Positions 1-64,000 of a DNA stretch of 64,000 bases are shown piece after piece. The notes beneath the pieces are model-generated. The model was given only the letters and a program-made list of their open reading frames with translations. It was not told where the DNA came from and did no database searches. This DNA comes from Hyphococcus sp. GTDB taxonomy: Bacteria; Pseudomonadota; Alphaproteobacteria; Caulobacterales; Parvularculaceae. The stretch lies in assembly GCA_028284345.1 (NCBI GenBank), contig JANQRY010000010.1:372001-436000 (forward strand), in the 5' to 3' direction. Every line of letters begins with the position of its first letter. Position 1 is the first letter of the stretch. The translations under genes and the position numbers were made by a program.

Positions 1-511
1 CGTTTTCGGCCTTAACGTCCTTGCCGCCAAAGTCGCTATGGACGTCGATCCAATCCGCGCCGGCGCCATGGCAAGATTCGCAGGAAATCCCCGCAATCGG
101 CGCGGGCGCCGCCTCCTCCATCGCCACGGTGAAATGACAGGTCAGGCAGTCGCTTTCCGACTTAATGCGCTTGATGCCCATTTTATCTGCGATGGCCCGG
201 GCGTCTTCGCTGCGCGGCATATCCTTGAACGTGCTCGAATGGTGGGTCAGACGCCAGGCTTTGACCGTTTCCTTATGGCACTCGGCGCACTCCTCCGGCC
301 CCTTCACTTTCGCCGGATCCATCCGGAATTCAGCGGCTAAGCCGGTTGAAGCCCAGAGCGCGAAAAACAGCCAAATGCCGGCGCAGAGGAAGAGGCGCGA
401 AAACGCATCACGGGCGCTCGCGCGAACGGCGCGCCGACCGTCGAAACGATCCGCCGATCCCCCCTTGGCCTGGTCGGAGATATACTCTAAACGTATGTTT
501 TTACTACGCAT
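1..511 (-). CDS. Multihaem c-type cytochrome, C-terminus beyond the window
   Basis: Reading the minus strand from an ATG at 511 gives a frame open to the window edge. After a short charged N-terminus (MRSKNIRLEY) and a second basic stretch there is a hydrophobic signal segment (LFLCAGIWLFFALW) ending near GLAAEF, so export to the periplasm is expected. Three CxxCH haem sites follow: CAECH at about 289-275, CLTCH at about 148-134 and CESCH at about 82-68. The motif HHSSTF lies between the first two and resembles tetrahaem cytochrome c554-type proteins. It is the third gene of a minus-strand set with a pentahaem cytochrome and an outer-membrane barrel. The missing C-terminus may carry more haems. 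Start choice is moderate because no clear Shine-Dalgarno sequence is visible. Confidence 0.8.
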   Translation of the reverse strand, partial: MRSKNIRLEYISDQAKGGSADRFDGRRAVRASARDAFSRLFLCAGIWLFFALWASTGLAAEFRMDPAKVKGPEECAECHKETVKAWRLTHHSSTFKDMPRSEDARAIADKMGIKRIKSESDCLTCHFTVAMEEAAPAPIAGISCESCHGAGADWIDVHSDFGGKDVKAEN

Positions 512-815
512 TTAGATCTACTGTGATCGCCTGCGCGCTGCATTCGCGCAAAGCAACCCTCCCCCCTTTTAACGCCGTCATAATCGAATCAACTGGTACT
601 ACTAATCTCACCAAAAGTTAACTCGGCAAATCGGGCGCTTTCATGGCGTGCGCGCGGGCCTTGGACAGCGCCGGCGCTGGGCCGCGTTAGAGGCTTCGGG
701 CCAATGCGGTGCAAGCCTTGTTCCCAGTCCAGGCGGCCCGGTTTGCTTGGGGATAATTTGGGGGCGCCGCGCCGCCGCCCGGGCCAGCCTCACCGACCTC
801 CGAACCGTCGCGCGC
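512..815. other. Intergenic region between barrel and cytochrome genes
   Basis: About 300 bases between the stop of the beta-barrel gene and the start of the truncated cytochrome gene. No convincing gene is seen. It contains a 14-base perfect palindrome at about 665-678 but no stem-loop followed by a T-run, so no terminator is claimed. It may hold a promoter for the last cytochrome. Confidence 0.5.
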
Positions 816-2183
816 CTAAAGCTTCACCTGCAGCTCTAGCCGCGCCCCGGGGGTCGCGGCGTCGCCGTCCTTTTTGGTGACAAAGGCGTCAAACTGCAAA
901 AACGCGCGCGTGGCGATGGCGCGCTGGGCGCGCATCCCGACGCCATATTCATTTTCAAGAGTCGGGATCGCATCGCCGGTCTCAAACCGCGCGCCGGCTT
1001 CGACGGTTATCTGCGTGCGTTTGTCTTTAGAGAACTTCTGATACCCGACTGCAGCGCCCGCCGCCTCGCGCGCGCTGTTGCTGAGGGGCGACGGGAACGT
1101 GCCGATGCCCTGCGCGGCAAAAAGCAAGCCCGTTCGCCCGAGCGGACCGCCGGTCAGCGGGCCTCGCGCCGCTGAGGTAAAATTGTCGATCCCGACAAAT
1201 CCGTTGACATACATATTATCGTGCGTGCCCTTGGGCTCCCACGACAACTCCGTAAACAACAGCAGCCCGGTGTCCGATTGCGGCGTCACGCCATCGAGGG
1301 CGTTTGAGTAAGCGGCCCTAAAGGTCGCGTTAGTCCGGCCGATCCGGCGCGTCGCATCGAGGCCGACATTCAGGAGGTCCCCCGCCTGATCGGAAGCCAC
1401 GTAAGCAACATCAACGTTAAAGGTCGTCTTTATCGTATCGATCTGGTTGAACCATCCATAGAATGTGCTGTCTCTGTCTCGACGGTTATCGCCCCGATGC
1501 ACGCCGCCGAAACCGACAAAAAAACTACTTCGCCAGTTGATGATATGAGCGTTGCCCTTAAACCGGATATTGTTTTTGCTGAGGCCAAAACCGTCCATGT
1601 TGTCATTGACGATGAACCCGTCGCCAAAGACGACATTCTGACGCCCGACGCTGAAGCCGATATCGTTTTTCGTGCTGTCGAAGAAATCCCAATTGGGAAA
1701 GATCTCGGCGAGATCGCCTTCAAAAAATATGGTGTCGACCTCGAAATTCAGCTCATCAACAAATCCGTCCTGGCTTTCCGGCGTAAACACCGCGCCGGAG
1801 AAGCCGCCCGTGTTGCGATTATGCAAAGGCGTGACGCCAAACAGGATGCGCTCCGTGCCGCTAAGCTGAAGATTGGCGAACAGATCCAGACGATTGGCCC
1901 ATTCAGAAACATTCTCGTCGCTCTCGCTCTTATAGCCCTGAACAGCCGTGCGAAAGTTGCCGTAAACCCACAATGACGGCGTCCAGACCGCGCCGGTTGG
2001 GAGCGTAAAACCTGACGAGATATTCCCTGTACCGAGGAACTTGGGCCCAAGCTCGAGGATCGGCGGGGTTCTCGACGGAAGCTGTTCGTCCGACAAATAC
2101 TCCGTCGGCTCATCACTCAGGGCTTCGCCAGAACCGTCGCCGGCCGACGCAACAACCGGCAGCCCCAGGCCGCATAGCGTCAC
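816..2183 (-). CDS. Outer-membrane beta-barrel protein, probable partner of multihaem cytochromes
   Basis: A protein of about 455 residues with alternating aromatic/polar strands and short turns throughout, for example VGRQNVVFGDGF and FTELSWEPKG, ending in a basic/hydrophobic strand (LELQVKL); this is the pattern of an outer-membrane barrel. Its position between two exported multihaem cytochromes suggests it sheathes or docks a cytochrome, as MtrB/PioB-type porins do, though it is shorter than those (about 700 residues). The coordinates begin at a GTG inside what looks like the signal peptide. In frame upstream the codons read INHKRVRWFGVGV, a good basic n-region, but no ATG, GTG or TTG precedes it. 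A GGGGGAG sequence lies at 2238-2232, just before ATA (2228) and ATC (2219) codons. An ordinary porin is the alternative. Confidence 0.65.
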   Translation of the reverse strand: MTLCGLGLPVVASAGDGSGEALSDEPTEYLSDEQLPSRTPPILELGPKFLGTGNISSGFTLPTGAVWTPSLWVYGNFRTAVQGYKSESDENVSEWANRLDLFANLQLSGTERILFGVTPLHNRNTGGFSGAVFTPESQDGFVDELNFEVDTIFFEGDLAEIFPNWDFFDSTKNDIGFSVGRQNVVFGDGFIVNDNMDGFGLSKNNIRFKGNAHIINWRSSFFVGFGGVHRGDNRRDRDSTFYGWFNQIDTIKTTFNVDVAYVASDQAGDLLNVGLDATRRIGRTNATFRAAYSNALDGVTPQSDTGLLLFTELSWEPKGTHDNMYVNGFVGIDNFTSAARGPLTGGPLGRTGLLFAAQGIGTFPSPLSNSAREAAGAAVGYQKFSKDKRTQITVEAGARFETGDAIPTLENEYGVGMRAQRAIATRAFLQFDAFVTKKDGDAATPGARLELQVKL

Positions 2184-2248
2184 ACCGACACCGAACCAGC
2201 GGACTCTCTTATGATTGATACCGGATATTGGCTCCCCCGAGTTATTCG

Positions 2249-4141
2249 TCAGAACGTCACTGACGCCTGTTTTTCCCAGATAACCTGATGATTCGCGACC
2301 AGATTGTCGGCCACTTCTCGCGCCGACATGCCGTAGTCAAAACCGACCGGCGCGATTTCGCGAACCAGATTGACCGGCACGGCGGCGGATTTGAGCTTGT
2401 AATCGATGGTGACTTGCCCGGCGCCGGCAAGCTGCGACTTCGTCACCTTGTATTTGGCGATTCGGGTCGCCAGCGGCGGAATTGTTTTCCGGTGTTTACG
2501 CGCCGCGGCGGGCTGGCCCGTAAGCATCAGGGACCGCGTGAAAGGACGCACGAACGGCAGCGCATCGGCCGAATAGTTGACCGCCAACACCTGTTCGCGT
2601 TCGCCGCCGCGCAAATTGCGCGTCAAAAACTTCGACTGGAGATTGAACAGATATTTGTCGCGGTCCAACTTTCCGTTGTGCACATAGGCTGAATGGGCGT
2701 CGCGCAAATCGCCATTGGGGTCGAGATCGCCGGATTTGAACAGAACGTCGCCGTCCTGATTTCTTACCGTCACTTCCAGCCATACCAAGCGTTCAGCGTC
2801 AAAGCCTGTCGGCACATTATGCCCGTCGGTCCCGTTGCTTACGGGGATCTCAAACACCAGCCCGCGCGCGCTTTTCTTTTGGACTTTCAAATCGCCAAGC
2901 AGATAGCCGTTGCGCAGGACTTCAAGACGCATGGTCGTCGCCCAATCGAGCAATTCCTGCTGGTCATCAATAATGGCCCGCGCATCGTAACGGTCGTCGA
3001 TCGCGCGCCAACGCGGCGGAAACTCGTAGCCGTTCGGTAGGTTGTCTTCAAAGGCGTCTGTGCCCCACCCTTCTTTGTGGGCGAACTGCAGCCACTCCTG
3101 CAGCGTCGCCATCTCGGCGGCGTCGGCGTTATGCGGAAAGATGCCGGGGTGAATGACCGAATAATCCGGCCCGGCGAAGAAGTGGTTCGTCAGCTTGCGC
3201 GACTTCGTCGGCACGCCGCCCACGACCGCCGCCGGGCCGTGCTTATATTCGGAAACGACGCCCTGAATGGAGCCCATGTGGCAATCCTGGCAACTCTCGC
3301 CCCGGGCCGCGGCCGGCGAGTTTTTGTATTCGGAAAACGCCTCTTCCAGACGGAAGCCGTTAAACAAATTGACGTCGTGGCAGGAGCCGCAAAACTGGGA
3401 TGTTTTTATGGGCTCGAAATGGCCGATTTTCGTGTGGATCTGACGACCGGATTCGCCCTCTTCCGTAACCACCCGATATTCGTCGCGGTTTTCGAGAACG
3501 CGCTTGAGCTCCGCATCGCCCGTTGGTCCGTATACTTCCGTTAAAAGGTCGCCCTCGACCAGGGCCAGACGCCCCGACGCTTTGCCATAGGCCTGATTGA
3601 CCCGGTGGCATACGACGCAGGTAATGCCTTCGCGCGATGTCGGATGCCGCGTCAGGTTCGACTGGTAGGGAGACTCGCCGATATTCATGCCGACTTGCGT
3701 ATGACAGCGAATGCAAAAATCCCCGTTCGTCCCATTGCTCAACTGGTTGATCCGGTTCTGCATCGCCATGTAGATCGGGCTGAGTTGCGCATAGGCGTGC
3801 TGGGAGACGGACCACTCTTTGTAATGGCTTTCGTGACAGGTTTTGCAGGTATTGGCGGACGGGTATCGGCTTTCCGCAAACAGCGCCAAATGGGCGTCTG
3901 CAGCCGCGTCGATATTCGCAGTCTCGACCTCGACCGTCTCCTCATCGTCTTCGGCAAGCAATTCGTCATCTGACAGTTCGCCGCTCAGCAACGCGTCAGC
4001 ATCAAGGTCCTCTTCCGACAACAGCTCATCGCCGCCTTGCTGCGCATAGCCGGGCGACAATTGGTGCAAAGCGAAAAGAATGATTGCACACGTTACAAAC
4101 GCGGCGACATAGACGGCGGTTCCGTCCCTACTCTGTCTCAC
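2249..4141 (-). CDS. Pentahaem cytochrome c with C-terminal beta-rich domain
   Basis: The N-terminus has one hydrophobic segment (AAFVTCAIILFALHQL) ending near GYAQQ, a signal peptide or anchor, then an acidic stretch rich in Asp/Glu. Five CxxCH sites follow: CKTCH, CIRCH, CVVCH, CGSCH and CQDCH, with extra His residues for axial ligation. The C-terminal third (HNVPTGFDAERLVWLEVTV onward) is beta-rich, as in c554-like multihaem proteins. I choose GTG at 4141 rather than the in-frame ATG at 4192 because GGGGAG stands about six bases upstream of the GTG and the signal segment follows directly. It is the first gene of the minus-strand set with the barrel (65-base gap). A role in periplasmic electron transfer is inferred; the acceptor is unknown. 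Confidence 0.85.
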   Translation of the reverse strand: MRQSRDGTAVYVAAFVTCAIILFALHQLSPGYAQQGGDELLSEEDLDADALLSGELSDDELLAEDDEETVEVETANIDAAADAHLALFAESRYPSANTCKTCHESHYKEWSVSQHAYAQLSPIYMAMQNRINQLSNGTNGDFCIRCHTQVGMNIGESPYQSNLTRHPTSREGITCVVCHRVNQAYGKASGRLALVEGDLLTEVYGPTGDAELKRVLENRDEYRVVTEEGESGRQIHTKIGHFEPIKTSQFCGSCHDVNLFNGFRLEEAFSEYKNSPAAARGESCQDCHMGSIQGVVSEYKHGPAAVVGGVPTKSRKLTNHFFAGPDYSVIHPGIFPHNADAAEMATLQEWLQFAHKEGWGTDAFEDNLPNGYEFPPRWRAIDDRYDARAIIDDQQELLDWATTMRLEVLRNGYLLGDLKVQKKSARGLVFEIPVSNGTDGHNVPTGFDAERLVWLEVTVRNQDGDVLFKSGDLDPNGDLRDAHSAYVHNGKLDRDKYLFNLQSKFLTRNLRGGEREQVLAVNYSADALPFVRPFTRSLMLTGQPAAARKHRKTIPPLATRIAKYKVTKSQLAGAGQVTIDYKLKSAAVPVNLVREIAPVGFDYGMSAREVADNLVANHQVIWEKQASVTF

Positions 4142-4451
4142 ATTGTCTCCCCTCGCGGCCAATGAGGTGACTAACGCGGCGGCCAGCGACAAACAAGATT
4201 AACGGCGGACGAGACCACGATTCTATGCGCGGTTAATACGGGTCATTGCGCCCCCATCCGTTGTATTGATGCAGAGCATTCGCCCTTTACGCGTGGGTGC
4301 GGAAAACTTTGGTCAGCGTTTCAGCCCGATAGCGATTCCGCCGCTTTGTAGATGCTCATGATTCGCACCTGCACCGGGATGCGTCCGCACGGTGCGAGGG
4401 CGCCGGATTTTATTGGGCCCTCATACAAAAGGCGCTCGGAATGCAACGGGG
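4142..4451. promoter_or_regulatory. Upstream region of the cytochrome set
   Basis: About 310 bases between the start of the pentahaem cytochrome and the end of the preceding minus-strand gene. It should hold the promoter of the cytochrome set. I could not identify a convincing -35/-10 pair or a terminator by eye. Confidence 0.35.
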
Positions 4452-7400
4452 CTAAGGCGCGAGCTTGTGGAACCACGGCGTCTTAATCGGCCTTTCTCGC
4501 GGCCACACTTCATCCAGCGTGGCGGCGTCATAGAGCCGACCATTTTTCATGACATAGGTCAGCGAAAGCGTGTTGCGGATGTCGTCCAGCGGATTTTCGT
4601 CGAGAATAAGAAGGTCTGCGAATTTCCCAACCTCCAGACTCCCGATGTCGCCAGCCCGGCCGATGACTTCGGCCGATCCGATTGTCGCCGCCGTCAAAAC
4701 TTCATGGGGCGTCGCGCCGCCGGCCGCATAGGCCTGAAGCTCCCAGTGATAGCCGAGCCCCTGCATATTGCCGTGACTGCCCATGCCGACAAGGCCGCCC
4801 GCACGCTGGATCGCCAGCGCATCTTGCGCGAACCGCGCATAGGTTTGTTGTTCCGGCGGGCGCCAGCGAAGGTTTCGCAGTTTGTCGGTAATGACGGATT
4901 GCGGCATGAAGCGCTTCAATTTTTCATCGAACGTGGCGTAACGACCGATCACCATGTCGTCCCAGGCGGGAAAACCGCCATAGCTCACGAGAAGCGTCGG
5001 CGTGTAGGCAATTCGGGTTTTCGCATAAAGTTCGATGACGTCGCCCCGCAGCGGCGTCACAGGCAGATTGTGTTCGTTCCCCGCAAAGCCGTCAATCGCG
5101 TGCGTGAGGTTCAGCCACAAATCACTGGCGCCCTCTGTCGTCGGCGCCATGCCGAGTTCCGCAGCCGCCTCGATCAAGAATTGGCGCTCCCTGCGCCCGC
5201 CCACCATGTAGGACTTTATATTCCTCGTGCCATAGTGGTCTTTGTATCGGGTAAGGACGTTCAAGGCGTTCTCTTTTGAAGACATATTGGCGTTCACAAA
5301 GACGCCGCGTCCGGTTGAAAAGGCGCGCGGCCCGACCATCAGTCCCGCCTCGATCATGTCCTGATAGGTGAAGATATCGGTGGTGAAGGACTGCACGTCG
5401 AGGCCCGACGTGACGCCGTAAGCCAGGGTAATCGGGAAGTTCCAATGCCCTCTGTCGTGAAGCTTTCGCCTTATCTCAAACCAGTGGGCGTGCGTGTCGA
5501 TGAAGCCCGGAACGATATATTTGCCCTTCACCTTGCGGATCTGCACGCCGTCGGGTGCGTCCACCCTGCCCTTTTTGCCAATGGCGGCGATGCGGTTATC
5601 AACGATGAGGATGTCGGCGTTTTTGATGACCTCGTCGCCATTCATCGTGATCGCCGTCGCGCCGCGCAGGAGCAGCGTGCCTTGCGGAACGTCCCGCGGC
5701 AATTCAACAGCAACGGAAAACGTTTCAGCTGCCTGTTCCGCCGCGCCAGGGTCCAGGGCGTAAATGTCCTTGACCGCAATTTTCCGGAACGTTGAGCCGC
5801 CGGACCAGTAGATGGTTTGCCCGTCATTCGACCAACCGAAATAGTCGGCGCCCACATCGGTCAGTTTGATCGCTTCCGTATCCGGCTGAGAGAGGTCAAA
5901 GACCGGCGCATCATTTCCGTTTGCGGGCGAAAGACGCAAAAAATAAAGCTGCGACGCCGTTGTGGCCAGCGCCTGATTGCCGCGCGGGTTAAGCCGGAGA
6001 TCGTCGGCGGAGAGCGGATAATCAGCAAGATACTGATTCCAATGTTGGGCGACGACTTTCACGCGCGTTTGCAAGTCCTCACCGTCGCGGCGAACCGATT
6101 TCAGTCCGTCTGGCGCATAAAACCGGATGCGTTCGCCGTTCGGGCTAAACTGCGGGAGGCGCGCGCCGAATGCGTGCGCGACCATCGCGGCCTCGCCGCC
6201 CGAAGCGGGTAGCCGGATGATGTCTGTCGGGCGCGCTGGCGAAATCTCATAGATCCTTTGCAGGCGCTCATAATGATTGGCGCGCATGGCGATGATTTCA
6301 CGCCCGTCGGGCGAGAAAATCGGTTCCGAATAAAAGCCCGGCGTCTGCGTCAACTGCCTGTGATCGCCGCCGCCCGCAGCGACGGACCAGATGTGGCCGG
6401 CCTCTTCCGCGGACCAGGTCGCATAGACGATGCGGTTTCCGTCCGGAGACCATGAAGGCTGATATGCGGCGACATCCGGGTCCGTGATGCGTTGCGGCGC
6501 GCCATTTTCCAACAAGCTCTGTACATAGATCGAGCCGAACGCCGAAAACGCAATCGCGGTTCCTTCAGGAGACAGCTTTGCCTCTTCGATAAGGCGCGCG
6601 CGCACCGGTCCCGTTTCAATGGTTTGCTCAACATGCGTCTCTTGTCCGAGCCCGAGCTTAACATGCGCCGAAAAAGGAATGTCGCGTTCAGCGCCATCGG
6701 CGATCGACAGGCGGCGGAACTTGCCGTCCTTGCTGAAGACGATGTCCTTATCGTCGGGCGTGAAGGCGAAACGCGGCAGGAGGTCCGAATAATAGCCGCC
6801 GATCTGGCCGTCATGGTCGACAGGAAAAAGAAGCCAGCGGTCTTCACCGGTTTGCAGATCGCGTAGGCGCAGACCTGTCTGCGTTTCATAGCGGCTTGCA
6901 TAGGCGAGAAAGCGCCCGTCATGAGAAAGCGCCGGCTTCATTCCCCCGCCGCCGACCGCCGCGACGATGATGTCCTCGACGTCGGTCTTCAGATCACGGC
7001 GCGCAATAGACCAGTTCGGCGGGTCTTCATCCGTCCATGTCGTTCCGTGTTTGGTCGCATAGTAGATGTACCGACCATCGGGCGAAGCGACTGCGCCCAT
7101 GGCGTTGTGGCGCTCGTCGAAGGATTCCCCGCCGGAGGGTTTGGCGTTGGTGACGCGCTCACGCTTGCCGCCGTCAACGTCAAATCTGAAAAGCTCGAAC
7201 GCCAGCACCGAATGAACGGTGCGCGATGCATAAACAGACTTTCCGTCCGCGCTCCAGGCCGGCGATGAATAAAGCGTCGCGCCCTCGTCAAAGGAAAGCT
7301 GCTCCAACCCCTTTCCGTCCGCGTCGGCGATCCAGATATTGGATGCGCCTGACCGGTCGCTGACAAAGGCGAATTTTTTTCCATCCGGCGAAAAAACCGG

Positions 7401-7694
7401 ATGCGTCTCGAACGCCATGCCGGCGAGCAGCGGACGGGCCTCCCCCCCTTCAATGGGCAGCATGTAGATGTCGCCAAGAAGATCGAACAGGATCGTCTCG
7501 CCGTCAGGCGCGATATCAAGCGCCATCCACGTTCCCTCTTCCGTGACAAAATCAAGAACGCGCTGCGGCTTCAGCGGCAACGCGTCTTCTCCGCCTGCGT
7601 CAGGCGGCGCCATCTGCGCCGAAGCGGGCGCGATTGCAGCGACGAGACACAGAAGGGCAATCCAGTGACGTTTCATCATAGTTGAGCCGATCAT
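4452..7694 (-). CDS. Amidohydrolase with N-terminal PD40 beta-propeller
   Basis: An exported protein of about 1080 residues. A signal peptide (MKRHWIALLCLVAAIAPASA) starts at an internal Met, so initiation at 7676-7679 is also possible. The first 650 residues hold repeated TolB/PD40-type blades with SPDGKK-like motifs (PVFSPDGKKFAFVSD, SPAWSADGKSVYASR). The remainder is an amidohydrolase domain with the metal motif DTHAHW, the conserved VPGFID lead-in and later GSHGNMQG. Such fusions are common in marine bacteria and are thought to cleave amide or peptide-like bonds in the periplasm; the substrate is not known. It lies 45 bases downstream of the deacetylase gene, in one probable operon with it and the TonB receptor. 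Confidence 0.85.
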   Translation of the reverse strand: MIGSTMMKRHWIALLCLVAAIAPASAQMAPPDAGGEDALPLKPQRVLDFVTEEGTWMALDIAPDGETILFDLLGDIYMLPIEGGEARPLLAGMAFETHPVFSPDGKKFAFVSDRSGASNIWIADADGKGLEQLSFDEGATLYSSPAWSADGKSVYASRTVHSVLAFELFRFDVDGGKRERVTNAKPSGGESFDERHNAMGAVASPDGRYIYYATKHGTTWTDEDPPNWSIARRDLKTDVEDIIVAAVGGGGMKPALSHDGRFLAYASRYETQTGLRLRDLQTGEDRWLLFPVDHDGQIGGYYSDLLPRFAFTPDDKDIVFSKDGKFRRLSIADGAERDIPFSAHVKLGLGQETHVEQTIETGPVRARLIEEAKLSPEGTAIAFSAFGSIYVQSLLENGAPQRITDPDVAAYQPSWSPDGNRIVYATWSAEEAGHIWSVAAGGGDHRQLTQTPGFYSEPIFSPDGREIIAMRANHYERLQRIYEISPARPTDIIRLPASGGEAAMVAHAFGARLPQFSPNGERIRFYAPDGLKSVRRDGEDLQTRVKVVAQHWNQYLADYPLSADDLRLNPRGNQALATTASQLYFLRLSPANGNDAPVFDLSQPDTEAIKLTDVGADYFGWSNDGQTIYWSGGSTFRKIAVKDIYALDPGAAEQAAETFSVAVELPRDVPQGTLLLRGATAITMNGDEVIKNADILIVDNRIAAIGKKGRVDAPDGVQIRKVKGKYIVPGFIDTHAHWFEIRRKLHDRGHWNFPITLAYGVTSGLDVQSFTTDIFTYQDMIEAGLMVGPRAFSTGRGVFVNANMSSKENALNVLTRYKDHYGTRNIKSYMVGGRRERQFLIEAAAELGMAPTTEGASDLWLNLTHAIDGFAGNEHNLPVTPLRGDVIELYAKTRIAYTPTLLVSYGGFPAWDDMVIGRYATFDEKLKRFMPQSVITDKLRNLRWRPPEQQTYARFAQDALAIQRAGGLVGMGSHGNMQGLGYHWELQAYAAGGATPHEVLTAATIGSAEVIGRAGDIGSLEVGKFADLLILDENPLDDIRNTLSLTYVMKNGRLYDAATLDEVWPRERPIKTPWFHKLAP

Positions 7695-7738
7695 TCTTTG
7701 TTGCGATAGAAAAAGTTAGCACAGACAGTCGATGCTTT

Positions 7739-8767
7739 TCAGTCCAGAAAACCTTCCAGCACTTCTGTCACATTCGCGCCAATATCATTGACGGAATAGC
7801 CCCCCTCAAACACAAAGAGTGTGCGCGTCCCCAATCCGCCGATTTGAGCGCCCATACTCCTGAAATCTTCCCGCTGTAGTAGAAACCCCGAAAGAAGGTC
7901 GCCGGCGCTTGTATCAACGCCGAGCGATACAATAAGCGCGTCCGGACCATAGTCCTTAATTTCCTTCAGCGAGTGGGCCAGCGCTTGTCCATAAGCGGAC
8001 CAGGTCGCGCCGCGCGAGAGCGGAATGTTGAGGTTGAACGCTTCTCCGGCGCCCGCGCCGATTTCATCCGCGTAACCAAGAAAATAGGGAAAGTCCGTGT
8101 CCGGATCCGCATGAATGGATATGTAAAAGACGTCGGCGCGATCAAAGAATATCTGTTGCGTTCCGTTGCCGTGGTGATAGTCGACATCCAGGATCGCGAT
8201 CCGCGCCGCGCCCTCGGCGCGCAAAAACTGAGCGGCGATGGCGGCGTTATTTAAATAGCAATACCCGCCGAAATAACCGCGCCCGGCGTGATGGCCCGGA
8301 GGGCGGCAAAGACTAAAGGCGGCGGGCGCGCCAATTGCTATGTCACGCGCGCCGGTCAAGGCGGTTTCCGCGGACCGTCGGGCGGCCTCCCAACTGTTCG
8401 CCGTAATGCCCGTCGATATTTCAAACGAATAACGAGAGATCTTTCCAACGATCGAACTGGGCGTTATTTCAGCGCGCATGCCTTGTGCGGGCCACGCCAT
8501 GGGAAAAGCATCGCCGCTGCGTCCCTCTGACGTCCACTCGGCATATGCTTCCTTCAGAAAGGCGACATAGCTCTGATCGTGAACCGCCAGGATCGGCGCC
8601 AGGGAAAACGCGCCGACCTCGCCTGCACATCCTGGAAACGCCGCCTGCAAAGCGGCGAGAACAGCCTCAGCGCGCGTTCCCGTCTCAAACGGCGCTGTCA
8701 GCTCGCCTCTATTGAACTCTGACGCCTGCTGATGGAGCAATTGTTCGGGAGCGAAAAAAAACTTCAT
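7739..8767 (-). CDS. Histone-deacetylase-family acetylpolyamine amidohydrolase
   Basis: A cytoplasmic zinc hydrolase of 342 residues, the usual length for bacterial acetylpolyamine amidohydrolases (APAH), which release acetate from acetylated polyamines. The active-site motifs are present in order: PPGHHAGRGYFGGYCYLNN with the His pair, DVDYHHGNGTQ with metal Asp and His, and GVDTSAGD with the second metal Asp; EGGYSV carries the catalytic Tyr. The N-terminus (MKFFFAPEQLLHQQASEFNRG) follows the APAH pattern rather than eukaryotic-like HDACs. It sits between a TonB receptor and the PD40-amidohydrolase on the same strand, which suggests use of an acylated amine taken up from outside. Another acyl-amide substrate remains possible. 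Confidence 0.85.
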   Translation of the reverse strand: MKFFFAPEQLLHQQASEFNRGELTAPFETGTRAEAVLAALQAAFPGCAGEVGAFSLAPILAVHDQSYVAFLKEAYAEWTSEGRSGDAFPMAWPAQGMRAEITPSSIVGKISRYSFEISTGITANSWEAARRSAETALTGARDIAIGAPAAFSLCRPPGHHAGRGYFGGYCYLNNAAIAAQFLRAEGAARIAILDVDYHHGNGTQQIFFDRADVFYISIHADPDTDFPYFLGYADEIGAGAGEAFNLNIPLSRGATWSAYGQALAHSLKEIKDYGPDALIVSLGVDTSAGDLLSGFLLQREDFRSMGAQIGGLGTRTLFVFEGGYSVNDIGANVTEVLEGFLD

Positions 8768-8873
8768 CTACGAACCTTTTTTCGCACCGCCGCCACGCAA
8801 CTGACGAAAGCGCACGACACCCATGCAGTCAAGGCCACGCCCCAAAACCCGCCGGGGCGCCGCAATTGTCCCG

Positions 8874-11087
8874 TTAGCGATAGTTCCAACGCAGGACCGC
8901 GCCGATCGTGCGCGGCCGGGTCACCGAGCCGGCGAACGTAAACGGCGCGTTCAGGATACCGTATTCGTCAAACAGGTTTTTAGCGTAGACACCCACCTCA
9001 ACCTGATCCGTAACGTTGACGAAGGCGGTAAGATCAACAAGGTGATAGCCGCCTTTCTGTAAGGTCGATCCAAACGCAACCGGCGCCTCCGTCAAATAGC
9101 GGTGCAAAACGGTGAAACGCGGCTCCAGCGGAACATCGTCGAAATCGAAATTTAGACTGTTTGCCAGCACCCAGTCTGACGACCCCGGCAATGTGGTGCC
9201 TTCCGGAAACCCGCCGCCCGGCGCGAAGCTGTCCGGGAGCAAGCCGGAAAGCCTCGCATCCGTATACGAAACATTTGATGTGAACGATACATACCGTGTC
9301 GGGTTCACCGTAAGACTCAGTTCAACACCATCAATGTCGGCGCCGCCGCCGTTCACGGTAAACGCTCTGAAATCGAGCGGCGTGAAAAGACGCGCCTGCA
9401 GGTCTTTCCAGTCAATATGATACACGGCGAGATCGACCAGCACGGCACCGTCGCCCAGGTCAAACCGGGTTCCGATTTCAAAGTTTCGGGTCGAGTCGCT
9501 GTCGAACACCAACGGCAAATCCGGCGACGCGGCGGCGAAAATATTGATGCCGCCGATCCGGAAACCATTTGAGTACAGCGCATAAATCATGAAGTTGTCG
9601 CTCGGCTCGTAGGTCAGCGATACTTTCGGGATAAAGTCCGATTCCTTTGCAGCGCCGGGCTGAAAATCGAACGGCGGAATAAGATCGATGTTCTCCAGGA
9701 ATTGCAGTCGAGGCTCTGACTTGTATTCAAACACCCGCCCGCCGAACAACAAGGTGAAGTCCTCGGCAAACGTATACGAAATCTCGCCGAACAGCGCCAT
9801 TTCACGCACGTTCCCGTCGGCGATCGTGCGCTGGGTCTGGTCATCCGGCGCAATCACGCTGGCGGGCTGGCCGCCGAATTCACCCGGATTGGCGTCGATA
9901 TAGGCGCTGATGCCGTCAATGAAAGTAAAGTCGGTGCTGCTTGATTCCAGCTTTGTATAGTTTGCGCCAAGGAACCAGCGGAGCGGTCCGTCGCCAGTCG
10001 ACGCCAGCCTTATCTCCCCGTACCCGGTTTTTGTCTTGCCGGTCGAGAACGCCTGTTCCGCCGTCCCTGTACGCGGATCGATGCCAAAGAAAACGGAATT
10101 GTCGAAACTCAGATTGTTGTTTTTCTCAACATAACTGCCGAGCGCCGTCAGCGTCGCAAAGCCAAGCTCCTGCTCAATGCGCAGACTATGCAGCATGACA
10201 TCCGTGTCCTGAAACTCCAGCTCATTCGTTCCGCGTTCGAACGTTTCAGGATCTGCGTTGAAAACAACATATGTCTGATCGGCAAGATCAGATTCCTGAT
10301 ACATGCTCAGTGTGGAAATCTCCGTTGTGTCGTTAGGCGTGAAAACGATCGATCCGCGAAAACCCCGCACCCGCACGTCGTTGCTGCCCTCGACGCCCGC
10401 CAGCGTGTTGTCCAGATAGCCGGCGTCGAAGCGTTGCAAGGCGACGAGGCGCACGGCCAGTTTGTCTTCCACGACAGGCAAATTGATCATGCCCTTGACG
10501 GCGTAGCCCGGTTCGCCGGCGCGGCGCCGGGTTGAGATATTGCCTTCAAGCCCGGCGTCAAAGCCGCTGACATCGGCCTCGTTGACAACATAGTTCACCG
10601 CCCCGCCGAGCGACGACGAGCCGAACAGCGTGCCCTGAGGCCCGCGCAGCACCTCAACCTGATTCAAGTCGAAGGCGTCGATATCCGGAATGGCCAGGGG
10701 GAAGCCCGGTTCAATCAAGGGAATCTCATTAAGATAGTAACCGGTGGTGGCCTGATTGGCTTCGTGGAACGTTGTTGAAGCAACGCCGCGTATGACGACT
10801 TCTGAAACGCCCGGCTGGTAGTCGCTAAAAACGACGCCCGGCACGCGCGTGATGTAGTCGGAAAGGCTTTGCGCGGTTATCTCTTGCAGATTCTCTTCTG
10901 TAACGGCGCTGACCGATCCCGCAATCTCGCGAATGTTAGTATCGCGTTTGGTTCCCGATACGATGATAATATCGTCGCTTTCCGAATCGGCGCCGCCTTG
11001 GGCGAACGCGGCCGGCGACGCCGCTGTCAATGCAGCTATAGATCCGGCAAGCAGCAAGACGCGCTTCTTCGTGATGCGCTTGATCAT
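8874..11087 (-). CDS. TonB-dependent receptor
   Basis: An outer-membrane active transporter of 737 residues, normal length. Signal peptide MIKRITKKRVLLLAGSIAAL to AFAQ, a TonB-box-like stretch DDIIIVSGTKRD, a plug domain (SLSDYITRVPGVVFSDYQPG; VEVLRGPQGTLFGSSSLGGAVN), then a large barrel ending with an aromatic-rich C-terminal strand (RWNYR). GGAGGGG just upstream of the ATG supports the start. The plug is of the broad CirA/BtuB-like class used for many organic substrates, not clearly a siderophore type. The genes downstream (deacetylase, PD40-amidohydrolase) and the divergent AraC regulator suggest a specific organic ligand, possibly an acylated amine; this is inference. Confidence 0.9.
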   Translation of the reverse strand: MIKRITKKRVLLLAGSIAALTAASPAAFAQGGADSESDDIIIVSGTKRDTNIREIAGSVSAVTEENLQEITAQSLSDYITRVPGVVFSDYQPGVSEVVIRGVASTTFHEANQATTGYYLNEIPLIEPGFPLAIPDIDAFDLNQVEVLRGPQGTLFGSSSLGGAVNYVVNEADVSGFDAGLEGNISTRRRAGEPGYAVKGMINLPVVEDKLAVRLVALQRFDAGYLDNTLAGVEGSNDVRVRGFRGSIVFTPNDTTEISTLSMYQESDLADQTYVVFNADPETFERGTNELEFQDTDVMLHSLRIEQELGFATLTALGSYVEKNNNLSFDNSVFFGIDPRTGTAEQAFSTGKTKTGYGEIRLASTGDGPLRWFLGANYTKLESSSTDFTFIDGISAYIDANPGEFGGQPASVIAPDDQTQRTIADGNVREMALFGEISYTFAEDFTLLFGGRVFEYKSEPRLQFLENIDLIPPFDFQPGAAKESDFIPKVSLTYEPSDNFMIYALYSNGFRIGGINIFAAASPDLPLVFDSDSTRNFEIGTRFDLGDGAVLVDLAVYHIDWKDLQARLFTPLDFRAFTVNGGGADIDGVELSLTVNPTRYVSFTSNVSYTDARLSGLLPDSFAPGGGFPEGTTLPGSSDWVLANSLNFDFDDVPLEPRFTVLHRYLTEAPVAFGSTLQKGGYHLVDLTAFVNVTDQVEVGVYAKNLFDEYGILNAPFTFAGSVTRPRTIGAVLRWNYR

Positions 11088-11495
11088 ATTCCCCTCCGCT
11101 GTTCAGCATTTCGAGAGGACAATTCTATGGCGGTTTCCGGAAGACCGCTTATTGGGCAGGGTCATTCATTTACGCGGAACGGCCAGTCATTTGCACGGCG
11201 TGGATAAAACTATCCGAGTTTTGCTCGCCGCGAACAGTCGACATACGCATCATCACCGCGGGACAGAAACCCAACCAAACTGCAGAGAACAACTGTCGAG
11301 ACCGGGCCAAATAATTTCGTATGCGGGCCACGCCGCAATATCTCAACACGCTGTAATGTTCAAAAGTCAGATAGGTTTGCACAAGGAGCGCCTGTTTATT
11401 GCCTTAAACAAGGCGGCGCATCTGAGTTTTCAATTTTCAGAATCGCACAATCGGCCGCTATTGACTAGCCCTCGCCCCGTCACCATCATTTGATC
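11088..11495. promoter_or_regulatory. Divergent promoter region of TonB receptor and AraC gene
   Basis: About 400 bases between divergently transcribed genes. It contains a perfect heptamer repeat 21 bases apart (11303-11309 and 11324-11330), listed separately, and an inverted TGTTTA/TAAACA pair at 11393-11398 and 11405-11410. No gene is apparent. Confidence 0.5.
11303..11330. promoter_or_regulatory. Putative AraC operator: CGGGCCA repeated 21 bp apart
   Basis: CGGGCCA occurs at 11303-11309 and again at 11324-11330, so the half-sites lie on the same face of the helix two turns apart, the usual geometry for AraC-family proteins. It lies between the divergent TonB receptor and AraC genes. A similar pair with the same spacing precedes the other AraC-controlled operon (18427-18454). 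Binding is inferred. Confidence 0.45.
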
Positions 11496-12284
11496 ATGTT
11501 GAATTTTGGTTCAACGGTCTTCGGCGTCGATCGCCGGGAATTCGTGCCGATCGCGTGCCGTCCTGTCATAGCCTACGAAGACAAGTTTCCTCGGGGCTAC
11601 GTCTATCCGGAACACACCCACGACCGCGCGCAGCTTTCCTTCTCGCTCAGCGGCGTCATGTCCGTTTTGACCGAACACGCCAGTTTCATCCTGCCGCCGG
11701 GCAGAGCCATCTGGATTCCCGCCAAAACCCGCCATCAAGTCGCCTGCCGCAGCGCCATGCATTTCCAGATCGCCTATATCGACCCCGACATCGGCGAACA
11801 GCCCGAAACTTGTCGCGTTTTTGATGTCTCGCCGCTTGTGCGTGGACTGATCCACGAAATTACGGCGTTTGATCTCAATTACGACCTGGCCGGACGCGAA
11901 GGGCGCATCATCAAACTTCTGCTCGAAGAAATCGTGCGCATGCCCCTTTTGTCGGTGCGCGCCATCATGCCTAGCGATCCCCGGCTGCGCCAGATCTGCG
12001 ACGCAATTATGGCGGACCCGTCGGACAACCGCGAAATATCCGCATGGGCTGAAATCGCCGGCATGAGCCGGCGCAGTTTCACCCGCCACTTCAAACAGGA
12101 AACAGGCATGGGACTGGCGGCCTGGCGTCAACAGGTGCGCCTGATGGAAGCCGCCGCCCGTTTGTCGTCGGGAGAATCCGTTACAAGCGTCGCCCTCGCC
12201 GTCGGATATGAAAGCCCTGGCGCCTTCACAACGGCGTTCCAGCGCGCCTTTGGAACGCCTCCCAGCGCGTTTCGCGAGCGCTAA
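11496..12284 (+). CDS. AraC-family regulator with cupin sensor domain
   Basis: About 262 residues. The N-terminal half is a cupin-like ligand domain (PEHTHDRAQLSFSLSGVM; LPPGRAIWIPAKTRHQV), the C-terminal half the paired helix-turn-helix AraC domain (EIAGMSRRSFTRHFKQETG and SVALAVGYESPGAFTTAFQRAF). It resembles the well-known group of short cupin-AraC activators. I use ATG at 11496 rather than the TTG two codons earlier; no good Shine-Dalgarno is visible for either. It is divergent from the TonB receptor-deacetylase-amidohydrolase set, which it probably controls. It is a clear paralogue of the regulator at 18564-19340, sharing the same domain plan and many identical blocks. Confidence 0.88.
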   Translation: MLNFGSTVFGVDRREFVPIACRPVIAYEDKFPRGYVYPEHTHDRAQLSFSLSGVMSVLTEHASFILPPGRAIWIPAKTRHQVACRSAMHFQIAYIDPDIGEQPETCRVFDVSPLVRGLIHEITAFDLNYDLAGREGRIIKLLLEEIVRMPLLSVRAIMPSDPRLRQICDAIMADPSDNREISAWAEIAGMSRRSFTRHFKQETGMGLAAWRQQVRLMEAAARLSSGESVTSVALAVGYESPGAFTTAFQRAFGTPPSAFRER

Positions 12285-12320
12285 TTCCATAAACGGTAAA
12301 ACAGACCCTCGGAGAAGCCC

Positions 12321-13733
12321 TTATACGGTCTCTTCACGCGAACGACTTTTTTGCGTCGCATCGCGAACAAAGGCATTCGCTTCACGCGCGATCTCACCGG
12401 AAAAAAAGTAAAGCCCGATAATATTCGGAATGGCGAGCAGAAAAAACAGGCTGTCGATAATATTCACGGCCGTCGAAACATTGATCACCGCGCCGATGGG
12501 CAACGCGCTGCAGAAAAAGAGCATATAGAGACGCGACAGGACTCTCGACTCGCCGGCGAGGAATTTCCACGCCTGCAACGCGTAGTAGCCCGTTGCAATA
12601 ATTGTCGAGAAGGCAAACAAGAACACGGCGACCGCAAGAACGTAAGGGAACCAGACCGAAACGGTTCCAAACGCCGCAGACGTCATGGCGATGTCGTTCA
12701 TGCCGAGTTTCCACGCGCCGGATACGACGATTGCGAGCGCGGTCGCGGAACAGATGACGACCGTATCGATGAAGGGCTCCAATAGCGCAACACAACCTTC
12801 GGATGCGGGCTCGCGCGTTTTGGCGACGGCGTGCGCAATTGCCGACGACCCAACCCCTGCTTCGCTCGAATAGATCGCCCGCCGCATGCCCGCAACGAAC
12901 GCCCCGAGAACGCCGCCATGTATGGCCGTCGGATTAAACGCTTCCGTTACAATCACCCAGACAGCGGATGGAATCTGCGCGACGTTCACGGCAAGAATGA
13001 TCAGAACCCCAATGACATAGAGGCCGCCCATGAACGGCACCAATGTGGACGTGACGCGCGCGATGGACGTAACGCCGCCGATCAAAACAACGCCGGCCGC
13101 CGTCGCGATAAACAACCCGTAGATCAAGGCCGCAATCTTGTCTTCGCCGAACCCCATAATGACGTTCAGTTGAGAGTAGGACTGATTGACCTGAATAATC
13201 TGGATGAAAGCGAAGATCGCAAAAAACGCGTAGACGCCGCCAAGGACCTTTCCAAGGCGCGCCTTGCCCCGCGCCGCAAAAGCATTTCTCAAACTCCACA
13301 TCGGCCCGCCCGTATAACGACCGTCATGGGTGACTTGCCGGTATTTCACAGCAAGCGTGACCTCTGCGAATTTCAAACTCATCGCAAAGAAGCCGATCAC
13401 AAACATCCAGAACGCGGCGCCCGGTCCGCCAAGAGAGATCGCAATCGCCACGCCGGCGATATTGCCGAGACCGACAGTTCCCGACAGCGCTGTCGCCAGC
13501 GCCGCCTGTTGAGAAATTTCGCCTGGCGCGGAAGCGTCCGCCCTTTTGCCGCGAACAATGTCAATCGCCAGCGGGGTGGCGCGCAAATTTAAAAACCCCA
13601 GCCGAAGCGTGAAGAAAACCATCGCGACGGCGAGCCAGAGGACAATGAGCTGGACGTTGACGCCGGCAATTTGCACGGATGCAAAGACCGTTTGCACAAG
13701 GGCGGCGGAGAAGGCGTCAATGGCGTCTAGCAT
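12321..13733 (-). CDS. Alanine/glycine:cation symporter (AGCS family)
   Basis: A polytopic inner-membrane protein of 470 residues, normal for the family, which imports alanine, glycine or related amino acids with sodium or protons. The family stretch EISQQAALATALSGTVGLGNIAG is present (written here only in parts: AALATALSGTVGLGNIAG), followed by GGPGAAFWMFV and RYTGGPMW, and about ten hydrophobic segments. It is the last gene of a minus-strand operon, 69 bases after the P5C dehydrogenase gene, so it may import the amino acid that the dehydrogenase pathway uses. Substrate is not certain from sequence. Confidence 0.9.
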   Translation of the reverse strand: MLDAIDAFSAALVQTVFASVQIAGVNVQLIVLWLAVAMVFFTLRLGFLNLRATPLAIDIVRGKRADASAPGEISQQAALATALSGTVGLGNIAGVAIAISLGGPGAAFWMFVIGFFAMSLKFAEVTLAVKYRQVTHDGRYTGGPMWSLRNAFAARGKARLGKVLGGVYAFFAIFAFIQIIQVNQSYSQLNVIMGFGEDKIAALIYGLFIATAAGVVLIGGVTSIARVTSTLVPFMGGLYVIGVLIILAVNVAQIPSAVWVIVTEAFNPTAIHGGVLGAFVAGMRRAIYSSEAGVGSSAIAHAVAKTREPASEGCVALLEPFIDTVVICSATALAIVVSGAWKLGMNDIAMTSAAFGTVSVWFPYVLAVAVFLFAFSTIIATGYYALQAWKFLAGESRVLSRLYMLFFCSALPIGAVINVSTAVNIIDSLFFLLAIPNIIGLYFFSGEIAREANAFVRDATQKSRSREETV

Positions 13734-13802
13734 TTCCGGATCTTCGCTTCTCCTTCCCCGGCTTTAACCGCTGCATCCACTCTTAAGGGATCGAAATCTC
13801 TT

Positions 13803-15449
13803 TCAGGGGGAATCGGCATGCGCCATATAGGGATAGCGATAGTCTGTCGGCGGATTGAACGTTTCCTTGATCGTGCGCGGCGACGTCCAGCGGACAAGAT
13901 TCCATAGCGATCCCGCCTTGTCATTGGTGCCGGAGGCGCGTCCGCCGCCGAAGGGCTGCTGCCCGACAACGGCGCCGGTCGGTTTGTCGTTAATGTAAAA
14001 ATTTCCCGCCGCATATCGAAGCCGGTCAGACGCCTGATTGACCGCATTCTGGTCTTGCGCAAACACAGCGCCTGTAAGGCCATAGACGCTGTTTCGGTCG
14101 ATAAGCGCCAGCGCCGTGTCGTAATCGTCATAGGCAAAGCCGGTTGTGATCGGTCCGAAGAATTCTTCGCTCATGAAACGGGAACCCGGATCGGCGCTTT
14201 CCAGTAAGGTCGGCTCGACAAAATAGCCCGTCGTTCGGTCGCGCCCGCCGCCAGCGACAATGGCGATGTCAGGATCGTCCGCCGCGGCGGCTAATACAGC
14301 GTCATGCCGTTCCCATGCGGCGCTGTGGATCACTGCTCCCATGAAATTGCTGAAATCGGCAACGTCGCCCATTTTGATGGTTTTGATCTGCGCCGCCAAC
14401 CGGTCTTTCAGCTGCAGCCAGGCCGCCTTCGGCGCGAAGATGCGGGAGGCGGCGGAACATTTCTGTCCCTGATACTCAAAAGCGCCGCGGATGATCGCCG
14501 TCGCCGCGGCGTCCATGTCCGCGCTTTCATGGATGAGCACGAAATTCTTGCCGCCGGTTTCCCCGACCAGCCGCGGATAGTTCTTATATCGGCCATCGGC
14601 GATCTTCCGGCTGATGGCGCGATAAACGGCTGTTGAACCGGTGAAGTGAACGCCAGCGAGGTCTTCGCTGGCGAAAGCGACATTGGAAACTGCCTCTGCG
14701 TCTCCGTTGACGAGGTTGATTACGCCGGGCGGCAATCCCGCCTCCTCCAGAACCGCCATGACGTAATGCGCCGACAGCATGGCGTGCGGCGAGGGCTTCC
14801 ATAAAACCGTATTGCCCATAAGCGCCGGCGCCGTGGGAAGATTGCCGGCGATCGCCGTGAAGTTGAACGGCGTAATGGCGTAGACAAATCCTTCAAGCGG
14901 TCGGTAGTCGGCGCGGTTCCAGACGCCCTCGGCGGAAATGGGCTGCTCGGCGTAAAGACGCGCCATGAAATAAACGTTGAAGCGCCAGAAATCGGCGAGC
15001 TCCGCCGCGGAGTCGATTTCGGCCTGATGCGCGGTTTTGGACTGGCCCAGCATGGTCGCCGCATTCAGCCGCGCCCGCCATGGGCCGGACAAAAGATCAG
15101 CGGCTTTCAGAAAAACGGCCGCGCGCCGGCGCCAGTCCGTTCTCGACCAGCTTTCATGGGCCTTGAGCGCAGCGTCAATGGCTCTTTGCGTTTCAGCCGC
15201 GCCGCCCTGATGGGCTTTCGCAAGAACATGGCCATGATCATGCGGACAGACCGCATCTTTCAAGACGCCGGTTTCGACGGGCTCCCCATCAATAACCAGC
15301 GGCGCCTCAACGCATGTCGACAGCATGGATTCAAGCTCGCGCTTGAGCGCGTCGCGTTCCGGCGAACCGGGCGCATAATCATGGACAGGTTCGTTTCGCG
15401 GCAGCGGCGCCCCGGCAAGTCCGGACTCGCTGAAAGTCGCCTGGCTCAT
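13803..15449 (-). CDS. pruA: L-glutamate gamma-semialdehyde (P5C) dehydrogenase
   Basis: An aldehyde dehydrogenase of 548 residues that oxidises glutamate-5-semialdehyde to glutamate with NAD+, the second step of proline breakdown, in the cytoplasm. Seen are the catalytic Cys in EYQGQKCSAASR, the general-base Glu in VGETGGKN, the cofactor region ITPFNFTAIAGNLPTAPAL and the C-terminal QQPFGGGRASGTNDKAG; these fit the single-domain, ALDH4-like type and not the bifunctional PutA. I prefer the ATG at 15449 (MSQATFSES) over one five codons earlier. It begins six bases after the OprB stop, and the symporter follows. No proline dehydrogenase is in the window, so another source of the semialdehyde (ornithine, hydroxyproline) is possible. 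Confidence 0.88.
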   Translation of the reverse strand: MSQATFSESGLAGAPLPRNEPVHDYAPGSPERDALKRELESMLSTCVEAPLVIDGEPVETGVLKDAVCPHDHGHVLAKAHQGGAAETQRAIDAALKAHESWSRTDWRRRAAVFLKAADLLSGPWRARLNAATMLGQSKTAHQAEIDSAAELADFWRFNVYFMARLYAEQPISAEGVWNRADYRPLEGFVYAITPFNFTAIAGNLPTAPALMGNTVLWKPSPHAMLSAHYVMAVLEEAGLPPGVINLVNGDAEAVSNVAFASEDLAGVHFTGSTAVYRAISRKIADGRYKNYPRLVGETGGKNFVLIHESADMDAAATAIIRGAFEYQGQKCSAASRIFAPKAAWLQLKDRLAAQIKTIKMGDVADFSNFMGAVIHSAAWERHDAVLAAAADDPDIAIVAGGGRDRTTGYFVEPTLLESADPGSRFMSEEFFGPITTGFAYDDYDTALALIDRNSVYGLTGAVFAQDQNAVNQASDRLRYAAGNFYINDKPTGAVVGQQPFGGGRASGTNDKAGSLWNLVRWTSPRTIKETFNPPTDYRYPYMAHADSP

Positions 15450-15454
15450 GGCGA

Positions 15455-16675
15455 TCAATTCCACTCCCGATGCAGGACAAAGCGCATGCCGACGGCAAGC
15501 GCGTTTTCCGTAAACGGATCAAGCGACGGGTTGACGACATATTGCAGATTGGGCTGGAGCTGGAGCCACGGCGTGATCGCGGCGCTGTATGTCAGCTCCA
15601 CCGCGACTTCCGCCTTGTCCGTCAAGGGCGTTGCATCGCGATAGTTGTCAGACGCGAAAGCCGCCGCAACGCCGAGCCCCAGTTGATCCTCCGGTCTTTG
15701 CGCGAAAGGCCCCGTATAAACCAGCCCGGCGCTCGCAAACCGGTCAAACATATTGATCGCGCCGTCTGCCGCGCCCAGGCGGAAAAATCCATCAAGGCCG
15801 CGCCCCTCTTCGCCGTCAGATATGAGGCGCGTTTCGCCGCGCAGGTAAAATCCGTCATTGCTGTCGCTGCGCCCGCCGTCCCAGGTGTCGAACGAGGACG
15901 TGTAGCGCCAGTAGCCCGCAAGCAATTTGCCGCCCGGTATCGACAGCTCTACTTCGGCGACGCCAAGCGCGCCCTCATCTTCGGAGAGTTTGACGGTCGT
16001 GCGCCGCGGCCGCTCAGGATCGCCCGGAACCGCATCGAGCAGCGCCGCCCTGATTGTCCAACGCGGCGTAATCTCCGCCTGAAATCGAACCGCCAGCGAC
16101 GTCACCGGAAAAATAGAAGGCGCGTTCTCGCCGCTCTGCGAAAAATCGGTCCCGATGCCGTGGGCGCTGCCGAGGAACAGCCCGCTTGCCTCAAGCGCGT
16201 CAAATTCCGAATTGAGATCGTAAAGGCCCGCTTTTATCGACGCGCCGTCGCCAAAGTCCTGCTCGATCCAGGCTTCGTAAAGCCGCACAGCACGAACGCC
16301 CGTTTCAATATTGCTGATCACTTGCGCGTCGCCGGTAAGCTCGCTCAGGGACTTGCCGTTATTGTAAAGCCCGTAAACAAAAATGCGCGCGCCCTCCCAG
16401 CCGGCAAGCGCCTCAAGATCCGCTTCAAGCGTCAGGTCGAGATTGTCGAGATAGCGCTCGCCGCGCGCCAGGCCGCCGGAAACATTGGACCAAACATCGC
16501 CGGTATAGGCGGCGCCGATCTTGAGTGCGGATTCGTCCTCTGCCGGCGCGTCGGAAAGCTCGCCCGCAATTGTCGTTTCAATGGCGGCGAAACACGCGAC
16601 GAACAACTTGATTGTCGTGCGCCTATGCGTCGGCTTCGGCGCAAGAAACGCCCGTTTTTTTGAGTGTGTTCCCAT
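15455..16675 (-). CDS. OprB-family carbohydrate-selective porin
   Basis: An outer-membrane barrel of about 406 residues. After a basic N-terminus (MGTHSKKRAF) and a hydrophobic segment (IKLFVACFAAIETTIAG), the protein has OprB-type features: early VWSNVSGGLARGERYLDNLD, ARIFVYGLYNNG, EAWIEQDF, KAGLYDLNSEFD and a C-terminal strand ending RFVLHREW. The ATG at 16675 is preferred over an upstream TTG. The family forms diffusion pores for sugars, but many members serve other small solutes. Gene order hydrolase-PaiB-OprB-P5C dehydrogenase-symporter suggests uptake of the same nutrient used downstream. Confidence 0.82.
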   Translation of the reverse strand: MGTHSKKRAFLAPKPTHRRTTIKLFVACFAAIETTIAGELSDAPAEDESALKIGAAYTGDVWSNVSGGLARGERYLDNLDLTLEADLEALAGWEGARIFVYGLYNNGKSLSELTGDAQVISNIETGVRAVRLYEAWIEQDFGDGASIKAGLYDLNSEFDALEASGLFLGSAHGIGTDFSQSGENAPSIFPVTSLAVRFQAEITPRWTIRAALLDAVPGDPERPRRTTVKLSEDEGALGVAEVELSIPGGKLLAGYWRYTSSFDTWDGGRSDSNDGFYLRGETRLISDGEEGRGLDGFFRLGAADGAINMFDRFASAGLVYTGPFAQRPEDQLGLGVAAAFASDNYRDATPLTDKAEVAVELTYSAAITPWLQLQPNLQYVVNPSLDPFTENALAVGMRFVLHREWN

Positions 16676-16736
16676 GATATCGAGCGCTCGCTTAGCCAAC
16701 GAGAAACCTAACAGGCGCCGACGCGTTTTACGCGTT

Positions 16737-16768
16737 CAAATGGCCCGATATCTTTCTCAAATGGGCCA
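16737..16768. promoter_or_regulatory. Candidate operator upstream of the OprB gene
   Basis: TCAAATGG occurs at 16736-16743 and again at 16757-16764, 21 bases apart, and the same stretch contains ATGGCCC and GGGCCAT as an inverted pair. It lies between the PaiB-like and OprB genes. The TGGGCCA at 16762-16768 matches the heptamers found in the two AraC intergenic regions. Function is inferred. Confidence 0.35.
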
Positions 16769-16777
16769 TCCCGCACA

Positions 16778-17374
16778 TCATTGCCGGCGGCGGAACGCTC
16801 GCATCCAGCGTGCGAGGTCCGGCGCCGGAAGGCCCGCGAGAATTTCGTCAAAGGCGCCCGCGCTTTCATCCTGCCCGAGTTTGAAGCGGGCGCGGATCGC
16901 GGTTATCTGAGCCCGAAAGCCGATAACCCGACGGCGCAACGAATCGTAGCGCTCGCCCAAATGCGCGACGGTCCAGGGGTCGGCGCGACCCGCCTCCATA
17001 TGGGCGACCAGCGTCTCAAGCGCTTCGTCGGTAAGGCTGTCGTCAAGCGCGACGTCGCCGTCAATCTGAACCGACGCATAGTTCCAGGTCGGCGCCCAGT
17101 TTTTGTCGCTGAGATGCTCCGGCGAGATATAGCCGTGCGGGCCGAGGAATAGAAACCGCGCCGAGGGCCGCGCCTTGAAGGCTTCCGCCAGAGCATGGTG
17201 TTTCGGAACATGACCCAAGAGCGACGTCGGCGCGCCGTCTGCATCGCATTCGACAAGCATGGGAAGCAGCGCCGGGAATGTGCGTTGATCCTCAGGGACG
17301 ATCCAAGCGACCGGATTTTCGCGGATCAGTTTGAGGACATCGTCGTTTTCGTATTTTTCAAAAATGTGGGGCAA
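16778..17374 (-). CDS. PaiB-like FMN-binding protein
   Basis: 198 residues, normal for the PaiB family (FMN-binding split-barrel proteins, one of which in Bacillus is a negative regulator linked to polyamine acetylation and protease genes). Seen are the N-terminal MPHIFEKYENDDVLKLIREN, the region PALLPMLVECD followed by LLGHVPKHHALAEAF, and PHGYISPEHL with the tryptophan-rich APTWNYASVQ, all typical. The likely start is a TTG at 17374 with no strong Shine-Dalgarno. It lies 19 bases after the hydrolase gene and before the OprB gene. No PaiA-type acetyltransferase is in the window. Whether it regulates or acts as a flavin enzyme cannot be told. Confidence 0.82.
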   Translation of the reverse strand: MPHIFEKYENDDVLKLIRENPVAWIVPEDQRTFPALLPMLVECDADGAPTSLLGHVPKHHALAEAFKARPSARFLFLGPHGYISPEHLSDKNWAPTWNYASVQIDGDVALDDSLTDEALETLVAHMEAGRADPWTVAHLGERYDSLRRRVIGFRAQITAIRARFKLGQDESAGAFDEILAGLPAPDLARWMRAFRRRQ

Positions 17375-17393
17375 GAAGGCAATCGCAACACTG

Positions 17394-18344
17394 TTAAAAT
17401 CGTTTCAGCCAATTCGAGGCGTCATCGATCGCCGTATTCGCCAGGGACGACGTGCTGACCGCCTCCAGAAAGCTGTGCGTTGCGCCGGCGTAGATTTTTT
17501 CCGTCACGTCAACGCCCGCAGCGCGCAACTTTTTCGCCATTTCTGTATTCTCGTCTAGCAGAATATCACATTCAGCGATGCACATGAATGTCGGCGGCAA
17601 TCCTTCAACGTTGTTTTGCAACGGGCGCGCATAAAGGCTGTCTTCCGGCGCCAACCCGTCCGTGTAGGCCGCCCAGAAACCCGCCATTTCCTCGCGGGTC
17701 AGCATATAATCGTCGCCGTCAAAGCGCGCATGCGAGGCGCGCTCCTGCGAATCAAAGGCGCCGTAATTGAGCAACAGCCCGTCCGCTGCGCGCTTGCCTT
17801 CGTCGCGCGCACGCATGGCGGCGGCGACCGAGAGATTGGCGCCGGCGGAATCGCCGCCCAGGATAATCTTCGCATTCTCAAATCCGGGGCCCAGATTTCC
17901 TTTCGCAACCCAGTTGACGGCGGAGGCGACCTCATCGAGCGCGCGAGGGTAACGGGCCTCCGGCGCCAGACTATAATCGACGCCGACCACCACGGTTTTG
18001 GACCGAGCCGCATATTCGCGCATCAACCGGTCATGGGTGTCGAGCGAAAACATGACCCAACCGCCGCCATGAAGATAAATGAGCGCGCGTCCGGGCGCGG
18101 CAGCTTGCGGCCTGTGAATGCGAAGACGCAAGCCTGAGAAAATTTCAATGTCGGTCGATTGCGCCATCGCCGGCCCGCCTTCGCGCCATGGCGCCCGGAC
18201 CTTCTCCGCGATGAGGCGTCGGGTTGCGGTGTCAATGTCAACGCCGTTCGAATGGCGAGCGTAATCGCGGGCGGTGATGCGCTGGAATTCGCGAATGGCG
18301 GGATCGACGTCATCCTCCGCAGCCGCCGGCTTTGAATCAGCCAT
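17394..18344 (-). CDS. Alpha/beta hydrolase, hormone-sensitive-lipase type
   Basis: An esterase of about 316 residues. The oxyanion-hole motif YLHGGGWVMFS, the nucleophile GGDSAGANLS, the acid in CIAECDILLDE and the His in AGATHSFLE form a full catalytic set of the HSL (family IV) type. I choose the ATG at 18344 (MADSKPAAAED) because GGGAGAAACAGGA stands just upstream; an earlier frame start at 18434 would add an unlikely basic leader. It is the first gene of the operon divergent from the second AraC gene. The substrate is unknown; it may open an ester to release the compound used downstream. Confidence 0.85.
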   Translation of the reverse strand: MADSKPAAAEDDVDPAIREFQRITARDYARHSNGVDIDTATRRLIAEKVRAPWREGGPAMAQSTDIEIFSGLRLRIHRPQAAAPGRALIYLHGGGWVMFSLDTHDRLMREYAARSKTVVVGVDYSLAPEARYPRALDEVASAVNWVAKGNLGPGFENAKIILGGDSAGANLSVAAAMRARDEGKRAADGLLLNYGAFDSQERASHARFDGDDYMLTREEMAGFWAAYTDGLAPEDSLYARPLQNNVEGLPPTFMCIAECDILLDENTEMAKKLRAAGVDVTEKIYAGATHSFLEAVSTSSLANTAIDDASNWLKRF

Positions 18345-18426
18345 TCCTGTTTCTCCCGCCGATAGCGCGCCATGCTTTACATCATGGCAAGTCTTGAAGC
18401 GATCAGCCCGAAGCAGCCTTTGGCGT

Positions 18427-18454
18427 CGGGACAAAAGTTCGCTTTAATGGGCCA
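18427..18454. promoter_or_regulatory. Putative AraC operator: GGG-C-A heptamers 21 bp apart
   Basis: CGGGACA at 18427-18433 and TGGGCCA at 18448-18454 are exactly 21 bases apart and both are followed by an A-run. They lie 83-110 bases upstream of the hydrolase start, in the region divergent from the second AraC gene. A further CGGGCCA lies at 18544-18550. The geometry equals that of the pair at 11303-11330 next to the paralogous AraC gene. Confidence 0.45.
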
Positions 18455-18563
18455 AAAAACCGGCGGGCGCGACTGAAAATCTTGACGCCTGCCCCAAAGC
18501 TTTCATAGCCTTTTACATAAGCATTCGATTAATCTGTCGCAATCGGGCCACAGAACCACGGTC

Positions 18564-19340
18564 GTGAAGCATTTTGAAGACATAGACGATCCGTCCCGTC
18601 CCGTGATCGGGCTTGCGGATGAATACGACACCGGCTTTACGGACCCGGCTCATAGCCATGAACGGGCGCAACTGCTTTACGCGTCAAGCGGCATTATGTC
18701 GGTCGAAGCCGCCTCGGCGAGTTTTGTCGTCCCGCCCCAACGCGCCTTGTGGATACCGAGCGGCGTTCTCCACCAGGTCTCGTGCCGCTGCGCCGTTTCT
18801 CTGAGGACGCTTTATATCAGCGACGACACGGCCGCCAGCACGGACAAATGCAAGATTTTGGAAGTCTCCGACTTTCTTCGCGCGCTGATCCTTGAGGTCG
18901 TTAAATTCGATTCTCAAAAGCCGTATCACGACCGCGAAAACACCATCATCAAATTATTGCTGAGCGAAATGGCCCAAATGCCCGCAGCCCCCTATCACAT
19001 TCCCATGCCTGCGGACGAACGGATCTTATCCGTATGCCGATCTATATTGAAAAACCCGACAGACAAACGAGACCTTGACGAATGGGCGTCGTTCGCCGGA
19101 CTTGGAAGACGCACCTTCACGCGCATGTTCCGCTCAGAAACGGGCATGGGGCTCGCCACCTGGAGGCAGCAGGCTCGGTTGCTCGAAGCGCTTTCGCTGC
19201 TGTCGACGGGACAGCCCGTCACGGCAGTCGCCTATGATGTAGGCTACGAAAGCCCCAGCGCCTTTACGGCGATGTTTCATAAGTCTTTCGGCGTGCCGCC
19301 AAGCCAGTACAAGTTCAATGAAACTGCCGCCAGCAAATGA
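18564..19340 (+). CDS. AraC-family regulator, paralogue of the one at 11496
   Basis: 258 residues starting at GTG. N-terminal cupin-like domain (PAHSHERAQLLYASSGIM; VVPPQRALWIPSGVLHQV) and C-terminal AraC DNA-binding domain (FAGLGRRTFTRMFRSETGMG; VAYDVGYESPSAFTAMFHKSF). Block-by-block similarity to the regulator at 11496-12284 is strong across both domains (for example GMGLATWRQQARLLEA against GMGLAAWRQQVRLMEA), so the two are paralogues. It is divergent from the hydrolase-PaiB-OprB-P5C dehydrogenase-symporter operon and probably regulates it. A strong stem-loop terminator follows 34 bases downstream. Confidence 0.88.
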   Translation: MKHFEDIDDPSRPVIGLADEYDTGFTDPAHSHERAQLLYASSGIMSVEAASASFVVPPQRALWIPSGVLHQVSCRCAVSLRTLYISDDTAASTDKCKILEVSDFLRALILEVVKFDSQKPYHDRENTIIKLLLSEMAQMPAAPYHIPMPADERILSVCRSILKNPTDKRDLDEWASFAGLGRRTFTRMFRSETGMGLATWRQQARLLEALSLLSTGQPVTAVAYDVGYESPSAFTAMFHKSFGVPPSQYKFNETAASK

Positions 19341-19373
19341 ATTGAACAGAGCAGCTTTGTTCAATCTGCATAA

Positions 19374-19401
19374 AAGAAAGGGCGCTTTCGCGCCCTTTCT
19401 T
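19374..19401. terminator. Bidirectional intrinsic terminator
   Basis: A perfect 12-base inverted repeat (arms 19374-19385 and 19390-19401) with a four-base loop, AT-rich at the outer ends, so that each strand shows a GC stem followed by T residues. It lies between the convergent AraC gene and the siderophore receptor gene and can serve both. A weaker inverted repeat lies at 19342-19364. Confidence 0.85.
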
Positions 19402-19420
19402 CAGGTTCTATCTTCAGACT

Positions 19421-21604
19421 CTAGAAGAGTTTCAGCGTCACGGTTCCGATGACTTGCAACCCCGCGCCGAAATTACAGTTGGATACGCTGGCGCAGCGCG
19501 CAACATATCTCTTATCGGTGATGTTGGATCCATTCACCGAAAGGCGCCAGCGCCGCGTATCATAGCGTAAGCTGGCGTCGACGAGGAACGAGTCGTCGCT
19601 GTCAAAGACCACCGGATTAAATAAGCTTGGCCGGCTCCCCGCACTCGAACTTGTGTATCGGGCGCCGACGTTGAAGCCAAATCCGCGCAGCGCGCCTTCC
19701 TGGAACGTATAGTCGACGAGACCGGACACCTTATGCTTGGGGGTCACTTCCAGCGGCAAACCGACTTCGGCCGCAGTGTTGCTCGCCGTGATCTCACTGT
19801 CCGTGTAGCTATATGAGCCATTGAATGACAGACGGTCGTCAATACGCGCCACAAATTCAAGCTCTCCGCCGATAATTTCGACTTCGCCAAGCTGCTCGCC
19901 GAAAACAACGAGGTTCGGGCTGGAGCCTGTCGCAACAACGTTTTGCTGAACAATCCTGTAAACGGCTGCAGCAGCAAAAATATCGAAGCCGTCGGCGAGA
20001 TTGCGGCCATCGTATTTCACGCCGCCCTCTATCTGCTTGCCCGTTGTCGGCTCAAATGGGGTGCCGCTCATATCACTGCCCAGAACAGGCTCAAATGACG
20101 TTGCATAACTGACATAGGGCGTGATACCGCTATCAAACACATAGTTCGCGCCAACGCGGTATGTGAAATCTTCCGCCGATCTTTCCGTAGACGGCTGGAC
20201 GGAGCCGAAAGCCGTAAAGGGAGCGATCTGATCGCTGTCGTACCAGTCGTACCGCCCGCTCAAGAGCAAGATAAAGTTTCCAAACTTAATCTGATCTTGC
20301 GCGTAGATCCCGGTCTGATTGATTTCCTGTTCGTTGAACCGCGTCGTCACCCCGGGGCTTACGTCGCCGCCCACCCCGTAAACCGGATCAAAGAGGTCAA
20401 TCGACGATGCGCCCACAAAGCCAAATCCGGAATTGTTATCGACATTGCGATAGTCAACCCCGAGGAGGAAAAGGTGAGACGTCGCACCGGCCTCAAAATC
20501 TCCTGAAAGCCTTGAATCGACGGCTATGCTCTTAACGTCTTCGGCGTAAGGAGAGTTTCCGCGTGTAACAGTGCGGTTGTCAGCCAGCAGCCCATTGCCA
20601 AAAATGACATCGCGCGCTTCGGAATAGTCGGAATACTTGAAGTTCGCGTCAAACTGCAGCGCGTCTGAAAAGGCGTGCGATAACTCAAAACCGATGCCGT
20701 ACTGATCGCGATTATACTCGTTGAAATCCGGCTCGCCGAGGTTTCTCGAACGGGGCACTTCGCCGAGCGGGTTCGGAAGCAACGTACCGGACACGGGGAG
20801 GAAGCCGTTCGTATCGCCCTGGTTTTTGTCATCTTGGTAGTAGCCGAGCACTTCAACGATCGTGTCGGGGCCGAGTTCAAAGGCAAATGTCGGCGCAACC
20901 AAAACCCTCCGCGCCGTAACAAAATCCCGCTCCGCATCTCTGTCCCTGTAAAGGAATGTGATCCGGCCGCTGACGCCGTCAGTGAGCGGACCTGTCACTG
21001 TAGACGCGATTTGTTTGAAATCGTCGTTTCCGTATTTCAGGGAAAGTTCGCCGCCAAATTCCGCCTCTGCGCGGCGGCTGACCTGGTTGAAAATGCCTCC
21101 CGGAGGCGCGCTGCCGTAAAGCACGGAAGCAGGGCCTTTCAGGATGTCGAGGCTTTCAAACGCATACAAATCCAATCCCGTGGAGAAGATTGTTGTCGAG
21201 ACCGGCGTCGCCAACCCGTCGACAAATTGCTTCGGTACGAAGCCCCGAACGGTGATGAAATCAAAGCGCAGATCCGGACCATAGTTCTCACCGGAGACGC
21301 CAGCCACGTACCGCACGGCCTGTTGCGCATCGATGAAGTTCAGCAAGTCGATCTGATCGCGCGTGACGACGGAAACCGATTGCGGCGTTTCGATCAGCGG
21401 AATGTCCGCCTTGTTGGCCGTCTCGCTGCCGATCGGCACGTAGTTCGGCGCCGTGACGATAATCACGTCATCCGTGTCAATCACGTTGCGGCTTGTTTCG
21501 AGCGTTTCGTCCGCCGCATCGTCATCTTGCGCGAACGCCGGCGACGCGCAAGTAAGCGCGGCCCCGGACAAAAGCATCAATTTCCAGTTTCGTTTCTTAG
21601 ACAT
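19421..21604 (-). CDS. TonB-dependent siderophore receptor
   Basis: 727 residues with signal peptide (MSKKRNWKLMLLSGAALTCA to FAQD), TonB-box region DDVIIVTAPNY, plug with TPQSVSVVTRDQID and SLDILKGPASVLYGSAPPGG, and a barrel ending in GTVTLKLF. The TPQSVSVV and GPASVLYG motifs are those of the FhuA/FhuE/FoxA type of ferric-siderophore receptors. GGGGAAGGA upstream supports the ATG. Fur-like palindromes lie about 35-65 bases upstream of the start, which fits iron-repressed expression. The hydroxamate or other siderophore cannot be named from the sequence. Confidence 0.92.
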   Translation of the reverse strand: MSKKRNWKLMLLSGAALTCASPAFAQDDDAADETLETSRNVIDTDDVIIVTAPNYVPIGSETANKADIPLIETPQSVSVVTRDQIDLLNFIDAQQAVRYVAGVSGENYGPDLRFDFITVRGFVPKQFVDGLATPVSTTIFSTGLDLYAFESLDILKGPASVLYGSAPPGGIFNQVSRRAEAEFGGELSLKYGNDDFKQIASTVTGPLTDGVSGRITFLYRDRDAERDFVTARRVLVAPTFAFELGPDTIVEVLGYYQDDKNQGDTNGFLPVSGTLLPNPLGEVPRSRNLGEPDFNEYNRDQYGIGFELSHAFSDALQFDANFKYSDYSEARDVIFGNGLLADNRTVTRGNSPYAEDVKSIAVDSRLSGDFEAGATSHLFLLGVDYRNVDNNSGFGFVGASSIDLFDPVYGVGGDVSPGVTTRFNEQEINQTGIYAQDQIKFGNFILLLSGRYDWYDSDQIAPFTAFGSVQPSTERSAEDFTYRVGANYVFDSGITPYVSYATSFEPVLGSDMSGTPFEPTTGKQIEGGVKYDGRNLADGFDIFAAAAVYRIVQQNVVATGSSPNLVVFGEQLGEVEIIGGELEFVARIDDRLSFNGSYSYTDSEITASNTAAEVGLPLEVTPKHKVSGLVDYTFQEGALRGFGFNVGARYTSSSAGSRPSLFNPVVFDSDDSFLVDASLRYDTRRWRLSVNGSNITDKRYVARCASVSNCNFGAGLQVIGTVTLKLF

Positions 21605-21638
21605 GGACTGTCCTTCCCCTCTTGAGCCAAATTACGCG

Positions 21639-21669
21639 AATGCGATTGTAAATGCAACTCATTCGCATT
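21639..21669. promoter_or_regulatory. Fur-like box upstream of the siderophore receptor
   Basis: The 19-base element at 21651-21669 (AATGCAACT-C-ATTCGCATT) is a near-palindrome of the 9-1-9 type seen in alphaproteobacterial Fur sites. An overlapping related element (AATGCGATT-G-TAAATGCAA) begins at 21639. They lie 35-65 bases upstream of the receptor ATG, where a repressor would block transcription. Confidence 0.65.
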
Positions 21670-21826
21670 CGCAAGACTTATTTGTCTCATGGTTGTCATG
21701 AGCCTGTCATGAAGGAAATTACTCCCGCCGCAGTCCACCGTGCGTATCAAAGCGGGACGAAAAGTATCTCAAATAGGACAAAGCCCGACTTTCCGCCGCT
21801 CAGCGGTAATACTGCAACACCAAGCA

Positions 21827-22546
21827 TTATGCCGTATCGGATGTGTTGCTCGCCGACCGGCGCGGGTCGCCGGCGGCGAGATATAGGGCTGTAGAAAAGG
21901 CCGCCGACTGAAGAAGCAGCGACATCACGACAATCTGGTAGCGGACGGCGACGAGCGGATCGACGCCGGAAAGAATCTGGCCGCTCATCATGCCTGGAAG
22001 CGACACCAAGCCGACGGCCAGCAGGACATTTATCTGCGGAATAAGCGCGGCGCGAAAGGCGGCGTTGCGCGCTTCATTGTATGTCGCGCCCATTTCAGTT
22101 TCGCGTTGCATCCGATCGGCGGCCAACGCAATCGCGATCATTGCATTTGAAAATACCATGCCGGCAAGCGGAATGATGAATGTCGGCTCATAAACCAAGC
22201 CCAGTTGCAGGCCGAATATATAGGAAAACGCGAGCGCCGCGCCGCCGCCGCCGCCAATGCCCGCAATCGCGCGCATAAGCGCTGATTTTCTGTTTTTCGA
22301 TACTGTACGTATCGAGATAAAACCCGCCGCAACGATCATGACCCCAATCACGACAAGACCGACCAACGGGTCTTTCGTCAATAAAACGAACTTCAAAATA
22401 TAGCCAACCGCTAGCAACTGAACCAACATCCGAATGGCGGCGACGAGAATCTTCCCGCCCTCGCCTTCCCAGCGGTTCACGATGAAAATGACGAGCGCGA
22501 TCGGCGTCAGGGAGACGGCGAGTCCAAGCGGCGAAATAGCGTGCAT
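21827..22546 (-). CDS. fetB: FetB-like ABC permease (UPF0014 family)
   Basis: 239 residues with about seven hydrophobic segments and the family marks: SPLGLAVSLTPIALVIFIVNRW near the start, FIIPLAGMVFSNAMIAIALAADRM, and SLPGMMSGQILSGVDPLVAVRYQIVVM. Members act with the ATPase FetA in iron export or metal homeostasis. No ATPase gene is adjacent: the neighbours are the siderophore receptor and, divergently, a cytochrome b561, so the partner must be elsewhere. The iron-uptake neighbour makes a metal role plausible. Confidence 0.85.
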   Translation of the reverse strand: MHAISPLGLAVSLTPIALVIFIVNRWEGEGGKILVAAIRMLVQLLAVGYILKFVLLTKDPLVGLVVIGVMIVAAGFISIRTVSKNRKSALMRAIAGIGGGGGAALAFSYIFGLQLGLVYEPTFIIPLAGMVFSNAMIAIALAADRMQRETEMGATYNEARNAAFRAALIPQINVLLAVGLVSLPGMMSGQILSGVDPLVAVRYQIVVMSLLLQSAAFSTALYLAAGDPRRSASNTSDTA

Positions 22547-22867
22547 GGGTCTGCAAAGCCTGCAATTGCTGAGTAGTCAGCCATGATGGAAAACAACGGT
22601 TGTTTCAGCAAGGCGCCCAGGTGGTCGCCGGCGGGGTCGACCCTGAAGAACTGACGATAATGGGCTGATGCTTCTCCCGAACGGGAAATCGGCCTTTATT
22701 TCCTTTATTTCGGCATGCGAAAACACTAGCAAACACAATTACGTGCATCCGGCGTCGGGTTCCGAACGCGTTTTGTCGCCCTTCCCGCGCCCGTTGACGA
22801 TTTACATTCTGCAAGTTGCGGCGGTATTCACGACGCGCATAGCTATGGAGAGGGCAAGTCAATTGTC
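22547..22867. other. Divergent intergenic region, fetB / cytochrome b561
   Basis: About 320 bases between divergent genes. Short frames are present on both strands but none looks coding. Promoters for both genes are expected here; none is clear by eye. A GGAGAGGG stretch near 22849 lies somewhat far from the b561 ATG. Confidence 0.4.
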
Positions 22868-23431
22868 ATGCAACTAAAAAACACAAAAGAAAAATTCGGC
22901 TGGATCGCAATCGGACTGCACTGGATCGCGGCGGTTGGCGTCATCTGGCTGTATTTTCTGGGCGAGAATATTGAGCACGCCAAGGAAGACGGCCTGCCGC
23001 GCGAAGAAGTGATCGGCATCATTGAGTATCACGTCTCGATTGCGATGGTCTTTATCGTCTTTCTTGCGGCGAGAGTGGTCTGGCATATCGTGCAGCCGCA
23101 ACCGACGAAACCTAGGCAGCATCCAGCCTTAGCGATCCTAGCCTATGTCGTGCAATGGGGCTTCCTCGCCATGATCGCCATTCAGATCATCACCGGCCCG
23201 CTTATCGTATGGAGCGCCCCGCGCCCGCTGCTTGTGTTTGACATCATCTCCATTCCCAGCCCTTTCCTGGAACGCATTGACTGGCTGCATGAAGGCGGAG
23301 AGACCGTTCACAAGCTTGCTTCCAATCTGTTCTGGCCGCTTATCGCGCTGCATGTGGGCGCGGCGCTGAAGCATCTGGTTCTTGACCGGGATGGGTCGGT
23401 TCAACGCATGCTGTGGGTTCGCAACAAGTAG
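22868..23431 (+). CDS. Cytochrome b561
   Basis: A membrane dihaem b-type cytochrome of 187 residues, four transmembrane segments, normal length. The haem-ligand His residues are seen in IAIGLHWIAAVG, IEYHVSIAMV, GGETVHKLASN and LIALHVGAALKH. Members pass electrons from ubiquinol or a periplasmic donor, some dismutate superoxide. It stands alone, with a strong terminator directly downstream. No obvious partner gene is adjacent. Confidence 0.9.
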   Translation: MQLKNTKEKFGWIAIGLHWIAAVGVIWLYFLGENIEHAKEDGLPREEVIGIIEYHVSIAMVFIVFLAARVVWHIVQPQPTKPRQHPALAILAYVVQWGFLAMIAIQIITGPLIVWSAPRPLLVFDIISIPSPFLERIDWLHEGGETVHKLASNLFWPLIALHVGAALKHLVLDRDGSVQRMLWVRNK

Positions 23432-23454
23432 AACCAATGACGAATTCTGCACTC

Positions 23455-23497
23455 ATGAAAAGCGAGCGTCACAAGCGCTCGCTTTTCATGTTTTTGT
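23455..23497 (+). terminator. Intrinsic terminator of the cytochrome b561 gene
   Basis: A perfect 14-base inverted repeat (23455-23468 and 23476-23489) with a seven-base loop, followed by GTTTTTGTTT. It stands 24 bases after the b561 stop codon. Confidence 0.9.
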
Positions 23498-23579
23498 TTC
23501 CATTGCGTCCGCGCGGGAAACCATTCCCGCCCACGGCGCCGCGCCCGGCTTGCCGCGGACGTCAGCGCGCGGCTGACGC

Positions 23580-23599
23580 GCTCGCCGTCGAGCTTTTTT
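23580..23599 (+). terminator. Second plus-strand intrinsic terminator
   Basis: GCTCG (23580-23584), four-base loop, CGAGC (23589-23593) and six T residues (23594-23599). It is about 100 bases downstream of the first terminator with no coding gene between, only GC-rich stem-loops (one at about 23561-23577, GTCAGC/GCTGAC). It may end a small RNA or act as a back-up terminator protecting the gene downstream. Confidence 0.7.
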
Positions 23600-23781
23600 G
23601 AGATCGCGCCCAAAATGACCTCCCCGCTTAAAAGCCTAGCGCCCAGTCCGGACCAGCCTCGCAGATTAGCCTTCCAATAGAGCCGTTCCCATGGTTACAT
23701 AATCAGGGCCATGGCTATGGTAATCCCGTTAACTAACTTCAACTAACGTCGATCCGCCCGATCAAGCGATATCAGGTTCTC

Positions 23782-25548
23782 ATGCCGCAGATCTCGATAA
23801 AATGGCTATTTTTGCTGATATTCCTGGCTGTTTGGCCGGTTTCGACACGCGCGCAAACCCTGGACGAAGTTTTGCGCGTCGTATTCGATACGAACCCTGA
23901 CATTCGGGCCGCGCGGGCGCGTCAAAAAGCAACGGCCGAAGCGACGAACCAGGCGCGATCCGGCTTATTGCCCCAAATCTCCGGAGAGGCGTCCTACGGA
24001 TCGTCGCAACACGACCAAGTCCTGAATTCGGATCTGTTCGCGCCGGGGGGCGGAGCTGCGGAGCGAGATTTCAGTCTCAATCCCGCGACGGCGGCCGTAA
24101 CGGCGAACCAAACGATTTTTTCCGGGTTTCGAAATCTCAACGCGATCAAGCAGGCGCGCGCGATCAAAAGCGCGGGCGAGGCGCAGCTTCGCGAGATCGA
24201 ACAGGAAGTTCTTCTCGAAGCAGCGACCGCATATTTCCAGGTCGTGTTGGACGTTCAGCTTTATGAAGCGAACAAAGCGAACCGCGACGTCGTTGCCGAA
24301 CAATTAAAGCACGCGAAAGCGCGACTCCGAGCTGGCGACATCACGGGAACGGACGTTAGCCAAGCCGAGGCGCGTCTTTCCAGAGCAGACGCCGAACTGT
24401 CCGCCGCGCAAGCGAGCCTTGCAGAGAGCCGCGCAAATCTTCGGAAAATCACGGGCGAGTCGCCGGGAACGCTCGATGACAGTCCCAGCCTGCCCCCCCT
24501 TCCTGAGTCAGAGCAAGTCTCACAGGAGATTGCACGGGAGCTGGCGCCGTCGATCGCGATCGCAAAACAGAATGAGTTGGCTTCACGACGGCAAATCGCC
24601 ATCGAAAACGCCGAATTCGCGCCGACAATATCCCTTGGCGCGCGGTATCAGTATTCTGATGAACCCAGCTCCTTCATTCAACGCGATGAGGAATTTTCTT
24701 ACGGCGTACGGGCAACAGTGCCGATTTTCCGCGGCGGGTTGCGCTTCTCCAAATCACGCGCCGCGAAAGCGTTAAACCGCCGCGACAAAGAGCTAATCGT
24801 CGCTGCGGAACGCGACGTTTTTTCAAAAGTATCGGTTGCGTGGAATGAGATCATCACCGCCCGCATCCGATTCATCGCCGCGCAGCGGCAAGTGGAGGCA
24901 AACACCAACGCATTTGACGGCGTGAACCGCGAGTGGGAACTCGGCGTGCGAACGACGCTCGATGTTTTGAACGCCGGCCAGGAAGTTTTGAATGCACAGA
25001 TTGCGCGCGCATCCGCGCGCCGCGACGAATACGTCGCGGCATATGGATTGCTCGCGGCGATGGGCATGCCGTTGATCGCTGACGCAACCGAAACGGCGTT
25101 TCAATCCGAACCGACGAATGCGCCAGGCGCGCCGTCACCGGTTAAGAACGCCGGCGTGATCGAAGCGGTCGCCGTCAATCAATCTGCGCCGCTCGACATC
25201 GCCGCCGACGGCAATTCTGAGCCCGCAGGCAAAACCGCTGTCCCCGCTCCTGTTTCAACAACGCCGCCCGTTGAAACATCAACTGAACTGATCCCTGCGA
25301 ACTACGGCCACATCGCCCAGATCGGCGCCTTCTCGACAGAAGAAGCCGCGCGCCGCGCTGTTACCGTTGTGACGACCGCAGACAACGCAGAGCTGGCGGC
25401 GCTTGTGGCGGAGTACGGCGCCGACGTGGTGTCCGTTCAAACGAATAGCGGCGCGCTGTTTCGCACCTTCATCGGACCAATGCCGTTTTCGCAAGCCAAG
25501 AAAGCGTGCGGCGCGTTCCCCGGGGATTGCTTCGTCTCCCGTCGATAG
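23782..25548 (+). CDS. TolC-family outer-membrane channel with C-terminal SPOR domain
   Basis: 588 residues. Signal peptide of 24 residues (MPQISIKWLFLLIFLAVWPV then STRA). Residues about 25-440 form the TolC/CyaE-type repeat of long helices and strands (QTLDEVLRVVFDTNPDIRAAR; LLPQISGEASY; AAVTANQTIFSGF; GVRATVPIFRGG; LDVLNAGQEVLNAQ). A Pro/Ala-rich linker follows, then from about residue 507 a SPOR-like domain (YGHIAQIGAFSTEEAARRAV; GALFRTFIGPMP), a fold that binds denuded peptidoglycan. The fusion is unusual. The gene is tail-to-tail with the lipid-synthase operon and, with the HlyD-type adaptor at 41365, could form a tunnel from inner to outer membrane for its product. Confidence 0.88.
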   Translation: MPQISIKWLFLLIFLAVWPVSTRAQTLDEVLRVVFDTNPDIRAARARQKATAEATNQARSGLLPQISGEASYGSSQHDQVLNSDLFAPGGGAAERDFSLNPATAAVTANQTIFSGFRNLNAIKQARAIKSAGEAQLREIEQEVLLEAATAYFQVVLDVQLYEANKANRDVVAEQLKHAKARLRAGDITGTDVSQAEARLSRADAELSAAQASLAESRANLRKITGESPGTLDDSPSLPPLPESEQVSQEIARELAPSIAIAKQNELASRRQIAIENAEFAPTISLGARYQYSDEPSSFIQRDEEFSYGVRATVPIFRGGLRFSKSRAAKALNRRDKELIVAAERDVFSKVSVAWNEIITARIRFIAAQRQVEANTNAFDGVNREWELGVRTTLDVLNAGQEVLNAQIARASARRDEYVAAYGLLAAMGMPLIADATETAFQSEPTNAPGAPSPVKNAGVIEAVAVNQSAPLDIAADGNSEPAGKTAVPAPVSTTPPVETSTELIPANYGHIAQIGAFSTEEAARRAVTVVTTADNAELAALVAEYGADVVSVQTNSGALFRTFIGPMPFSQAKKACGAFPGDCFVSRR

Positions 25549-25559
25549 CGACCGCGCTT

Positions 25560-26510
25560 TTACGCCCTTGACTTCATCATCTCGCGGTTCGCGTTTAATC
25601 TCGGATCTTTGCGAATAACGGCGCGCAAAAAACGCATCGTTGGAATCAAAAATCGCCTTGGATGCGAAATTGGAAAAAAGTGGCCGACATTAGGGATTTC
25701 TCGATAGATCGCGTGTGGGCAGAGGCGCGCCAGCGAACGCGCCGAAGGCAGCACCGGTGAATTCGCGCCAACAAGAATGAGCATAGGAACGGTCAGCCCT
25801 TGAAGATCAGTTGCTTCAACCCCGCGCGAGGCGCGTAAGCTTTGAACGAAGTCGGTGTTCTCCGTCAACGACAGCCATCGCAACGCGCTTCGACGGGAGC
25901 GAAAAACCCGGGCGTGCCGATACAAGGCCTGGAGAAGGGTTTCGGCGTCATCGCCCGCTTGCGCTTCGATGCGCGCAACGGTCTGAAGATAACCGACCCC
26001 GTCGTCCTTATACGAGCTATCCTCCAGGTCGATTCCAAGTTCGCTTAGTCGCTGTTTAACGTCGGGCGGAACGGTATGCGACGCAATCTGCAACCCTGTT
26101 TGGATTTGACGAAGACGAACATCAGCGAGCGCCAAACTCTCGACGCGCTCAGGATTTGAAACAGCGACCTTCAAGGCGATCATCCCGCCAAACGAATGGC
26201 TGACCAAATGCGCTTTCTCGATTCCCGTGTCGTCCATCAGTGCAATGAGGTCATCCGCCATGTCTTCAATGCGATAGCCGACTTGCGGCGTTTCGCTTTT
26301 GCCATGGCCGCGTAGATCATAGAGATAGCACGGTCCCAGCAGCGAAATGAAATTCGCGCCGGCGGCGTACCAAAAAGCAGACGACGCGGCGAGCCCATGA
26401 ATAAATATAATCGGGGTCGGATGTCGGCGATCGTCGATAGCCCGGCGCGGTGCGCGCCGGCTGATCTCCGTGACGTTTAGCTGAACGCCGTTTACGCTGA
26501 CTTTCCTCAT
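25560..26510 (-). CDS. Alpha/beta-fold hydrolase, possible chain-release enzyme
   Basis: 316 residues. HG oxyanion motif (IIFIHGLAASSAFW), DLRGHGKS, nucleophile Ser in LVSHSFGGM, and a late His in NVGHFFPISHP complete a standard catalytic set. It is the last gene of the synthase operon, 43 bases after the phosphatase-fold gene. The large synthases lack a thioesterase domain, so this protein could hydrolyse or transfer the finished acyl chain; that role is inferred from position. It could equally act on an ester of the mature lipid. Confidence 0.82.
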   Translation of the reverse strand: MRKVSVNGVQLNVTEISRRAPRRAIDDRRHPTPIIFIHGLAASSAFWYAAGANFISLLGPCYLYDLRGHGKSETPQVGYRIEDMADDLIALMDDTGIEKAHLVSHSFGGMIALKVAVSNPERVESLALADVRLRQIQTGLQIASHTVPPDVKQRLSELGIDLEDSSYKDDGVGYLQTVARIEAQAGDDAETLLQALYRHARVFRSRRSALRWLSLTENTDFVQSLRASRGVEATDLQGLTVPMLILVGANSPVLPSARSLARLCPHAIYREIPNVGHFFPISHPRRFLIPTMRFLRAVIRKDPRLNANREMMKSRA

Positions 26511-26553
26511 GCCGTTTATTTTATGGTCGCGCCGTCAATCAGGCTCGCCGGAA

Positions 26554-28182
26554 TTAGTCGTCTTCCAGATACCCGAGAAGCCGCAACTGTTCGAGCACTT
26601 CTTCACGTTCTTCATCCGTGGCTTCGCGGTCATCATCGTCGCCTTTCCCCACGATGCCCATTTCCGCATCCATAGGACGCGTCGGCGGTCCGATTTTTAC
26701 GGGATTGTCTGCAAGCCACGCCGGTTCAAAAAGGTCGTCGGGAATGACGCCTTCAAAATCTTCCGGCACCTCCATACCCATCGCGTGGGCGACGATCGTC
26801 GCCGTGTTGGCGATCGACATGGTGTCGCCGCGCATATTGCGCACGCCCGGTCCTGACATCAAAAACACGCCGTCCGGATGATGCGTGCCGAACGGCGTCG
26901 GGCGGGTCACCACAAAGGGCGTTTTGTTGCGAATCGACACGAAGCCGAAATCCGCCAAAACAAGGGTCAGATCCGGCGCATCTTCCATCGCCGGTCCGGG
27001 AAAGGCGTCCTCCCGCTTCATGACCTCGGTAATCACGGCTTCACCCGTCTCCGGATCGCGCAAAGCAAGGAGGTCCGCAATCAGTTTATCCCGGAACGCC
27101 TCGTATTCCTCCGGCGGAACGCCGTTCGGGTTTTTCTCCGACTTCTGGCGAATAACGACGCCGTTCGACGACGGCGTCGGCGTGAAGGCGAGCGTCCTTT
27201 CCCAATCGAGATTGGCGAAATCAGACAAATCGCGTTTTTTCGCGGATTCCGATCCATCGCTTTCCCGCCAATAAAGCAATCCCAGTTCAGCGAGATAAGC
27301 GTTGATGCGAACAACCTTGTCGGACGCCGCAAAGCCGTGATCGGATACGATCACCATATGGCAATCCTCGCCGCCCGCCGCAGCGTGAATTTCTTGAAGA
27401 TATCTGTCCAGATTACGAAAATACTGGATCACCAGTCTGCGCACCGACTTGGCCGCTTCGTCTCCCGTCCCGTCCCAAAGCTCGGGATCGAGGACATGCC
27501 ACGCCTGGTGCTGGATCTTGTCCGTGCCGTCAAACATTAGCGCAAAAAGGTCCGGATCGTCGTTTTGCAACAGATACATGCCGATATTGAACCATTGCTC
27601 GTCACGGGGCAGATGCGTTTCCACCCAGGCGTAAAGTTCGCTGTCGGGCATTAACTCGCCGATTTGGCTCTCGCGCTCAAAATCCCAGGACATTTCCCGC
27701 GCGTTAAAGCCTTCAATGGAATTGATCCGGTCAAAAAGCGTACTGGGCCACATATTTCTTTTAAGGTGCTTCCACGAAACGAAGCCCGGCACCAACGAGC
27801 CGTTTATCTCGGGCGGCGGCGCCATCATCGGGAAGTTCAACGAAACGACGCTGCGGTCCTTGCGGCTCGCAATCTGCCACAGGGTTTCCGTCCGGATGTC
27901 TCGGGCGTCGTAGAGCGTAAAATAGAGGTCGTCGCCCATATCCTTGAAGCGGACAAAATCGAATACGCCGTGATTGCCGGGCGTTCGTCCCGTAAAAACC
28001 GTTGTCCATGCCGGCGGCGTCAAGGGATGTTTCGTCGAACGGAGGTTCGCCGAATAACCTGAATTGATCATTTCCGCGAGAAAGGGCATCACAACGCCTT
28101 CCTCGGGATGCTCTGTCGTCAGCCCGTCAAGCACCGTGAACGTAGCGCCGTCCATACCGATCAGAAGTGTCGTTGTCATCAC
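26554..28182 (-). CDS. Alkaline-phosphatase-superfamily phosphodiesterase/phosphotransferase
   Basis: 542 residues, similar in plan to the type I phosphodiesterase/nucleotide pyrophosphatase group. Metal and active-site motifs: IGMDGATFTV, the Thr nucleophile in PPAWTTVFTG (about residue 60-61), FDGTDKIQHQAWH, IVSDHGF and FGTHHPDGVF. No signal peptide is seen, so it is probably cytoplasmic. The acidic C-terminus ends in EDD. It follows the ACP gene by 36 bases in the synthase operon. Members hydrolyse or transfer phospho groups on nucleotides and lipids; here it may modify or release a phosphate on the lipid product or on a head-group donor. The substrate is not known. Confidence 0.8.
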   Translation of the reverse strand: MMTTTLLIGMDGATFTVLDGLTTEHPEEGVVMPFLAEMINSGYSANLRSTKHPLTPPAWTTVFTGRTPGNHGVFDFVRFKDMGDDLYFTLYDARDIRTETLWQIASRKDRSVVSLNFPMMAPPPEINGSLVPGFVSWKHLKRNMWPSTLFDRINSIEGFNAREMSWDFERESQIGELMPDSELYAWVETHLPRDEQWFNIGMYLLQNDDPDLFALMFDGTDKIQHQAWHVLDPELWDGTGDEAAKSVRRLVIQYFRNLDRYLQEIHAAAGGEDCHMVIVSDHGFAASDKVVRINAYLAELGLLYWRESDGSESAKKRDLSDFANLDWERTLAFTPTPSSNGVVIRQKSEKNPNGVPPEEYEAFRDKLIADLLALRDPETGEAVITEVMKREDAFPGPAMEDAPDLTLVLADFGFVSIRNKTPFVVTRPTPFGTHHPDGVFLMSGPGVRNMRGDTMSIANTATIVAHAMGMEVPEDFEGVIPDDLFEPAWLADNPVKIGPPTRPMDAEMGIVGKGDDDDREATDEEREEVLEQLRLLGYLEDD

Positions 28183-28218
28183 TAGACTCCAATTAACTGT
28201 TTAACTTTACGAAGCGCG

Positions 28219-28518
28219 CTAGCCTTCCGCGGCGCCAAGCAATCTCGAGATAAGAAACGCCTCAATTTCGCGCACAGCGAGATCGTCTACATATCGCCCG
28301 TCCTGCATGAGAAGGTCTTGAAATCCGATGCCGCGGTTGTTGAATTCCGTTTCCACGGCGACGACCAACTGCGTGATATCGATTGAATCGAACTCGAGGT
28401 CGTCAACGACCTTGGTGTCCGCCGTTATGGGTGTGTCGAGACCCCAACTGTCGATAAAATTGGCGAGAGTCGTTCGAAACCGTGTTTTAATGTCGTCTGA
28501 CGTCACTACTGTTGTCAT
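28219..28518 (-). CDS. Free-standing acyl carrier protein
   Basis: 99 residues. The phosphopantetheine attachment motif is VVDDLEFDSIDITQLVVAVE, with the Ser in FDSID, in the standard helix II position, and a typical acidic four-helix length. It lies between the KS-AT-PPTase gene (84-base gap) and the phosphatase-fold gene. The synthase at 32514-40799 has only one internal ACP, so a separate carrier may load a starter, serve the second KS-AT pair or deliver the finished chain. It is shorter and more acidic than the fatty-acid AcpP pattern, so a dedicated role is likely. Confidence 0.88.
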   Translation of the reverse strand: MTTVVTSDDIKTRFRTTLANFIDSWGLDTPITADTKVVDDLEFDSIDITQLVVAVETEFNNRGIGFQDLLMQDGRYVDDLAVREIEAFLISRLLGAAEG

Positions 28519-28602
28519 GGCCGCCTGTTTACTCCTTTGACCGACGGGTATCTTGCGTATTCAATTTCCGAAACATCGCCTTATGGCCCCCCAAGCGCTT
28601 CA

Positions 28603-31600
28603 TCAGGACACGCGGAGATAGGCGATTGCGCAAATACCGTCGCTAACCGGCTGGATAATCGCGTCGACTTTGTGCGCTCCGTAGACGACGACCGCCGTCT
28701 TCATGTCGGCATTGTTCGCGACGATCGAAAAATCCTTCGGACGGCCCTGTACGCCAACGCCGAGCGCTTTTGCGGCGGCTTCCTTAAGGACCCAAACGGC
28801 GACAGCGTTCGCGCCGGTCGGCGCGAGCGACAATCGGCGTTGCTCATCGTCGTTCAAAACGACGTCGATAAATTCACCGGGGTTTTGAACACGCGACGGC
28901 AAATCGAAATCCAATCCGATACGCCAATGCGCATCGGCGGCGGCGCCGAGCCCGTATCCGCCGGCATGGGCGATCGAAATGGACGGAAGCGGACCGGAAG
29001 AAAGGTCCGATTTGAGAAATGGCGCGCCTTCGTCATTCTTGAAGACTTCCAGGGAAGCAGCATCCGGCGTTAAGCCGGCGCCACCGAAAGCCAACTCGCC
29101 TGCGGCGCGCTTGACCGAAAGGCGACTGAGCGCCCATTCAAACCAGGCGCGCGACGCGCCTTTATCAGCTGAACGCGCGTTTGCTTCGATCTGCTCTGCA
29201 TGTCCGAGAAACGGCGAAACGCCCGCAAGGCTCGGTTGGCCCGTCATCAGATAGGCGCGCAACGGAAACGGCGTGGCGAATTTCTCTCCGATATTGAGCG
29301 TCAGAATTTTTTGCCGACGGTTAGAGCTGATTTGCTGCGCCGGCGCCGCTGTGTCCGTCGCAGGCGGCGGAAAATTTTTATCCAGGAGCTCCGACGCGAT
29401 GCGGCCCTGCCCCTTCACAAAATCGTCCATCAGAAAAATATGTTCATTCACAGCGGCCGCGTCCGATGCGGCTTGCTGCGCTGCGTTTTCGGCAAATGCC
29501 GGCGGCGCGTTGTAAACAGCTTGCGCGGGGTCCGTCGCCGCGGCCAAGGGTTGAGACGCCGGCGACATAGGCGTTTCAATCCCGTGATTTGCGCCGCCTT
29601 CGCCCAGCACCAAAGTTCTTAGCGTCTCGGCCTTCCCGGCATCGAGATGAATGTAAGGCGTCTCACTCGGCAATGCGGGCGCCGCCTGGTGTTTTTGGCG
29701 TTCCTTGGCGCGACGTTTCTGATCCCGCGTCGGCGCCGGTTTCATAATCGCTGTGGGATCTATCCGCACGCCGGCGACGAACAATCGACCGAGAAGGTGG
29801 CGCAGTTGCGAGACCAAGCCTCGCCGGCGGTTGTCCGCCGATTCCGCCAAATGCGGCTTGTCGCCAAGAATATCCCGAACAAACGCCGTAAGATTTGCGT
29901 TTGGGCCGCACTCGACGAAAATTCTGTGCCCGTCTTCATAGAGACGCTCAATCGCTTCCGTAAATCGCACTCGGGAGACGTATTGATTGACGGCCGTTTC
30001 CCGAAACGACTCTTTGTCCTTTGGAAACGGCGCCGCGGTCGCACAGGAATAGAGCGTTACGCCAGATGGTTTCAGGTTTACGTCACCGAACAACGCTTCG
30101 AACCGCTCCGCCATCGGAAGAACGTAATCTGTATGATACCCCCAGGAAATCGGCAGTTTTGAACAAACGGCGCCTTCAGAGACGACCTTATTCTGAATAC
30201 TGTCAATGTCGCCTTCATCGCCGAACAGCACCGACTGGTTCGGGCAATTGTCCATCGTGAAATGAACATTCGAATACTCATCCAGCAGCGCAACCAGCGC
30301 CGACCGGTCATAAGCGGCAACCGTCAATAGAACGCCTTTCGGGACGACGTCCTGTTTTTCGACGTCCTCGAAAATATCATTCATGCGTGAGATCATGTCG
30401 CCAATGCTCGCGCGATCGAGCTCAAGGTAGCCGCTGGCGACAATTGCAGCGTTTTCACCCGTCGAATGCCCAAGCATTGAGTCCGGCGCGACGCCAAGCA
30501 TCCGCAACATGGAATGGACAGCCTGGTCAGCGGCGAAAACCATTTCCGAGCCGTAATCGACGCGATGCATCAGGTTTTCGAGATGCGCTTTGCCGGGCTC
30601 GTCGACGAGCGTGGGCGGCGGGAAAATCACGTCCTGAATTCGCGTACCGCGTCGGCCGTCTGCAATGGAGCCAATAAAATCAAACCAATCGCGAACAACC
30701 GGATAATCGAGCGCCGACTCTCTCAGCATGTCCGGATACTGCGCCATTTCTCCCGGAAACAGGAACGCCACTTTTCCGCCGGTCGGCTGAGATTGATAAT
30801 GAACGCCGTTTCGCGTGTGGAATTGATCAGTGTCCGGTTTTTTAATTTTTTCGCTGGCCGTCGTAAGCTTCTTCAATAGATCCGCGCGGTTTGACGCAAC
30901 GATCGAAAGCCGTTGAGCGCCGGCCCGCGACGAGGCCAATTCCCAACTTTTCTTCGCCAGCTCGCCAAAATCGATATCGTCGTCCGCGTTTATAAGGGCG
31001 TCAATGCCAGCGAGAAGTTCTTCGCACGTATGATCGCTGAAAAAGAAAACGTGTTCGTCGTCGACGTCAGGCGACAGCGTGAGAGAAAAAACCGCCGTTG
31101 CGTCGGGCTCATTGCCGCCCGGCGCCTCTTCCAGAACCATGTGTGCATTTATGCCGCCAAATCCAAATGCATTAATCGCCGCTCGGCGCGGCGACGGCTT
31201 CGAGTGAATCCACGGGCGCGTTTGCGTGGAAACGTAGAACGGCGTGTCCTCCAGACCGATTTCGCCATTGACGCTATCGCAAATTGTAGGCGGAATAATT
31301 TTGTGCTTGAGCGCAAGTGCGGTTTTGATCATGGAGGCGGAGCCGGCCGCGGGAATGCAATGGCCGATCATGGATTTTACCGAACCGATGGCGATTGTCG
31401 GCGTCTCCTTGGTGCGCTCGCCAAAAATACCGCGCAACGCCTCAACCTCGGTCCGGTCACCCAAGGGAATGCCCGTGCCGTGCGCTTCGACCAGACCGAT
31501 GGTGGATGGTTCAATGCCGCTTGTCTCATAGGCGCGCTGTATGGCGAGCATCTCGCCCTCAACCCGCGGCGCCATGAGACCGGAACTCCGTCCGTCGGAT

Positions 31601-32514
31601 GACTGCCCCAAGCCCTTGATCACGGCGTAAATCCTGTCATCCGCAGCGATTGCATCCGACAGTCTTTTAAGAACAACAACGCCGGCGCCTTCGCCCAATA
31701 CAGTCCCGTTGGCGACGCTGTCAAAGGGACGAATTTCGCCCGTCCGGGACAAAGCGCCCACACCGCAAAAAACCGCATACACCAATGGCGACGTTGTTGT
31801 ATTCACGCCGCCCGCAAGCATGATGTCCGCGTTGCCGGACAGGAGTTCATTTCTGGCGAGGTCAACGGTGATAAGCGACGACGCGCAGGCGGCGTCAATA
31901 ATGTAGTTCGGCCCCATAAGGTCCAAACGGTTGGCGATCCGCCCGGTAAGGATATTCGGCACGAGCCCCGGTATCGCATCCTGGGAAATGCTCGGCATTT
32001 GCGAATGCATGAGATCCAGGGCTTGCTTTACCTGTTCGTCGTTGAGATTGGGCGACAGCGCCTTCAACACCGACGCAATCTGAGACGCAAACCATCCTTG
32101 ATGGATGCCGTTGGTGTTCGCCCGGTGGGCGTGAACGGCGTGGCCGAGTATGACGCCCGTTCGCGATCCGTCGAATTCTCCCGGAACGCAACCGGCGTCA
32201 ATGAGCGCATCGCGCGCCAGTTTCAACGCGATGAATTGATCAGGTTGCGCGCCTTCAACTGACAAGGGCATTGTGCCGAATTCGCGCGCGTCAAAACGCG
32301 ACAGGCCATTCAGGAAGCCGCCCTTGCGCAGGTAAATCTTGAGCGGGTCGTCTGATTCCGGATCAAATATTTGCCCGTCGCCGAGCCATTCTTCCGACGA
32401 CTCTGTTAGCGCGTCTTTCTTGTGAAGAATGTTGCTCCAGAATACGTCAATATCGTCAGCCTCCGGATAGAGGCTGGCCATGCCGACGATTGCAATGTCG
32501 TCCTGGACGGTCAT
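28603..32514 (-). CDS. KS-AT-phosphopantetheinyl transferase protein of a PUFA/HglE-like synthase
   Basis: 1303 residues. Ketosynthase about 1-460 with the full catalytic set: Cys210 in DAACASSL, His in VEAHGTG and in SMIGHCIPAAG. Acyltransferase about 590-905 with Ser684 in GHSTGE, but the usual GQGSQ oxyanion motif is PGEMAQ. After a Pro/Ala-rich linker, about residues 1140-1303 form a phosphopantetheinyl transferase with IGLDFDLPSR and WVLKEAAAKALG, the metal and WxxKEA-like motifs. It starts within the stop codon of the upstream synthase (TAATG), so the two are translationally coupled. It resembles a merger of PfaB/PfaC-like parts with PfaE; unlike PfaC it has no chain-length-factor half. 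It probably extends or primes the chain and activates the ACPs. Confidence 0.88.
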   Translation of the reverse strand: MTVQDDIAIVGMASLYPEADDIDVFWSNILHKKDALTESSEEWLGDGQIFDPESDDPLKIYLRKGGFLNGLSRFDAREFGTMPLSVEGAQPDQFIALKLARDALIDAGCVPGEFDGSRTGVILGHAVHAHRANTNGIHQGWFASQIASVLKALSPNLNDEQVKQALDLMHSQMPSISQDAIPGLVPNILTGRIANRLDLMGPNYIIDAACASSLITVDLARNELLSGNADIMLAGGVNTTTSPLVYAVFCGVGALSRTGEIRPFDSVANGTVLGEGAGVVVLKRLSDAIAADDRIYAVIKGLGQSSDGRSSGLMAPRVEGEMLAIQRAYETSGIEPSTIGLVEAHGTGIPLGDRTEVEALRGIFGERTKETPTIAIGSVKSMIGHCIPAAGSASMIKTALALKHKIIPPTICDSVNGEIGLEDTPFYVSTQTRPWIHSKPSPRRAAINAFGFGGINAHMVLEEAPGGNEPDATAVFSLTLSPDVDDEHVFFFSDHTCEELLAGIDALINADDDIDFGELAKKSWELASSRAGAQRLSIVASNRADLLKKLTTASEKIKKPDTDQFHTRNGVHYQSQPTGGKVAFLFPGEMAQYPDMLRESALDYPVVRDWFDFIGSIADGRRGTRIQDVIFPPPTLVDEPGKAHLENLMHRVDYGSEMVFAADQAVHSMLRMLGVAPDSMLGHSTGENAAIVASGYLELDRASIGDMISRMNDIFEDVEKQDVVPKGVLLTVAAYDRSALVALLDEYSNVHFTMDNCPNQSVLFGDEGDIDSIQNKVVSEGAVCSKLPISWGYHTDYVLPMAERFEALFGDVNLKPSGVTLYSCATAAPFPKDKESFRETAVNQYVSRVRFTEAIERLYEDGHRIFVECGPNANLTAFVRDILGDKPHLAESADNRRRGLVSQLRHLLGRLFVAGVRIDPTAIMKPAPTRDQKRRAKERQKHQAAPALPSETPYIHLDAGKAETLRTLVLGEGGANHGIETPMSPASQPLAAATDPAQAVYNAPPAFAENAAQQAASDAAAVNEHIFLMDDFVKGQGRIASELLDKNFPPPATDTAAPAQQISSNRRQKILTLNIGEKFATPFPLRAYLMTGQPSLAGVSPFLGHAEQIEANARSADKGASRAWFEWALSRLSVKRAAGELAFGGAGLTPDAASLEVFKNDEGAPFLKSDLSSGPLPSISIAHAGGYGLGAAADAHWRIGLDFDLPSRVQNPGEFIDVVLNDDEQRRLSLAPTGANAVAVWVLKEAAAKALGVGVQGRPKDFSIVANNADMKTAVVVYGAHKVDAIIQPVSDGICAIAYLRVS

Positions 32515-35500
32515 TAGGCGCGAACCCCTAAGGATTGCTCGTAGTCGCGCAGGCCGCCCTGCCAGCCGCCGGAAAGCCTGTTCAGCTGCGGCGACGTCCG
32601 CCCCTGGAAATTTTCAATCTCATAGCAAAGCCGTCCGTCCCCATCGAAAACCCGCATCGCCGTCAGGACATCAGGATCGTCCGCTTCGGTCAGAATCTGC
32701 ACGTCAATTTTCAGCGGACCCTTCGACGTATCGCCGTCGAACCTTCGCACCGCCTTGGCGTGGAGGGGAAGCGTCGACGCATCCTGGACCGCCCGGCTCC
32801 AGATCCAGACCGTTTGCAACAGCCCGTCAATGAGACCCGGATCGAACGACCATGCTTGATTCGTACTCCAGGGCGCAAAACGCTCCGGGCGGCTCGGCGC
32901 GCCGAGCGCGATGACGCCGGACTCGTCGATCGATTGAATTTCCGTCAACGTCTGAAAACGCACGCCATGGCTCAGCCAGCGCCGGTACATTTCATGGACG
33001 CTGGCGCCGGTCCATTGAGAGCGCTGCAAGCGCGGACGCAACGCCGCCGGCGTTTTGGGGAGATGGTCGGCCAGCCGCAGAATACCGCTATAGTTCGGGC
33101 GCCGATCGTCGCCTTCGGTGTTGACGACGACGCGAACCCGCCCGTCGGACAGTTCTTCTTTGAGCGTGATCCGGATGTCGACCGGTCCGTTCTTCAGCGT
33201 TATGCCCTTGAACATGCGCAAATCTTCAAGCGCGATGACATGCCGGTGATCGTCAAACGCCGCCGGCGCCTCGCTTAGCATCTGCATCACGGCGGCAAAG
33301 GGCATAACGCCGACGCCGTCGAAACGATGGTCGTCAACATAGGGCGCGTTAACGAGGTCAAAACGCCACCCGATGGAGCGGTCTCCATTTCCGACGCGCC
33401 GTCCGTTTCGCAGCAATATGCAGTCGTTCAGCTGGTCGTCATCGGACGGCGGCGGCAGCGCGCAAGCGGTCGCCTCCATGCTTTCGCCGTCAGCGACCCA
33501 TGCGACGCATTCAACGTCTTCCGGCGCGCCCCAGAACATTTCCTTGAAAAAGAGATCCCGCCCCGGCTTCGGCTTCACCACGCCGATGCCTCTCGCTTCA
33601 AATTGCTGGCGCACGGGTTCCGTCACCATGCCGGCGCCGGTCATCGTTGCGTCCCACGGCCCCCAATTGATCGCCTTGATAACCGCCGATGCGCCGCAGC
33701 CGCGCTTCAACATCCAGGCGAACCGATTGAGCGTTTCGTTTGCGGCGGCGTAGTCGGTCTGGCCGCGATTGCCATACCGGCCGGCGACCGAGGTAAAGAA
33801 GCAAAGCCCTTTCAGGCTGTCCCAGCGCAGCGCCTTGGCGATGTGGAACGCACTATTGACCTTGGTGTCAAAAACGCGATCAAAACTTTCCGGCGTTTTC
33901 TTCTCCAGCACGGCATCCTCGATAACGCCGGCGCCATGCACGACCATATCGACGCGTCCATACTGGTCGTAAATGTCCGCAAACAGGTCTTCGATGCCTT
34001 TCCGGTCCAGAACATCAACAGACCGATAATCAATCTTGGCGCCCATGGCGGCGAGATCAGCCATCGTATCGCGCATATCGCGAAGACCGAGATGGCGGAC
34101 GACTTTCGCCTCAATCTCAACCGGCCTGACTTTCTCACCCGCGGCGCGGGACGCATCCATGTAGAAGCGACGCAACCCTGCGACATCCAGATTGCTGGTC
34201 TCGGGGTCCTCCGGTTCCGGCGGCGCGGAGCGCCCGAGAAGCACAAGCGTCGGCCCGTATGGCGCGAGCGTCCGCATGCATTCCGCGGTGATGCCGCGGG
34301 CGCCGCCGGTCGCGACGACAACCCAGTCCGACGTTATCATTTCCGGCGGCTCGGCGGGGGGAGTCAGGGCCGCCGATTCCGTGCGTAGAATGGTGCGCCG
34401 GCCGCCGGGATATCCGGCCTCGCGCCGGCCTTGCAGAACAGCGAGTTCTTCGACCAGACTTTGGGCGCGTCGGTCCGCAGCGACGGCGCCGTCGAGATCA
34501 ATAACTTTCGAACTGCAGGTCGGCCATTCATGGGCAAGCGACTTAACAACGCCCAAAACGCCGGCGCCGCCCGACATTTGCGACGCTTCTGACGACTCCG
34601 TCGAGCGGCCGAAAAGCCCGCCCGTTTCCATGGCGGCGACAATGCGCCCGTCTTCGCGGAGGTAAGGCGCAAGCGACTGTAGCAACACGTGAAACTGCTT
34701 GACGCCCGCTTTATGAAAGGACCGCCAGTCTTCAACCGTCAGGTCGTCGAAATCCGGCAATTGGCGCCGGCTGTCGAGATAAATAAACCCGCCCGGCGCA
34801 CCATCCGCGACAATCGCCTCAGTGGCGGCGCGAATACGCTCCGCGTCGCCCTCGGCATAGGCGTCTTTCGCAAGCAGGACGCCAACGCCGCCGGCGGCCT
34901 TCACCGCGTTCATAACATCGTCATGAAAGCCGTCTGAGGTTTCCGTTACGATGACGCGCAGGCCGGCGGGCAGGCGCTTCGGTAAATGATCGATCGATTC
35001 CTCAAACGGAACCTGCAAAAACCGGGGAAGCACCGTAATGGGCTCTTCCGCTTCCCCGGCTAAATCAAAAGGGCGCGCCTCCGCTTCGCCGGCGCCTCCC
35101 CCATGACTGGCCGAGCCACTTGATAGCTTTGAGGAAACGAAACCGGCGATTTCGCGAATGGTCGGCAGTTGCGATACCGAATCCATGTCGGCGCGCATGG
35201 CTTCAGCCGCGGTCGGCGGCAACGTTTTTTGAACGGCGCCGAGAATTTCCATCCGTTTGATCGAGTCGATCCCGAGATCCTGCTCAAGAACCTGATCAGG
35301 GTCGAGCGCGTCTTCCGGATATCCCGTTTTCTCAGCGGCCACGGAAATGAACGTCGATATCAGATTGGTTTCGGAAATGTCGTTCGCATCGGCGGCGGGC
35401 GTCGCGTCGGAAACAGATGGCGCAGCTTCCACTGCTTCGTGAGAAACGCCATTCGCCTTCGCGGCCGCCGGCGGCGTCGCCCCGTTCGACAACGACCCGT

Positions 35501-38500
35501 TTACGGGCGCCGCCGGGACGTCCAGGCCATTGCTGAGCGGCGCGGGCGCAGCGCCAACTGCCGGGCGGGCGCCAGCACTCGTGCTCGGCGCCGATAGCGC
35601 GGCGCTGTTTGTTGATAACGGCTGACTGAATACCTGCTTGTTCGGAGACGGAAACGCGTGGTTCCGGCCGAGATAGGAAAGCATTACGCTTTCCTGCACG
35701 CGCAGGAATTCGCGCATCATCTGGTGATAATTGGCAAGCGGATCGGGCGGGCGCGCCGACGGCTCATCGCCGCTCCGCAACATATCTTCGGTGATTTCCA
35801 TGAATTCCATCTCTTCTACTAACGTGGACGACAAAGACTCGGCAGGCGTAGCGCTTGCTGCGTCTGGCTGAATGGGAGGCTGCGCAATGTTCCGCGCCGG
35901 CGCGCGAACATCGCGTTTTGGCGCGTCCGCCTTGCGTGCGTAAGCGCCGTTCAGCACCCAGGATGCGCCTGACTTTTGTTTGCTCAACGCCGCGCGGGGC
36001 GCGACTTCAACGGACTTTTCCGCGAGCGCGCGGAAATCAACATTGCAGCCCTCAGCAAACAGCGCCGCCAGCGCGTCAATGACGGACGCCGCGTCTCGGG
36101 ACGACCGGTCCATGGCGATCACTTTGGGACCATCGCCGTCAAAGATCTCCGACAGGCGGTTTGAAAGGACCGAGCGCGGACCAACTTCGAGGAATACCGC
36201 GGCGCCGTCTGCGGCCATCGCTTCAGCCATTTTGACGAATTCAACGCCGCTAACGAGATGTTCGCCCATGACCGCGCGCAACTGATCCGGATCGCCGTCA
36301 TGGCGACGACCAAGCGTATTGCTGTAAACGGCGATATCCGGTTGGCGCCACGGAATGGCTTTAAGCGCCTCTTCAAATTGTGCGCGCGCCGCATGCATGA
36401 GCGGCGAGTGAAACGCCTGGTTGACGGCCACGACATTCGCCGTCAGACCCGCGTCGCTCAACGCGGCCGCCGCCGCGTCAATTGCTTCTTTCGGGCCTGA
36501 GATCACAGTTTGCTTGGGACTGTTGATGTTGGCGACGACGATGTCGTCGAAAGCTTTTACCGCTTCCGCGACGGTAGCCGCGTCCGCGGCAATCGCGACC
36601 ATCCCCCCGGGCTTTTCAGGATCGCCATTTTCGACCATGGCGCGACCGCGCGCCTCGGACAGCTGAATCAAGTCTTTGAACTCGATGGCGCCGGCCGCGC
36701 AGAGCGCGGGAAATTCGCCATAGCTATGCCCGCCGGTCATGTCGGGGGCGACGCCGAGGCTCTTAAGTAATGCGAACAAGCCGCTCTCAATGACGCCTAG
36801 CGCGGGTTGCGCGACCTCGGTCGCGGTCAGCGATTTCATTTGGCGCTTGCGCGCTTCGGGCGTGAATGCATCGCCGGGATAGATGTGGCGCGACAATGCC
36901 GGTTTGCCGGAAAAACTCGGCGTGCCGGCCAACGCGTCATCGGCGCGGCCCAGCAACTCAATGAAGTTCGGATCCATGAGCGCCGTCTGGCGCATCATGT
37001 CCGGATATTGCGAGCCTTGTCCGGGGAACACGAAAGCGAGTTTTCCGCCGTTCAACAAAGCGGGGTTGTCGCTAAAGTGAATGTCGGCAGGGAGTTTCTC
37101 TGCACCGCCGGACAAAAACGCCACGGCAGCCGTAATTTTCTTCGCTGCGTCATCAAGCGAGGACGCAGAAAATGCCAAGCGGTTTGAGGAGTCTTTGCCC
37201 GGCGCGGGAACGTTCAGCGCAAGGTCTTTCAACGATTTGAAACGTTGCTGTTCGATCGCCGACAGTGTTTTTACAAGCTGCGCGGCAAGCTCTTCTCGCG
37301 TCGAGGCGGCGAAGCCGAACGCGAGGAGGTCAAAGCCGATATCCGTCTCTGCAGAAGGTTTGTCGCGGTCGCCGTATTCTTCGAGTGTGACGTGAAAATT
37401 GGTGCCGCCAAAGCCGAAAGCGCTAACGCCCGCCCGGCGCGGCTGTTCGTCTGTTGTCGTCCACGGGCGCGGCGCTTGCGACAAATATAAGGGGCTCTTT
37501 TCATCATCGAACGCCGGGTTGGGATTTTTGACAAGCGCGTGCGGCGGCAGGACCCGATGATGCAAACCCAACGCGATCTTGATGAGACCCGACACCCCGG
37601 CGGCGGCCTTGGTGTGGCCGATCAACGTTTTCACCGACCCGATGGCGCAGGATTGCGGCGCGGCGCCGGCGTCTTTCAGAATGCCGGTCACCGTTTCAAG
37701 TTCCGCCTTGTCGCCGGCAACGGTTCCGGTGCCATGGGCTTCCATCAGTTGCACGGTGGCGGGACTAAAACCGGCCTGGGCGTAGGCGCGATCAAGGGCG
37801 CGGCGCTGACCGGCCGGCAATGGCGCAGTCAGTCCTTTCGCGCGCCCGTCGCTGGAAGCGCCGACGCCCTTGATGACGGCATAAATTCGATCGCCGTCTC
37901 TTTCCGCGTCTGCAAGGCGTTTCAGAACGAGCGCGGCAAGCCCCTCGGAAATGACAATCCCATCGGCGTCCTGATCAAACGTATTGCAGACGCCGCGGGG
38001 CGAAAGCGCCTGCGTTTTTGAAAAACACAAATAGCCGAAAGGCGACTGCAGCGTATCGATCCCGCCGGCGACCACCATGTCGGCGCACCCGGCCTCAAGT
38101 TCCAGAACAGCGCTGTAAACGGCTGCGAGCGACGACGCGCACGCGGCATCGATCGTTTGATTCGACCCGCCAAAATTAAATCGATTGGCGACGCGTCCCG
38201 CCGCGACATTGGGCAGCACGCCGGCGAAGCTGTCTTCCGTCCATTCGGGAAGCTTCGCCAAAACATCTTCGGGGACATCGCCGTAAAGCCGGGAGAGTTC
38301 CGACCGCGTCGCATATTGAGCGCCAACCTCGCCGAGCCCGCCGCTGAAGCCGAAAACAACGGAGCATTGCGATCGGTCCCACGCGTCTGACGCGCCATAG
38401 TGAGCGTCTTTCAGTGCGTCGGACACAAGTTCGAGCGCCAGCAACTGCATCGGGTCAACAGAGCTTAGCGATGCCGGGGGTATACCGTAGTCGAGCGGAT

Positions 38501-40799
38501 TGAACGCAATGTCGTTGAGAAAGCCGCCGCGCCGTGAATAGACTTTGTCGCGCTGCGAGCGATCGTCAGAGAAATACGCATCAACGCTCCACCGGTCTTC
38601 CGGCACCTCTGTAATCGCGCTCTCTCCGCTGATAATTCTGCGCCAATAGGCTGCGAGCGTGTCCGCCCCCGGCAATAAGTTCGCCATGCCCACGATCGCG
38701 ATGTCGGCCGGACGCGCCGGCGTTGACGCAAACTCGATCTCGCTCGACCGCGTTTTGACAAAGTCTTCGAGCAGCGCTGCGGACCCATCAGCGACATCGT
38801 CGTGCAACTCCGCGATCGTTCGGATGTCTGATTTCAACGCCCCGACCTGGCCGATCATGTACATGCCTTGTTCGTGGCGCTGGCCCTCGTCGATTTCGGT
38901 GAGGCGTTTGTCCTGCCCGGTGCGCGCGACCCCCTTCGTCGCCATCCGCAGGCGGCCCAGCGAATACGTCTCAAGCTCGTCGCGCACCTGCGTCGCGGAC
39001 GCGCCGGATTTTTCAAGATTTCGCTTCAGGGCGCTAAATTCTTCGGCTATCGGCGTAATCGCACACCGGCTGGCAAAGCCCGGACCTTCCCAAAGCGATC
39101 GCGTCTCGCCGCACGCCACGGCGACGTCTTGATAGTCCGGTACAATCGCGCCGCTCTCGACGATTTCTTTTGTGAAGAGGTATCCCGTGCCCATCAGGAC
39201 GCCGATCTGGACGCCTTTTTCCGCCAGGGGTTCTGCAAGCGTCGCCACCATTGCCGCAGAAAGCGCGTTATGAACGCCGCCGGCAAAGACGATCTGGATC
39301 GAGGCCCCCTTACTTTCGACAACAGGGTGATTGCGCAACGCTTCGACGATGCTTGACCAAAGCGTGAAGCTGGTGAGCGGTCCGATGTGTCCGCCGCATT
39401 CGCGTCCTTCAATAATGAACCGACGCGCGCCTTCGTCGAGATAATGCGCGATGAGACTTGCCGTCGACGCATGCAGAAACGCGGGAACGCCTTTTTTCTC
39501 GAAATCCAAAGCCTGATGGACCCGGCCGCCGGCGATCAGCATGTAGTTCGGCGGCGTGCGCTCCAGCGCCTCAAATTGTGGCTTGAGAATGTCCGGGCTG
39601 GCGAATCCCAAAATGCCGGCGCCCCAGGGCCGGTCGCCCATCAGCGCTTTTGTTTCCCGGAGCAGTGTTTCAGCTTGCGGCTTTTTTAAGACGGCGAGCG
39701 CAGCGAACGGCAGAGCGCCGCCGCAACCGACATTGTAGAGGAAAGGCGCAACGTCGCTGACGCGCGTCATCGGCCCTTGCAAGATCGGGTATTCCGTTCC
39801 CAACGTTTTCGCAAGCGCGCCGCCTTTTGCCAGCGCCCGTCGTTTCGCGGCGGCGGCTGGAAGGGCCCGCACGGCCGTTTGTACGGCGGTAATAAAGCGG
39901 CCGATCGTCCGATAGCGCTTCGCCATGGGCGCTGCGAGCGCAAGTCCCTGCCCCGCCGGCGCAACGGACCCGGATTCCCACGACAACCCCATGGCGACCA
40001 TTTCCATGGCGTCGGGATCTTCAACTAGTTTTTTGGAAAGCGCCTCGGCGAAACTGCCGCCGGGTTTGTCGAGGCCCCGCAAATAACGCCCGCCGCGCGG
40101 ATCTTCGACCTGCACCGTCTCGGCGCCGGACATGCCTTTCAGGCGACGCCGGACTCTTGCATCCCCGAGCGGCGACTCCGCGAGCAGCAGGATCTGGTCG
40201 TCCAGCACAACGCCGCTGGCGCCAGCCACGCTCGACGCCGCGGCCGATTCCGGCGTTATGCCGCCACGGGCGAAAAGCGGGACCGTCGTCCGCTTCCGAA
40301 ATTCCTGCAGAAGCAGGTACGTTGTCTGTTCGCTAACAATACCGCCGCATTCGTGGCCTTTGAGAATGAAACCAGAAATCCGGTCTTCGAGCGTTCTCAA
40401 GTCGTCGCGCCAGCGGATAACCTCACAGTAAACGTCAATGCGGCGGTTTCTTAATTGATCGATCGCGCCCGATGCGGCGGAAAGAATTTCGGGCGACGCG
40501 ACGACGCCGCGAAGCCAAGCCGGCGGATTTGAGGCAAACGCAGCGCAAAAGTCAGCGCTTTCAACCGCGGCGATGACGCCGCCGCCATGTGGAAGCTCGC
40601 AGGCGGCTAAATCCGCGTGAATTTCGGTATTTTCTTCGGTGAATGGAATGATACACGCGCCGCCGGCCCTTAACGCGGCGCGCGCAATCCGAACCGGATC
40701 GAGCCCTTTAGGCGCGAGCACAAAAACCTGGAATGGCGATTTGGAATCAGCGGATTCGCGCGCGTACTCGCCTATCTCCGAATATTGCGTCGGACCCAC
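32514..40799 (-). CDS. Iterative type I synthase: NMO-like x2, KS, AT, ACP, KR, DH
   Basis: 2761 residues, start GTG preceded by GGGGTGAG. Domain order: a shortened TIM-barrel of nitronate-monooxygenase type at about 20-230 (GHECGG), a full one at about 330-600 (LGTEYPILQGPMTRVSDVAP; EGRECGGHIGP; MGTGYLF) similar to PfaD-type FMN enoyl reductases, KS about 695-1130 (Cys887 in DAACASS; EAHGTGT; LIGHTKAAAG), AT about 1265-1580 (Ser1359 in GGHSYGE), one ACP (Ser1846 in LGIDSIKR, the motif of PUFA and heterocyst-glycolipid synthases), KR about 2155-2420 (ATGGARGIT; YAAANE) and DH about 2470-2745 with HRFDGVGVMP fitting HxxxGxxxxP and a later DGLLQ. A fused reductase means fully reduced or partly unsaturated chains can be made. 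No thioesterase is present. Confidence 0.9.
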   Translation of the reverse strand: MGPTQYSEIGEYARESADSKSPFQVFVLAPKGLDPVRIARAALRAGGACIIPFTEENTEIHADLAACELPHGGGVIAAVESADFCAAFASNPPAWLRGVVASPEILSAASGAIDQLRNRRIDVYCEVIRWRDDLRTLEDRISGFILKGHECGGIVSEQTTYLLLQEFRKRTTVPLFARGGITPESAAASSVAGASGVVLDDQILLLAESPLGDARVRRRLKGMSGAETVQVEDPRGGRYLRGLDKPGGSFAEALSKKLVEDPDAMEMVAMGLSWESGSVAPAGQGLALAAPMAKRYRTIGRFITAVQTAVRALPAAAAKRRALAKGGALAKTLGTEYPILQGPMTRVSDVAPFLYNVGCGGALPFAALAVLKKPQAETLLRETKALMGDRPWGAGILGFASPDILKPQFEALERTPPNYMLIAGGRVHQALDFEKKGVPAFLHASTASLIAHYLDEGARRFIIEGRECGGHIGPLTSFTLWSSIVEALRNHPVVESKGASIQIVFAGGVHNALSAAMVATLAEPLAEKGVQIGVLMGTGYLFTKEIVESGAIVPDYQDVAVACGETRSLWEGPGFASRCAITPIAEEFSALKRNLEKSGASATQVRDELETYSLGRLRMATKGVARTGQDKRLTEIDEGQRHEQGMYMIGQVGALKSDIRTIAELHDDVADGSAALLEDFVKTRSSEIEFASTPARPADIAIVGMANLLPGADTLAAYWRRIISGESAITEVPEDRWSVDAYFSDDRSQRDKVYSRRGGFLNDIAFNPLDYGIPPASLSSVDPMQLLALELVSDALKDAHYGASDAWDRSQCSVVFGFSGGLGEVGAQYATRSELSRLYGDVPEDVLAKLPEWTEDSFAGVLPNVAAGRVANRFNFGGSNQTIDAACASSLAAVYSAVLELEAGCADMVVAGGIDTLQSPFGYLCFSKTQALSPRGVCNTFDQDADGIVISEGLAALVLKRLADAERDGDRIYAVIKGVGASSDGRAKGLTAPLPAGQRRALDRAYAQAGFSPATVQLMEAHGTGTVAGDKAELETVTGILKDAGAAPQSCAIGSVKTLIGHTKAAAGVSGLIKIALGLHHRVLPPHALVKNPNPAFDDEKSPLYLSQAPRPWTTTDEQPRRAGVSAFGFGGTNFHVTLEEYGDRDKPSAETDIGFDLLAFGFAASTREELAAQLVKTLSAIEQQRFKSLKDLALNVPAPGKDSSNRLAFSASSLDDAAKKITAAVAFLSGGAEKLPADIHFSDNPALLNGGKLAFVFPGQGSQYPDMMRQTALMDPNFIELLGRADDALAGTPSFSGKPALSRHIYPGDAFTPEARKRQMKSLTATEVAQPALGVIESGLFALLKSLGVAPDMTGGHSYGEFPALCAAGAIEFKDLIQLSEARGRAMVENGDPEKPGGMVAIAADAATVAEAVKAFDDIVVANINSPKQTVISGPKEAIDAAAAALSDAGLTANVVAVNQAFHSPLMHAARAQFEEALKAIPWRQPDIAVYSNTLGRRHDGDPDQLRAVMGEHLVSGVEFVKMAEAMAADGAAVFLEVGPRSVLSNRLSEIFDGDGPKVIAMDRSSRDAASVIDALAALFAEGCNVDFRALAEKSVEVAPRAALSKQKSGASWVLNGAYARKADAPKRDVRAPARNIAQPPIQPDAASATPAESLSSTLVEEMEFMEITEDMLRSGDEPSARPPDPLANYHQMMREFLRVQESVMLSYLGRNHAFPSPNKQVFSQPLSTNSAALSAPSTSAGARPAVGAAPAPLSNGLDVPAAPVNGSLSNGATPPAAAKANGVSHEAVEAAPSVSDATPAADANDISETNLISTFISVAAEKTGYPEDALDPDQVLEQDLGIDSIKRMEILGAVQKTLPPTAAEAMRADMDSVSQLPTIREIAGFVSSKLSSGSASHGGGAGEAEARPFDLAGEAEEPITVLPRFLQVPFEESIDHLPKRLPAGLRVIVTETSDGFHDDVMNAVKAAGGVGVLLAKDAYAEGDAERIRAATEAIVADGAPGGFIYLDSRRQLPDFDDLTVEDWRSFHKAGVKQFHVLLQSLAPYLREDGRIVAAMETGGLFGRSTESSEASQMSGGAGVLGVVKSLAHEWPTCSSKVIDLDGAVAADRRAQSLVEELAVLQGRREAGYPGGRRTILRTESAALTPPAEPPEMITSDWVVVATGGARGITAECMRTLAPYGPTLVLLGRSAPPEPEDPETSNLDVAGLRRFYMDASRAAGEKVRPVEIEAKVVRHLGLRDMRDTMADLAAMGAKIDYRSVDVLDRKGIEDLFADIYDQYGRVDMVVHGAGVIEDAVLEKKTPESFDRVFDTKVNSAFHIAKALRWDSLKGLCFFTSVAGRYGNRGQTDYAAANETLNRFAWMLKRGCGASAVIKAINWGPWDATMTGAGMVTEPVRQQFEARGIGVVKPKPGRDLFFKEMFWGAPEDVECVAWVADGESMEATACALPPPSDDDQLNDCILLRNGRRVGNGDRSIGWRFDLVNAPYVDDHRFDGVGVMPFAAVMQMLSEAPAAFDDHRHVIALEDLRMFKGITLKNGPVDIRITLKEELSDGRVRVVVNTEGDDRRPNYSGILRLADHLPKTPAALRPRLQRSQWTGASVHEMYRRWLSHGVRFQTLTEIQSIDESGVIALGAPSRPERFAPWSTNQAWSFDPGLIDGLLQTVWIWSRAVQDASTLPLHAKAVRRFDGDTSKGPLKIDVQILTEADDPDVLTAMRVFDGDGRLCYEIENFQGRTSPQLNRLSGGWQGGLRDYEQSLGVRA

Positions 40800-41364
40800 G
40801 CCTCACCCCCTTTGCGCTTCGATTCACCATATCCGTCATGGATACCGCCACCCTCGCACAAGGGTGACGAACCACTAAGCGCCAAAATCGATTGCACCAT
40901 TCTGATGCAAAAAAACCACCGTCGCCCGCCGACAGTTTGCCGGAACCGGCTATTCCCTGTCGGGATCGGGCCAACTATACCCACCAGTGTCATGTTGCGG
41001 CGCAAAAACACACGAATCAAGTTTTTTCTATCAACAGCGCCGGTCTGTTGCATGAGATATGCCGGCGCAGACACACGCAAAAGCTGTATCAAGTTCCATC
41101 GCGCAACGCGGGCCACGCTCTACGATGGCGGCGTCCTTGCAGGGAATGGTCTCAAATTTTCTCAGACGCCCGGCGTAAACTGTTAAGCATAAGCGGAATT
41201 TAGGCCATTAGGGGCCGCCGGGACCGGACAGACGGAAATTTGCGCATATGCGCCAGGAAAGCAGATCAGCAAAAACGACCGGCGTGGAGACATAGAAGGT
41301 GCAGGGATTTTGCGCGATACATTATTTTTTCGTCACGAAGCCTCGAACAGGTAGCTAAAACCAG
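40800..41364. promoter_or_regulatory. Divergent promoter region of synthase operon and HlyD adaptor
   Basis: About 565 bases without a convincing gene. It must hold the promoters of the synthase operon and of the adaptor gene. Visible elements: GCCGG-AA-CCGGC at 40939-40950, a CGGGCCA heptamer at 40967-40973 like those beside the AraC genes, and a 12-base palindrome GCGCATATGCGC at 41242-41253. No clear -35/-10 pair could be fixed. Confidence 0.4.
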
Positions 41365-44064
41365 ATGGCGTCAGACCACACAATGAGTCTTGCGGGAAAC
41401 GCCGGCGCAAATATTCAAAGCGCCGATGGCTCGAATGCGAACCCGTTTGTCCGCATTCTCTTTGACCCGTCGTCACTATTTCGCGCTATCGCAGGGTTTC
41501 TTCATCCACTTAGTCCGCTCCGTTTTCTCATCCTTCCCGCAGCGGCTTTCGCAGCATTTGCGGCGTTGCAAAACTGGCACGATCTATCGGCGCATATCGT
41601 GCGCATAACGCCATCCATCACGTTTTTTCAGCATCTCTTTCTCAGCCTGTTCACCGTTAATTTGATGAAGAATGTGATGACGGGCGCGACCATGAGTCAT
41701 TTCGGGGTCGGCCCGAAGGCGTTTGGCGTTCAACTGTTTCTCGGCGTACTGCCGCGTTTTTATGTTCCTGTAAAAGACGCAAAGCACCTTGAATACAGGG
41801 CGCAGCGCATTTGCTACAGCGCCCCGCTGCTGACCCAGCTTCTCTTTTTCTCAACCGGCATTTTGGCGTGGGAGGCGCTGCGTCATTCAGGCGCCGGCGC
41901 CGCTGACCTGATGCTGGTCATTGGGCTTTCCGCTTTCGTCGCCTTTCTGATAACCGCAAATCCATTGTGGCCGGCCGCCAGCGGCTACCGTTGGCTTTCC
42001 GCTTTTTTCAAACGACCTGAGTTGCGCGCGCATGCATTGCGTCTGCTCTATTTGCTCGCATCCGGCGAACCGGCGCCAAGCCGCCTCCGCGCGGCGGAAA
42101 CAACCGGATTGTTGTTATTCGCGATACTGATGATCGTATATAACATTATCTTCGCCTATGTGCTTATCAGCACCGGCGCGATCATCCTCGAAAAGGAATT
42201 TCGCGGCGCCGGCGTCATTATCCTCTGCATTCTGCTAACGTCCGCGATGTTCTTTCTCGCGACCAGAATTCCCGCCATTAATCATATCCGAACCAATCGG
42301 CGCAGGACCGGCGCAGAGGGCCCACAGATCCCTGCAAGAAACCGCAACAGTCTTTCATTCAGCAGCGCTGAGGAAAGCGCCGGCGCGCCTGATGGACAGT
42401 CAAACGGCTTCATCAGCGGGGACTTCAAGACAATCGCGACCCGGACGCTTGCGGCGGCAATTGTTCTTGCAACTCCCTTTATCGCCTTCGCCGTCGGCGC
42501 GAGCGGCGCACTCAACCACTGGTCCGGCATTGGCGTTGCGGGCGGCATCGCCGGTTGCGGCGCCTTGTTCGCCGGCTTTGCATGGATGCTTGCGACGCCA
42601 AATCCGATTGCCAAGCGTTTGACGATGGATCAGAAAGCGGCGGACGCGCGCGCGGCTCGCGACGGATCGGCCAAGGGAAACGCGGCAATGAAAGCGGACA
42701 ACAAGCAGGAAAGTCGGAATAGCAACGGCCGGCCTGGACTATTCCCGCGACTGTTTGGGAAGTCCAAGAAAACAGGGAACGGCAAAAACGGCGCAAAGAA
42801 AAATCGTTCGACGGAGAAACCGTCCAACGGGAACATTGCGGGATCGCCGGAAATGACTGGCGTGGGCGCCAATGATGGATCGGAAACGCCGAACAACGGA
42901 AATTCGCCGGATCGCGACCATGACGCAACGCGTCTCGACACAAAGACGCCAAAACAGCGTCGGCCGGTTGAAAAGTCAAAATCTATTGAAGAACTGAACC
43001 GGGTTCTGGCGTCCCGTTCCAAAGTGACGGCGCCCCATACGCCATGGCGCAAGCGAATGATCTGGCTTGGTTTCGGCGTCGCGTTCCTGATTATTTGCCT
43101 GCTGCCCTATCCTTTTGACGTCGGCGGCGAGTTCACGGTTCAGCCTGCGGCGCGCGCTGAAATACGGGCCAGGACGGACGGCGAAATCATCGCACTGCAC
43201 ATCGAGGAAGGCGATTGGGTAGAGGAAGGCGACCTTCTCGCAACACTTTCGAACTGGAACGAAAAACGAGACGTCGCCGTTCGCGAAGAGGAACTGAAAA
43301 AGTTACGCGCTGACCTTGAAACGCTCAAATACGGCGCGCGAAACGAAGAGGTTTCCCTCGCACGCCAAAAAATCGCCGCCGCCGATCTCAGGGTGAACGC
43401 CGCGCGATCTGAACGCGAACGCCAGCGGCTGCTCTACGAGTCTAATACAATCTCGGAGAAAGCCCTGGAAATCGCCGAGAATGACTATCGCATTGCGTTG
43501 GTCGCGAAGAACGAAGCGGAAGCCGGACTCGCTCTGGTACAGTCTTCTGCTCAGGAAAGTGAAATCGCCGCCGCCGAGGCGACAATCGCCCGCAATGAAG
43601 TGGATCTGGAGTTCAGCCGGCTGCGGCTTGAATATACCAACATCCGGGCGACGGTTTCCGGTCAGATCGTATCATCACTCAAAGAAAGACCGGTCGGCGC
43701 CTTTCTGCCCGCCGGCGAGCTCTTCACCGAAATAGAGGACAACCGGACCATCACGGCGGAAGTCGATGTTCCGGAAACGGAGATCGCCGAAGTCGAAATC
43801 GGCGCCGAGGTTGAATTAAGACCGTGGAGCGCCGGCGGCGAAAGCGTGACCGGCATCGTTTCCAAAATTGCGCCGAAGGCTGAAGAACGCGATTTCGGCC
43901 GGGTTATCCGGGTTAGCGTCGACGTTCCGAATTCCGACGGATTCATGGCCGTGAATATGACGGGTCAGGCGAAAATTTCGGTTGGGGACCGGGCCGTCTG
44001 GCAAGTCTTTTCCCGCACCCTCGTCCGCTTCTTCACGGTCGAATTATGGTCGTGGGTTCCGTAG
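41365..44064 (+). CDS. HlyD-type adaptor fused to a degenerate M50-like membrane domain
   Basis: 899 residues. The N-terminal 1-300 has about six hydrophobic segments arranged as in M50 zinc proteases fused to HlyD proteins: FTVNLMKNVMTGATMSHFGV then LFLGVLPRFYVPVKDA. The position where M50 enzymes carry HExxH reads MKNVM, so the protease site is lost. Residues about 300-420 add more membrane segments, 420-555 a Lys/Asn/Gly-rich hydrophilic linker, then one more membrane segment (WLGFGVAFLIICLLP) and a periplasmic HlyD part: lipoyl-like half (RTDGEIIALHIEEGDWVEEG), long coiled coil, barrel, and a C-terminal WQVFSRTLVRFFTVELW typical of such fusions. It is divergent from the synthase operon and may link it to the TolC-like channel. 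Confidence 0.85.
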   Translation: MASDHTMSLAGNAGANIQSADGSNANPFVRILFDPSSLFRAIAGFLHPLSPLRFLILPAAAFAAFAALQNWHDLSAHIVRITPSITFFQHLFLSLFTVNLMKNVMTGATMSHFGVGPKAFGVQLFLGVLPRFYVPVKDAKHLEYRAQRICYSAPLLTQLLFFSTGILAWEALRHSGAGAADLMLVIGLSAFVAFLITANPLWPAASGYRWLSAFFKRPELRAHALRLLYLLASGEPAPSRLRAAETTGLLLFAILMIVYNIIFAYVLISTGAIILEKEFRGAGVIILCILLTSAMFFLATRIPAINHIRTNRRRTGAEGPQIPARNRNSLSFSSAEESAGAPDGQSNGFISGDFKTIATRTLAAAIVLATPFIAFAVGASGALNHWSGIGVAGGIAGCGALFAGFAWMLATPNPIAKRLTMDQKAADARAARDGSAKGNAAMKADNKQESRNSNGRPGLFPRLFGKSKKTGNGKNGAKKNRSTEKPSNGNIAGSPEMTGVGANDGSETPNNGNSPDRDHDATRLDTKTPKQRRPVEKSKSIEELNRVLASRSKVTAPHTPWRKRMIWLGFGVAFLIICLLPYPFDVGGEFTVQPAARAEIRARTDGEIIALHIEEGDWVEEGDLLATLSNWNEKRDVAVREEELKKLRADLETLKYGARNEEVSLARQKIAAADLRVNAARSERERQRLLYESNTISEKALEIAENDYRIALVAKNEAEAGLALVQSSAQESEIAAAEATIARNEVDLEFSRLRLEYTNIRATVSGQIVSSLKERPVGAFLPAGELFTEIEDNRTITAEVDVPETEIAEVEIGAEVELRPWSAGGESVTGIVSKIAPKAEERDFGRVIRVSVDVPNSDGFMAVNMTGQAKISVGDRAVWQVFSRTLVRFFTVELWSWVP

Positions 44065-44095
44065 CCGTCGCGTAGAGGATTAGACGCCGTCTGCG

Positions 44096-44926
44096 TTACC
44101 GTTTGCGACCTTCGAAAAACGGTATTTCAAAGACTTTCTCATGCATAATGGGTCCGTGGCCGAAATAGTCACCCTCGCCAAAACAATCGCCATGGTCCGA
44201 TGTAATGATGAAATGCGTGTTGTCGGGACTTTTCTCGAGCAACGCGCCAAGCACGCCGTCAACATATTCAACACACCGCACCTGCTGTTCGTGAAGCGCC
44301 GTCATTTCCTCGGCAAGAAAGAACTCCTTCGTATCTGAGAGCGTTTCGCCAGACCGGACGATGGCTTCGTCCATCCCTTTAACGACGCCGTGAACGCCCG
44401 AGATACGAGGCAGATTCTCGTCTTTCAGCATGTACGGATAGTGGGTCTCGCCCAAATTGAGAAAATAGTAATGGAGCGTATCTTTCGTAAACTCGATTTC
44501 ATCGACCATGCCGGCGAAATCATTGTGATCTTTCATCAGCTTGTAGTCGTCAAAATACTTGTTAAAGCCCGTGAAGGGATTCAACACCGGCATGGAAACG
44601 CGCCCAACCGTCCGGTATCCGAGCGATTGCAACACTTTTGCGAGGCTGAGTTCGGGAACAAATGATTTAAAGGACAAATTCGGCGTATCCAGCCGATCCA
44701 CCCATTTCACATATTCCTTTTTGTAGACTTCCGAGGCGAGAATCTTCGTCGGGCTGGCGTGCGCGACCTGACCCATAAAAATGCTCTGATGGGACGGCGC
44801 CGTCCACGACGCATAGCTGTAACGCCGTTCGCCGCTCGCGATACGGTCCATATTGGGCGTTTTTGCGCGCTGGTAGCTGTCAAATCGGCAGCTATCCATG
44901 ATGATGTAAACAAGGTTTGTCGCCAT
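44096..44926 (-). CDS. Compact sulfatase-fold (alkaline phosphatase superfamily) protein
   Basis: 276 residues, shorter than ordinary sulfatases (400-550). Metal-site parts are seen: IIMDSCRFDSYQ near the N-terminus, ITSDHGDCFGEG and FGHGPIMHEKV near the C-terminus. At the nucleophile position the sequence is SWTAPSHQS, with Thr where sulfatases have the Cys or Ser of C/SxPSR, and His for the Arg. It therefore cannot be matured to formylglycine and is more like a phospho-transfer or phosphohydrolase member. No signal peptide is seen. It ends the second minus-strand block and is convergent with the adaptor gene (31-base gap). Its substrate may be a head group of the cluster product. Confidence 0.75.
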   Translation of the reverse strand: MATNLVYIIMDSCRFDSYQRAKTPNMDRIASGERRYSYASWTAPSHQSIFMGQVAHASPTKILASEVYKKEYVKWVDRLDTPNLSFKSFVPELSLAKVLQSLGYRTVGRVSMPVLNPFTGFNKYFDDYKLMKDHNDFAGMVDEIEFTKDTLHYYFLNLGETHYPYMLKDENLPRISGVHGVVKGMDEAIVRSGETLSDTKEFFLAEEMTALHEQQVRCVEYVDGVLGALLEKSPDNTHFIITSDHGDCFGEGDYFGHGPIMHEKVFEIPFFEGRKR

Positions 44927-45001
44927 TTCGTCAGTACCAACTCTCTGTTAGCCAACCATCGGAGATAGGTTCATCCCGCCCTAAAGAATACGCCAATAGG
45001 C

Positions 45002-46141
45002 TTAGTCATCTAAATTTTTGTTATCATTGCGCCGGTTTCGGATCGTCGTGATAAGCGTTTTACGGGCATGGACCATCCACAACTTCGCCAGTTCGTCAAC
45101 CGTGTCTGCGCCGGCGGCCTGCTCCTCGGGTAGACCCTCAGCACTCGCCGCAGCGCACGCCTTCCGGAAGCAATTCGTCGCCTCGGCTGCATCGCCCGAA
45201 TTTAGCGCGAGATTCCCGTATAGAAAGAGCGCCACCGGGCGAAGCGCCGGCCGCGACGGAATCTCTCGAATTCGTTCCTCCGCTTCCGCCAGCTCGCCGT
45301 TTTCAATAAGCGACATGATTAACAACGCGCGATCGATAGGACGGTTTAAACCGGCGTCTATCATTCGCCTGAACTGATCGACGGCGACATCGGGGCGTTC
45401 GGACCGCATGGCCGCGCGCAAAACCATATCTATTACTTTCCGATCGGCTGTTGATATCTCAGCGCCGCGTTCATGGTTTTGCAAGTTATCTTTCAGCGCA
45501 GCGACGGCTTCCTGTTCGCGCCCCTCAGCCCTCATAAGCTGAATATACGCCTTGACCGCGCGCACATTGGATGGATTTTGCTGCAGCAAGGCGTTCAACT
45601 TATCGATGGCGATATCGGTCCGACCGCGCTTTTTCTGTATGCGGGCCATCAACTCATAGGCGCGCTCTATTGATGGATCGAGATCAATGACGTGCTCGCA
45701 CAGCAGCAAGGCGCCGTCTAAATCATCTTCGAGCAACTTGACGACCGCCGCGCCTAGATGCGCGCGTGCGGAATTCGGCTCCAGTCTTAGCGCTTCAGCG
45801 AAGGCCGCCGCGGCGCTGTCTACATCCTTCATGCGCAGATGCACGAGCCCGATGGCGATGGGCGCGTCAACATACATCGGGGCCAGCGCCTTGGCCTTTT
45901 GCGCAGCGCGCAGCGCGTCGTCGCATTTACCCTGTTTTAGCAAAATGCGCGCGAGCGCCACGAAGCCTTGAAAGGCGTCGGGTTCAACACGCAGATAATC
46001 GAGAATAGCGGCTTGCGCGGCTTCGACGCCCTCTTCCTTTTCGATCACGCGAAACTGCTGAACGATGTCGGTCGCGCGGTGGGCAGCCGGGTCTGTCGGG
46101 CGGGAAGACGCCACAGAAACGCCTCCTCTAGAAAGCCGCAT
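45002..46141 (-). CDS. Tetratricopeptide-repeat protein
   Basis: 379 residues. At least seven TPR units can be read from about residue 45 onward (GFVALARILLKQGKCDDALRA; YVDAPIAIGLVHLRMKDVDS; ARAHLGAAVVKLLEDDLDGA; AYELMARIQKKRGRTDIAID), with the W/L-G-A-P spacing of TPR helices, ending with a basic tail (TLITTIRNRRNDNKNLDD). No signal peptide or membrane segment is seen. Such proteins act as scaffolds; in sulfated-glycan and lipid clusters TPRs often accompany sulfotransferases, and two sulfotransferase-like genes are close by. The partner is not known. Confidence 0.82.
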   Translation of the reverse strand: MRLSRGGVSVASSRPTDPAAHRATDIVQQFRVIEKEEGVEAAQAAILDYLRVEPDAFQGFVALARILLKQGKCDDALRAAQKAKALAPMYVDAPIAIGLVHLRMKDVDSAAAAFAEALRLEPNSARAHLGAAVVKLLEDDLDGALLLCEHVIDLDPSIERAYELMARIQKKRGRTDIAIDKLNALLQQNPSNVRAVKAYIQLMRAEGREQEAVAALKDNLQNHERGAEISTADRKVIDMVLRAAMRSERPDVAVDQFRRMIDAGLNRPIDRALLIMSLIENGELAEAEERIREIPSRPALRPVALFLYGNLALNSGDAAEATNCFRKACAAASAEGLPEEQAAGADTVDELAKLWMVHARKTLITTIRNRRNDNKNLDD

Positions 46142-46402
46142 GCAAGAAATAGCGAGACGACTCAGCGGCTGATCGTTCGAAACTTCTCCGCCGAAACGGT
46201 ATTAACGCTGATCGAGGCGCGGCGTCGGCGCGAATGCAGAGCAAAACAGAAGTCATTTATCCCACATCCAAGCACGCCGCTGACTTTTATATTCGCTACT
46301 GCACCGAATACGAGCCTGTCAAGCTGCGGACAAGCCCGTTTACCAATACCCAACGACGCAAGGGCTTATAAATTTTTTTCGATTTGAAACACCGCTTACG
46401 GA

Positions 46403-47449
46403 TCAAGCTGATGTTTCGGAAACGGCGACAATGAATTCGTTCTCGTTGCAAAAAACGCCGCATACGACGCCGTCGAATGCGCCTAACTGTTCAGAGTCAT
46501 TGTTTGTCGTAAAAGAATGAATTTCAGCCCCGCCGTCATCGCGCGTGAGCGCAGCAATCAGCGTATCTTCATTTGCTGCCAAATGCGTAAATGCGCCTTG
46601 CGCCCAGGCCGCGACCTTCGCAGCGCCGATCAAGGGGGTCATGAAGCCGTTTTCGCTTGGTCTCGCTTCGCCGCAAAGAATTTGCACATGGCCGTCAACG
46701 TCGACAGTGAGGATTTCTCCAGGGGAAGAAAATCCCAACATCCGCCGCCGTTCTATCGATGACAGTCCCACCGCCAGCGCCAGCTTATCGCCCCACCAAT
46801 AGCCGTCGCGCACAACGGAATTGAAGGCGTATCGCGCCGCCCCATCGCGGGCGATGGTCATCCAGCGGTCCTCGCCCTGTCGATACAGTTGAAAGCCGCG
46901 GCTTCGATCATCGATCGCGACCACCATGCGTCCGGCGCTGTCCGGCAGAAGGAGGCTCACCGCCTGGCCGGTTTCCAGTATCGGCCCGGCGATTGGCGGC
47001 GCGAAAAGCGGTTTGTCCAAATCCGCGCTATCATCGTTTATGGCTGAAAACGACGTTTCGCCGGCGGCATTCTGAAATACCGCAACAGGTTTGCCGTCAA
47101 CGGCGAACACACGCGCGGGGAGCAGGTCCGATGCGTCAGCGCGCCAGCGCGTAGTGGACCGGCGGCCGTCGATTTCAAGGACTCCCTGGCCGGGAAGAAG
47201 ACAGATCAGCCGTCTTTTTGATAATGCAATGATATCGGCGGCGCATCCTTCATTGGGCTCAGCGCCTTTCCAAAGCTCGGTCGCGGCGCCTTTCAAGTCC
47301 CACAAAGAAATACATGCCACTCCTTCGGCGTCCCGGCCCACGCTCGCTATGTGAAGACGGCTCGTCAAACCGACGGACAGCATGGCGGCCGCGTCGGGCG
47401 CCCGCCCGCCTCGCTCTCCGACCTGCACCACCCGGACGCGCGGCGCCAT
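46403..47449 (-). CDS. Protein of unknown function, predicted beta-propeller
   Basis: About 348 residues from the ATG at 47449, two bases after the sulfotransferase stop codon, so coupling is likely; an earlier TTG would overlap that gene. No family is recognised. The protein is almost all beta with repeating hydrophobic strands and turn motifs (IASVGRDAEGVACISLWDL; VAVFQNAAGETSFSAIN; RDGYWWGDKLALAVG; EILTVDVDGHVQILCG), the appearance of a divergent propeller. No signal peptide is present. It lies in the block of sulfotransferases and dioxygenase; function is unknown. Confidence 0.65.
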   Translation of the reverse strand: MAPRVRVVQVGERGGRAPDAAAMLSVGLTSRLHIASVGRDAEGVACISLWDLKGAATELWKGAEPNEGCAADIIALSKRRLICLLPGQGVLEIDGRRSTTRWRADASDLLPARVFAVDGKPVAVFQNAAGETSFSAINDDSADLDKPLFAPPIAGPILETGQAVSLLLPDSAGRMVVAIDDRSRGFQLYRQGEDRWMTIARDGAARYAFNSVVRDGYWWGDKLALAVGLSSIERRRMLGFSSPGEILTVDVDGHVQILCGEARPSENGFMTPLIGAAKVAAWAQGAFTHLAANEDTLIAALTRDDGGAEIHSFTTNNDSEQLGAFDGVVCGVFCNENEFIVAVSETSA

Positions 47450-47451
47450 CT

Positions 47452-48363
47452 TTATTGGTAACCCAGACAATTGGCGAGTTGGGTGAGGTAGTCGCGACGA
47501 CCTTGATCGTATTTTGCGCCGTCGCCGTTTTCGAGGAAATCTTTCAGACTTCCCAAAGTTGGCTTACCGGGCCGGAATTTAGGACTAGAAATGAATTTCG
47601 GGTCATTTCCAAACGGCGCAATGGCCGGTCCTGGCCTGGCGTAGGGCGAGTCCTCAGGTCGCAACATGGCTGCAATCGCTTCATCATCGGTTCGCAATTG
47701 CAGCCACTCAGCCACTTGGCGCATCATGTTTTCCGCGTCTGCCAATACGTCTTCGCCACGAAGGCGCAGATACTGGCCCGGCGCGAGCGTCGCGCAAAAA
47801 TCAAGGATGTTTCGCTGCGTCAGCGGCCAGGCCGTCATCGAATTTTCCAGCCGGATCCTTTTTTCTTCTTCGCTTAAACGGGGCAAATTGGCGATATACT
47901 CATCGAGCGACTTTTTCAGATTCACAGGGTGACGGGTAACATGAATGTATAAGGCGTTCGGAAATGATTTTCGCACGCGATTGAGCGCGGAGGGTTGAAA
48001 CACAAGGGTCGGCGTTTTTTCAAGGCAGAACTTCGCGCCCTTTGCAGCGCTTGCTTTCTCCATGATATATTGAAGCGCGTCTTTTGATTTCCAATCGCGC
48101 CGGTCCTCAAGCCAGTTGGCGGCCGACAGAACGTTTTCGGTCGATTGCCCGCCGAATTCCAATTCCGCCAATGCGCGAAGCAGCCCTTGAGACCCCAGAT
48201 ACTGCCGCCTCTTTCGGCCCCATTCAATGACTTCGCCGACAGTACCCCGCATCACCAGGTGCAATTCCGGGAACCCGTAGATTTCCGGATGCTGACCAAT
48301 CATCGTAGAGACAAGCGATGAAAATGATCGCGGCGGGCACAACATCATTAACAAACGCGCCAT
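47452..48363 (-). CDS. Sulfotransferase-family protein
   Basis: 303 residues. Near the start LMMLCPPRSFSSLVSTMIGQ fits the 5'-phosphosulfate-binding loop, and YIHVTRHPVNLKKSLDEYI fits the 3'-phosphate-binding strand of PAPS-dependent sulfotransferases. FCLEKTP between them is also typical. It probably moves sulfate from PAPS to a hydroxyl or amine in the cytoplasm. It is five bases from the preceding unknown gene and two bases from the following one. With the second sulfotransferase-like gene at 50088 it suggests a sulfated product of this cluster, but the acceptor is inferred. Confidence 0.82.
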   Translation of the reverse strand: MARLLMMLCPPRSFSSLVSTMIGQHPEIYGFPELHLVMRGTVGEVIEWGRKRRQYLGSQGLLRALAELEFGGQSTENVLSAANWLEDRRDWKSKDALQYIMEKASAAKGAKFCLEKTPTLVFQPSALNRVRKSFPNALYIHVTRHPVNLKKSLDEYIANLPRLSEEEKRIRLENSMTAWPLTQRNILDFCATLAPGQYLRLRGEDVLADAENMMRQVAEWLQLRTDDEAIAAMLRPEDSPYARPGPAIAPFGNDPKFISSPKFRPGKPTLGSLKDFLENGDGAKYDQGRRDYLTQLANCLGYQ

Positions 48364-48368
48364 CGCAG

Positions 48369-48989
48369 TCAGTCCGTATCATCTTTCGTAGAAACCGACC
48401 CATTGTCAGGCGGCAATTCCTCGAGACGTTGCCTGAGCCGATCAAGCAGCATGCCAAGCCCCTTGTCGACGGTTTCAACAATCGTTTTCCGCGCGATCAG
48501 TTCACGCTGCAATATCAGCAATTCGTGCCGCCCGCTTGTGTCGATCAGGTTCAGGCTTTCTTCGTGAATCTGGTCGCGCAAGGAGCGCCAAACAGCTGCC
48601 GCCCCGCGAAGCCCGGCTTCTTCAGGCCGTTCCGTGAGATATGGTTTTTCAAGCAGGTTCGCGCGTAACTCCGTATCGACTTCGCGCGGATCAACACGAT
48701 TTCGCAGCGCCTTTTCCCGCAGGAATTCCATATAGTCCGCGGAAAAGGGGTCGCGCGCCGCAATCTCGTCTCGCGAATCCGGCATCGGATCGCGGACCAA
48801 CGCTTCATCAAGAAACAGATCGCGTTCTGACAAGACGTCGTCTAGCGAAACGCTTTCGATGTCGCCGACGATGTCAGGATCATTCGCCTCATTGTCGTCG
48901 CCCGGCAGGTTTTGAGCCGACGTCTTTTGCTTGGTATCAGCGCGCGATGCTTTTTTCTTGTCAGGCGGCGCCTTGTCATTGCCCGCCAT
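48369..48989 (-). CDS. Acidic protein of unknown function
   Basis: About 206 residues from the ATG at 48989. No family recognised. The N-terminus is charged and low-complexity (MAGNDKAPPDKKKASRADTK), the middle is very rich in Asp and Glu (DDNEANDPDIVGDIESVSLD), and the C-terminal part is probably helical with a coiled-coil look (VETVDKGLGMLLDRLRQRLEELP). No signal peptide or membrane segment. It lies 42 bases after the dioxygenase gene and five bases before the sulfotransferase, so it is an integral member of this transcription unit and may be an accessory or scaffold protein. Confidence 0.7.
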   Translation of the reverse strand: MAGNDKAPPDKKKASRADTKQKTSAQNLPGDDNEANDPDIVGDIESVSLDDVLSERDLFLDEALVRDPMPDSRDEIAARDPFSADYMEFLREKALRNRVDPREVDTELRANLLEKPYLTERPEEAGLRGAAAVWRSLRDQIHEESLNLIDTSGRHELLILQRELIARKTIVETVDKGLGMLLDRLRQRLEELPPDNGSVSTKDDTD

Positions 48990-49037
48990 TTTCAAACTCC
49001 GTCATGATATGCAGTCAATATTCGCCGCCGCAGTTTC

Positions 49038-49976
49038 TTATACGCCTTGGCCATGCAGGGCTTCCGCGCTTAGCCTCATGATGATGTCCCGTCCGGTGTC
49101 GTCATAAGCCCGCCGGCCATGCATGACCCGCATATTATCGACGACGGCGACCATGCCGGGCGCCCAGGGAACCTCAACCGTTAAAGACTCTGCAATGGCA
49201 TTGATTTCCATCAGCATGGACTTCGACAGTTCAGAGTCGTCCTCGAAGCGAACGAAGCTATCATCCATGTCGGCGATATATTCGCGCGCCGCCCAGACAA
49301 GAACCGAGTTGACAAAGGCGCGCCCGGATTTGTGATCATTATAGGCATAGCAAGTGTGCACCGTTTCGATACCGCCATCCGCATGGGTCGTCAGCGACAC
49401 ATTCATCTTTGCACAAATCGCTTTCACAGCCTCGAGATTATCGACCTTGTAGACCGCTTTCCAGCTTTCATCCGTATAAATTCGACGGTATTTCAGTTTT
49501 CTCTCTGTAAAGAGCGTACGCACGGCTTCCGGAAGCGCATTCCATAGCAACACGCCGTCACAGATCGTTGTTTCTCCGCGCTCGTCGGCGGGACGAATAC
49601 AGCAGAAAAACAGCGCTGGCGGCCGGGGCTGCGTATAGAACATTTCGCCATGCAACGGGATCGCCTGCCTTGCGACGGCGCCGCCGGTGACCGTTAACAC
49701 CGTTTTGCTGTCGCCATAGGCAGAGTCACGTTCGTTATTCGCGCCGCCTACATATTCCATAAAGTTATTCGAATAGCGTTCCGTGAACGCCACAAAACCT
49801 GGCCGGTCCACGTCCAAGCCCCGGAGGAGCACGGCGCCATGTTCGTGGTAAGCATCAAGCACCGTCTGGGACTCAATTTCAACAGCGGAGCGTGCACCGG
49901 CGAAATCCAAAATGGCGCCAGCTTGTAACGGCGTAATCGTTATGCCGGCGGAATCGGCGTTTTGCTGCTTGGTCAT
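49038..49976 (-). CDS. TauD/TfdA-family Fe(II)/2-oxoglutarate dioxygenase, SyrP-like
   Basis: About 312 residues from the ATG at 49976 (MTKQQNADSAG); longer frames upstream begin with non-homologous sequence. The metal-binding triad is PLHGEMFYT (His-x-Glu, as in SyrP and clavaminate synthase rather than the usual His-x-Asp) and the distal His in NMRVMHGRRAY; the 2-oxoglutarate Arg is in IIMRLSAEAL. PRPPALFFCCIRPADERGETTI is the segment typical of SyrP-like hydroxylases of carrier-bound acyl groups. It probably hydroxylates the chain, producing a site the sulfotransferases could use. Target is inferred. Confidence 0.85.
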   Translation of the reverse strand: MTKQQNADSAGITITPLQAGAILDFAGARSAVEIESQTVLDAYHEHGAVLLRGLDVDRPGFVAFTERYSNNFMEYVGGANNERDSAYGDSKTVLTVTGGAVARQAIPLHGEMFYTQPRPPALFFCCIRPADERGETTICDGVLLWNALPEAVRTLFTERKLKYRRIYTDESWKAVYKVDNLEAVKAICAKMNVSLTTHADGGIETVHTCYAYNDHKSGRAFVNSVLVWAAREYIADMDDSFVRFEDDSELSKSMLMEINAIAESLTVEVPWAPGMVAVVDNMRVMHGRRAYDDTGRDIIMRLSAEALHGQGV

Positions 49977-50087
49977 CCTGGCGCCAACCCATAAGATGCG
50001 ACTATCAATAGCATGCCATAATTCACCGCAACGCCGCCAGTGCGACATACTCGCCGCGTCGCGGTTAACCAAAAACTACGAGTATAG

Positions 50088-51068
50088 CTAAACTATGCTA
50101 TAGCCGAATTCCAGCGCCAGCGCCGCCACTTCAGGTACGATCCGTCCGCCGTCGCCGCGCCACGGCAAGGGCGCATCTGTCTCAATCGGATTGGATTGTC
50201 CTTGCGACGCGCGAAATTGTGCGGCGATCGGCTGGCGAAAAATCTCGTAATCCGCGCCGAAGGGCGCCGCATAGGATCCGGTTCCGTCGAACGGCGTCTG
50301 CGCAGCTTTCAGCATTGCCGAGACCCGCGCTTCGCTCGCATCAACGCCGAGCCATTGTAATAGCGCCTGGAGCGTTTGGTCCGGCGCCGCAAAGAGCGTT
50401 TCGATTTGCAGGCGCATCGCCCTATCAGACGGCGCATCTTTCAGCAGATCAAAAGCGGCCCGATGGGTGCGATGCCAGGCAAATTGCGGATCGAAAACGG
50501 GCGGCGTCGTCGACCAGTCGATGTATTGCTCTCCAATCTCAAATATATCATAGAACGGATGAAACCGACCGCGTTCGGACCACTGTTCAAAACTGGCGGT
50601 GACTGTTTGCCATACCGGCAAGCGCAGCGCGTTGCCCTGCGCAATGGGATCCCGGGTCAAATGAATAATCGCAGCGTCCTGACAAGCATTGAGAACGCGC
50701 TCCATAACGCTACGGCTTTGCGCATAGAGAGGGCTGTAGTCGACCAAACGCTGAGGCGCGGCCAGCGCTGTGAGTTGCTTGTATACCGCTTCCGCCGGTT
50801 CCTCGATGCGGCGGCCCATCCACCGCATCGCCGCATATGCCGACTGTACGCTTTGTTCGCCGGTTAAACGATCGCCAAGAAACCGCAACAGGCCATGAAT
50901 ATTGCTGTCGCGCGGCACGCGCGCGTAGCGCCTGAGTTGCCAAAGATCTTCAAACGCCAGAACGTTCAGTTGAGGAGCGCCATAGAACTCCGGGTGTGCG
51001 CCCAATATGGCCGATAGATAACTGCCGCCTGATTCACGCGATGCAAGGATGATAACGGGCCGCGCCAT
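50088..51068 (-). CDS. Second sulfotransferase-like protein
   Basis: About 326 residues from the ATG at 51068. The loop IILASRESGGSYLSAILGAH stands where the PAPS 5'-phosphosulfate motif lies, with LIDYSPLYA-like middle (RLVDYSPLYAQ) and IIHLTRDPIAQGNAL for the 3'-phosphate motif. The overall plan follows the other sulfotransferase at 47452, but the P-loop Lys/Pro is replaced (ASRESGGS against CPPRSFSS), so activity may differ. It lies two to five bases after the SBBP-repeat gene and before the dioxygenase gene. Either a second acceptor or a related transfer is possible. Confidence 0.75.
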   Translation of the reverse strand: MARPVIILASRESGGSYLSAILGAHPEFYGAPQLNVLAFEDLWQLRRYARVPRDSNIHGLLRFLGDRLTGEQSVQSAYAAMRWMGRRIEEPAEAVYKQLTALAAPQRLVDYSPLYAQSRSVMERVLNACQDAAIIHLTRDPIAQGNALRLPVWQTVTASFEQWSERGRFHPFYDIFEIGEQYIDWSTTPPVFDPQFAWHRTHRAAFDLLKDAPSDRAMRLQIETLFAAPDQTLQALLQWLGVDASEARVSAMLKAAQTPFDGTGSYAAPFGADYEIFRQPIAAQFRASQGQSNPIETDAPLPWRGDGGRIVPEVAALALEFGYSIV

Positions 51069-51073
51069 CAATC

Positions 51074-52513
51074 TTATTTTCCGTCAAGGCGATAAAAGAC
51101 GACTGCTGAATCGCGCTCCGACGGCGTGCGCATTTCCGTACTGCCAACGCGCAGGCCGCCGCGAAATCGCAACGCCTGCGCGAGGTATTTTGCATCGCGC
51201 GACACCGAAAGGACGTCGCCCAATGCGCCGGCGCCGCGTTCGTTGGGTTCAGGCGTGAAAATGAACCGCGGTCGACCGTCGGCGGTGAACCCCGCAATAT
51301 AGCTCGTTGGAAGCCCGCCAGGCGGCTGAATAACATCAAGTTGTTCTTTATTACGGCGCACGGTGACTTTCTGATCAATCAGCCCGGAAACAATAACCCC
51401 GCGCTGATCGGACTGCATCTCTGCGCCCTCGCCATGACCGGGCCCCGCCATGGAAACCATCCACTCCGGCTCGCCGCCGGCCGACAATCTTAGCAAATAA
51501 TCGTCGCCCTTTCGGCCCAGCGCAGGCACTCGGCGATTGATCATGAATGTCCGCCCGTGAATCACGCCGGAAACGTATACCGATCCATTCGGCCCGGCCG
51601 CGAGACCGCGCACATTGTCCCTCCTTCGGCCGCCGACAGGCAGAAGCCATTGCACTTCGCCGTCCGAATTCAGTTTGGCGACCGCCCCATCCCAGCCGCC
51701 AAAACTCTCCAGCCGCATTCCGTCAATTTCAAGTTCGCCGCGATATTGGAAACCGACAAACACGGTCCCTGCATCATTGATTGCAATTGCGCGAATCCGC
51801 TCCGTGCCGGATCCGCTCACTGGCCGCACCCAAACAACGCCGCCGTCAGGCCGCATTCGGATAACAAACGAATCGCGACGGCCGCCGCCATACGAAAATT
51901 TTTGTCCGTCGACCGAAAAGTCCCCTTCGCTGATCCCGCTGACAACGATTTCGCCGTTCGCGAGCACGGCCACCTCGTTGCCGCCGGCGCCAGCAACGCC
52001 GCCAAAGGACTTGGCCCACTTCAGCGATCCATCGGGAGAAAACTTCGCGATGAACATATCGACGGATCCGCGACTGGTCAGCGTCGTCCCGCCGAAATCC
52101 ACACTGTCGCTGAACCAACCGCTTGCAATAATATTCCCGGCACCGTCCGTGGTCAGATCATATGTGTTGTCATCGCCTGATCCGCCAATGCGCATGGACC
52201 AGTTCAAGGTCCCGTTCGGCGAATAGCTGGCAAGAAAAATGTCGCCCTCGCCGCGACTTCGATATGTATCTTCGCCTAACCGGATTTGATTACGGAAAAT
52301 CCCTGAGATGATTGTGTTTCCCGACGGATCAACCGAAATGCCATCGATCTCGTCCGGCGCCGCGTCGATTTCTCCAACCGGCGCCGCCCAGACGACTTCA
52401 GGCGAGGTCCACACATGCTTTGACGACGCCGCACATGCAGACGTAAACGCGATCAGCAGCGCCGATGTTATTGTTGCAGCGGTCCAAACTTCTATCTTGC
52501 GCAACCGTGCCAT
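51074..52513 (-). CDS. Exported SBBP-type beta-propeller protein
   Basis: 479 residues. Basic N-terminus and hydrophobic stretch (IEVWTAATITSALLIAFTSAC) make a signal peptide; the Cys within it may be a lipobox, though TSAC is a weak one. From about residue 45 six or more repeats of the SBBP type are visible (VDPSGNTIISGIFRNQIRLG; TTDGAGNIIASGWFSDSVDF; FIAKFSPDGSLKWAKSFGG; LAAGPNGSVYVSGVIHG). Such propellers bind ligands or partners at the cell surface. Its start overlaps the end of the upstream gene by 22 bases, so it is co-transcribed with it. Confidence 0.8.
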   Translation of the reverse strand: MARLRKIEVWTAATITSALLIAFTSACAASSKHVWTSPEVVWAAPVGEIDAAPDEIDGISVDPSGNTIISGIFRNQIRLGEDTYRSRGEGDIFLASYSPNGTLNWSMRIGGSGDDNTYDLTTDGAGNIIASGWFSDSVDFGGTTLTSRGSVDMFIAKFSPDGSLKWAKSFGGVAGAGGNEVAVLANGEIVVSGISEGDFSVDGQKFSYGGGRRDSFVIRMRPDGGVVWVRPVSGSGTERIRAIAINDAGTVFVGFQYRGELEIDGMRLESFGGWDGAVAKLNSDGEVQWLLPVGGRRRDNVRGLAAGPNGSVYVSGVIHGRTFMINRRVPALGRKGDDYLLRLSAGGEPEWMVSMAGPGHGEGAEMQSDQRGVIVSGLIDQKVTVRRNKEQLDVIQPPGGLPTSYIAGFTADGRPRFIFTPEPNERGAGALGDVLSVSRDAKYLAQALRFRGGLRVGSTEMRTPSERDSAVVFYRLDGK

Positions 52514-54063
52514 ATTTCGGTTCCCCCTCTGGGATTAAAGCGATACTCCCACGCACCATCTGGTTTTCGAAACGCCGAATGCGGACCAAACTGGTTCTGA
52601 GACCCAATGTAAACGCCATGCGGCGTACTCAATATATTTCTGACGCCATGATTGAAGGGATTTTCAAAGCCGCAGCGCGTTACCGGCACCCAGTTCTCGC
52701 CATCTCGGCTTCGCCAAAGGTCATAGCCGCCCCAGGTTTCGACAAATTCTTCAATATCAATCCGGCTAAAGATCTTCGCCGCCGGCGAACCCAGCTTCTC
52801 CATGTCCCGATACAACAGAAATACGAGCCAGTCTTGCGTGCCGGCATACAGCCAGCCATCGTGAACGCCTTGCTTATAGATGGATCCGGAAAATGCGTTG
52901 TTAAATCCCGGCAACATCCCGGAAAGCGGGCCGTCGGGCGTCCGTTTATTACCGACAATAACGTCATAGGCGCCGCTGCGGGGATCAAACCGAATGAGTT
53001 CAGGCCCTACGGGGCCGACTTTATTGGCCTTGTCGATGCCGCCCTTTTGCACGCCCGACCCTATGTAGATGTCGCCGTGAAACTCAGCCATGGAAACGAC
53101 CCCCTGGCTGGTCCGGCCGCGCTCAGCGCCGTCTTTCAATAGTTGCGTCCATTCAAATGGCGGTTCGCCTTCCGCTTTGGTGCGCCACAACTGATATCCC
53201 TTCGCAAGATTGGCCGTGCCGGCGTAGAGATAGTCGTCCGTTGCAAGCATCTCGAACACGCCGATATTGGAAAGATCGCCAAAGCCGCGGGTATTTGCAT
53301 GCGCCCACTCGCCTTTCGCTGGATCGCGGCTAACGAGAACGGCGGCAATGCCGGAGGCGTTTTGACGGCCGCCGGTCGCGCCCGTCGGGCTGGTGAAAAG
53401 CATGTCCTTGAACGGAACGAGGCTGCGCGTCGACGTGCAGTCAACGCCGCCGAGGCCAGGCGGGCCCGCCGCTTCGAAGGTCTCGCCGTCGGTCGACCGC
53501 AACAATTGCATGCCGTACCCGCGAGAGCGCGACCACGCCGAGACATAAAGAGCCGGCTCTGCATCGCTCGCGCCCTGAAACACCGCCATTGCGCGATAGC
53601 CAAGATCCCGGCTCATCCAGGTGCCGTCGCTGCCGTGAACCATGGGCGCTTGATAAACGCGCTTCCATTCGCCCGTTTCGGGATTTAAGCGCCAGATTTC
53701 GGCCCTCGCCCGTTTGGTTTCGAATTCCTGCGAATAAACCCGATGCTTGATTTCAACCGGCCATGCATCAAGGCTGACGTCTTTCATGCCGCCTTTGTCG
53801 CCGGCGCCAAGGAGCGCCATTGTGGCGCGCGACGTTCCAACAAGTATATGATCTTTGTAATACGCCATCGAGTGGGCGTAAGAATTATCGCCGTCGCCAA
53901 AACCGTTTTCGGAGACTTGGCGAAAATCAGCGCGATTTAATCCATATCCTGACAATTTGGAATTGCGCCTGTTTTGTTGTTGATTGGTTCGATTTCCGTC
54001 CACGGCGTGCGCGTTGGCTAGATCAGACCCCTTCGTCGAGGAAACAACGCCGAAATCCCCCAT
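52492..54063 (-). CDS. Large protein of unknown function, predicted beta-propeller
   Basis: About 523 residues from the ATG at 54063, which has GGGTGAG upstream; a longer frame to 54183 begins with an implausible leader. Repeating units such as HSMAYYKDHILVGTSRATM, YLYAGTANLAKGYQLWR, DIYIGSGVQKGG and GWLYAGTQDWLVFLLYR show a beta-propeller with a YxG(T/S) turn per blade, and Trp-rich turns (DLWRSRDGENWVPV). No known family is recognised. No clear signal peptide is seen with this start, so its location is uncertain. It is the first gene of the second minus-strand block. Confidence 0.68.
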   Translation of the reverse strand: MGDFGVVSSTKGSDLANAHAVDGNRTNQQQNRRNSKLSGYGLNRADFRQVSENGFGDGDNSYAHSMAYYKDHILVGTSRATMALLGAGDKGGMKDVSLDAWPVEIKHRVYSQEFETKRARAEIWRLNPETGEWKRVYQAPMVHGSDGTWMSRDLGYRAMAVFQGASDAEPALYVSAWSRSRGYGMQLLRSTDGETFEAAGPPGLGGVDCTSTRSLVPFKDMLFTSPTGATGGRQNASGIAAVLVSRDPAKGEWAHANTRGFGDLSNIGVFEMLATDDYLYAGTANLAKGYQLWRTKAEGEPPFEWTQLLKDGAERGRTSQGVVSMAEFHGDIYIGSGVQKGGIDKANKVGPVGPELIRFDPRSGAYDVIVGNKRTPDGPLSGMLPGFNNAFSGSIYKQGVHDGWLYAGTQDWLVFLLYRDMEKLGSPAAKIFSRIDIEEFVETWGGYDLWRSRDGENWVPVTRCGFENPFNHGVRNILSTPHGVYIGSQNQFGPHSAFRKPDGAWEYRFNPRGGTEIWHGCAR

Positions 54064-54352
54064 CTGAATACTCACCCAAACACACGCAGCACAGTCTCGC
54101 CAACGTAACATAAAGATATCACGGCGTCCCTTAAAACGCCAGTGCGCGTTGCGCCGGGCGGCAAAGCGCGGGGGTCGGCCCAAGCTGGATTTTCAGCGCC
54201 GCCGACTCCAGCCAGCGTATGTGCAGGCGGCAGCGTCGACGCCGGCGCCTGGCTGCGCCGTTTGTCGGCTTGATATCAACCCACCGCCATGCGACGATTA
54301 CTGTTCCAAATTTTAAGGTCGCCGTAAAATTGAAAACTCATTTCTTCGCACT
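54064..54352. other. Divergent intergenic region
   Basis: About 290 bases between the block of cluster genes on minus and a small plus-strand gene. No gene or strong stem-loop followed by a T-run is seen. It should contain the promoter of the minus-strand block. Confidence 0.4.
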
Positions 54353-54787
54353 ATGAACGACGAACAAAGAAAAGACGGTTCAGCAATTTCCACGCCGTCT
54401 GCCGCGCCGGACGAATTCCTACGCGAGTGGTTTGAAAAGAGTCAGGGAGAATCTTCTAAGGCGGGCGCCGCCCCGTTGGACCGCCGGAAGATCGCGGAAC
54501 ACATTTACCAGCTGTTGACGACTTCATCGGGAGAGCAGAGTCAGCCCGTGCCGGGCACGCCGTTTTCTGAAGAGGGCGTCGCGACGTTAATGAGCGAATT
54601 GACAAGACGGACGCAGAATGAGGGCGCCTTCGGCGCCAAGGCCGCCGCCGCTGCATTGCGATTTCTCGCGCCCAAAGACGATGACGCGCCGCACATTCAC
54701 GGCGCCAGCGTCGACTCATTGCAGATGATTGCCCGAGCGGCGGAGCGGATAGGCTTGACCGGCAATGACGCGCCGCCGCCGAAATAG
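54353..54787 (+). CDS. Small protein of unknown function
   Basis: 144 residues from ATG. No family recognised. The sequence is mixed helical and Ala/Pro/Ser-rich (DEFLREWFEKSQGESSKAG; RRKIAEHIYQLLTTSS; KAAAAALRFLAP; LQMIARAAERIGLTG). There is no signal peptide or membrane segment. The opposite strand also has an open frame, but its translation is Arg/Cys/Pro-rich and looks like a shadow, so I favour this one. It is divergent from the lipid cluster and convergent with the VOC gene; no role is proposed. Confidence 0.5.
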   Translation: MNDEQRKDGSAISTPSAAPDEFLREWFEKSQGESSKAGAAPLDRRKIAEHIYQLLTTSSGEQSQPVPGTPFSEEGVATLMSELTRRTQNEGAFGAKAAAAALRFLAPKDDDAPHIHGASVDSLQMIARAAERIGLTGNDAPPPK

Positions 54788-54867
54788 TGAACGAAATCAG
54801 ACGGCAGCAGGCTGGGTGAGAGAGAGGTCGACCGCGTAGAGGCGGGCCGACGGAACGCTTGGGACCG

Positions 54868-55416
54868 CTATTTTGAAGGCCCGTCAGCCTCATGCAGCCA
54901 GGCGGCGTGTTTTGGCGCTTTCTTGGTCTGGCTCCACTCTTCAATCATCGGCATGGCGACGTCTTTTAGCTGCGCGTATTGCTCCGGCGTGCCAATATCG
55001 GCGGCGAGCTCGATCCTGTGACCGTTCGGGTCAAAGAAGTAGATCGACTTGAAGATCCCGTGATAGGTTGGACCAAGCACATCCAGGCCCATGCTCTCAA
55101 GATGGTCCTTCGCCGCCATCAGCTCATCCAGCGTACCGACGCGGAAAGCAATATGCTGCACCCATTCCGGCGTATTCTGATCGCGACCCATGTCGGGCTG
55201 CTGGGGCAGTTCGAAGAACGCCAGCACGTTGTCGTTCCCGGCGTCCATAAAGATGTGCATATATGGATCGAATGCGCCAGTGGAGGGCACGTGATCTTCC
55301 GCAATGGCGAGCTTGAATTCCATGCCCAGCGCCTTGCGGAAGAACTCCATCGTCTCGCGCGCGTCCTTACAGCGATAGGCGACGTGATGAACGCCTTTGA
55401 GGTTTGGCGCGGCCAT
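54868..55416 (-). CDS. VOC-family (glyoxalase/dioxygenase) protein coupled to HPPD
   Basis: About 182 residues from the ATG at 55416, which overlaps the hppD stop by one base (TGATG); a GTG one codon earlier is less likely. Two VOC half-repeats are seen: GVHHVAYRCKDARETMEFF with the first metal His, TPEWVQHIAFRVGTLDELM with the second, and FDPNGHRIELAADIG with the Glu. It resembles glyoxalase/extradiol-dioxygenase-like proteins. The coupling to HPPD suggests a following or helper step on the homogentisate or related aromatic product. The exact reaction cannot be told from sequence. Confidence 0.85.
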   Translation of the reverse strand: MAAPNLKGVHHVAYRCKDARETMEFFRKALGMEFKLAIAEDHVPSTGAFDPYMHIFMDAGNDNVLAFFELPQQPDMGRDQNTPEWVQHIAFRVGTLDELMAAKDHLESMGLDVLGPTYHGIFKSIYFFDPNGHRIELAADIGTPEQYAQLKDVAMPMIEEWSQTKKAPKHAAWLHEADGPSK

Positions 55417-56516
55417 CACGCGTTTTCCTTGGCTTGCAACACGCCGCGACTGACCTGGTCGCGCTCAATGCTCTCGAAAAGCGCCTTAAAGTTGCCTTCG
55501 CCGAAGCCCTGCTTGTAGTCGCCCTTTCGTTGAATAAACTCGAAAAACACAGGACCGACTTGCGGCTCCGCGAAAATCTGCAGCAGCAGGCGCGGATCGC
55601 CGCCTTCCGTGGTTCCATCCAGCAAAATGCCTCGCGTACGGAGGTCGTCGACCGGCTCGCCGTGACCCGGCAGTCGTTCTTCCAGCATGTCGTAATAGGC
55701 GTCCGGCGGCGCTGTCATGAACGGCACGCCCTTTTCTTTCAGCCGGTCCCAGCAAGCGACCAAATCATCGCAGATCAACGCAATGTGCTGAATGCCTTCG
55801 CCATTGTATTCGCGCAGAAATTCCTCGATCTGCCCTTTGCCGCTTTCGCCCTCCTCATTCAGCGGTATACGGATCTTGCCGTCCGGCGCCGTCAGCGCTT
55901 TGGATGTAAGCCCGGTATATTCGCCCTTGATATCAAAGTAGCGAATCTCTTGAAAATTAAAGAGCTTCTCATAGTAGTCCGCCCAATATTTCATCCGCCC
56001 GCCATAAACATTGTGGGTCAGGTGATCGATCAGCTTGAAGCCGCAGCCTTCGGGATGCGACTCGACATCCGGCAGATACTCGAAATCGATATCATAAATA
56101 GAGAGGCCGTCGCCCCCGCTTTCGTATCGATCGATCAGATAAATGATCGAGTTGCCGATGCCGCGGATACCCGGAATGTACAATTCCATCGGGCCGGTGT
56201 CGTTCCGAATAGGTTCGGCGCCCTGGGCGAGCAAATACTCATACGCTTGCGCCGCATTTTTCACACGGAAACCCATGCCGCAAGCGCTGGGGCCATGTTC
56301 ACGCCCGAAATACCAAGCCGGCGTTCCCGGTTCGTAATTGACGATAAAGTTGATGCCGCCCTGACGCCACAATTCGACGTTTTTCGAACGATGAACGGCG
56401 ACCTTCGTGAAGCCGATTGCCTCGAATACGTTTTCCAACAGCCCCCGTTCCGGAGCTGTAAACTCCACAAACTCAAAGCCATCGAGTCCGACCGGATTCT
56501 CGTACAAATCAGGCAT
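55416..56516 (-). CDS. hppD: 4-hydroxyphenylpyruvate dioxygenase
   Basis: 366 residues from the ATG at 56516, chosen because AAGGAGG stands seven bases upstream; a longer frame to 56588 has no such site. The enzyme converts 4-hydroxyphenylpyruvate to homogentisate with Fe(II) and oxygen. Iron ligands are seen in [23 protein letters not shown] and [13 protein letters not shown], in the right order, plus [12 protein letters not shown]-terminal domain from [13 protein letters not shown]. It is divergent from a MarR gene and runs into the VOC gene. No homogentisate dioxygenase, maleylacetoacetate isomerase or fumarylacetoacetase of clear type is in the window. Confidence 0.92.
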
Positions 56517-56596
56517 TGCAGCCTCCTTGGGTTCTTCGTTATGCAATGGCGCGCGGGCGCGGTTTCCGTAAAACGCCGCCCGCGTCATAGTTTCTA

Positions 56597-56621
56597 TTGC
56601 AACTAGTTTTATTTACAACTA
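56597..56621. promoter_or_regulatory. Candidate MarR operator between hppD and the MarR gene
   Basis: TTGCAACTA at 56597-56605 and TTACAACTA at 56613-56621 are direct repeats 16 bases apart, and AACTAGTT in the first is a palindrome. The element lies 15 bases upstream of the MarR start codon and about 80 bases upstream of hppD, a likely place for autoregulation and control of hppD. Confidence 0.45.
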
Positions 56622-56635
56622 TATAGGTCCCAAGC

Positions 56636-57106
56636 ATGGATGTCAAACCCGAAATCGACGCTATTCAGCTGGACCGCTTTCTACCGTACCAGATTTCGCT
56701 CCTCGCCGACATTACGGCAAAGAGAACCGCCGCCATCGCCAAACGGCATGAGGGGTTGAATCTCTCCCACTGGCGCGTCCTCGCCGCCATTGCCGAGAAG
56801 CCGGGAAGAACGGCCAACGAGGTCGTGGCGGTCACGCCCATGGACAAAGGCATCGTGAGCCGCGCCGTCAATAACCTGATCGATATGAAACTGGTCAGCC
56901 GGAAAGCATCTCAGGAAGACGGCCGAATTGGCCATCTGTTCCTGACGAGAAAAGGCATGCGCCAATATAGTTCAATGGCTGCGGAAGTTCGAGAAGTTGA
57001 CGAAGAATTCCGGTCCGCCCTCTCCAGCGAGGAGTGTAAACATTTAAGCAGAATTCTAAAAACGCTGATCACAAATGCACGGACACGCACTGGCGTAACG
57101 CCCTGA
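56636..57106 (+). CDS. MarR-family regulator
   Basis: 156 residues. Winged-helix core LSHWRVLAAIAEKPGRTANE, recognition helix region TPMDKGIVSRAVNNLIDMKLV and wing ASQEDGRIGHLFLTRKG match the MarR fold, flanked by dimer helices. Members often sense phenolic compounds and lose DNA binding when they are present. Divergent from hppD-VOC; it probably controls these genes and itself through the element at 56597-56621. Confidence 0.9.
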   Translation: MDVKPEIDAIQLDRFLPYQISLLADITAKRTAAIAKRHEGLNLSHWRVLAAIAEKPGRTANEVVAVTPMDKGIVSRAVNNLIDMKLVSRKASQEDGRIGHLFLTRKGMRQYSSMAAEVREVDEEFRSALSSEECKHLSRILKTLITNARTRTGVTP

Positions 57107-57201
57107 CGCGCCAATAGCTCATGGCCGAATTTTAGGAACAGGCTTTCTGTAAAAGCGGCCCGGATGATACATCCTATTTTGCGCAACTTCCGTTTGCAGA
57201 T

Positions 57202-58512
57202 CTACGCAGCCGCGGCGCCGACCTTGCGCATACGGAGCAGAAGCAAAAGACCGGCGATAACAGCACAGACGCCAAAGACGAGCGATACTTCCGCGCGGCC
57301 GGCGCCGAGGCCAAATAACACGCCCGCGACAGCCGGGGCAATCGCGCTTCCGCCTCTTCCCACGCCAATAACAAAGCCTGTGCCTGTCGCCCGCATATGC
57401 GGCGCAAACGCCCCGCCGATAAGCGTGAAAATTCCCGTCACCCCGGCGATGAGGAACCCGCCGGCGATGGCCGCCATGCCAATTAGAACCGGTAATTCCG
57501 GCTTTGCGAAGCCAAAGCACGCCGTCGCAATGCCGAAGCCGATCATCGCCAACATGACCAACCGTCGTAACTCGAATTTTCTCGCCAAAAACCCAAGCGT
57601 GATGGCTCCGGCGACGCCGGACAGATTGGCTGTCGCCGACGCCGCCGAAGCCGCTGAGGCGCCGAAACCGGCGTCGGCGATCATTTGCGGTAACCAACTC
57701 AGAAAATAGTAGGTTGCAACGACGAACATGAAGTTGACCGCTGTCATTTGCGCTGTCGCGAAAATTTGCGCTTTTTCAAAGATCGCAGCATACGAACTTT
57801 TCGTGCGCTGTGTGCGCGGCGGTAGTTGATCGATCGCCGGATGCCCAAGCCGGGCCAGCAACGCGTTGACGCGGGGCAAGGCTTTATCGTCCCGGCGTTC
57901 AAGAAGATATCCGAGCGATTCCGGCAATCCCCAGACGACGAACGGCGTCAAAAGAAGCGCCAGTCCAACGCCCATAAGAAAGACAGACGGCCACTCAAAA
58001 TATTGCAACAATATGCCGGCGGCAAAGCCGCCGATAACGCCGCCGAGCGGGTACCCGATCGCCATAATGGCGACGCAAAGCGCGCGCCTTTTCAAGTTCG
58101 AAAACTCAACCACGAGCGGGGTGATTATAGCGACCATAGAACCAATCCCGACGCCGGTAAAAATACGCCAGGCGCCAAGCTCGCTAACGGAATTTGAGAA
58201 TGCGCTGCCAAGCATGCCGATGGTCATAATCGCTAGGCTCGCAAACACCATGCGGCGGCGCCCGACCACATCGGCAAACGGCGCAAGGAAAAGCGACCCA
58301 AACGCCATGCCAACCAGGCCGCAGGAAAAGACAAGCCCAAGCGCGCTCTTGGTCACGCCCCATTGTTCCGTGATGCCGGGGGCCGCGAAAGTCACCGACA
58401 GAACGTCAAGCCCGTCAAGCGCCGACAAGGCGCATGTAATGGCGACCGCAATCACTTGCGTGCGGCTCATGGGAGAATGGTCGATAATTTTTCGCGGGTC
58501 GTCGGTCTTCAT
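57202..58512 (-). CDS. MFS transporter, aromatic-acid (AAHS) type
   Basis: 436 residues with twelve predicted membrane segments. Motifs of the aromatic acid:H+ symporter group are present: ALDGLDVLSVTFAAPGI in the first segment, LAPFADVVGRRRMVF after segment 2, and LPESLGYLLERRDD in the central loop. The group takes up compounds such as 4-hydroxybenzoate and protocatechuate. It follows the GST gene by 50 bases on the same strand and is convergent with the MarR gene. An uptake role for the aromatic substrate of this region is likely. Confidence 0.86.
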   Translation of the reverse strand: MKTDDPRKIIDHSPMSRTQVIAVAITCALSALDGLDVLSVTFAAPGITEQWGVTKSALGLVFSCGLVGMAFGSLFLAPFADVVGRRRMVFASLAIMTIGMLGSAFSNSVSELGAWRIFTGVGIGSMVAIITPLVVEFSNLKRRALCVAIMAIGYPLGGVIGGFAAGILLQYFEWPSVFLMGVGLALLLTPFVVWGLPESLGYLLERRDDKALPRVNALLARLGHPAIDQLPPRTQRTKSSYAAIFEKAQIFATAQMTAVNFMFVVATYYFLSWLPQMIADAGFGASAASAASATANLSGVAGAITLGFLARKFELRRLVMLAMIGFGIATACFGFAKPELPVLIGMAAIAGGFLIAGVTGIFTLIGGAFAPHMRATGTGFVIGVGRGGSAIAPAVAGVLFGLGAGRAEVSLVFGVCAVIAGLLLLLRMRKVGAAAA

Positions 58513-58561
58513 CGTGTTGTTTCCGCCACTCCGGCGCCGAGCGCGTCGGCGAGCGCAAGGC

Positions 58562-59254
58562 TTAGTTATCGCTCTTGGGCAAACTCAGCTTGTTAAAGTC
58601 CAACGTTAGCCCATTCTCTTCCAACCAGGCCAGCGCCTCGGCCTCCCTCGCCAGCGCTCGCTGTACGCTGGGCCGTTCTTGAATCCGCTGAGCGTGATCA
58701 TTGTATTTTAGATACGGACTAAGATCGAAATCCGTTCCTTCTACTCGAAACCAGACCCAAAAAATATAGACGTCGAGGATCGACCATTCCTCGCCAAGCA
58801 TCCAGGGCGCAGCCGACAGCCTTTGCTCAATAAGGGCGAAATTTGGATGCATCGCGGCGCTGGCTATTTCCCAGACCCGCTCTTTCCCGCCCTCCGTATC
58901 GCAAAAAAATTGAGGGATCCGAAGCCGGGTGACAATTGGGTGCAAGCCGGAAGAAGCCCAAGAAAGATCCCCCAAAACCAAAGCGTCCTGGTACGCCCCC
59001 TTTCCGAGAGGCAACAAGCCCGCATTTGGGTGCGTCCTGGCCAAATAGGTCAATATGGCGATATTCTCGGTAAGCGCGCCCTCATCCGTAATCAGCGCCG
59101 GAACACGCGCCTTGGGATTGATAGCAAGAAACTCGGGAGATTTGTGATCGCCCCTGACGAAAGAGATCAGGCCCGTCTCAAACGGTTCGCCGATTTCTTC
59201 CAAGGCGACAAGCGGGACGCGAGCGCACGTTCCCGGCGCAAAATAGAGTTTCAT
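58562..59254 (-). CDS. Glutathione S-transferase, beta-class-like
   Basis: 230 residues from the ATG at 59254, with GAAGGA upstream; a longer frame to 59317 is less likely. N-terminal thioredoxin fold MKLYFAPGTCARVPLVALEE (Cys in the GTCA position as in beta-class GSTs), cis-Pro in ARVPALITD, ENIAILTYLA, then an all-helical C-terminal domain. It may open or isomerise a ring-cleavage product or conjugate glutathione in aromatic breakdown. The adjoining MFS gene is of aromatic-acid type. A maleylacetoacetate isomerase role was considered, but its SSCS-type motif is absent. Confidence 0.84.
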   Translation of the reverse strand: MKLYFAPGTCARVPLVALEEIGEPFETGLISFVRGDHKSPEFLAINPKARVPALITDEGALTENIAILTYLARTHPNAGLLPLGKGAYQDALVLGDLSWASSGLHPIVTRLRIPQFFCDTEGGKERVWEIASAAMHPNFALIEQRLSAAPWMLGEEWSILDVYIFWVWFRVEGTDFDLSPYLKYNDHAQRIQERPSVQRALAREAEALAWLEENGLTLDFNKLSLPKSDN

Positions 59255-59798
59255 ATCGTTTTCCTTCACTTGATCCGCGGCTTCACCTTCACGACCTGCA
59301 AAGCGTTGAGAAATCATCGATACGAGAACAATGCCTCGTGACGGAATCGCAAGGAACGCTAACCCAATGTCGCAAATCTAAAAATTCGAAATGCAAGATG
59401 TCTCTGGAGATTCTCACAACGGTAACAGCGTTCGTCGTATCGAGAGCATTTTGACGCCCTTTTCATCTCAACTCCTCGCCCGACGCTGCGGAGTCAAAAG
59501 GAACGAGTTGAAAATCTGCTCACGCCTCTGCGCGGTCACAACGGTTTTGCCAACCACGCGTGCAATGTCGGTCGGAACCGCATTGCAATACCGACCTTTC
59601 GCATGGTTTCACTGCTCTGATCCTTATTCAAATTAATATAGGCGGTGGCGACTATCACCAAAATTGATGGATTGAACGCAATCGGCGTCCCGGCCTGAAA
59701 GGCGGGATTGGGAGCGCGCGGGGGACCGGTCTTTTAAGACCCGCGTCCAGCCCAGCGTTCTCCTTCTCCAGCGACCTTATATCTCCTGCAACCGCGCC
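59255..59798. other. Intergenic region upstream of the GST gene
   Basis: About 540 bases between the end of the second MFS gene and the GST start. A plus-strand frame at 59391-59636 has no credible translation. No tRNA, repeat or clear terminator is seen. It should hold the promoter for the GST-MFS pair. Confidence 0.4.
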
Positions 59799-61031
59799 TT
59801 AAGCGCTAGTGGCTACGCCAGCGCTTTTTGTCCGGGTTTCAATCAGGAAGATACTGATCACTGCGGCCACGCTCAACGAGATGATCGGCATGATCAGAAA
59901 ATTCTCGATACCGAAATAGGTGATCAGATGCCCGGCGACGATCGGGAACAGCCCGCCGCCCAAAAGTTCCCCGGCGCAGATTACAACGCCCGACGCCGTC
60001 GCCATCAACGCCGCCGGAACGGCTTCCGCCGTAATCGGCCCGACCGTTAAGGCGATGGATGCGCTTGTGCAGAAATTCACGATGAACAAAAGCGCAAACA
60101 TGATGAAAGGGTTCGACGGCGCGGCCATGAAAAGCAAGAGCCCCGTCGCGCCGCAAATCGCGCTGAAAAATACGACGGGCTTGCGCCCCAGATAGTCGGA
60201 CACGGCCGGCAGGATCAGCGTGCCGATGCCGGAGCCGATGCCAATTGCCGACATAACAAGGCTCATTTGCGTGAAACTGAACTTCTCGACTTCAAGCAGG
60301 TAGCTTGGCATGAACGCGCTGAGCGTGATCAACGATGTCAGCCAACACAACATCAGCCCCATTGCTAGTCGGACATTGCGGATCGCAAGCACGCATCGCC
60401 AGTCCGCCAGACTGTTCGTCGTCACCGGGGCTTCTTCAATCTGCCGCGGAAGCCAGCGCCACAGCAGATACGCCAAAATAAACCCCGGCACCGACATGAA
60501 TAGAAACACCCATCGCCAGTCGACAATGTTCAGGAGCCACGCCACCACAAGCGGCGCGAGGCCAAGCCCGAAAAGCGCCGACGTCATTTGCTGCAGCCCT
60601 GTCGCACGGCCGTGATGGCGCGGCGCTGCCGATTCAAGCGTCGCGGCTATGGACGACGGCACATAGGCGCCGTCGGCGAGCCCCATCAACACGCGCACGA
60701 CCACCAGCCCCAAGAGGCCGGTCGCCAGCCCGTGAACGCCGATCATCAACGAAAATGCAATGAGCGACCCGACAATAACCAGCCGCCTGCCGAGACGATC
60801 AGCCTTGTTTCCCATAAAGAGCGCGGCGAGCCCCCAAGCGATGGACAACGCGCCGGTGATCACGCCGATATCGCTGTAATCAAGATCAAGATCTTCGGCG
60901 ATGACCGGAAACATCGTGGAGATCATGAAACGATCTACGCCGACGAGACCGAAACCAAGCGCCAGCAACGTAATTGCGCGCCAGTCTGTCCGCGCCGGAC
61001 CGGTGGATTTTCCTGAAAGCGGAATTGGCAT
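59799..61031 (-). CDS. MFS transporter, second
   Basis: About 410 residues from the ATG at 61031, which has AGAGAGAAGG upstream. Twelve membrane segments and the MFS loop MGNKADRLGRRLVIVG after segment 2; LVGVDRFMISTMFPVIAEDL starts the protein core. The pattern resembles the ACS/AAHS-type transporters of organic anions. It follows the amidohydrolase gene by about 150 bases on the same strand, so it may import the acid which that enzyme uses. Substrate not known. Confidence 0.84.
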   Translation of the reverse strand: MPIPLSGKSTGPARTDWRAITLLALGFGLVGVDRFMISTMFPVIAEDLDLDYSDIGVITGALSIAWGLAALFMGNKADRLGRRLVIVGSLIAFSLMIGVHGLATGLLGLVVVRVLMGLADGAYVPSSIAATLESAAPRHHGRATGLQQMTSALFGLGLAPLVVAWLLNIVDWRWVFLFMSVPGFILAYLLWRWLPRQIEEAPVTTNSLADWRCVLAIRNVRLAMGLMLCWLTSLITLSAFMPSYLLEVEKFSFTQMSLVMSAIGIGSGIGTLILPAVSDYLGRKPVVFFSAICGATGLLLFMAAPSNPFIMFALLFIVNFCTSASIALTVGPITAEAVPAALMATASGVVICAGELLGGGLFPIVAGHLITYFGIENFLIMPIISLSVAAVISIFLIETRTKSAGVATSA

Positions 61032-61184
61032 GGGTAAGACCTTCTCTCTAATCAAAACGCACGGCACGCTCCGGCTCGGCGGCGCTGACAACTTGGCGGC
61101 GTATTCATCCGCCTTGGGGCGATAAAAGGCGGAAAGACTGCTGAAAAATCCATGCGCCGCGCGGTTAGAGAGGCGCTCTGGGTT

Positions 61185-62180
61185 TTAGCTGACTTTCAAC
61201 GCCGATCGCTTCGGCGCTCCGCCCACCCCGGCGGCAAGGTTTTGCGCATTTTCGTAAATCGCCTGCCGCATCGGCGCGCTGAACTTGGGCGTCGTATCGA
61301 GCAACGCTTTCAGCTCCTGACAGATGTCGATCGGCGTAAATGGATAGTCGCTGCCGTATAGTATTTTCTGTGGGTCGGCCACGTTCATCAGCGATTCGAG
61401 CATGTCGGGAACGCACGCCCCTGCGAGATCGAAATAAAGATCGTTCAGCATCGCGCGGATGTTCGCCTGCTCGTCCTGCGCCGCCTCCGTGAACAACGGG
61501 ATGCACATATCGATGCGCGCCGACAGAAGCGGCAACGCCGCCCCCGCATGCGGCACAATGATGCGCAGATTGGGATAGTCGACAGGAACGCCGGTGATCA
61601 GCATATCCGCCACCGACCGCGTGGTCTCAAACATGAATTCGAGCATCGGGCGCGGATAGCTGGCGTCCATCCGGCAGCACTGGCCGACGACCGGCGAGGT
61701 CGGGTGGATGAAAACGATCGCATTGCGCTCGTTCAGCGCCTCATAGACCGGCGCCAGTTTCGGATCGCCAAGATAGACGCCGTCATGGTTCGTATACATC
61801 ACCACGCCGTCGGCCGAGAGGACATCGAGGGCGTATTCCAGCTCGGCCATCGACGCTTCAATCGCAGGCAACGGCAGGGAAGCGAAATGCCCGAACCGGT
61901 CAGGATGGTCCGCCTTCAGCCGGGCCCCCTCCTCATTAACCCAGCGCGCCAGCTTCGCGGAAAATTCCTCGTCCTTCAGCCAAACGCCCGGCGACGAGAT
62001 CGACAGATAGGAAAAATCAATCCCTAACTGGTCCATCGTCTTAAGGGCGTCTTGTTCGTTCCAATCGGGAATTTTTGAAATCCCGTCTGGCTTTGAATGA
62101 CCAGACTCAACAAGCGCCTGCCTGTAGAACTCCGGCAGAAAATGACAGTGCACGTCAACGCGACGGTTAGGAGTTTGCAT
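61185..62180 (-). CDS. Amidohydrolase-2 family enzyme (ACMSD-like)
   Basis: About 331 residues from the ATG at 62180 (MQTPNRRVDVHCHF); an upstream extension to 62246 is unlikely. Metal motifs: VDVHCHFLPEFY (HxH), AIVFIHPTSPVVG, RIIVPHAGAALPLL and ILYGSDYPFT with the catalytic Asp. The family includes aminocarboxymuconate-semialdehyde decarboxylase and gamma-resorcylate or related aromatic decarboxylases, and some ring hydrolases. With the MFS genes and TonB receptor it may decarboxylate or hydrolyse an aromatic acid. The specific substrate is open. Confidence 0.82.
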   Translation of the reverse strand: MQTPNRRVDVHCHFLPEFYRQALVESGHSKPDGISKIPDWNEQDALKTMDQLGIDFSYLSISSPGVWLKDEEFSAKLARWVNEEGARLKADHPDRFGHFASLPLPAIEASMAELEYALDVLSADGVVMYTNHDGVYLGDPKLAPVYEALNERNAIVFIHPTSPVVGQCCRMDASYPRPMLEFMFETTRSVADMLITGVPVDYPNLRIIVPHAGAALPLLSARIDMCIPLFTEAAQDEQANIRAMLNDLYFDLAGACVPDMLESLMNVADPQKILYGSDYPFTPIDICQELKALLDTTPKFSAPMRQAIYENAQNLAAGVGGAPKRSALKVS

Positions 62181-62265
62181 AGTTTCTTCGTTTCTTCCGT
62201 GTGCAACCTTAACGAAAGCAGATTCCGCAGACCCGCCCGTCGTCAAAACACTGCGCTGCGTGGGT

Positions 62266-62305
62266 AAGGGAAAAAAGCGCGACAGGCCTTTCAGTCTGTC
62301 GCGCT
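62266..62305 (-). terminator. Intrinsic terminator of the TonB receptor gene
   Basis: A perfect 10-base inverted repeat (62276-62285 and 62296-62305) with a ten-base loop; read on the minus strand it is followed by a run of T residues. It lies 36 bases after the stop codon of the receptor. Confidence 0.88.
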
Positions 62306-62341
62306 CTGTTTCTTGTCATCTTGCTTAGGGTCACACGCGAA

Positions 62342-64000
62342 CTAGAATTCCTTCGTCAAGCTAAAGCCGAAGGTGCGCGGCGCTCCATATTGGCCGATCG
62401 TTGTCGAGCCCGTGAGAGCATTCGCTGTCTGCGTTTCTGAGAGGTATACATCGTCAGTTGCATTCTTGACAAAGAAAACCGCCGACCAACCTGAATCCGG
62501 GAGTTCCCAATTCAAGTAGGCGTCCACTTGCGTCCGAGCTTCCTGGAAAAGTTCCGGCACGTTGAACTCTGTGAAATAAATATCGTCAACCCACAGAACG
62601 CTGACCGACGGCGTGAAGTCGCCGAACTCGGTCGGGATCGTGTATTGGACGACGCCGTTGATTTGATATTCAGGCGCGTGCGGCAACACATTGCCTGAAA
62701 GATCCTGCTCCCCAAGCGCCGGAAATGTGGGGTCGATGCGCGAGAAGTCCTCAAAGGACGCATCGAGATAGCCTGCATTCAAGTCTATCCTCAAATTTTC
62801 CACCGGCAGGAACGTGAGTTCCGCCTCCGCGCCCCAGACCGTGGCCGACGCCGCATTGCGCGTCACCAGCGAAGTGCCTTCCACGAGGCTAACTTGAAGC
62901 TCCGTATAATCGTAACGGAAGCCCGCAAGATTGGCTCGCATACGGCCGTCCAAAAGCTCCGCTTTGACGCCGATTTCATAGTTTTTCAGCTTCTCCGGCT
63001 CAAACGCTTCTTGCAGACCGCCGATATTGAACCCGCCGGCCTTGAAGCCTTGAGAATACGTGGCGTACGCCAAGACATCATCGGTCGCCTTGTAGCTCAA
63101 CGTAACTTTGGGATCGAAGGAATCTTCGTCTTGCTCCCCCTCAGACGTCAGCGCAAAGAGGAAGGGACGCCCCCGGACAAACGGAGTCGTTAGGTTGATT
63201 TCCGCGGGAGGCAGTTGAAACTCTTCGTCCAGCGTTTTCTTTTCGCTGTTGTATCGCCCGCCAATATCAAGCTGAAGCTGATCCGTAAGATAAATGCTGG
63301 CCTGAGCGAACACGGCCCAAGCGCGGGTTTCAACCTCTCCAAACGCTGCGAAAAATTCATAAAGCGTGTCAGGGTCTTGGCCAAAGTTAAAAAATGGCGG
63401 CGCATAGGGCCCGGTCAGCGACGCGCCGGACCACGGCGCCTCGTTTAGCGCCGAGTTATTTTCGTGGAAATAATATCCGCCCAAAATCAGATCCGCAAAG
63501 TCGCCAAAGCTGTGAGACAAGCGGAGTTCTTCCGTAAACACCGTTGCATCTTCGGTAATGTAGTGGTCGGTCAAAATTAATGAGTAGCCGTCCAGCGTGT
63601 CCTGGTGAAAGTGATAAAAGTCGCGGAAGGTCGAAATAAAGGTTAGCGACGTCGAGTCCGATAAACTCCAGTCCGCCTGCAAGGAAACGCCGTATGTCTC
63701 CATGTCAGTCTTCAGACCGGCGCCGACGAAATCCTGCGGATTGGTATTCGTAAAGCCGCCGAGCAGCTCGCCAAGAAGCGGCGTATTCGGATCGGCGCCG
63801 CCCACTCCGTTGTAGCCGCTCGAAGCATCGTCGATACGCGCGTAGTCCCCAATAACTCGGACAGTAAATGAGTCAGAGAGATCATACTGCAAGTTCGCCC
63901 GGACGTTCTGACTATTCTCGTCCCTGACGTCTTCGCCTGTAAGCAGATTTATCCCATAGCCGTTGCGTTTGACGACGCGGAAGGCGAGCCGCCCCGACAC
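62342..64000 (-). CDS. TonB-dependent receptor, C-terminal part
   Basis: The last 552 or so residues of a barrel; the signal peptide and plug lie beyond the window end. Barrel strands are clear (GGRYNSEKKTLDEEFQLPPA; FDPKVTLSYKATDDVLAYAT; YSQGFKAGGFNIGG; KNYEIGVKAELLDGRMRANL), ending GAPRTFGFSLTKEF with the C-terminal aromatic. The YSQGFKAGGFN signature is of the wide organic-substrate receptor group. It is the upstream neighbour of the amidohydrolase and MFS genes on the same strand but has its own terminator, so it is separately controlled. Ligand is unknown; an aromatic compound would fit. Confidence 0.88.
   Translation of the reverse strand: MSGRLAFRVVKRNGYGINLLTGEDVRDENSQNVRANLQYDLSDSFTVRVIGDYARIDDASSGYNGVGGADPNTPLLGELLGGFTNTNPQDFVGAGLKTDMETYGVSLQADWSLSDSTSLTFISTFRDFYHFHQDTLDGYSLILTDHYITEDATVFTEELRLSHSFGDFADLILGGYYFHENNSALNEAPWSGASLTGPYAPPFFNFGQDPDTLYEFFAAFGEVETRAWAVFAQASIYLTDQLQLDIGGRYNSEKKTLDEEFQLPPAEINLTTPFVRGRPFLFALTSEGEQDEDSFDPKVTLSYKATDDVLAYATYSQGFKAGGFNIGGLQEAFEPEKLKNYEIGVKAELLDGRMRANLAGFRYDYTELQVSLVEGTSLVTRNAASATVWGAEAELTFLPVENLRIDLNAGYLDASFEDFSRIDPTFPALGEQDLSGNVLPHAPEYQINGVVQYTIPTEFGDFTPSVSVLWVDDIYFTEFNVPELFQEARTQVDAYLNWELPDSGWSAVFFVKNATDDVYLSETQTANALTGSTTIGQYGAPRTFGFSLTKEF

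Follow-up and report, generated by a model that had tools for sequence, protein, structure and literature searches.

A candidate gene cluster for a specialised, exported long-chain lipid in Hyphococcus sp.

Introduction

The Pfa-like synthases of secondary lipids were catalogued in 2011 in a paper in which the M-T group of phosphopantetheinyl transferases (PPTases) is defined by the motif hShxH and in which Dinoroseobacter, Parvularcula and Gloeobacter are the reference taxa of Type O (PMC3098273). A Pfa-like synthase also yields the heterocyst glycolipids, which are exported by HgdD (TolC)-DevBCA (PMC6161253). A sequence-only reading of the locus described here held that no characterised pathway combines its genes. 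This agrees with the literature searched, in which no description of the synthase's conserved partner set was found, and the available text of the secondary-lipid paper contains none of the words sulfatase, phosphodiesterase and HlyD (PMC3098273); the synthase kind itself, however, is the one already catalogued in 2011.

The same reading predicted a modified, exported long-chain lipid made by one cluster; the co-location of the blocks concerned in other genomes supports a single cluster, whose product is most likely such a lipid. Taken as a whole, the explanation that we prefer, with somewhat better than even confidence, is that the genes of the locus would together make and export one specialised long-chain lipid, which may well retain sulfate.

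Layout and gene content of the locus

The block lies within the window, the whole stretch of 64,000 nucleotides that was analysed, and its gene content was verified by Pfam scans of 40 window ORFs, including 15 of the block's 16 genes, and by ORF lists:

23782..25548, plus strand: TolC-family outer-membrane channel with a C-terminal SPOR-like domain (PF02321, 207 bits; TIGR01844, 274 bits)
25560..26510, minus strand: alpha/beta hydrolase (PF00561, 98 bits)
26554..28182, minus strand: PDE (P0012), alkaline-phosphatase (AP)-superfamily phosphodiesterase-like protein (PF01663, 141 bits)
28219..28518, minus strand: free acyl carrier protein (ACP), 99 aa, Ser in DSI (ORF list)
28603..32514, minus strand: PKS2, KS-AT-PPTase
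32514..40799, minus strand: PKS1, tandem FabK/NMO-like enoyl reductase region-KS-AT-ACP-KR-DH
41365..44064, plus strand: polytopic membrane domain fused to a HlyD-type periplasmic adaptor (PF13437, PF16576)
44096..44926, minus strand: P0013, small AP-superfamily domain, Thr at the nucleophile position (PF00884, 48 bits)
45002..46141, minus strand: TPR protein (Pfam; 38-46% in three relatives)
46403..47470, minus strand: P0005, possible second P0007-like propeller (weak)
47452..48363, minus strand: ST1, sulfotransferase (Sulfotransfer_3; PF13469, 87 bits)
48369..48995, minus strand: P0006, small charged protein adjoining ST1 (43% homologue in a Rhodobacteraceae MAG)
49038..50072, minus strand: TauD/SyrP-like Fe(II)/2-oxoglutarate dioxygenase, HxE...H (PF02668, 131 bits)
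50088..51071, minus strand: ST2, sulfotransferase (Sulfotransfer_3; PF13469, 46 bits)
51074..52513, minus strand: SBBP-type beta-propeller, N-terminus lipoprotein-like by eye (NF047494, 76 bits, below the cut-off of 400)
52492..54183, minus strand: P0007, beta-propeller without a Pfam family (structure model)

The gene families listed by the sequence-only reading were borne out by these scans and lists, with two AP-superfamily proteins, an alpha/beta hydrolase, HlyD, two Sulfotransfer_3 proteins, TauD, TPR and an SBBP-type propeller confirmed. In both minus-strand runs the spacing from gene to gene is -22 to 84 bases, with a single exception of 261, and 565 bases and a change of strand separate PKS1 from the HlyD-fusion gene. 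Neither an Rfam match (gathering score) nor a tRNA was found in the window. A compositional island was considered, and the comparison of GC3 between the 16 cluster genes (0.589-0.697) and 12 flanking genes (0.621-0.729) gave no clear foreign signal. The block is accessory, since PDE was not found in 27 other genomes of the genus. A plasmid search with P0004 returned 12 records, all matching the HlyD part only, and no useful neighbourhood; one with P0007 returned 0 matches.

Gene content also bears on a further possibility, that of a synthase which works like RkpA/WcbR and supplies a surface polysaccharide with its lipid anchor. A polymer would be consistent with the presence of sulfotransferases, TPR and export genes, and the wcb/rkp systems offer a precedent (PMC3908369); against this, no glycosyltransferase or capsule-export family was found among the block ORFs by Pfam, and we regard such an anchor as very improbable.

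The synthase and its acyl carrier protein

Active-site motifs are present in PKS1 and PKS2. PKS1, whose domain order by Pfam is NMO/FabK-like x2-KS-AT-ACP-KR-DH, scores 1025.3 bits against the PfaA model TIGR02813 (cut-off 1010.1), and KS, ACP and KR, homologous to PfaA, stand in one cluster; judged by these sequences, the synthase is a member of the secondary lipid (Pfa-like) family of Shulse & Allen (2011). By sequence it is an iterative Pfa-/ArsA-like synthase in which PKS1 works with a PKS2 that carries its own PPTase, the latter having the hShxH motif of the M-T group as ISIAH. It departs from the canonical PUFA synthase (pfaA-E) in that PKS1 has one ACP motif where PfaA has 4-6 ACPs in tandem, and the ER-like region fused at the PKS1 N-terminus and the PPTase inside PKS2 are unlike the separate pfaB, pfaC and pfaD. 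Between PKS2 and its counterparts in Rhodovulum, Roseovarius and a Rhodobacteraceae MAG, identity is 52-56%. Among the NCBIfam acyl-carrier models, the free ACP matches acyl_carrier TIGR00517 with an E-value of 1.6e-6, under the cut-off. A 114-aa ORF at 40772-41116 was rejected as the free ACP, having no Pfam match.

Conservation of the cluster in other genomes

In Rhodovulum, Roseovarius and the Rhodobacteraceae MAG, the synthase genes lie beside P0013, P0007, sulfotransferases, the HlyD fusion, PDE and the hydrolase, a neighbourhood that is kept across Alpha-, Beta- and Gammaproteobacteria and Cyanobacteria and partly kept in Planctomycetota and Actinomycetota. Strain-level carriers include Rhodovulum bhavnagarense DSM 24766, Fischerella thermalis PCC 7521 and Solimonas fluminis, and in Fischerella the cluster, with TauD, a sulfotransferase and P0013, lies on a single contig. 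It had been stated beforehand that the proposal of one cluster would fall if the synthase block and the 44-54 kb block were never found together elsewhere; they do occur together, in Alpha-, Beta- and Gammaproteobacteria and in cyanobacteria.

Counted per locus, 27 synthase-positive loci hold P0007 (26), PDE (25), the hydrolase (24), HlyD (20), P0013 (19) and a sulfotransferase (19), and counted per genome P0013 occurs in 22/27, P0007 in 26/27 and PDE in 25/27, these genomes having been chosen by us from 80 loci, many because their neighbours matched beforehand, and some of the stretches having been taken where the position of P0007 was already known. Across a sample of 398 genomes from the phylum, the 4 that carry P0013 are exactly those that carry P0007, and all are among the 10 that are synthase-positive; in the other 6 synthase-positive genomes P0013 is absent, and P0007 and PDE are each found in 0/6. 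Shared neighbourhoods and co-occurrence in other genomes disfavour two unrelated blocks lying side by side, to which the gap and strand switch between PKS1 and HlyD could have pointed, and we consider that arrangement improbable in the extreme. Rather than chance neighbours, the block is, by this comparative reading, one conserved cluster, and P0013, P0007, PDE and the hydrolase, often with sulfotransferases and the HlyD fusion, form a conserved partner set that travels with the synthase.

Sulfotransferases, dioxygenase and hydrolase

Among solved structures, ST1 is nearest to 4gox, from the olefin synthase OLS, and 4gbm, from CurM, and the best PDB match of ST2 is also 4gox; against OLS and CurM, ST1 scores 62 and 60 bits and ST2 scores 50 and 31 bits. 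In a first control of 30 loci with high Pfam scores, in which the frames with a match have 401-755 aa and are probably TPR-type, generic long-frame sulfotransferases reached at most 33 (OLS) and 31 (CurM) bits. In a second control of 20 loci with shorter frames, one of them repeating a place of the first set, generic short-frame sulfotransferases of the lineage reached at most 57 (OLS) and 53 (CurM) bits, overlapping those of the cluster, with 3 (OLS) and 7 (CurM) loci giving no match. A Neptuniibacter relative carries an ACP fused to an OLS/CurM-like sulfotransferase (160 bits against both), the fused ACP matching the window's free ACP at 49% over 63 residues. Given this fusion of the free ACP with a sulfotransferase resembling that of olefin synthases, the chain is probably sulfated while bound to the ACP. 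Beside ST1, P0006 has no Pfam match. In the dioxygenase, the H-x-D/E...H triad is present as H141-x-E143 and H318, invariant in 6/6, and TauD occurs in only 4/27 loci.

The residues S106, D130 and H277 of the alpha/beta hydrolase, which is likely the chain-release enzyme, are invariant in 14/14 aligned sequences, with D130 placed 24 residues past Ser106. A like spacing is a feature of the CurM thioesterase and of haloalkane dehalogenases. This spacing, the structural closeness of ST1 and ST2 to the OLS and CurM enzymes and the Neptuniibacter fusion would all suit a cryptic sulfation modelled on OLS termination (PMC3903477). In such a scheme, a beta-hydroxyacyl-ACP would be activated by the sulfotransferase and then decarboxylated by the hydrolase; the sulfate would be lost, and the product would be a hydrocarbon with a terminal alkene or a polyene. 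We rate this outcome as unlikely. The hydrolase best matches generic esterases and dehalogenases, with no CurM thioesterase named among the best 60 of 104; the scores of short generic sulfotransferases rise as high as given above; and a single elimination needs no second sulfotransferase, yet at least two are found in 8 of the 14 sulfotransferase-bearing stretches counted. Moreover, all 8 loci without a sulfotransferase (of 27) retain the hydrolase, which is therefore independent of sulfation, and their existence means that sulfation is not universal in this kind of cluster. A sulfate retained in the product is favoured instead, because the HlyD fusion is also present in 17/19 sulfotransferase-positive loci and several relatives have at least two sulfotransferases.

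The two alkaline-phosphatase-superfamily proteins

A two-metal D,T,D,H,D,H,H set is expected of an NPP/AP-type phosphodiesterase. PDE has it in full, with D11, T55, D221, H225, D281, H282 and H434 invariant in 19/19 aligned sequences. In formylglycine sulfatases the nucleophile motif is C/S-x-P-x-R. That of P0013 is WT[AS]PSH, with Thr42 in 18/18, which rules out a formylglycine sulfatase, and the reading of P0013 as a literal sulfatase is not supported. P0013 scores 65 bits against the STM4013-type model NF038075, below the cut-off of 250, and its structure model (pLDDT 73.8) matches sulfatases and phosphoethanolamine transferases alike, with a poor superposition that leaves its function unsettled.

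The full two-metal set of PDE, its greater constancy compared with the sulfotransferases (25 vs 19 of 27), the Thr nucleophile of P0013 and the match of the P0013 model to phosphoethanolamine transferases could point to a phospho- or phosphodiester lipid, with the sulfotransferases acting on another target (glycan or protein) at the same locus. The ACP-sulfotransferase fusion of Neptuniibacter and the position of the sulfotransferases inside the operon-like run of the window argue against such a division, which we hold to be quite unlikely.

Export and propeller proteins

The SPOR match of the TolC protein falls just short of the cut-off (20.0 bits; cut-off 21), and a TolC with 24-25% identity lies near HlyD in Rubrivivax and in two MAGs as well. 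The HlyD-fused protein had been labelled M50-like, a label that does not hold: HExxH occurs anywhere in 0/11 of these proteins, and a Pfam M50 match in 0/6 members scanned, the window's included.

P0007 has no Pfam family at E 0.01 and no signal peptide seen by eye; its predicted structure is a beta-propeller (pTM 0.87), for which Foldseek returned generic propellers (TMq <=0.52 among the 50 matches listed). Position 54063, first taken as the end of the block, is an in-frame ATG in P0007, and since conservation begins near residue 80, a start there is as plausible as one at 54183. P0005 scores 14.8 bits against the P0007 profile (E 4.8e-6; 11-sequence search, filters off), and the SBBP-type propeller has 49% in the Rhodobacteraceae MAG.

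A proposed pathway

In the pathway that we prefer, PKS1 and PKS2 would join malonyl units into a chain, keto reduction, dehydration and enoyl reduction being optional steps, and the chain would be carried by the free ACP. There the dioxygenase may hydroxylate it, and PAPS-dependent sulfotransferases would sulfonate its hydroxyl groups; the alpha/beta hydrolase would free it. PDE and P0013 may act on a phosphate ester, either in the head group or on the carrier, P0007 could be a scaffold or binding protein, and the HlyD-fused membrane protein and TolC would bring the product to the surface. As a tentative extension, such clusters might represent a multi-phylum class of specialised lipids, marked by a Pfa-like synthase, a Thr-nucleophile AP-superfamily domain and a Pfam-less beta-propeller, with the chain being sulfonated on its ACP during iterative synthesis, either for repeated decoration or for the making of alkenes.

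For what is probably one of the uncharacterised kinds of "secondary lipid synthase" of 2011, the gene set is now defined, its partners are named and carriers are given down to the strain, which opens a search for the product by gene deletion and lipidomics. If the carrier-bound chain is sulfated, either the rare chemistry of "sulfonation as activation" would be extended or a new sulfated surface lipid would be added, in several phyla.

Comparison with known systems

The heterocyst glycolipid system resembles the locus in its Pfa-like synthase and would share with it long-chain hydroxylated lipids and tripartite TolC export; it differs in its partner genes and in that no ABC transporter was found among the block's scanned ORFs (Pfam), nor any energy source for the exporter. 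The phenolic-lipid synthase of Azotobacter and Beijerinckia (Type P) shares the N-terminal ER-like region fused to KS-AT-ACP-KR and has relatives in the tree, but at the thresholds used none of P0007, PDE and P0013 is found in Azotobacter, and the type III PKS genes that flank Type P synthases are absent from the 40 window ORFs (Pfam). Olefin synthase and the ACP-ST-TE of curacin provide the nearest solved sulfotransferase structures, and one relative has an ACP-ST fusion, whereas in the window the sulfotransferase, ACP and hydrolase are separate genes rather than one polypeptide, the synthase is iterative and Pfa-like, and no fatty acyl-AMP ligase was found among the block's scanned ORFs (Pfam). 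Hybrid PKS-NRPS-PUFA-synthase clusters likewise make specialised lipids from Pfa-like genes (PMC13291983), but the block has no NRPS by Pfam, and the main text of PMC13291983 contains no word starting with 'sulf'. The secondary lipid synthases of Shulse & Allen, like the window, combine a Pfa-type KS-AT-ACP-KR protein with a second KS-AT protein and a linked PPTase (PMC3098273). Their Type O, spread over two marine Alphaproteobacteria and Gloeobacter (PMC3098273), resembles the cluster in spread, and, judged from this taxon spread, the synthase is probably of Type O.

Gene Content of the Cluster

Within the window's source genome (3.41 Mb, 10 contigs), ORF lists and Pfam scans place sixteen genes between 23.8 and 54.2 kb of the window, bearing out the gene inventory drawn up in the sequence-only reading:

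TolC, first gene of the cluster, + strand
Hydrolase, PDE (AP-superfamily phosphodiesterase-like), ACP (free, 99 aa), PKS2 (KS-AT-PPTase) and PKS1 (NMO/FabK-like x2-KS-AT-ACP-KR-DH), next, in this order, - strand
HlyD fusion (polytopic membrane domain plus HlyD-type adaptor), after PKS1, + strand
P0013 (small AP-superfamily domain), TPR, P0005, ST1 (Sulfotransfer_3), P0006, TauD (TauD/SyrP-like dioxygenase), ST2 (Sulfotransfer_3), SBBP and P0007 (predicted beta-propeller), last run, in this order, - strand

PKS2 and PKS1 share a single base, and the intergenic gaps inside same-strand runs are shorter than 85 bases, except one of 261. The catalytic motifs of KS, AT, ACP, KR, DH and PPTase were all found, and PKS1 scores 1025.3 bits against the NCBIfam PfaA model, above its cut-off of 1010.1. 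Elsewhere in the genome, a 964-aa open frame with a KS (G000:C5:523315-524079) has that genome's top KS score, and the left flank of the window encodes a multihaem-cytochrome-like protein (2249-4192; Cytochrome_C554, MtrC/F-like).

Relatives and Conservation of the Neighborhood

A plasmid search turned up synthase relatives in Methylosinus, Beijerinckia, Streptomyces and a Rhodobacteraceae plasmid, with identities of 37.5-39.4%. Beside the Rhodobacteraceae plasmid synthase are genes for a TauD protein, a methyltransferase and a PPTase; the synthase of Streptomyces is followed by a KS gene, an ACP and an alpha/beta hydrolase, with no PDE in between. The Methylosinus and Beijerinckia relatives lie near an ABC permease, an ATPase and a periplasmic adaptor, with TolC too in Methylosinus; thus, the pairing of a lipid synthase with a tripartite exporter recurs. 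A tree built from 45 synthases places the window together with Roseovarius, Rhodovulum and a Rhodobacteraceae MAG (starred, 100), separate from the Azotobacter/Beijerinckia group. Domain content also varies: the PKS2 open frames of Bosea, Fischerella and Nitrosomonas (~1600-1700 aa) carry an extra stretch matching the PKS1 DH between AT and PPTase, for which no match is listed in the PKS2 of Rhodovulum, Roseovarius or the MAG (~1300 aa, a window-like length), and several ACP matches stand in tandem in the PKS1 of Haliea and Solimonas, versus one in the window.

A scan of genome contigs for the synthase confirmed 544 loci; of the 80 with the best scores, 27 were taken to whole genomes. P0007 was found in 26 of these genomes (Azotobacter being the sole exception), PDE in 25, P0013 in 22 and a TauD homologue in six, counts that are no random sample, since many loci were chosen for already matching neighbors. 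Window proteins and their homologues were then placed on fetched stretches of 27 loci, i.e., 25 of the whole-genome set plus G622 and G704 from the phylum sample described below, omitting Azotobacter, an acidobacterium and G416, which shares its genus with G704, and leaving the window uncounted. On these stretches, which are unequal in length, several stopping at contig ends and some fetched because P0007 had already been placed there, PKS1 maps to 27/27, PKS2 and P0007 to 26/27 each, PDE to 25/27, hydrolase to 24/27, HlyD and ACP to 20/27 each, P0013 and a sulfotransferase to 19/27 each, TauD to 4/27 and TPR to 3/27. Judged by these sequence matches, the cluster is conserved. A polyhydroxybutyrate-depolymerase-like esterase (our naming) with no window counterpart occurs at 16/27 loci.

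The synthase block and the 44-54 kb block had been proposed to form one set. In the nearest relative, the Rhodobacteraceae MAG, cluster genes are scattered across several contigs, and on a single contig hydrolase-PDE-ACP-PKS2 directly adjoins TauD-ST2-SBBP-P0007, joining the two blocks in a gene order that differs from the window's. In Stagnimonas, one contig carries the stretch with P0007, the sulfotransferase and HlyD, and another the synthase.

An evenly drawn phylum sample of 398 genomes is less biased than the chosen loci. The synthase stretch was detected in 10/398 genomes, and P0013 and P0007 in 4/398 each, confined to the same four genomes, every one synthase-positive; two of these share a genus and the window's genome is among the four, leaving about two independent supporting cases. 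At the thresholds used, P0007, PDE and P0013 were absent from the other six synthase-positive genomes. Among 289 genomes of the class, only the window's own was positive for the 681-aa stretch at 1e-30. A search of 60 relatives for PDE at 1e-20 gave no match outside the window's own genome, and the 59 negatives include 27 members of its genus. The block is a rare accessory locus.

Enzymes Accompanying the Synthase

Pfam labels P0013 a sulfatase (47.7 bits), and its predicted model matches both sulfatases and phosphoethanolamine transferases. Thr at the nucleophile position in 18/18 aligned members is at odds with a formylglycine sulfatase. In 19/19 aligned members, PDE keeps the full set of seven residues that a two-metal phosphodiesterase should have, and TauD keeps its H-x-E...H motif in 6/6. 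The label "M50-like" attached earlier to the HlyD fusion is not supported, as HExxH is missing from 11/11 members and Pfam M50 matched none of the six scanned. P0007 matched no Pfam family well; its structure, modeled from an alignment of six, is a predicted propeller.

The solved structures nearest to ST1 and ST2 are the sulfotransferases of olefin synthase (OLS) and curacin biosynthesis (CurM), which, as one paper describes, sulfonate a beta-hydroxyacyl chain and let a thioesterase form a terminal alkene (PMC3903477). Sulfotransfer_3 proteins are widespread in the lineage (54/60 relatives), so this likeness needed a control. Against OLS and CurM, ST1 scores 62 and 60 bits and ST2 50 and 31 bits; top scores were 33 and 31 bits among 30 generic long-frame loci (probably TPR-type), and 57 and 53 among 20 further, shorter-frame loci. 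ST1 lies above the latter maxima and ST2 below, and 11/23 (OLS) and 12/23 (CurM) cluster sulfotransferases of relatives exceed them. Because shorter-frame scores reach so high, the likeness is suggestive only. Stronger evidence comes from Neptuniibacter marinus, where one gene of the cluster (L139 ~7962-9278; stitched 26963-28279) fuses a free-type ACP with a sulfotransferase. The ACP part shares 49% identity with the free ACP of the window across 63 residues, and the sulfotransferase part reaches 160 bits against OLS as well as CurM. P0013 and PDE were absent from this genome at the thresholds used.

Proposed Role and Comparison With Known Systems

Our reading is that the cluster works as an assembly line: it would build and export a long-chain lipid and sulfonate the chain while this is bound to the ACP. 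The sulfate could be kept on the product or could serve as a leaving group; the hydrolase is present at 8/8 mapped loci lacking a sulfotransferase, which speaks against sulfate-dependent elimination as its only role.

The sequence-only reading knew of no characterized pathway with this combination and, in agreement, the openly licensed literature, as far as its accessible text goes, yielded no paper describing the synthase's partner set. Fischerella thermalis PCC 7521 carries the cluster, and its row in one survey table lists no orphan NRPS/PKS cluster (PMC4558948). The kind of synthase is known: it is catalogued among the secondary lipid synthases, Types A-T, of which Type O occurs in two marine Alphaproteobacteria and Gloeobacter (PMC3098273). 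Going by taxon spread, the window synthase is likely Type O. For export, the heterocyst glycolipids, which leave the cell through a TolC-linked system (PMC6161253), provide a precedent that the route proposed for this cluster may resemble.
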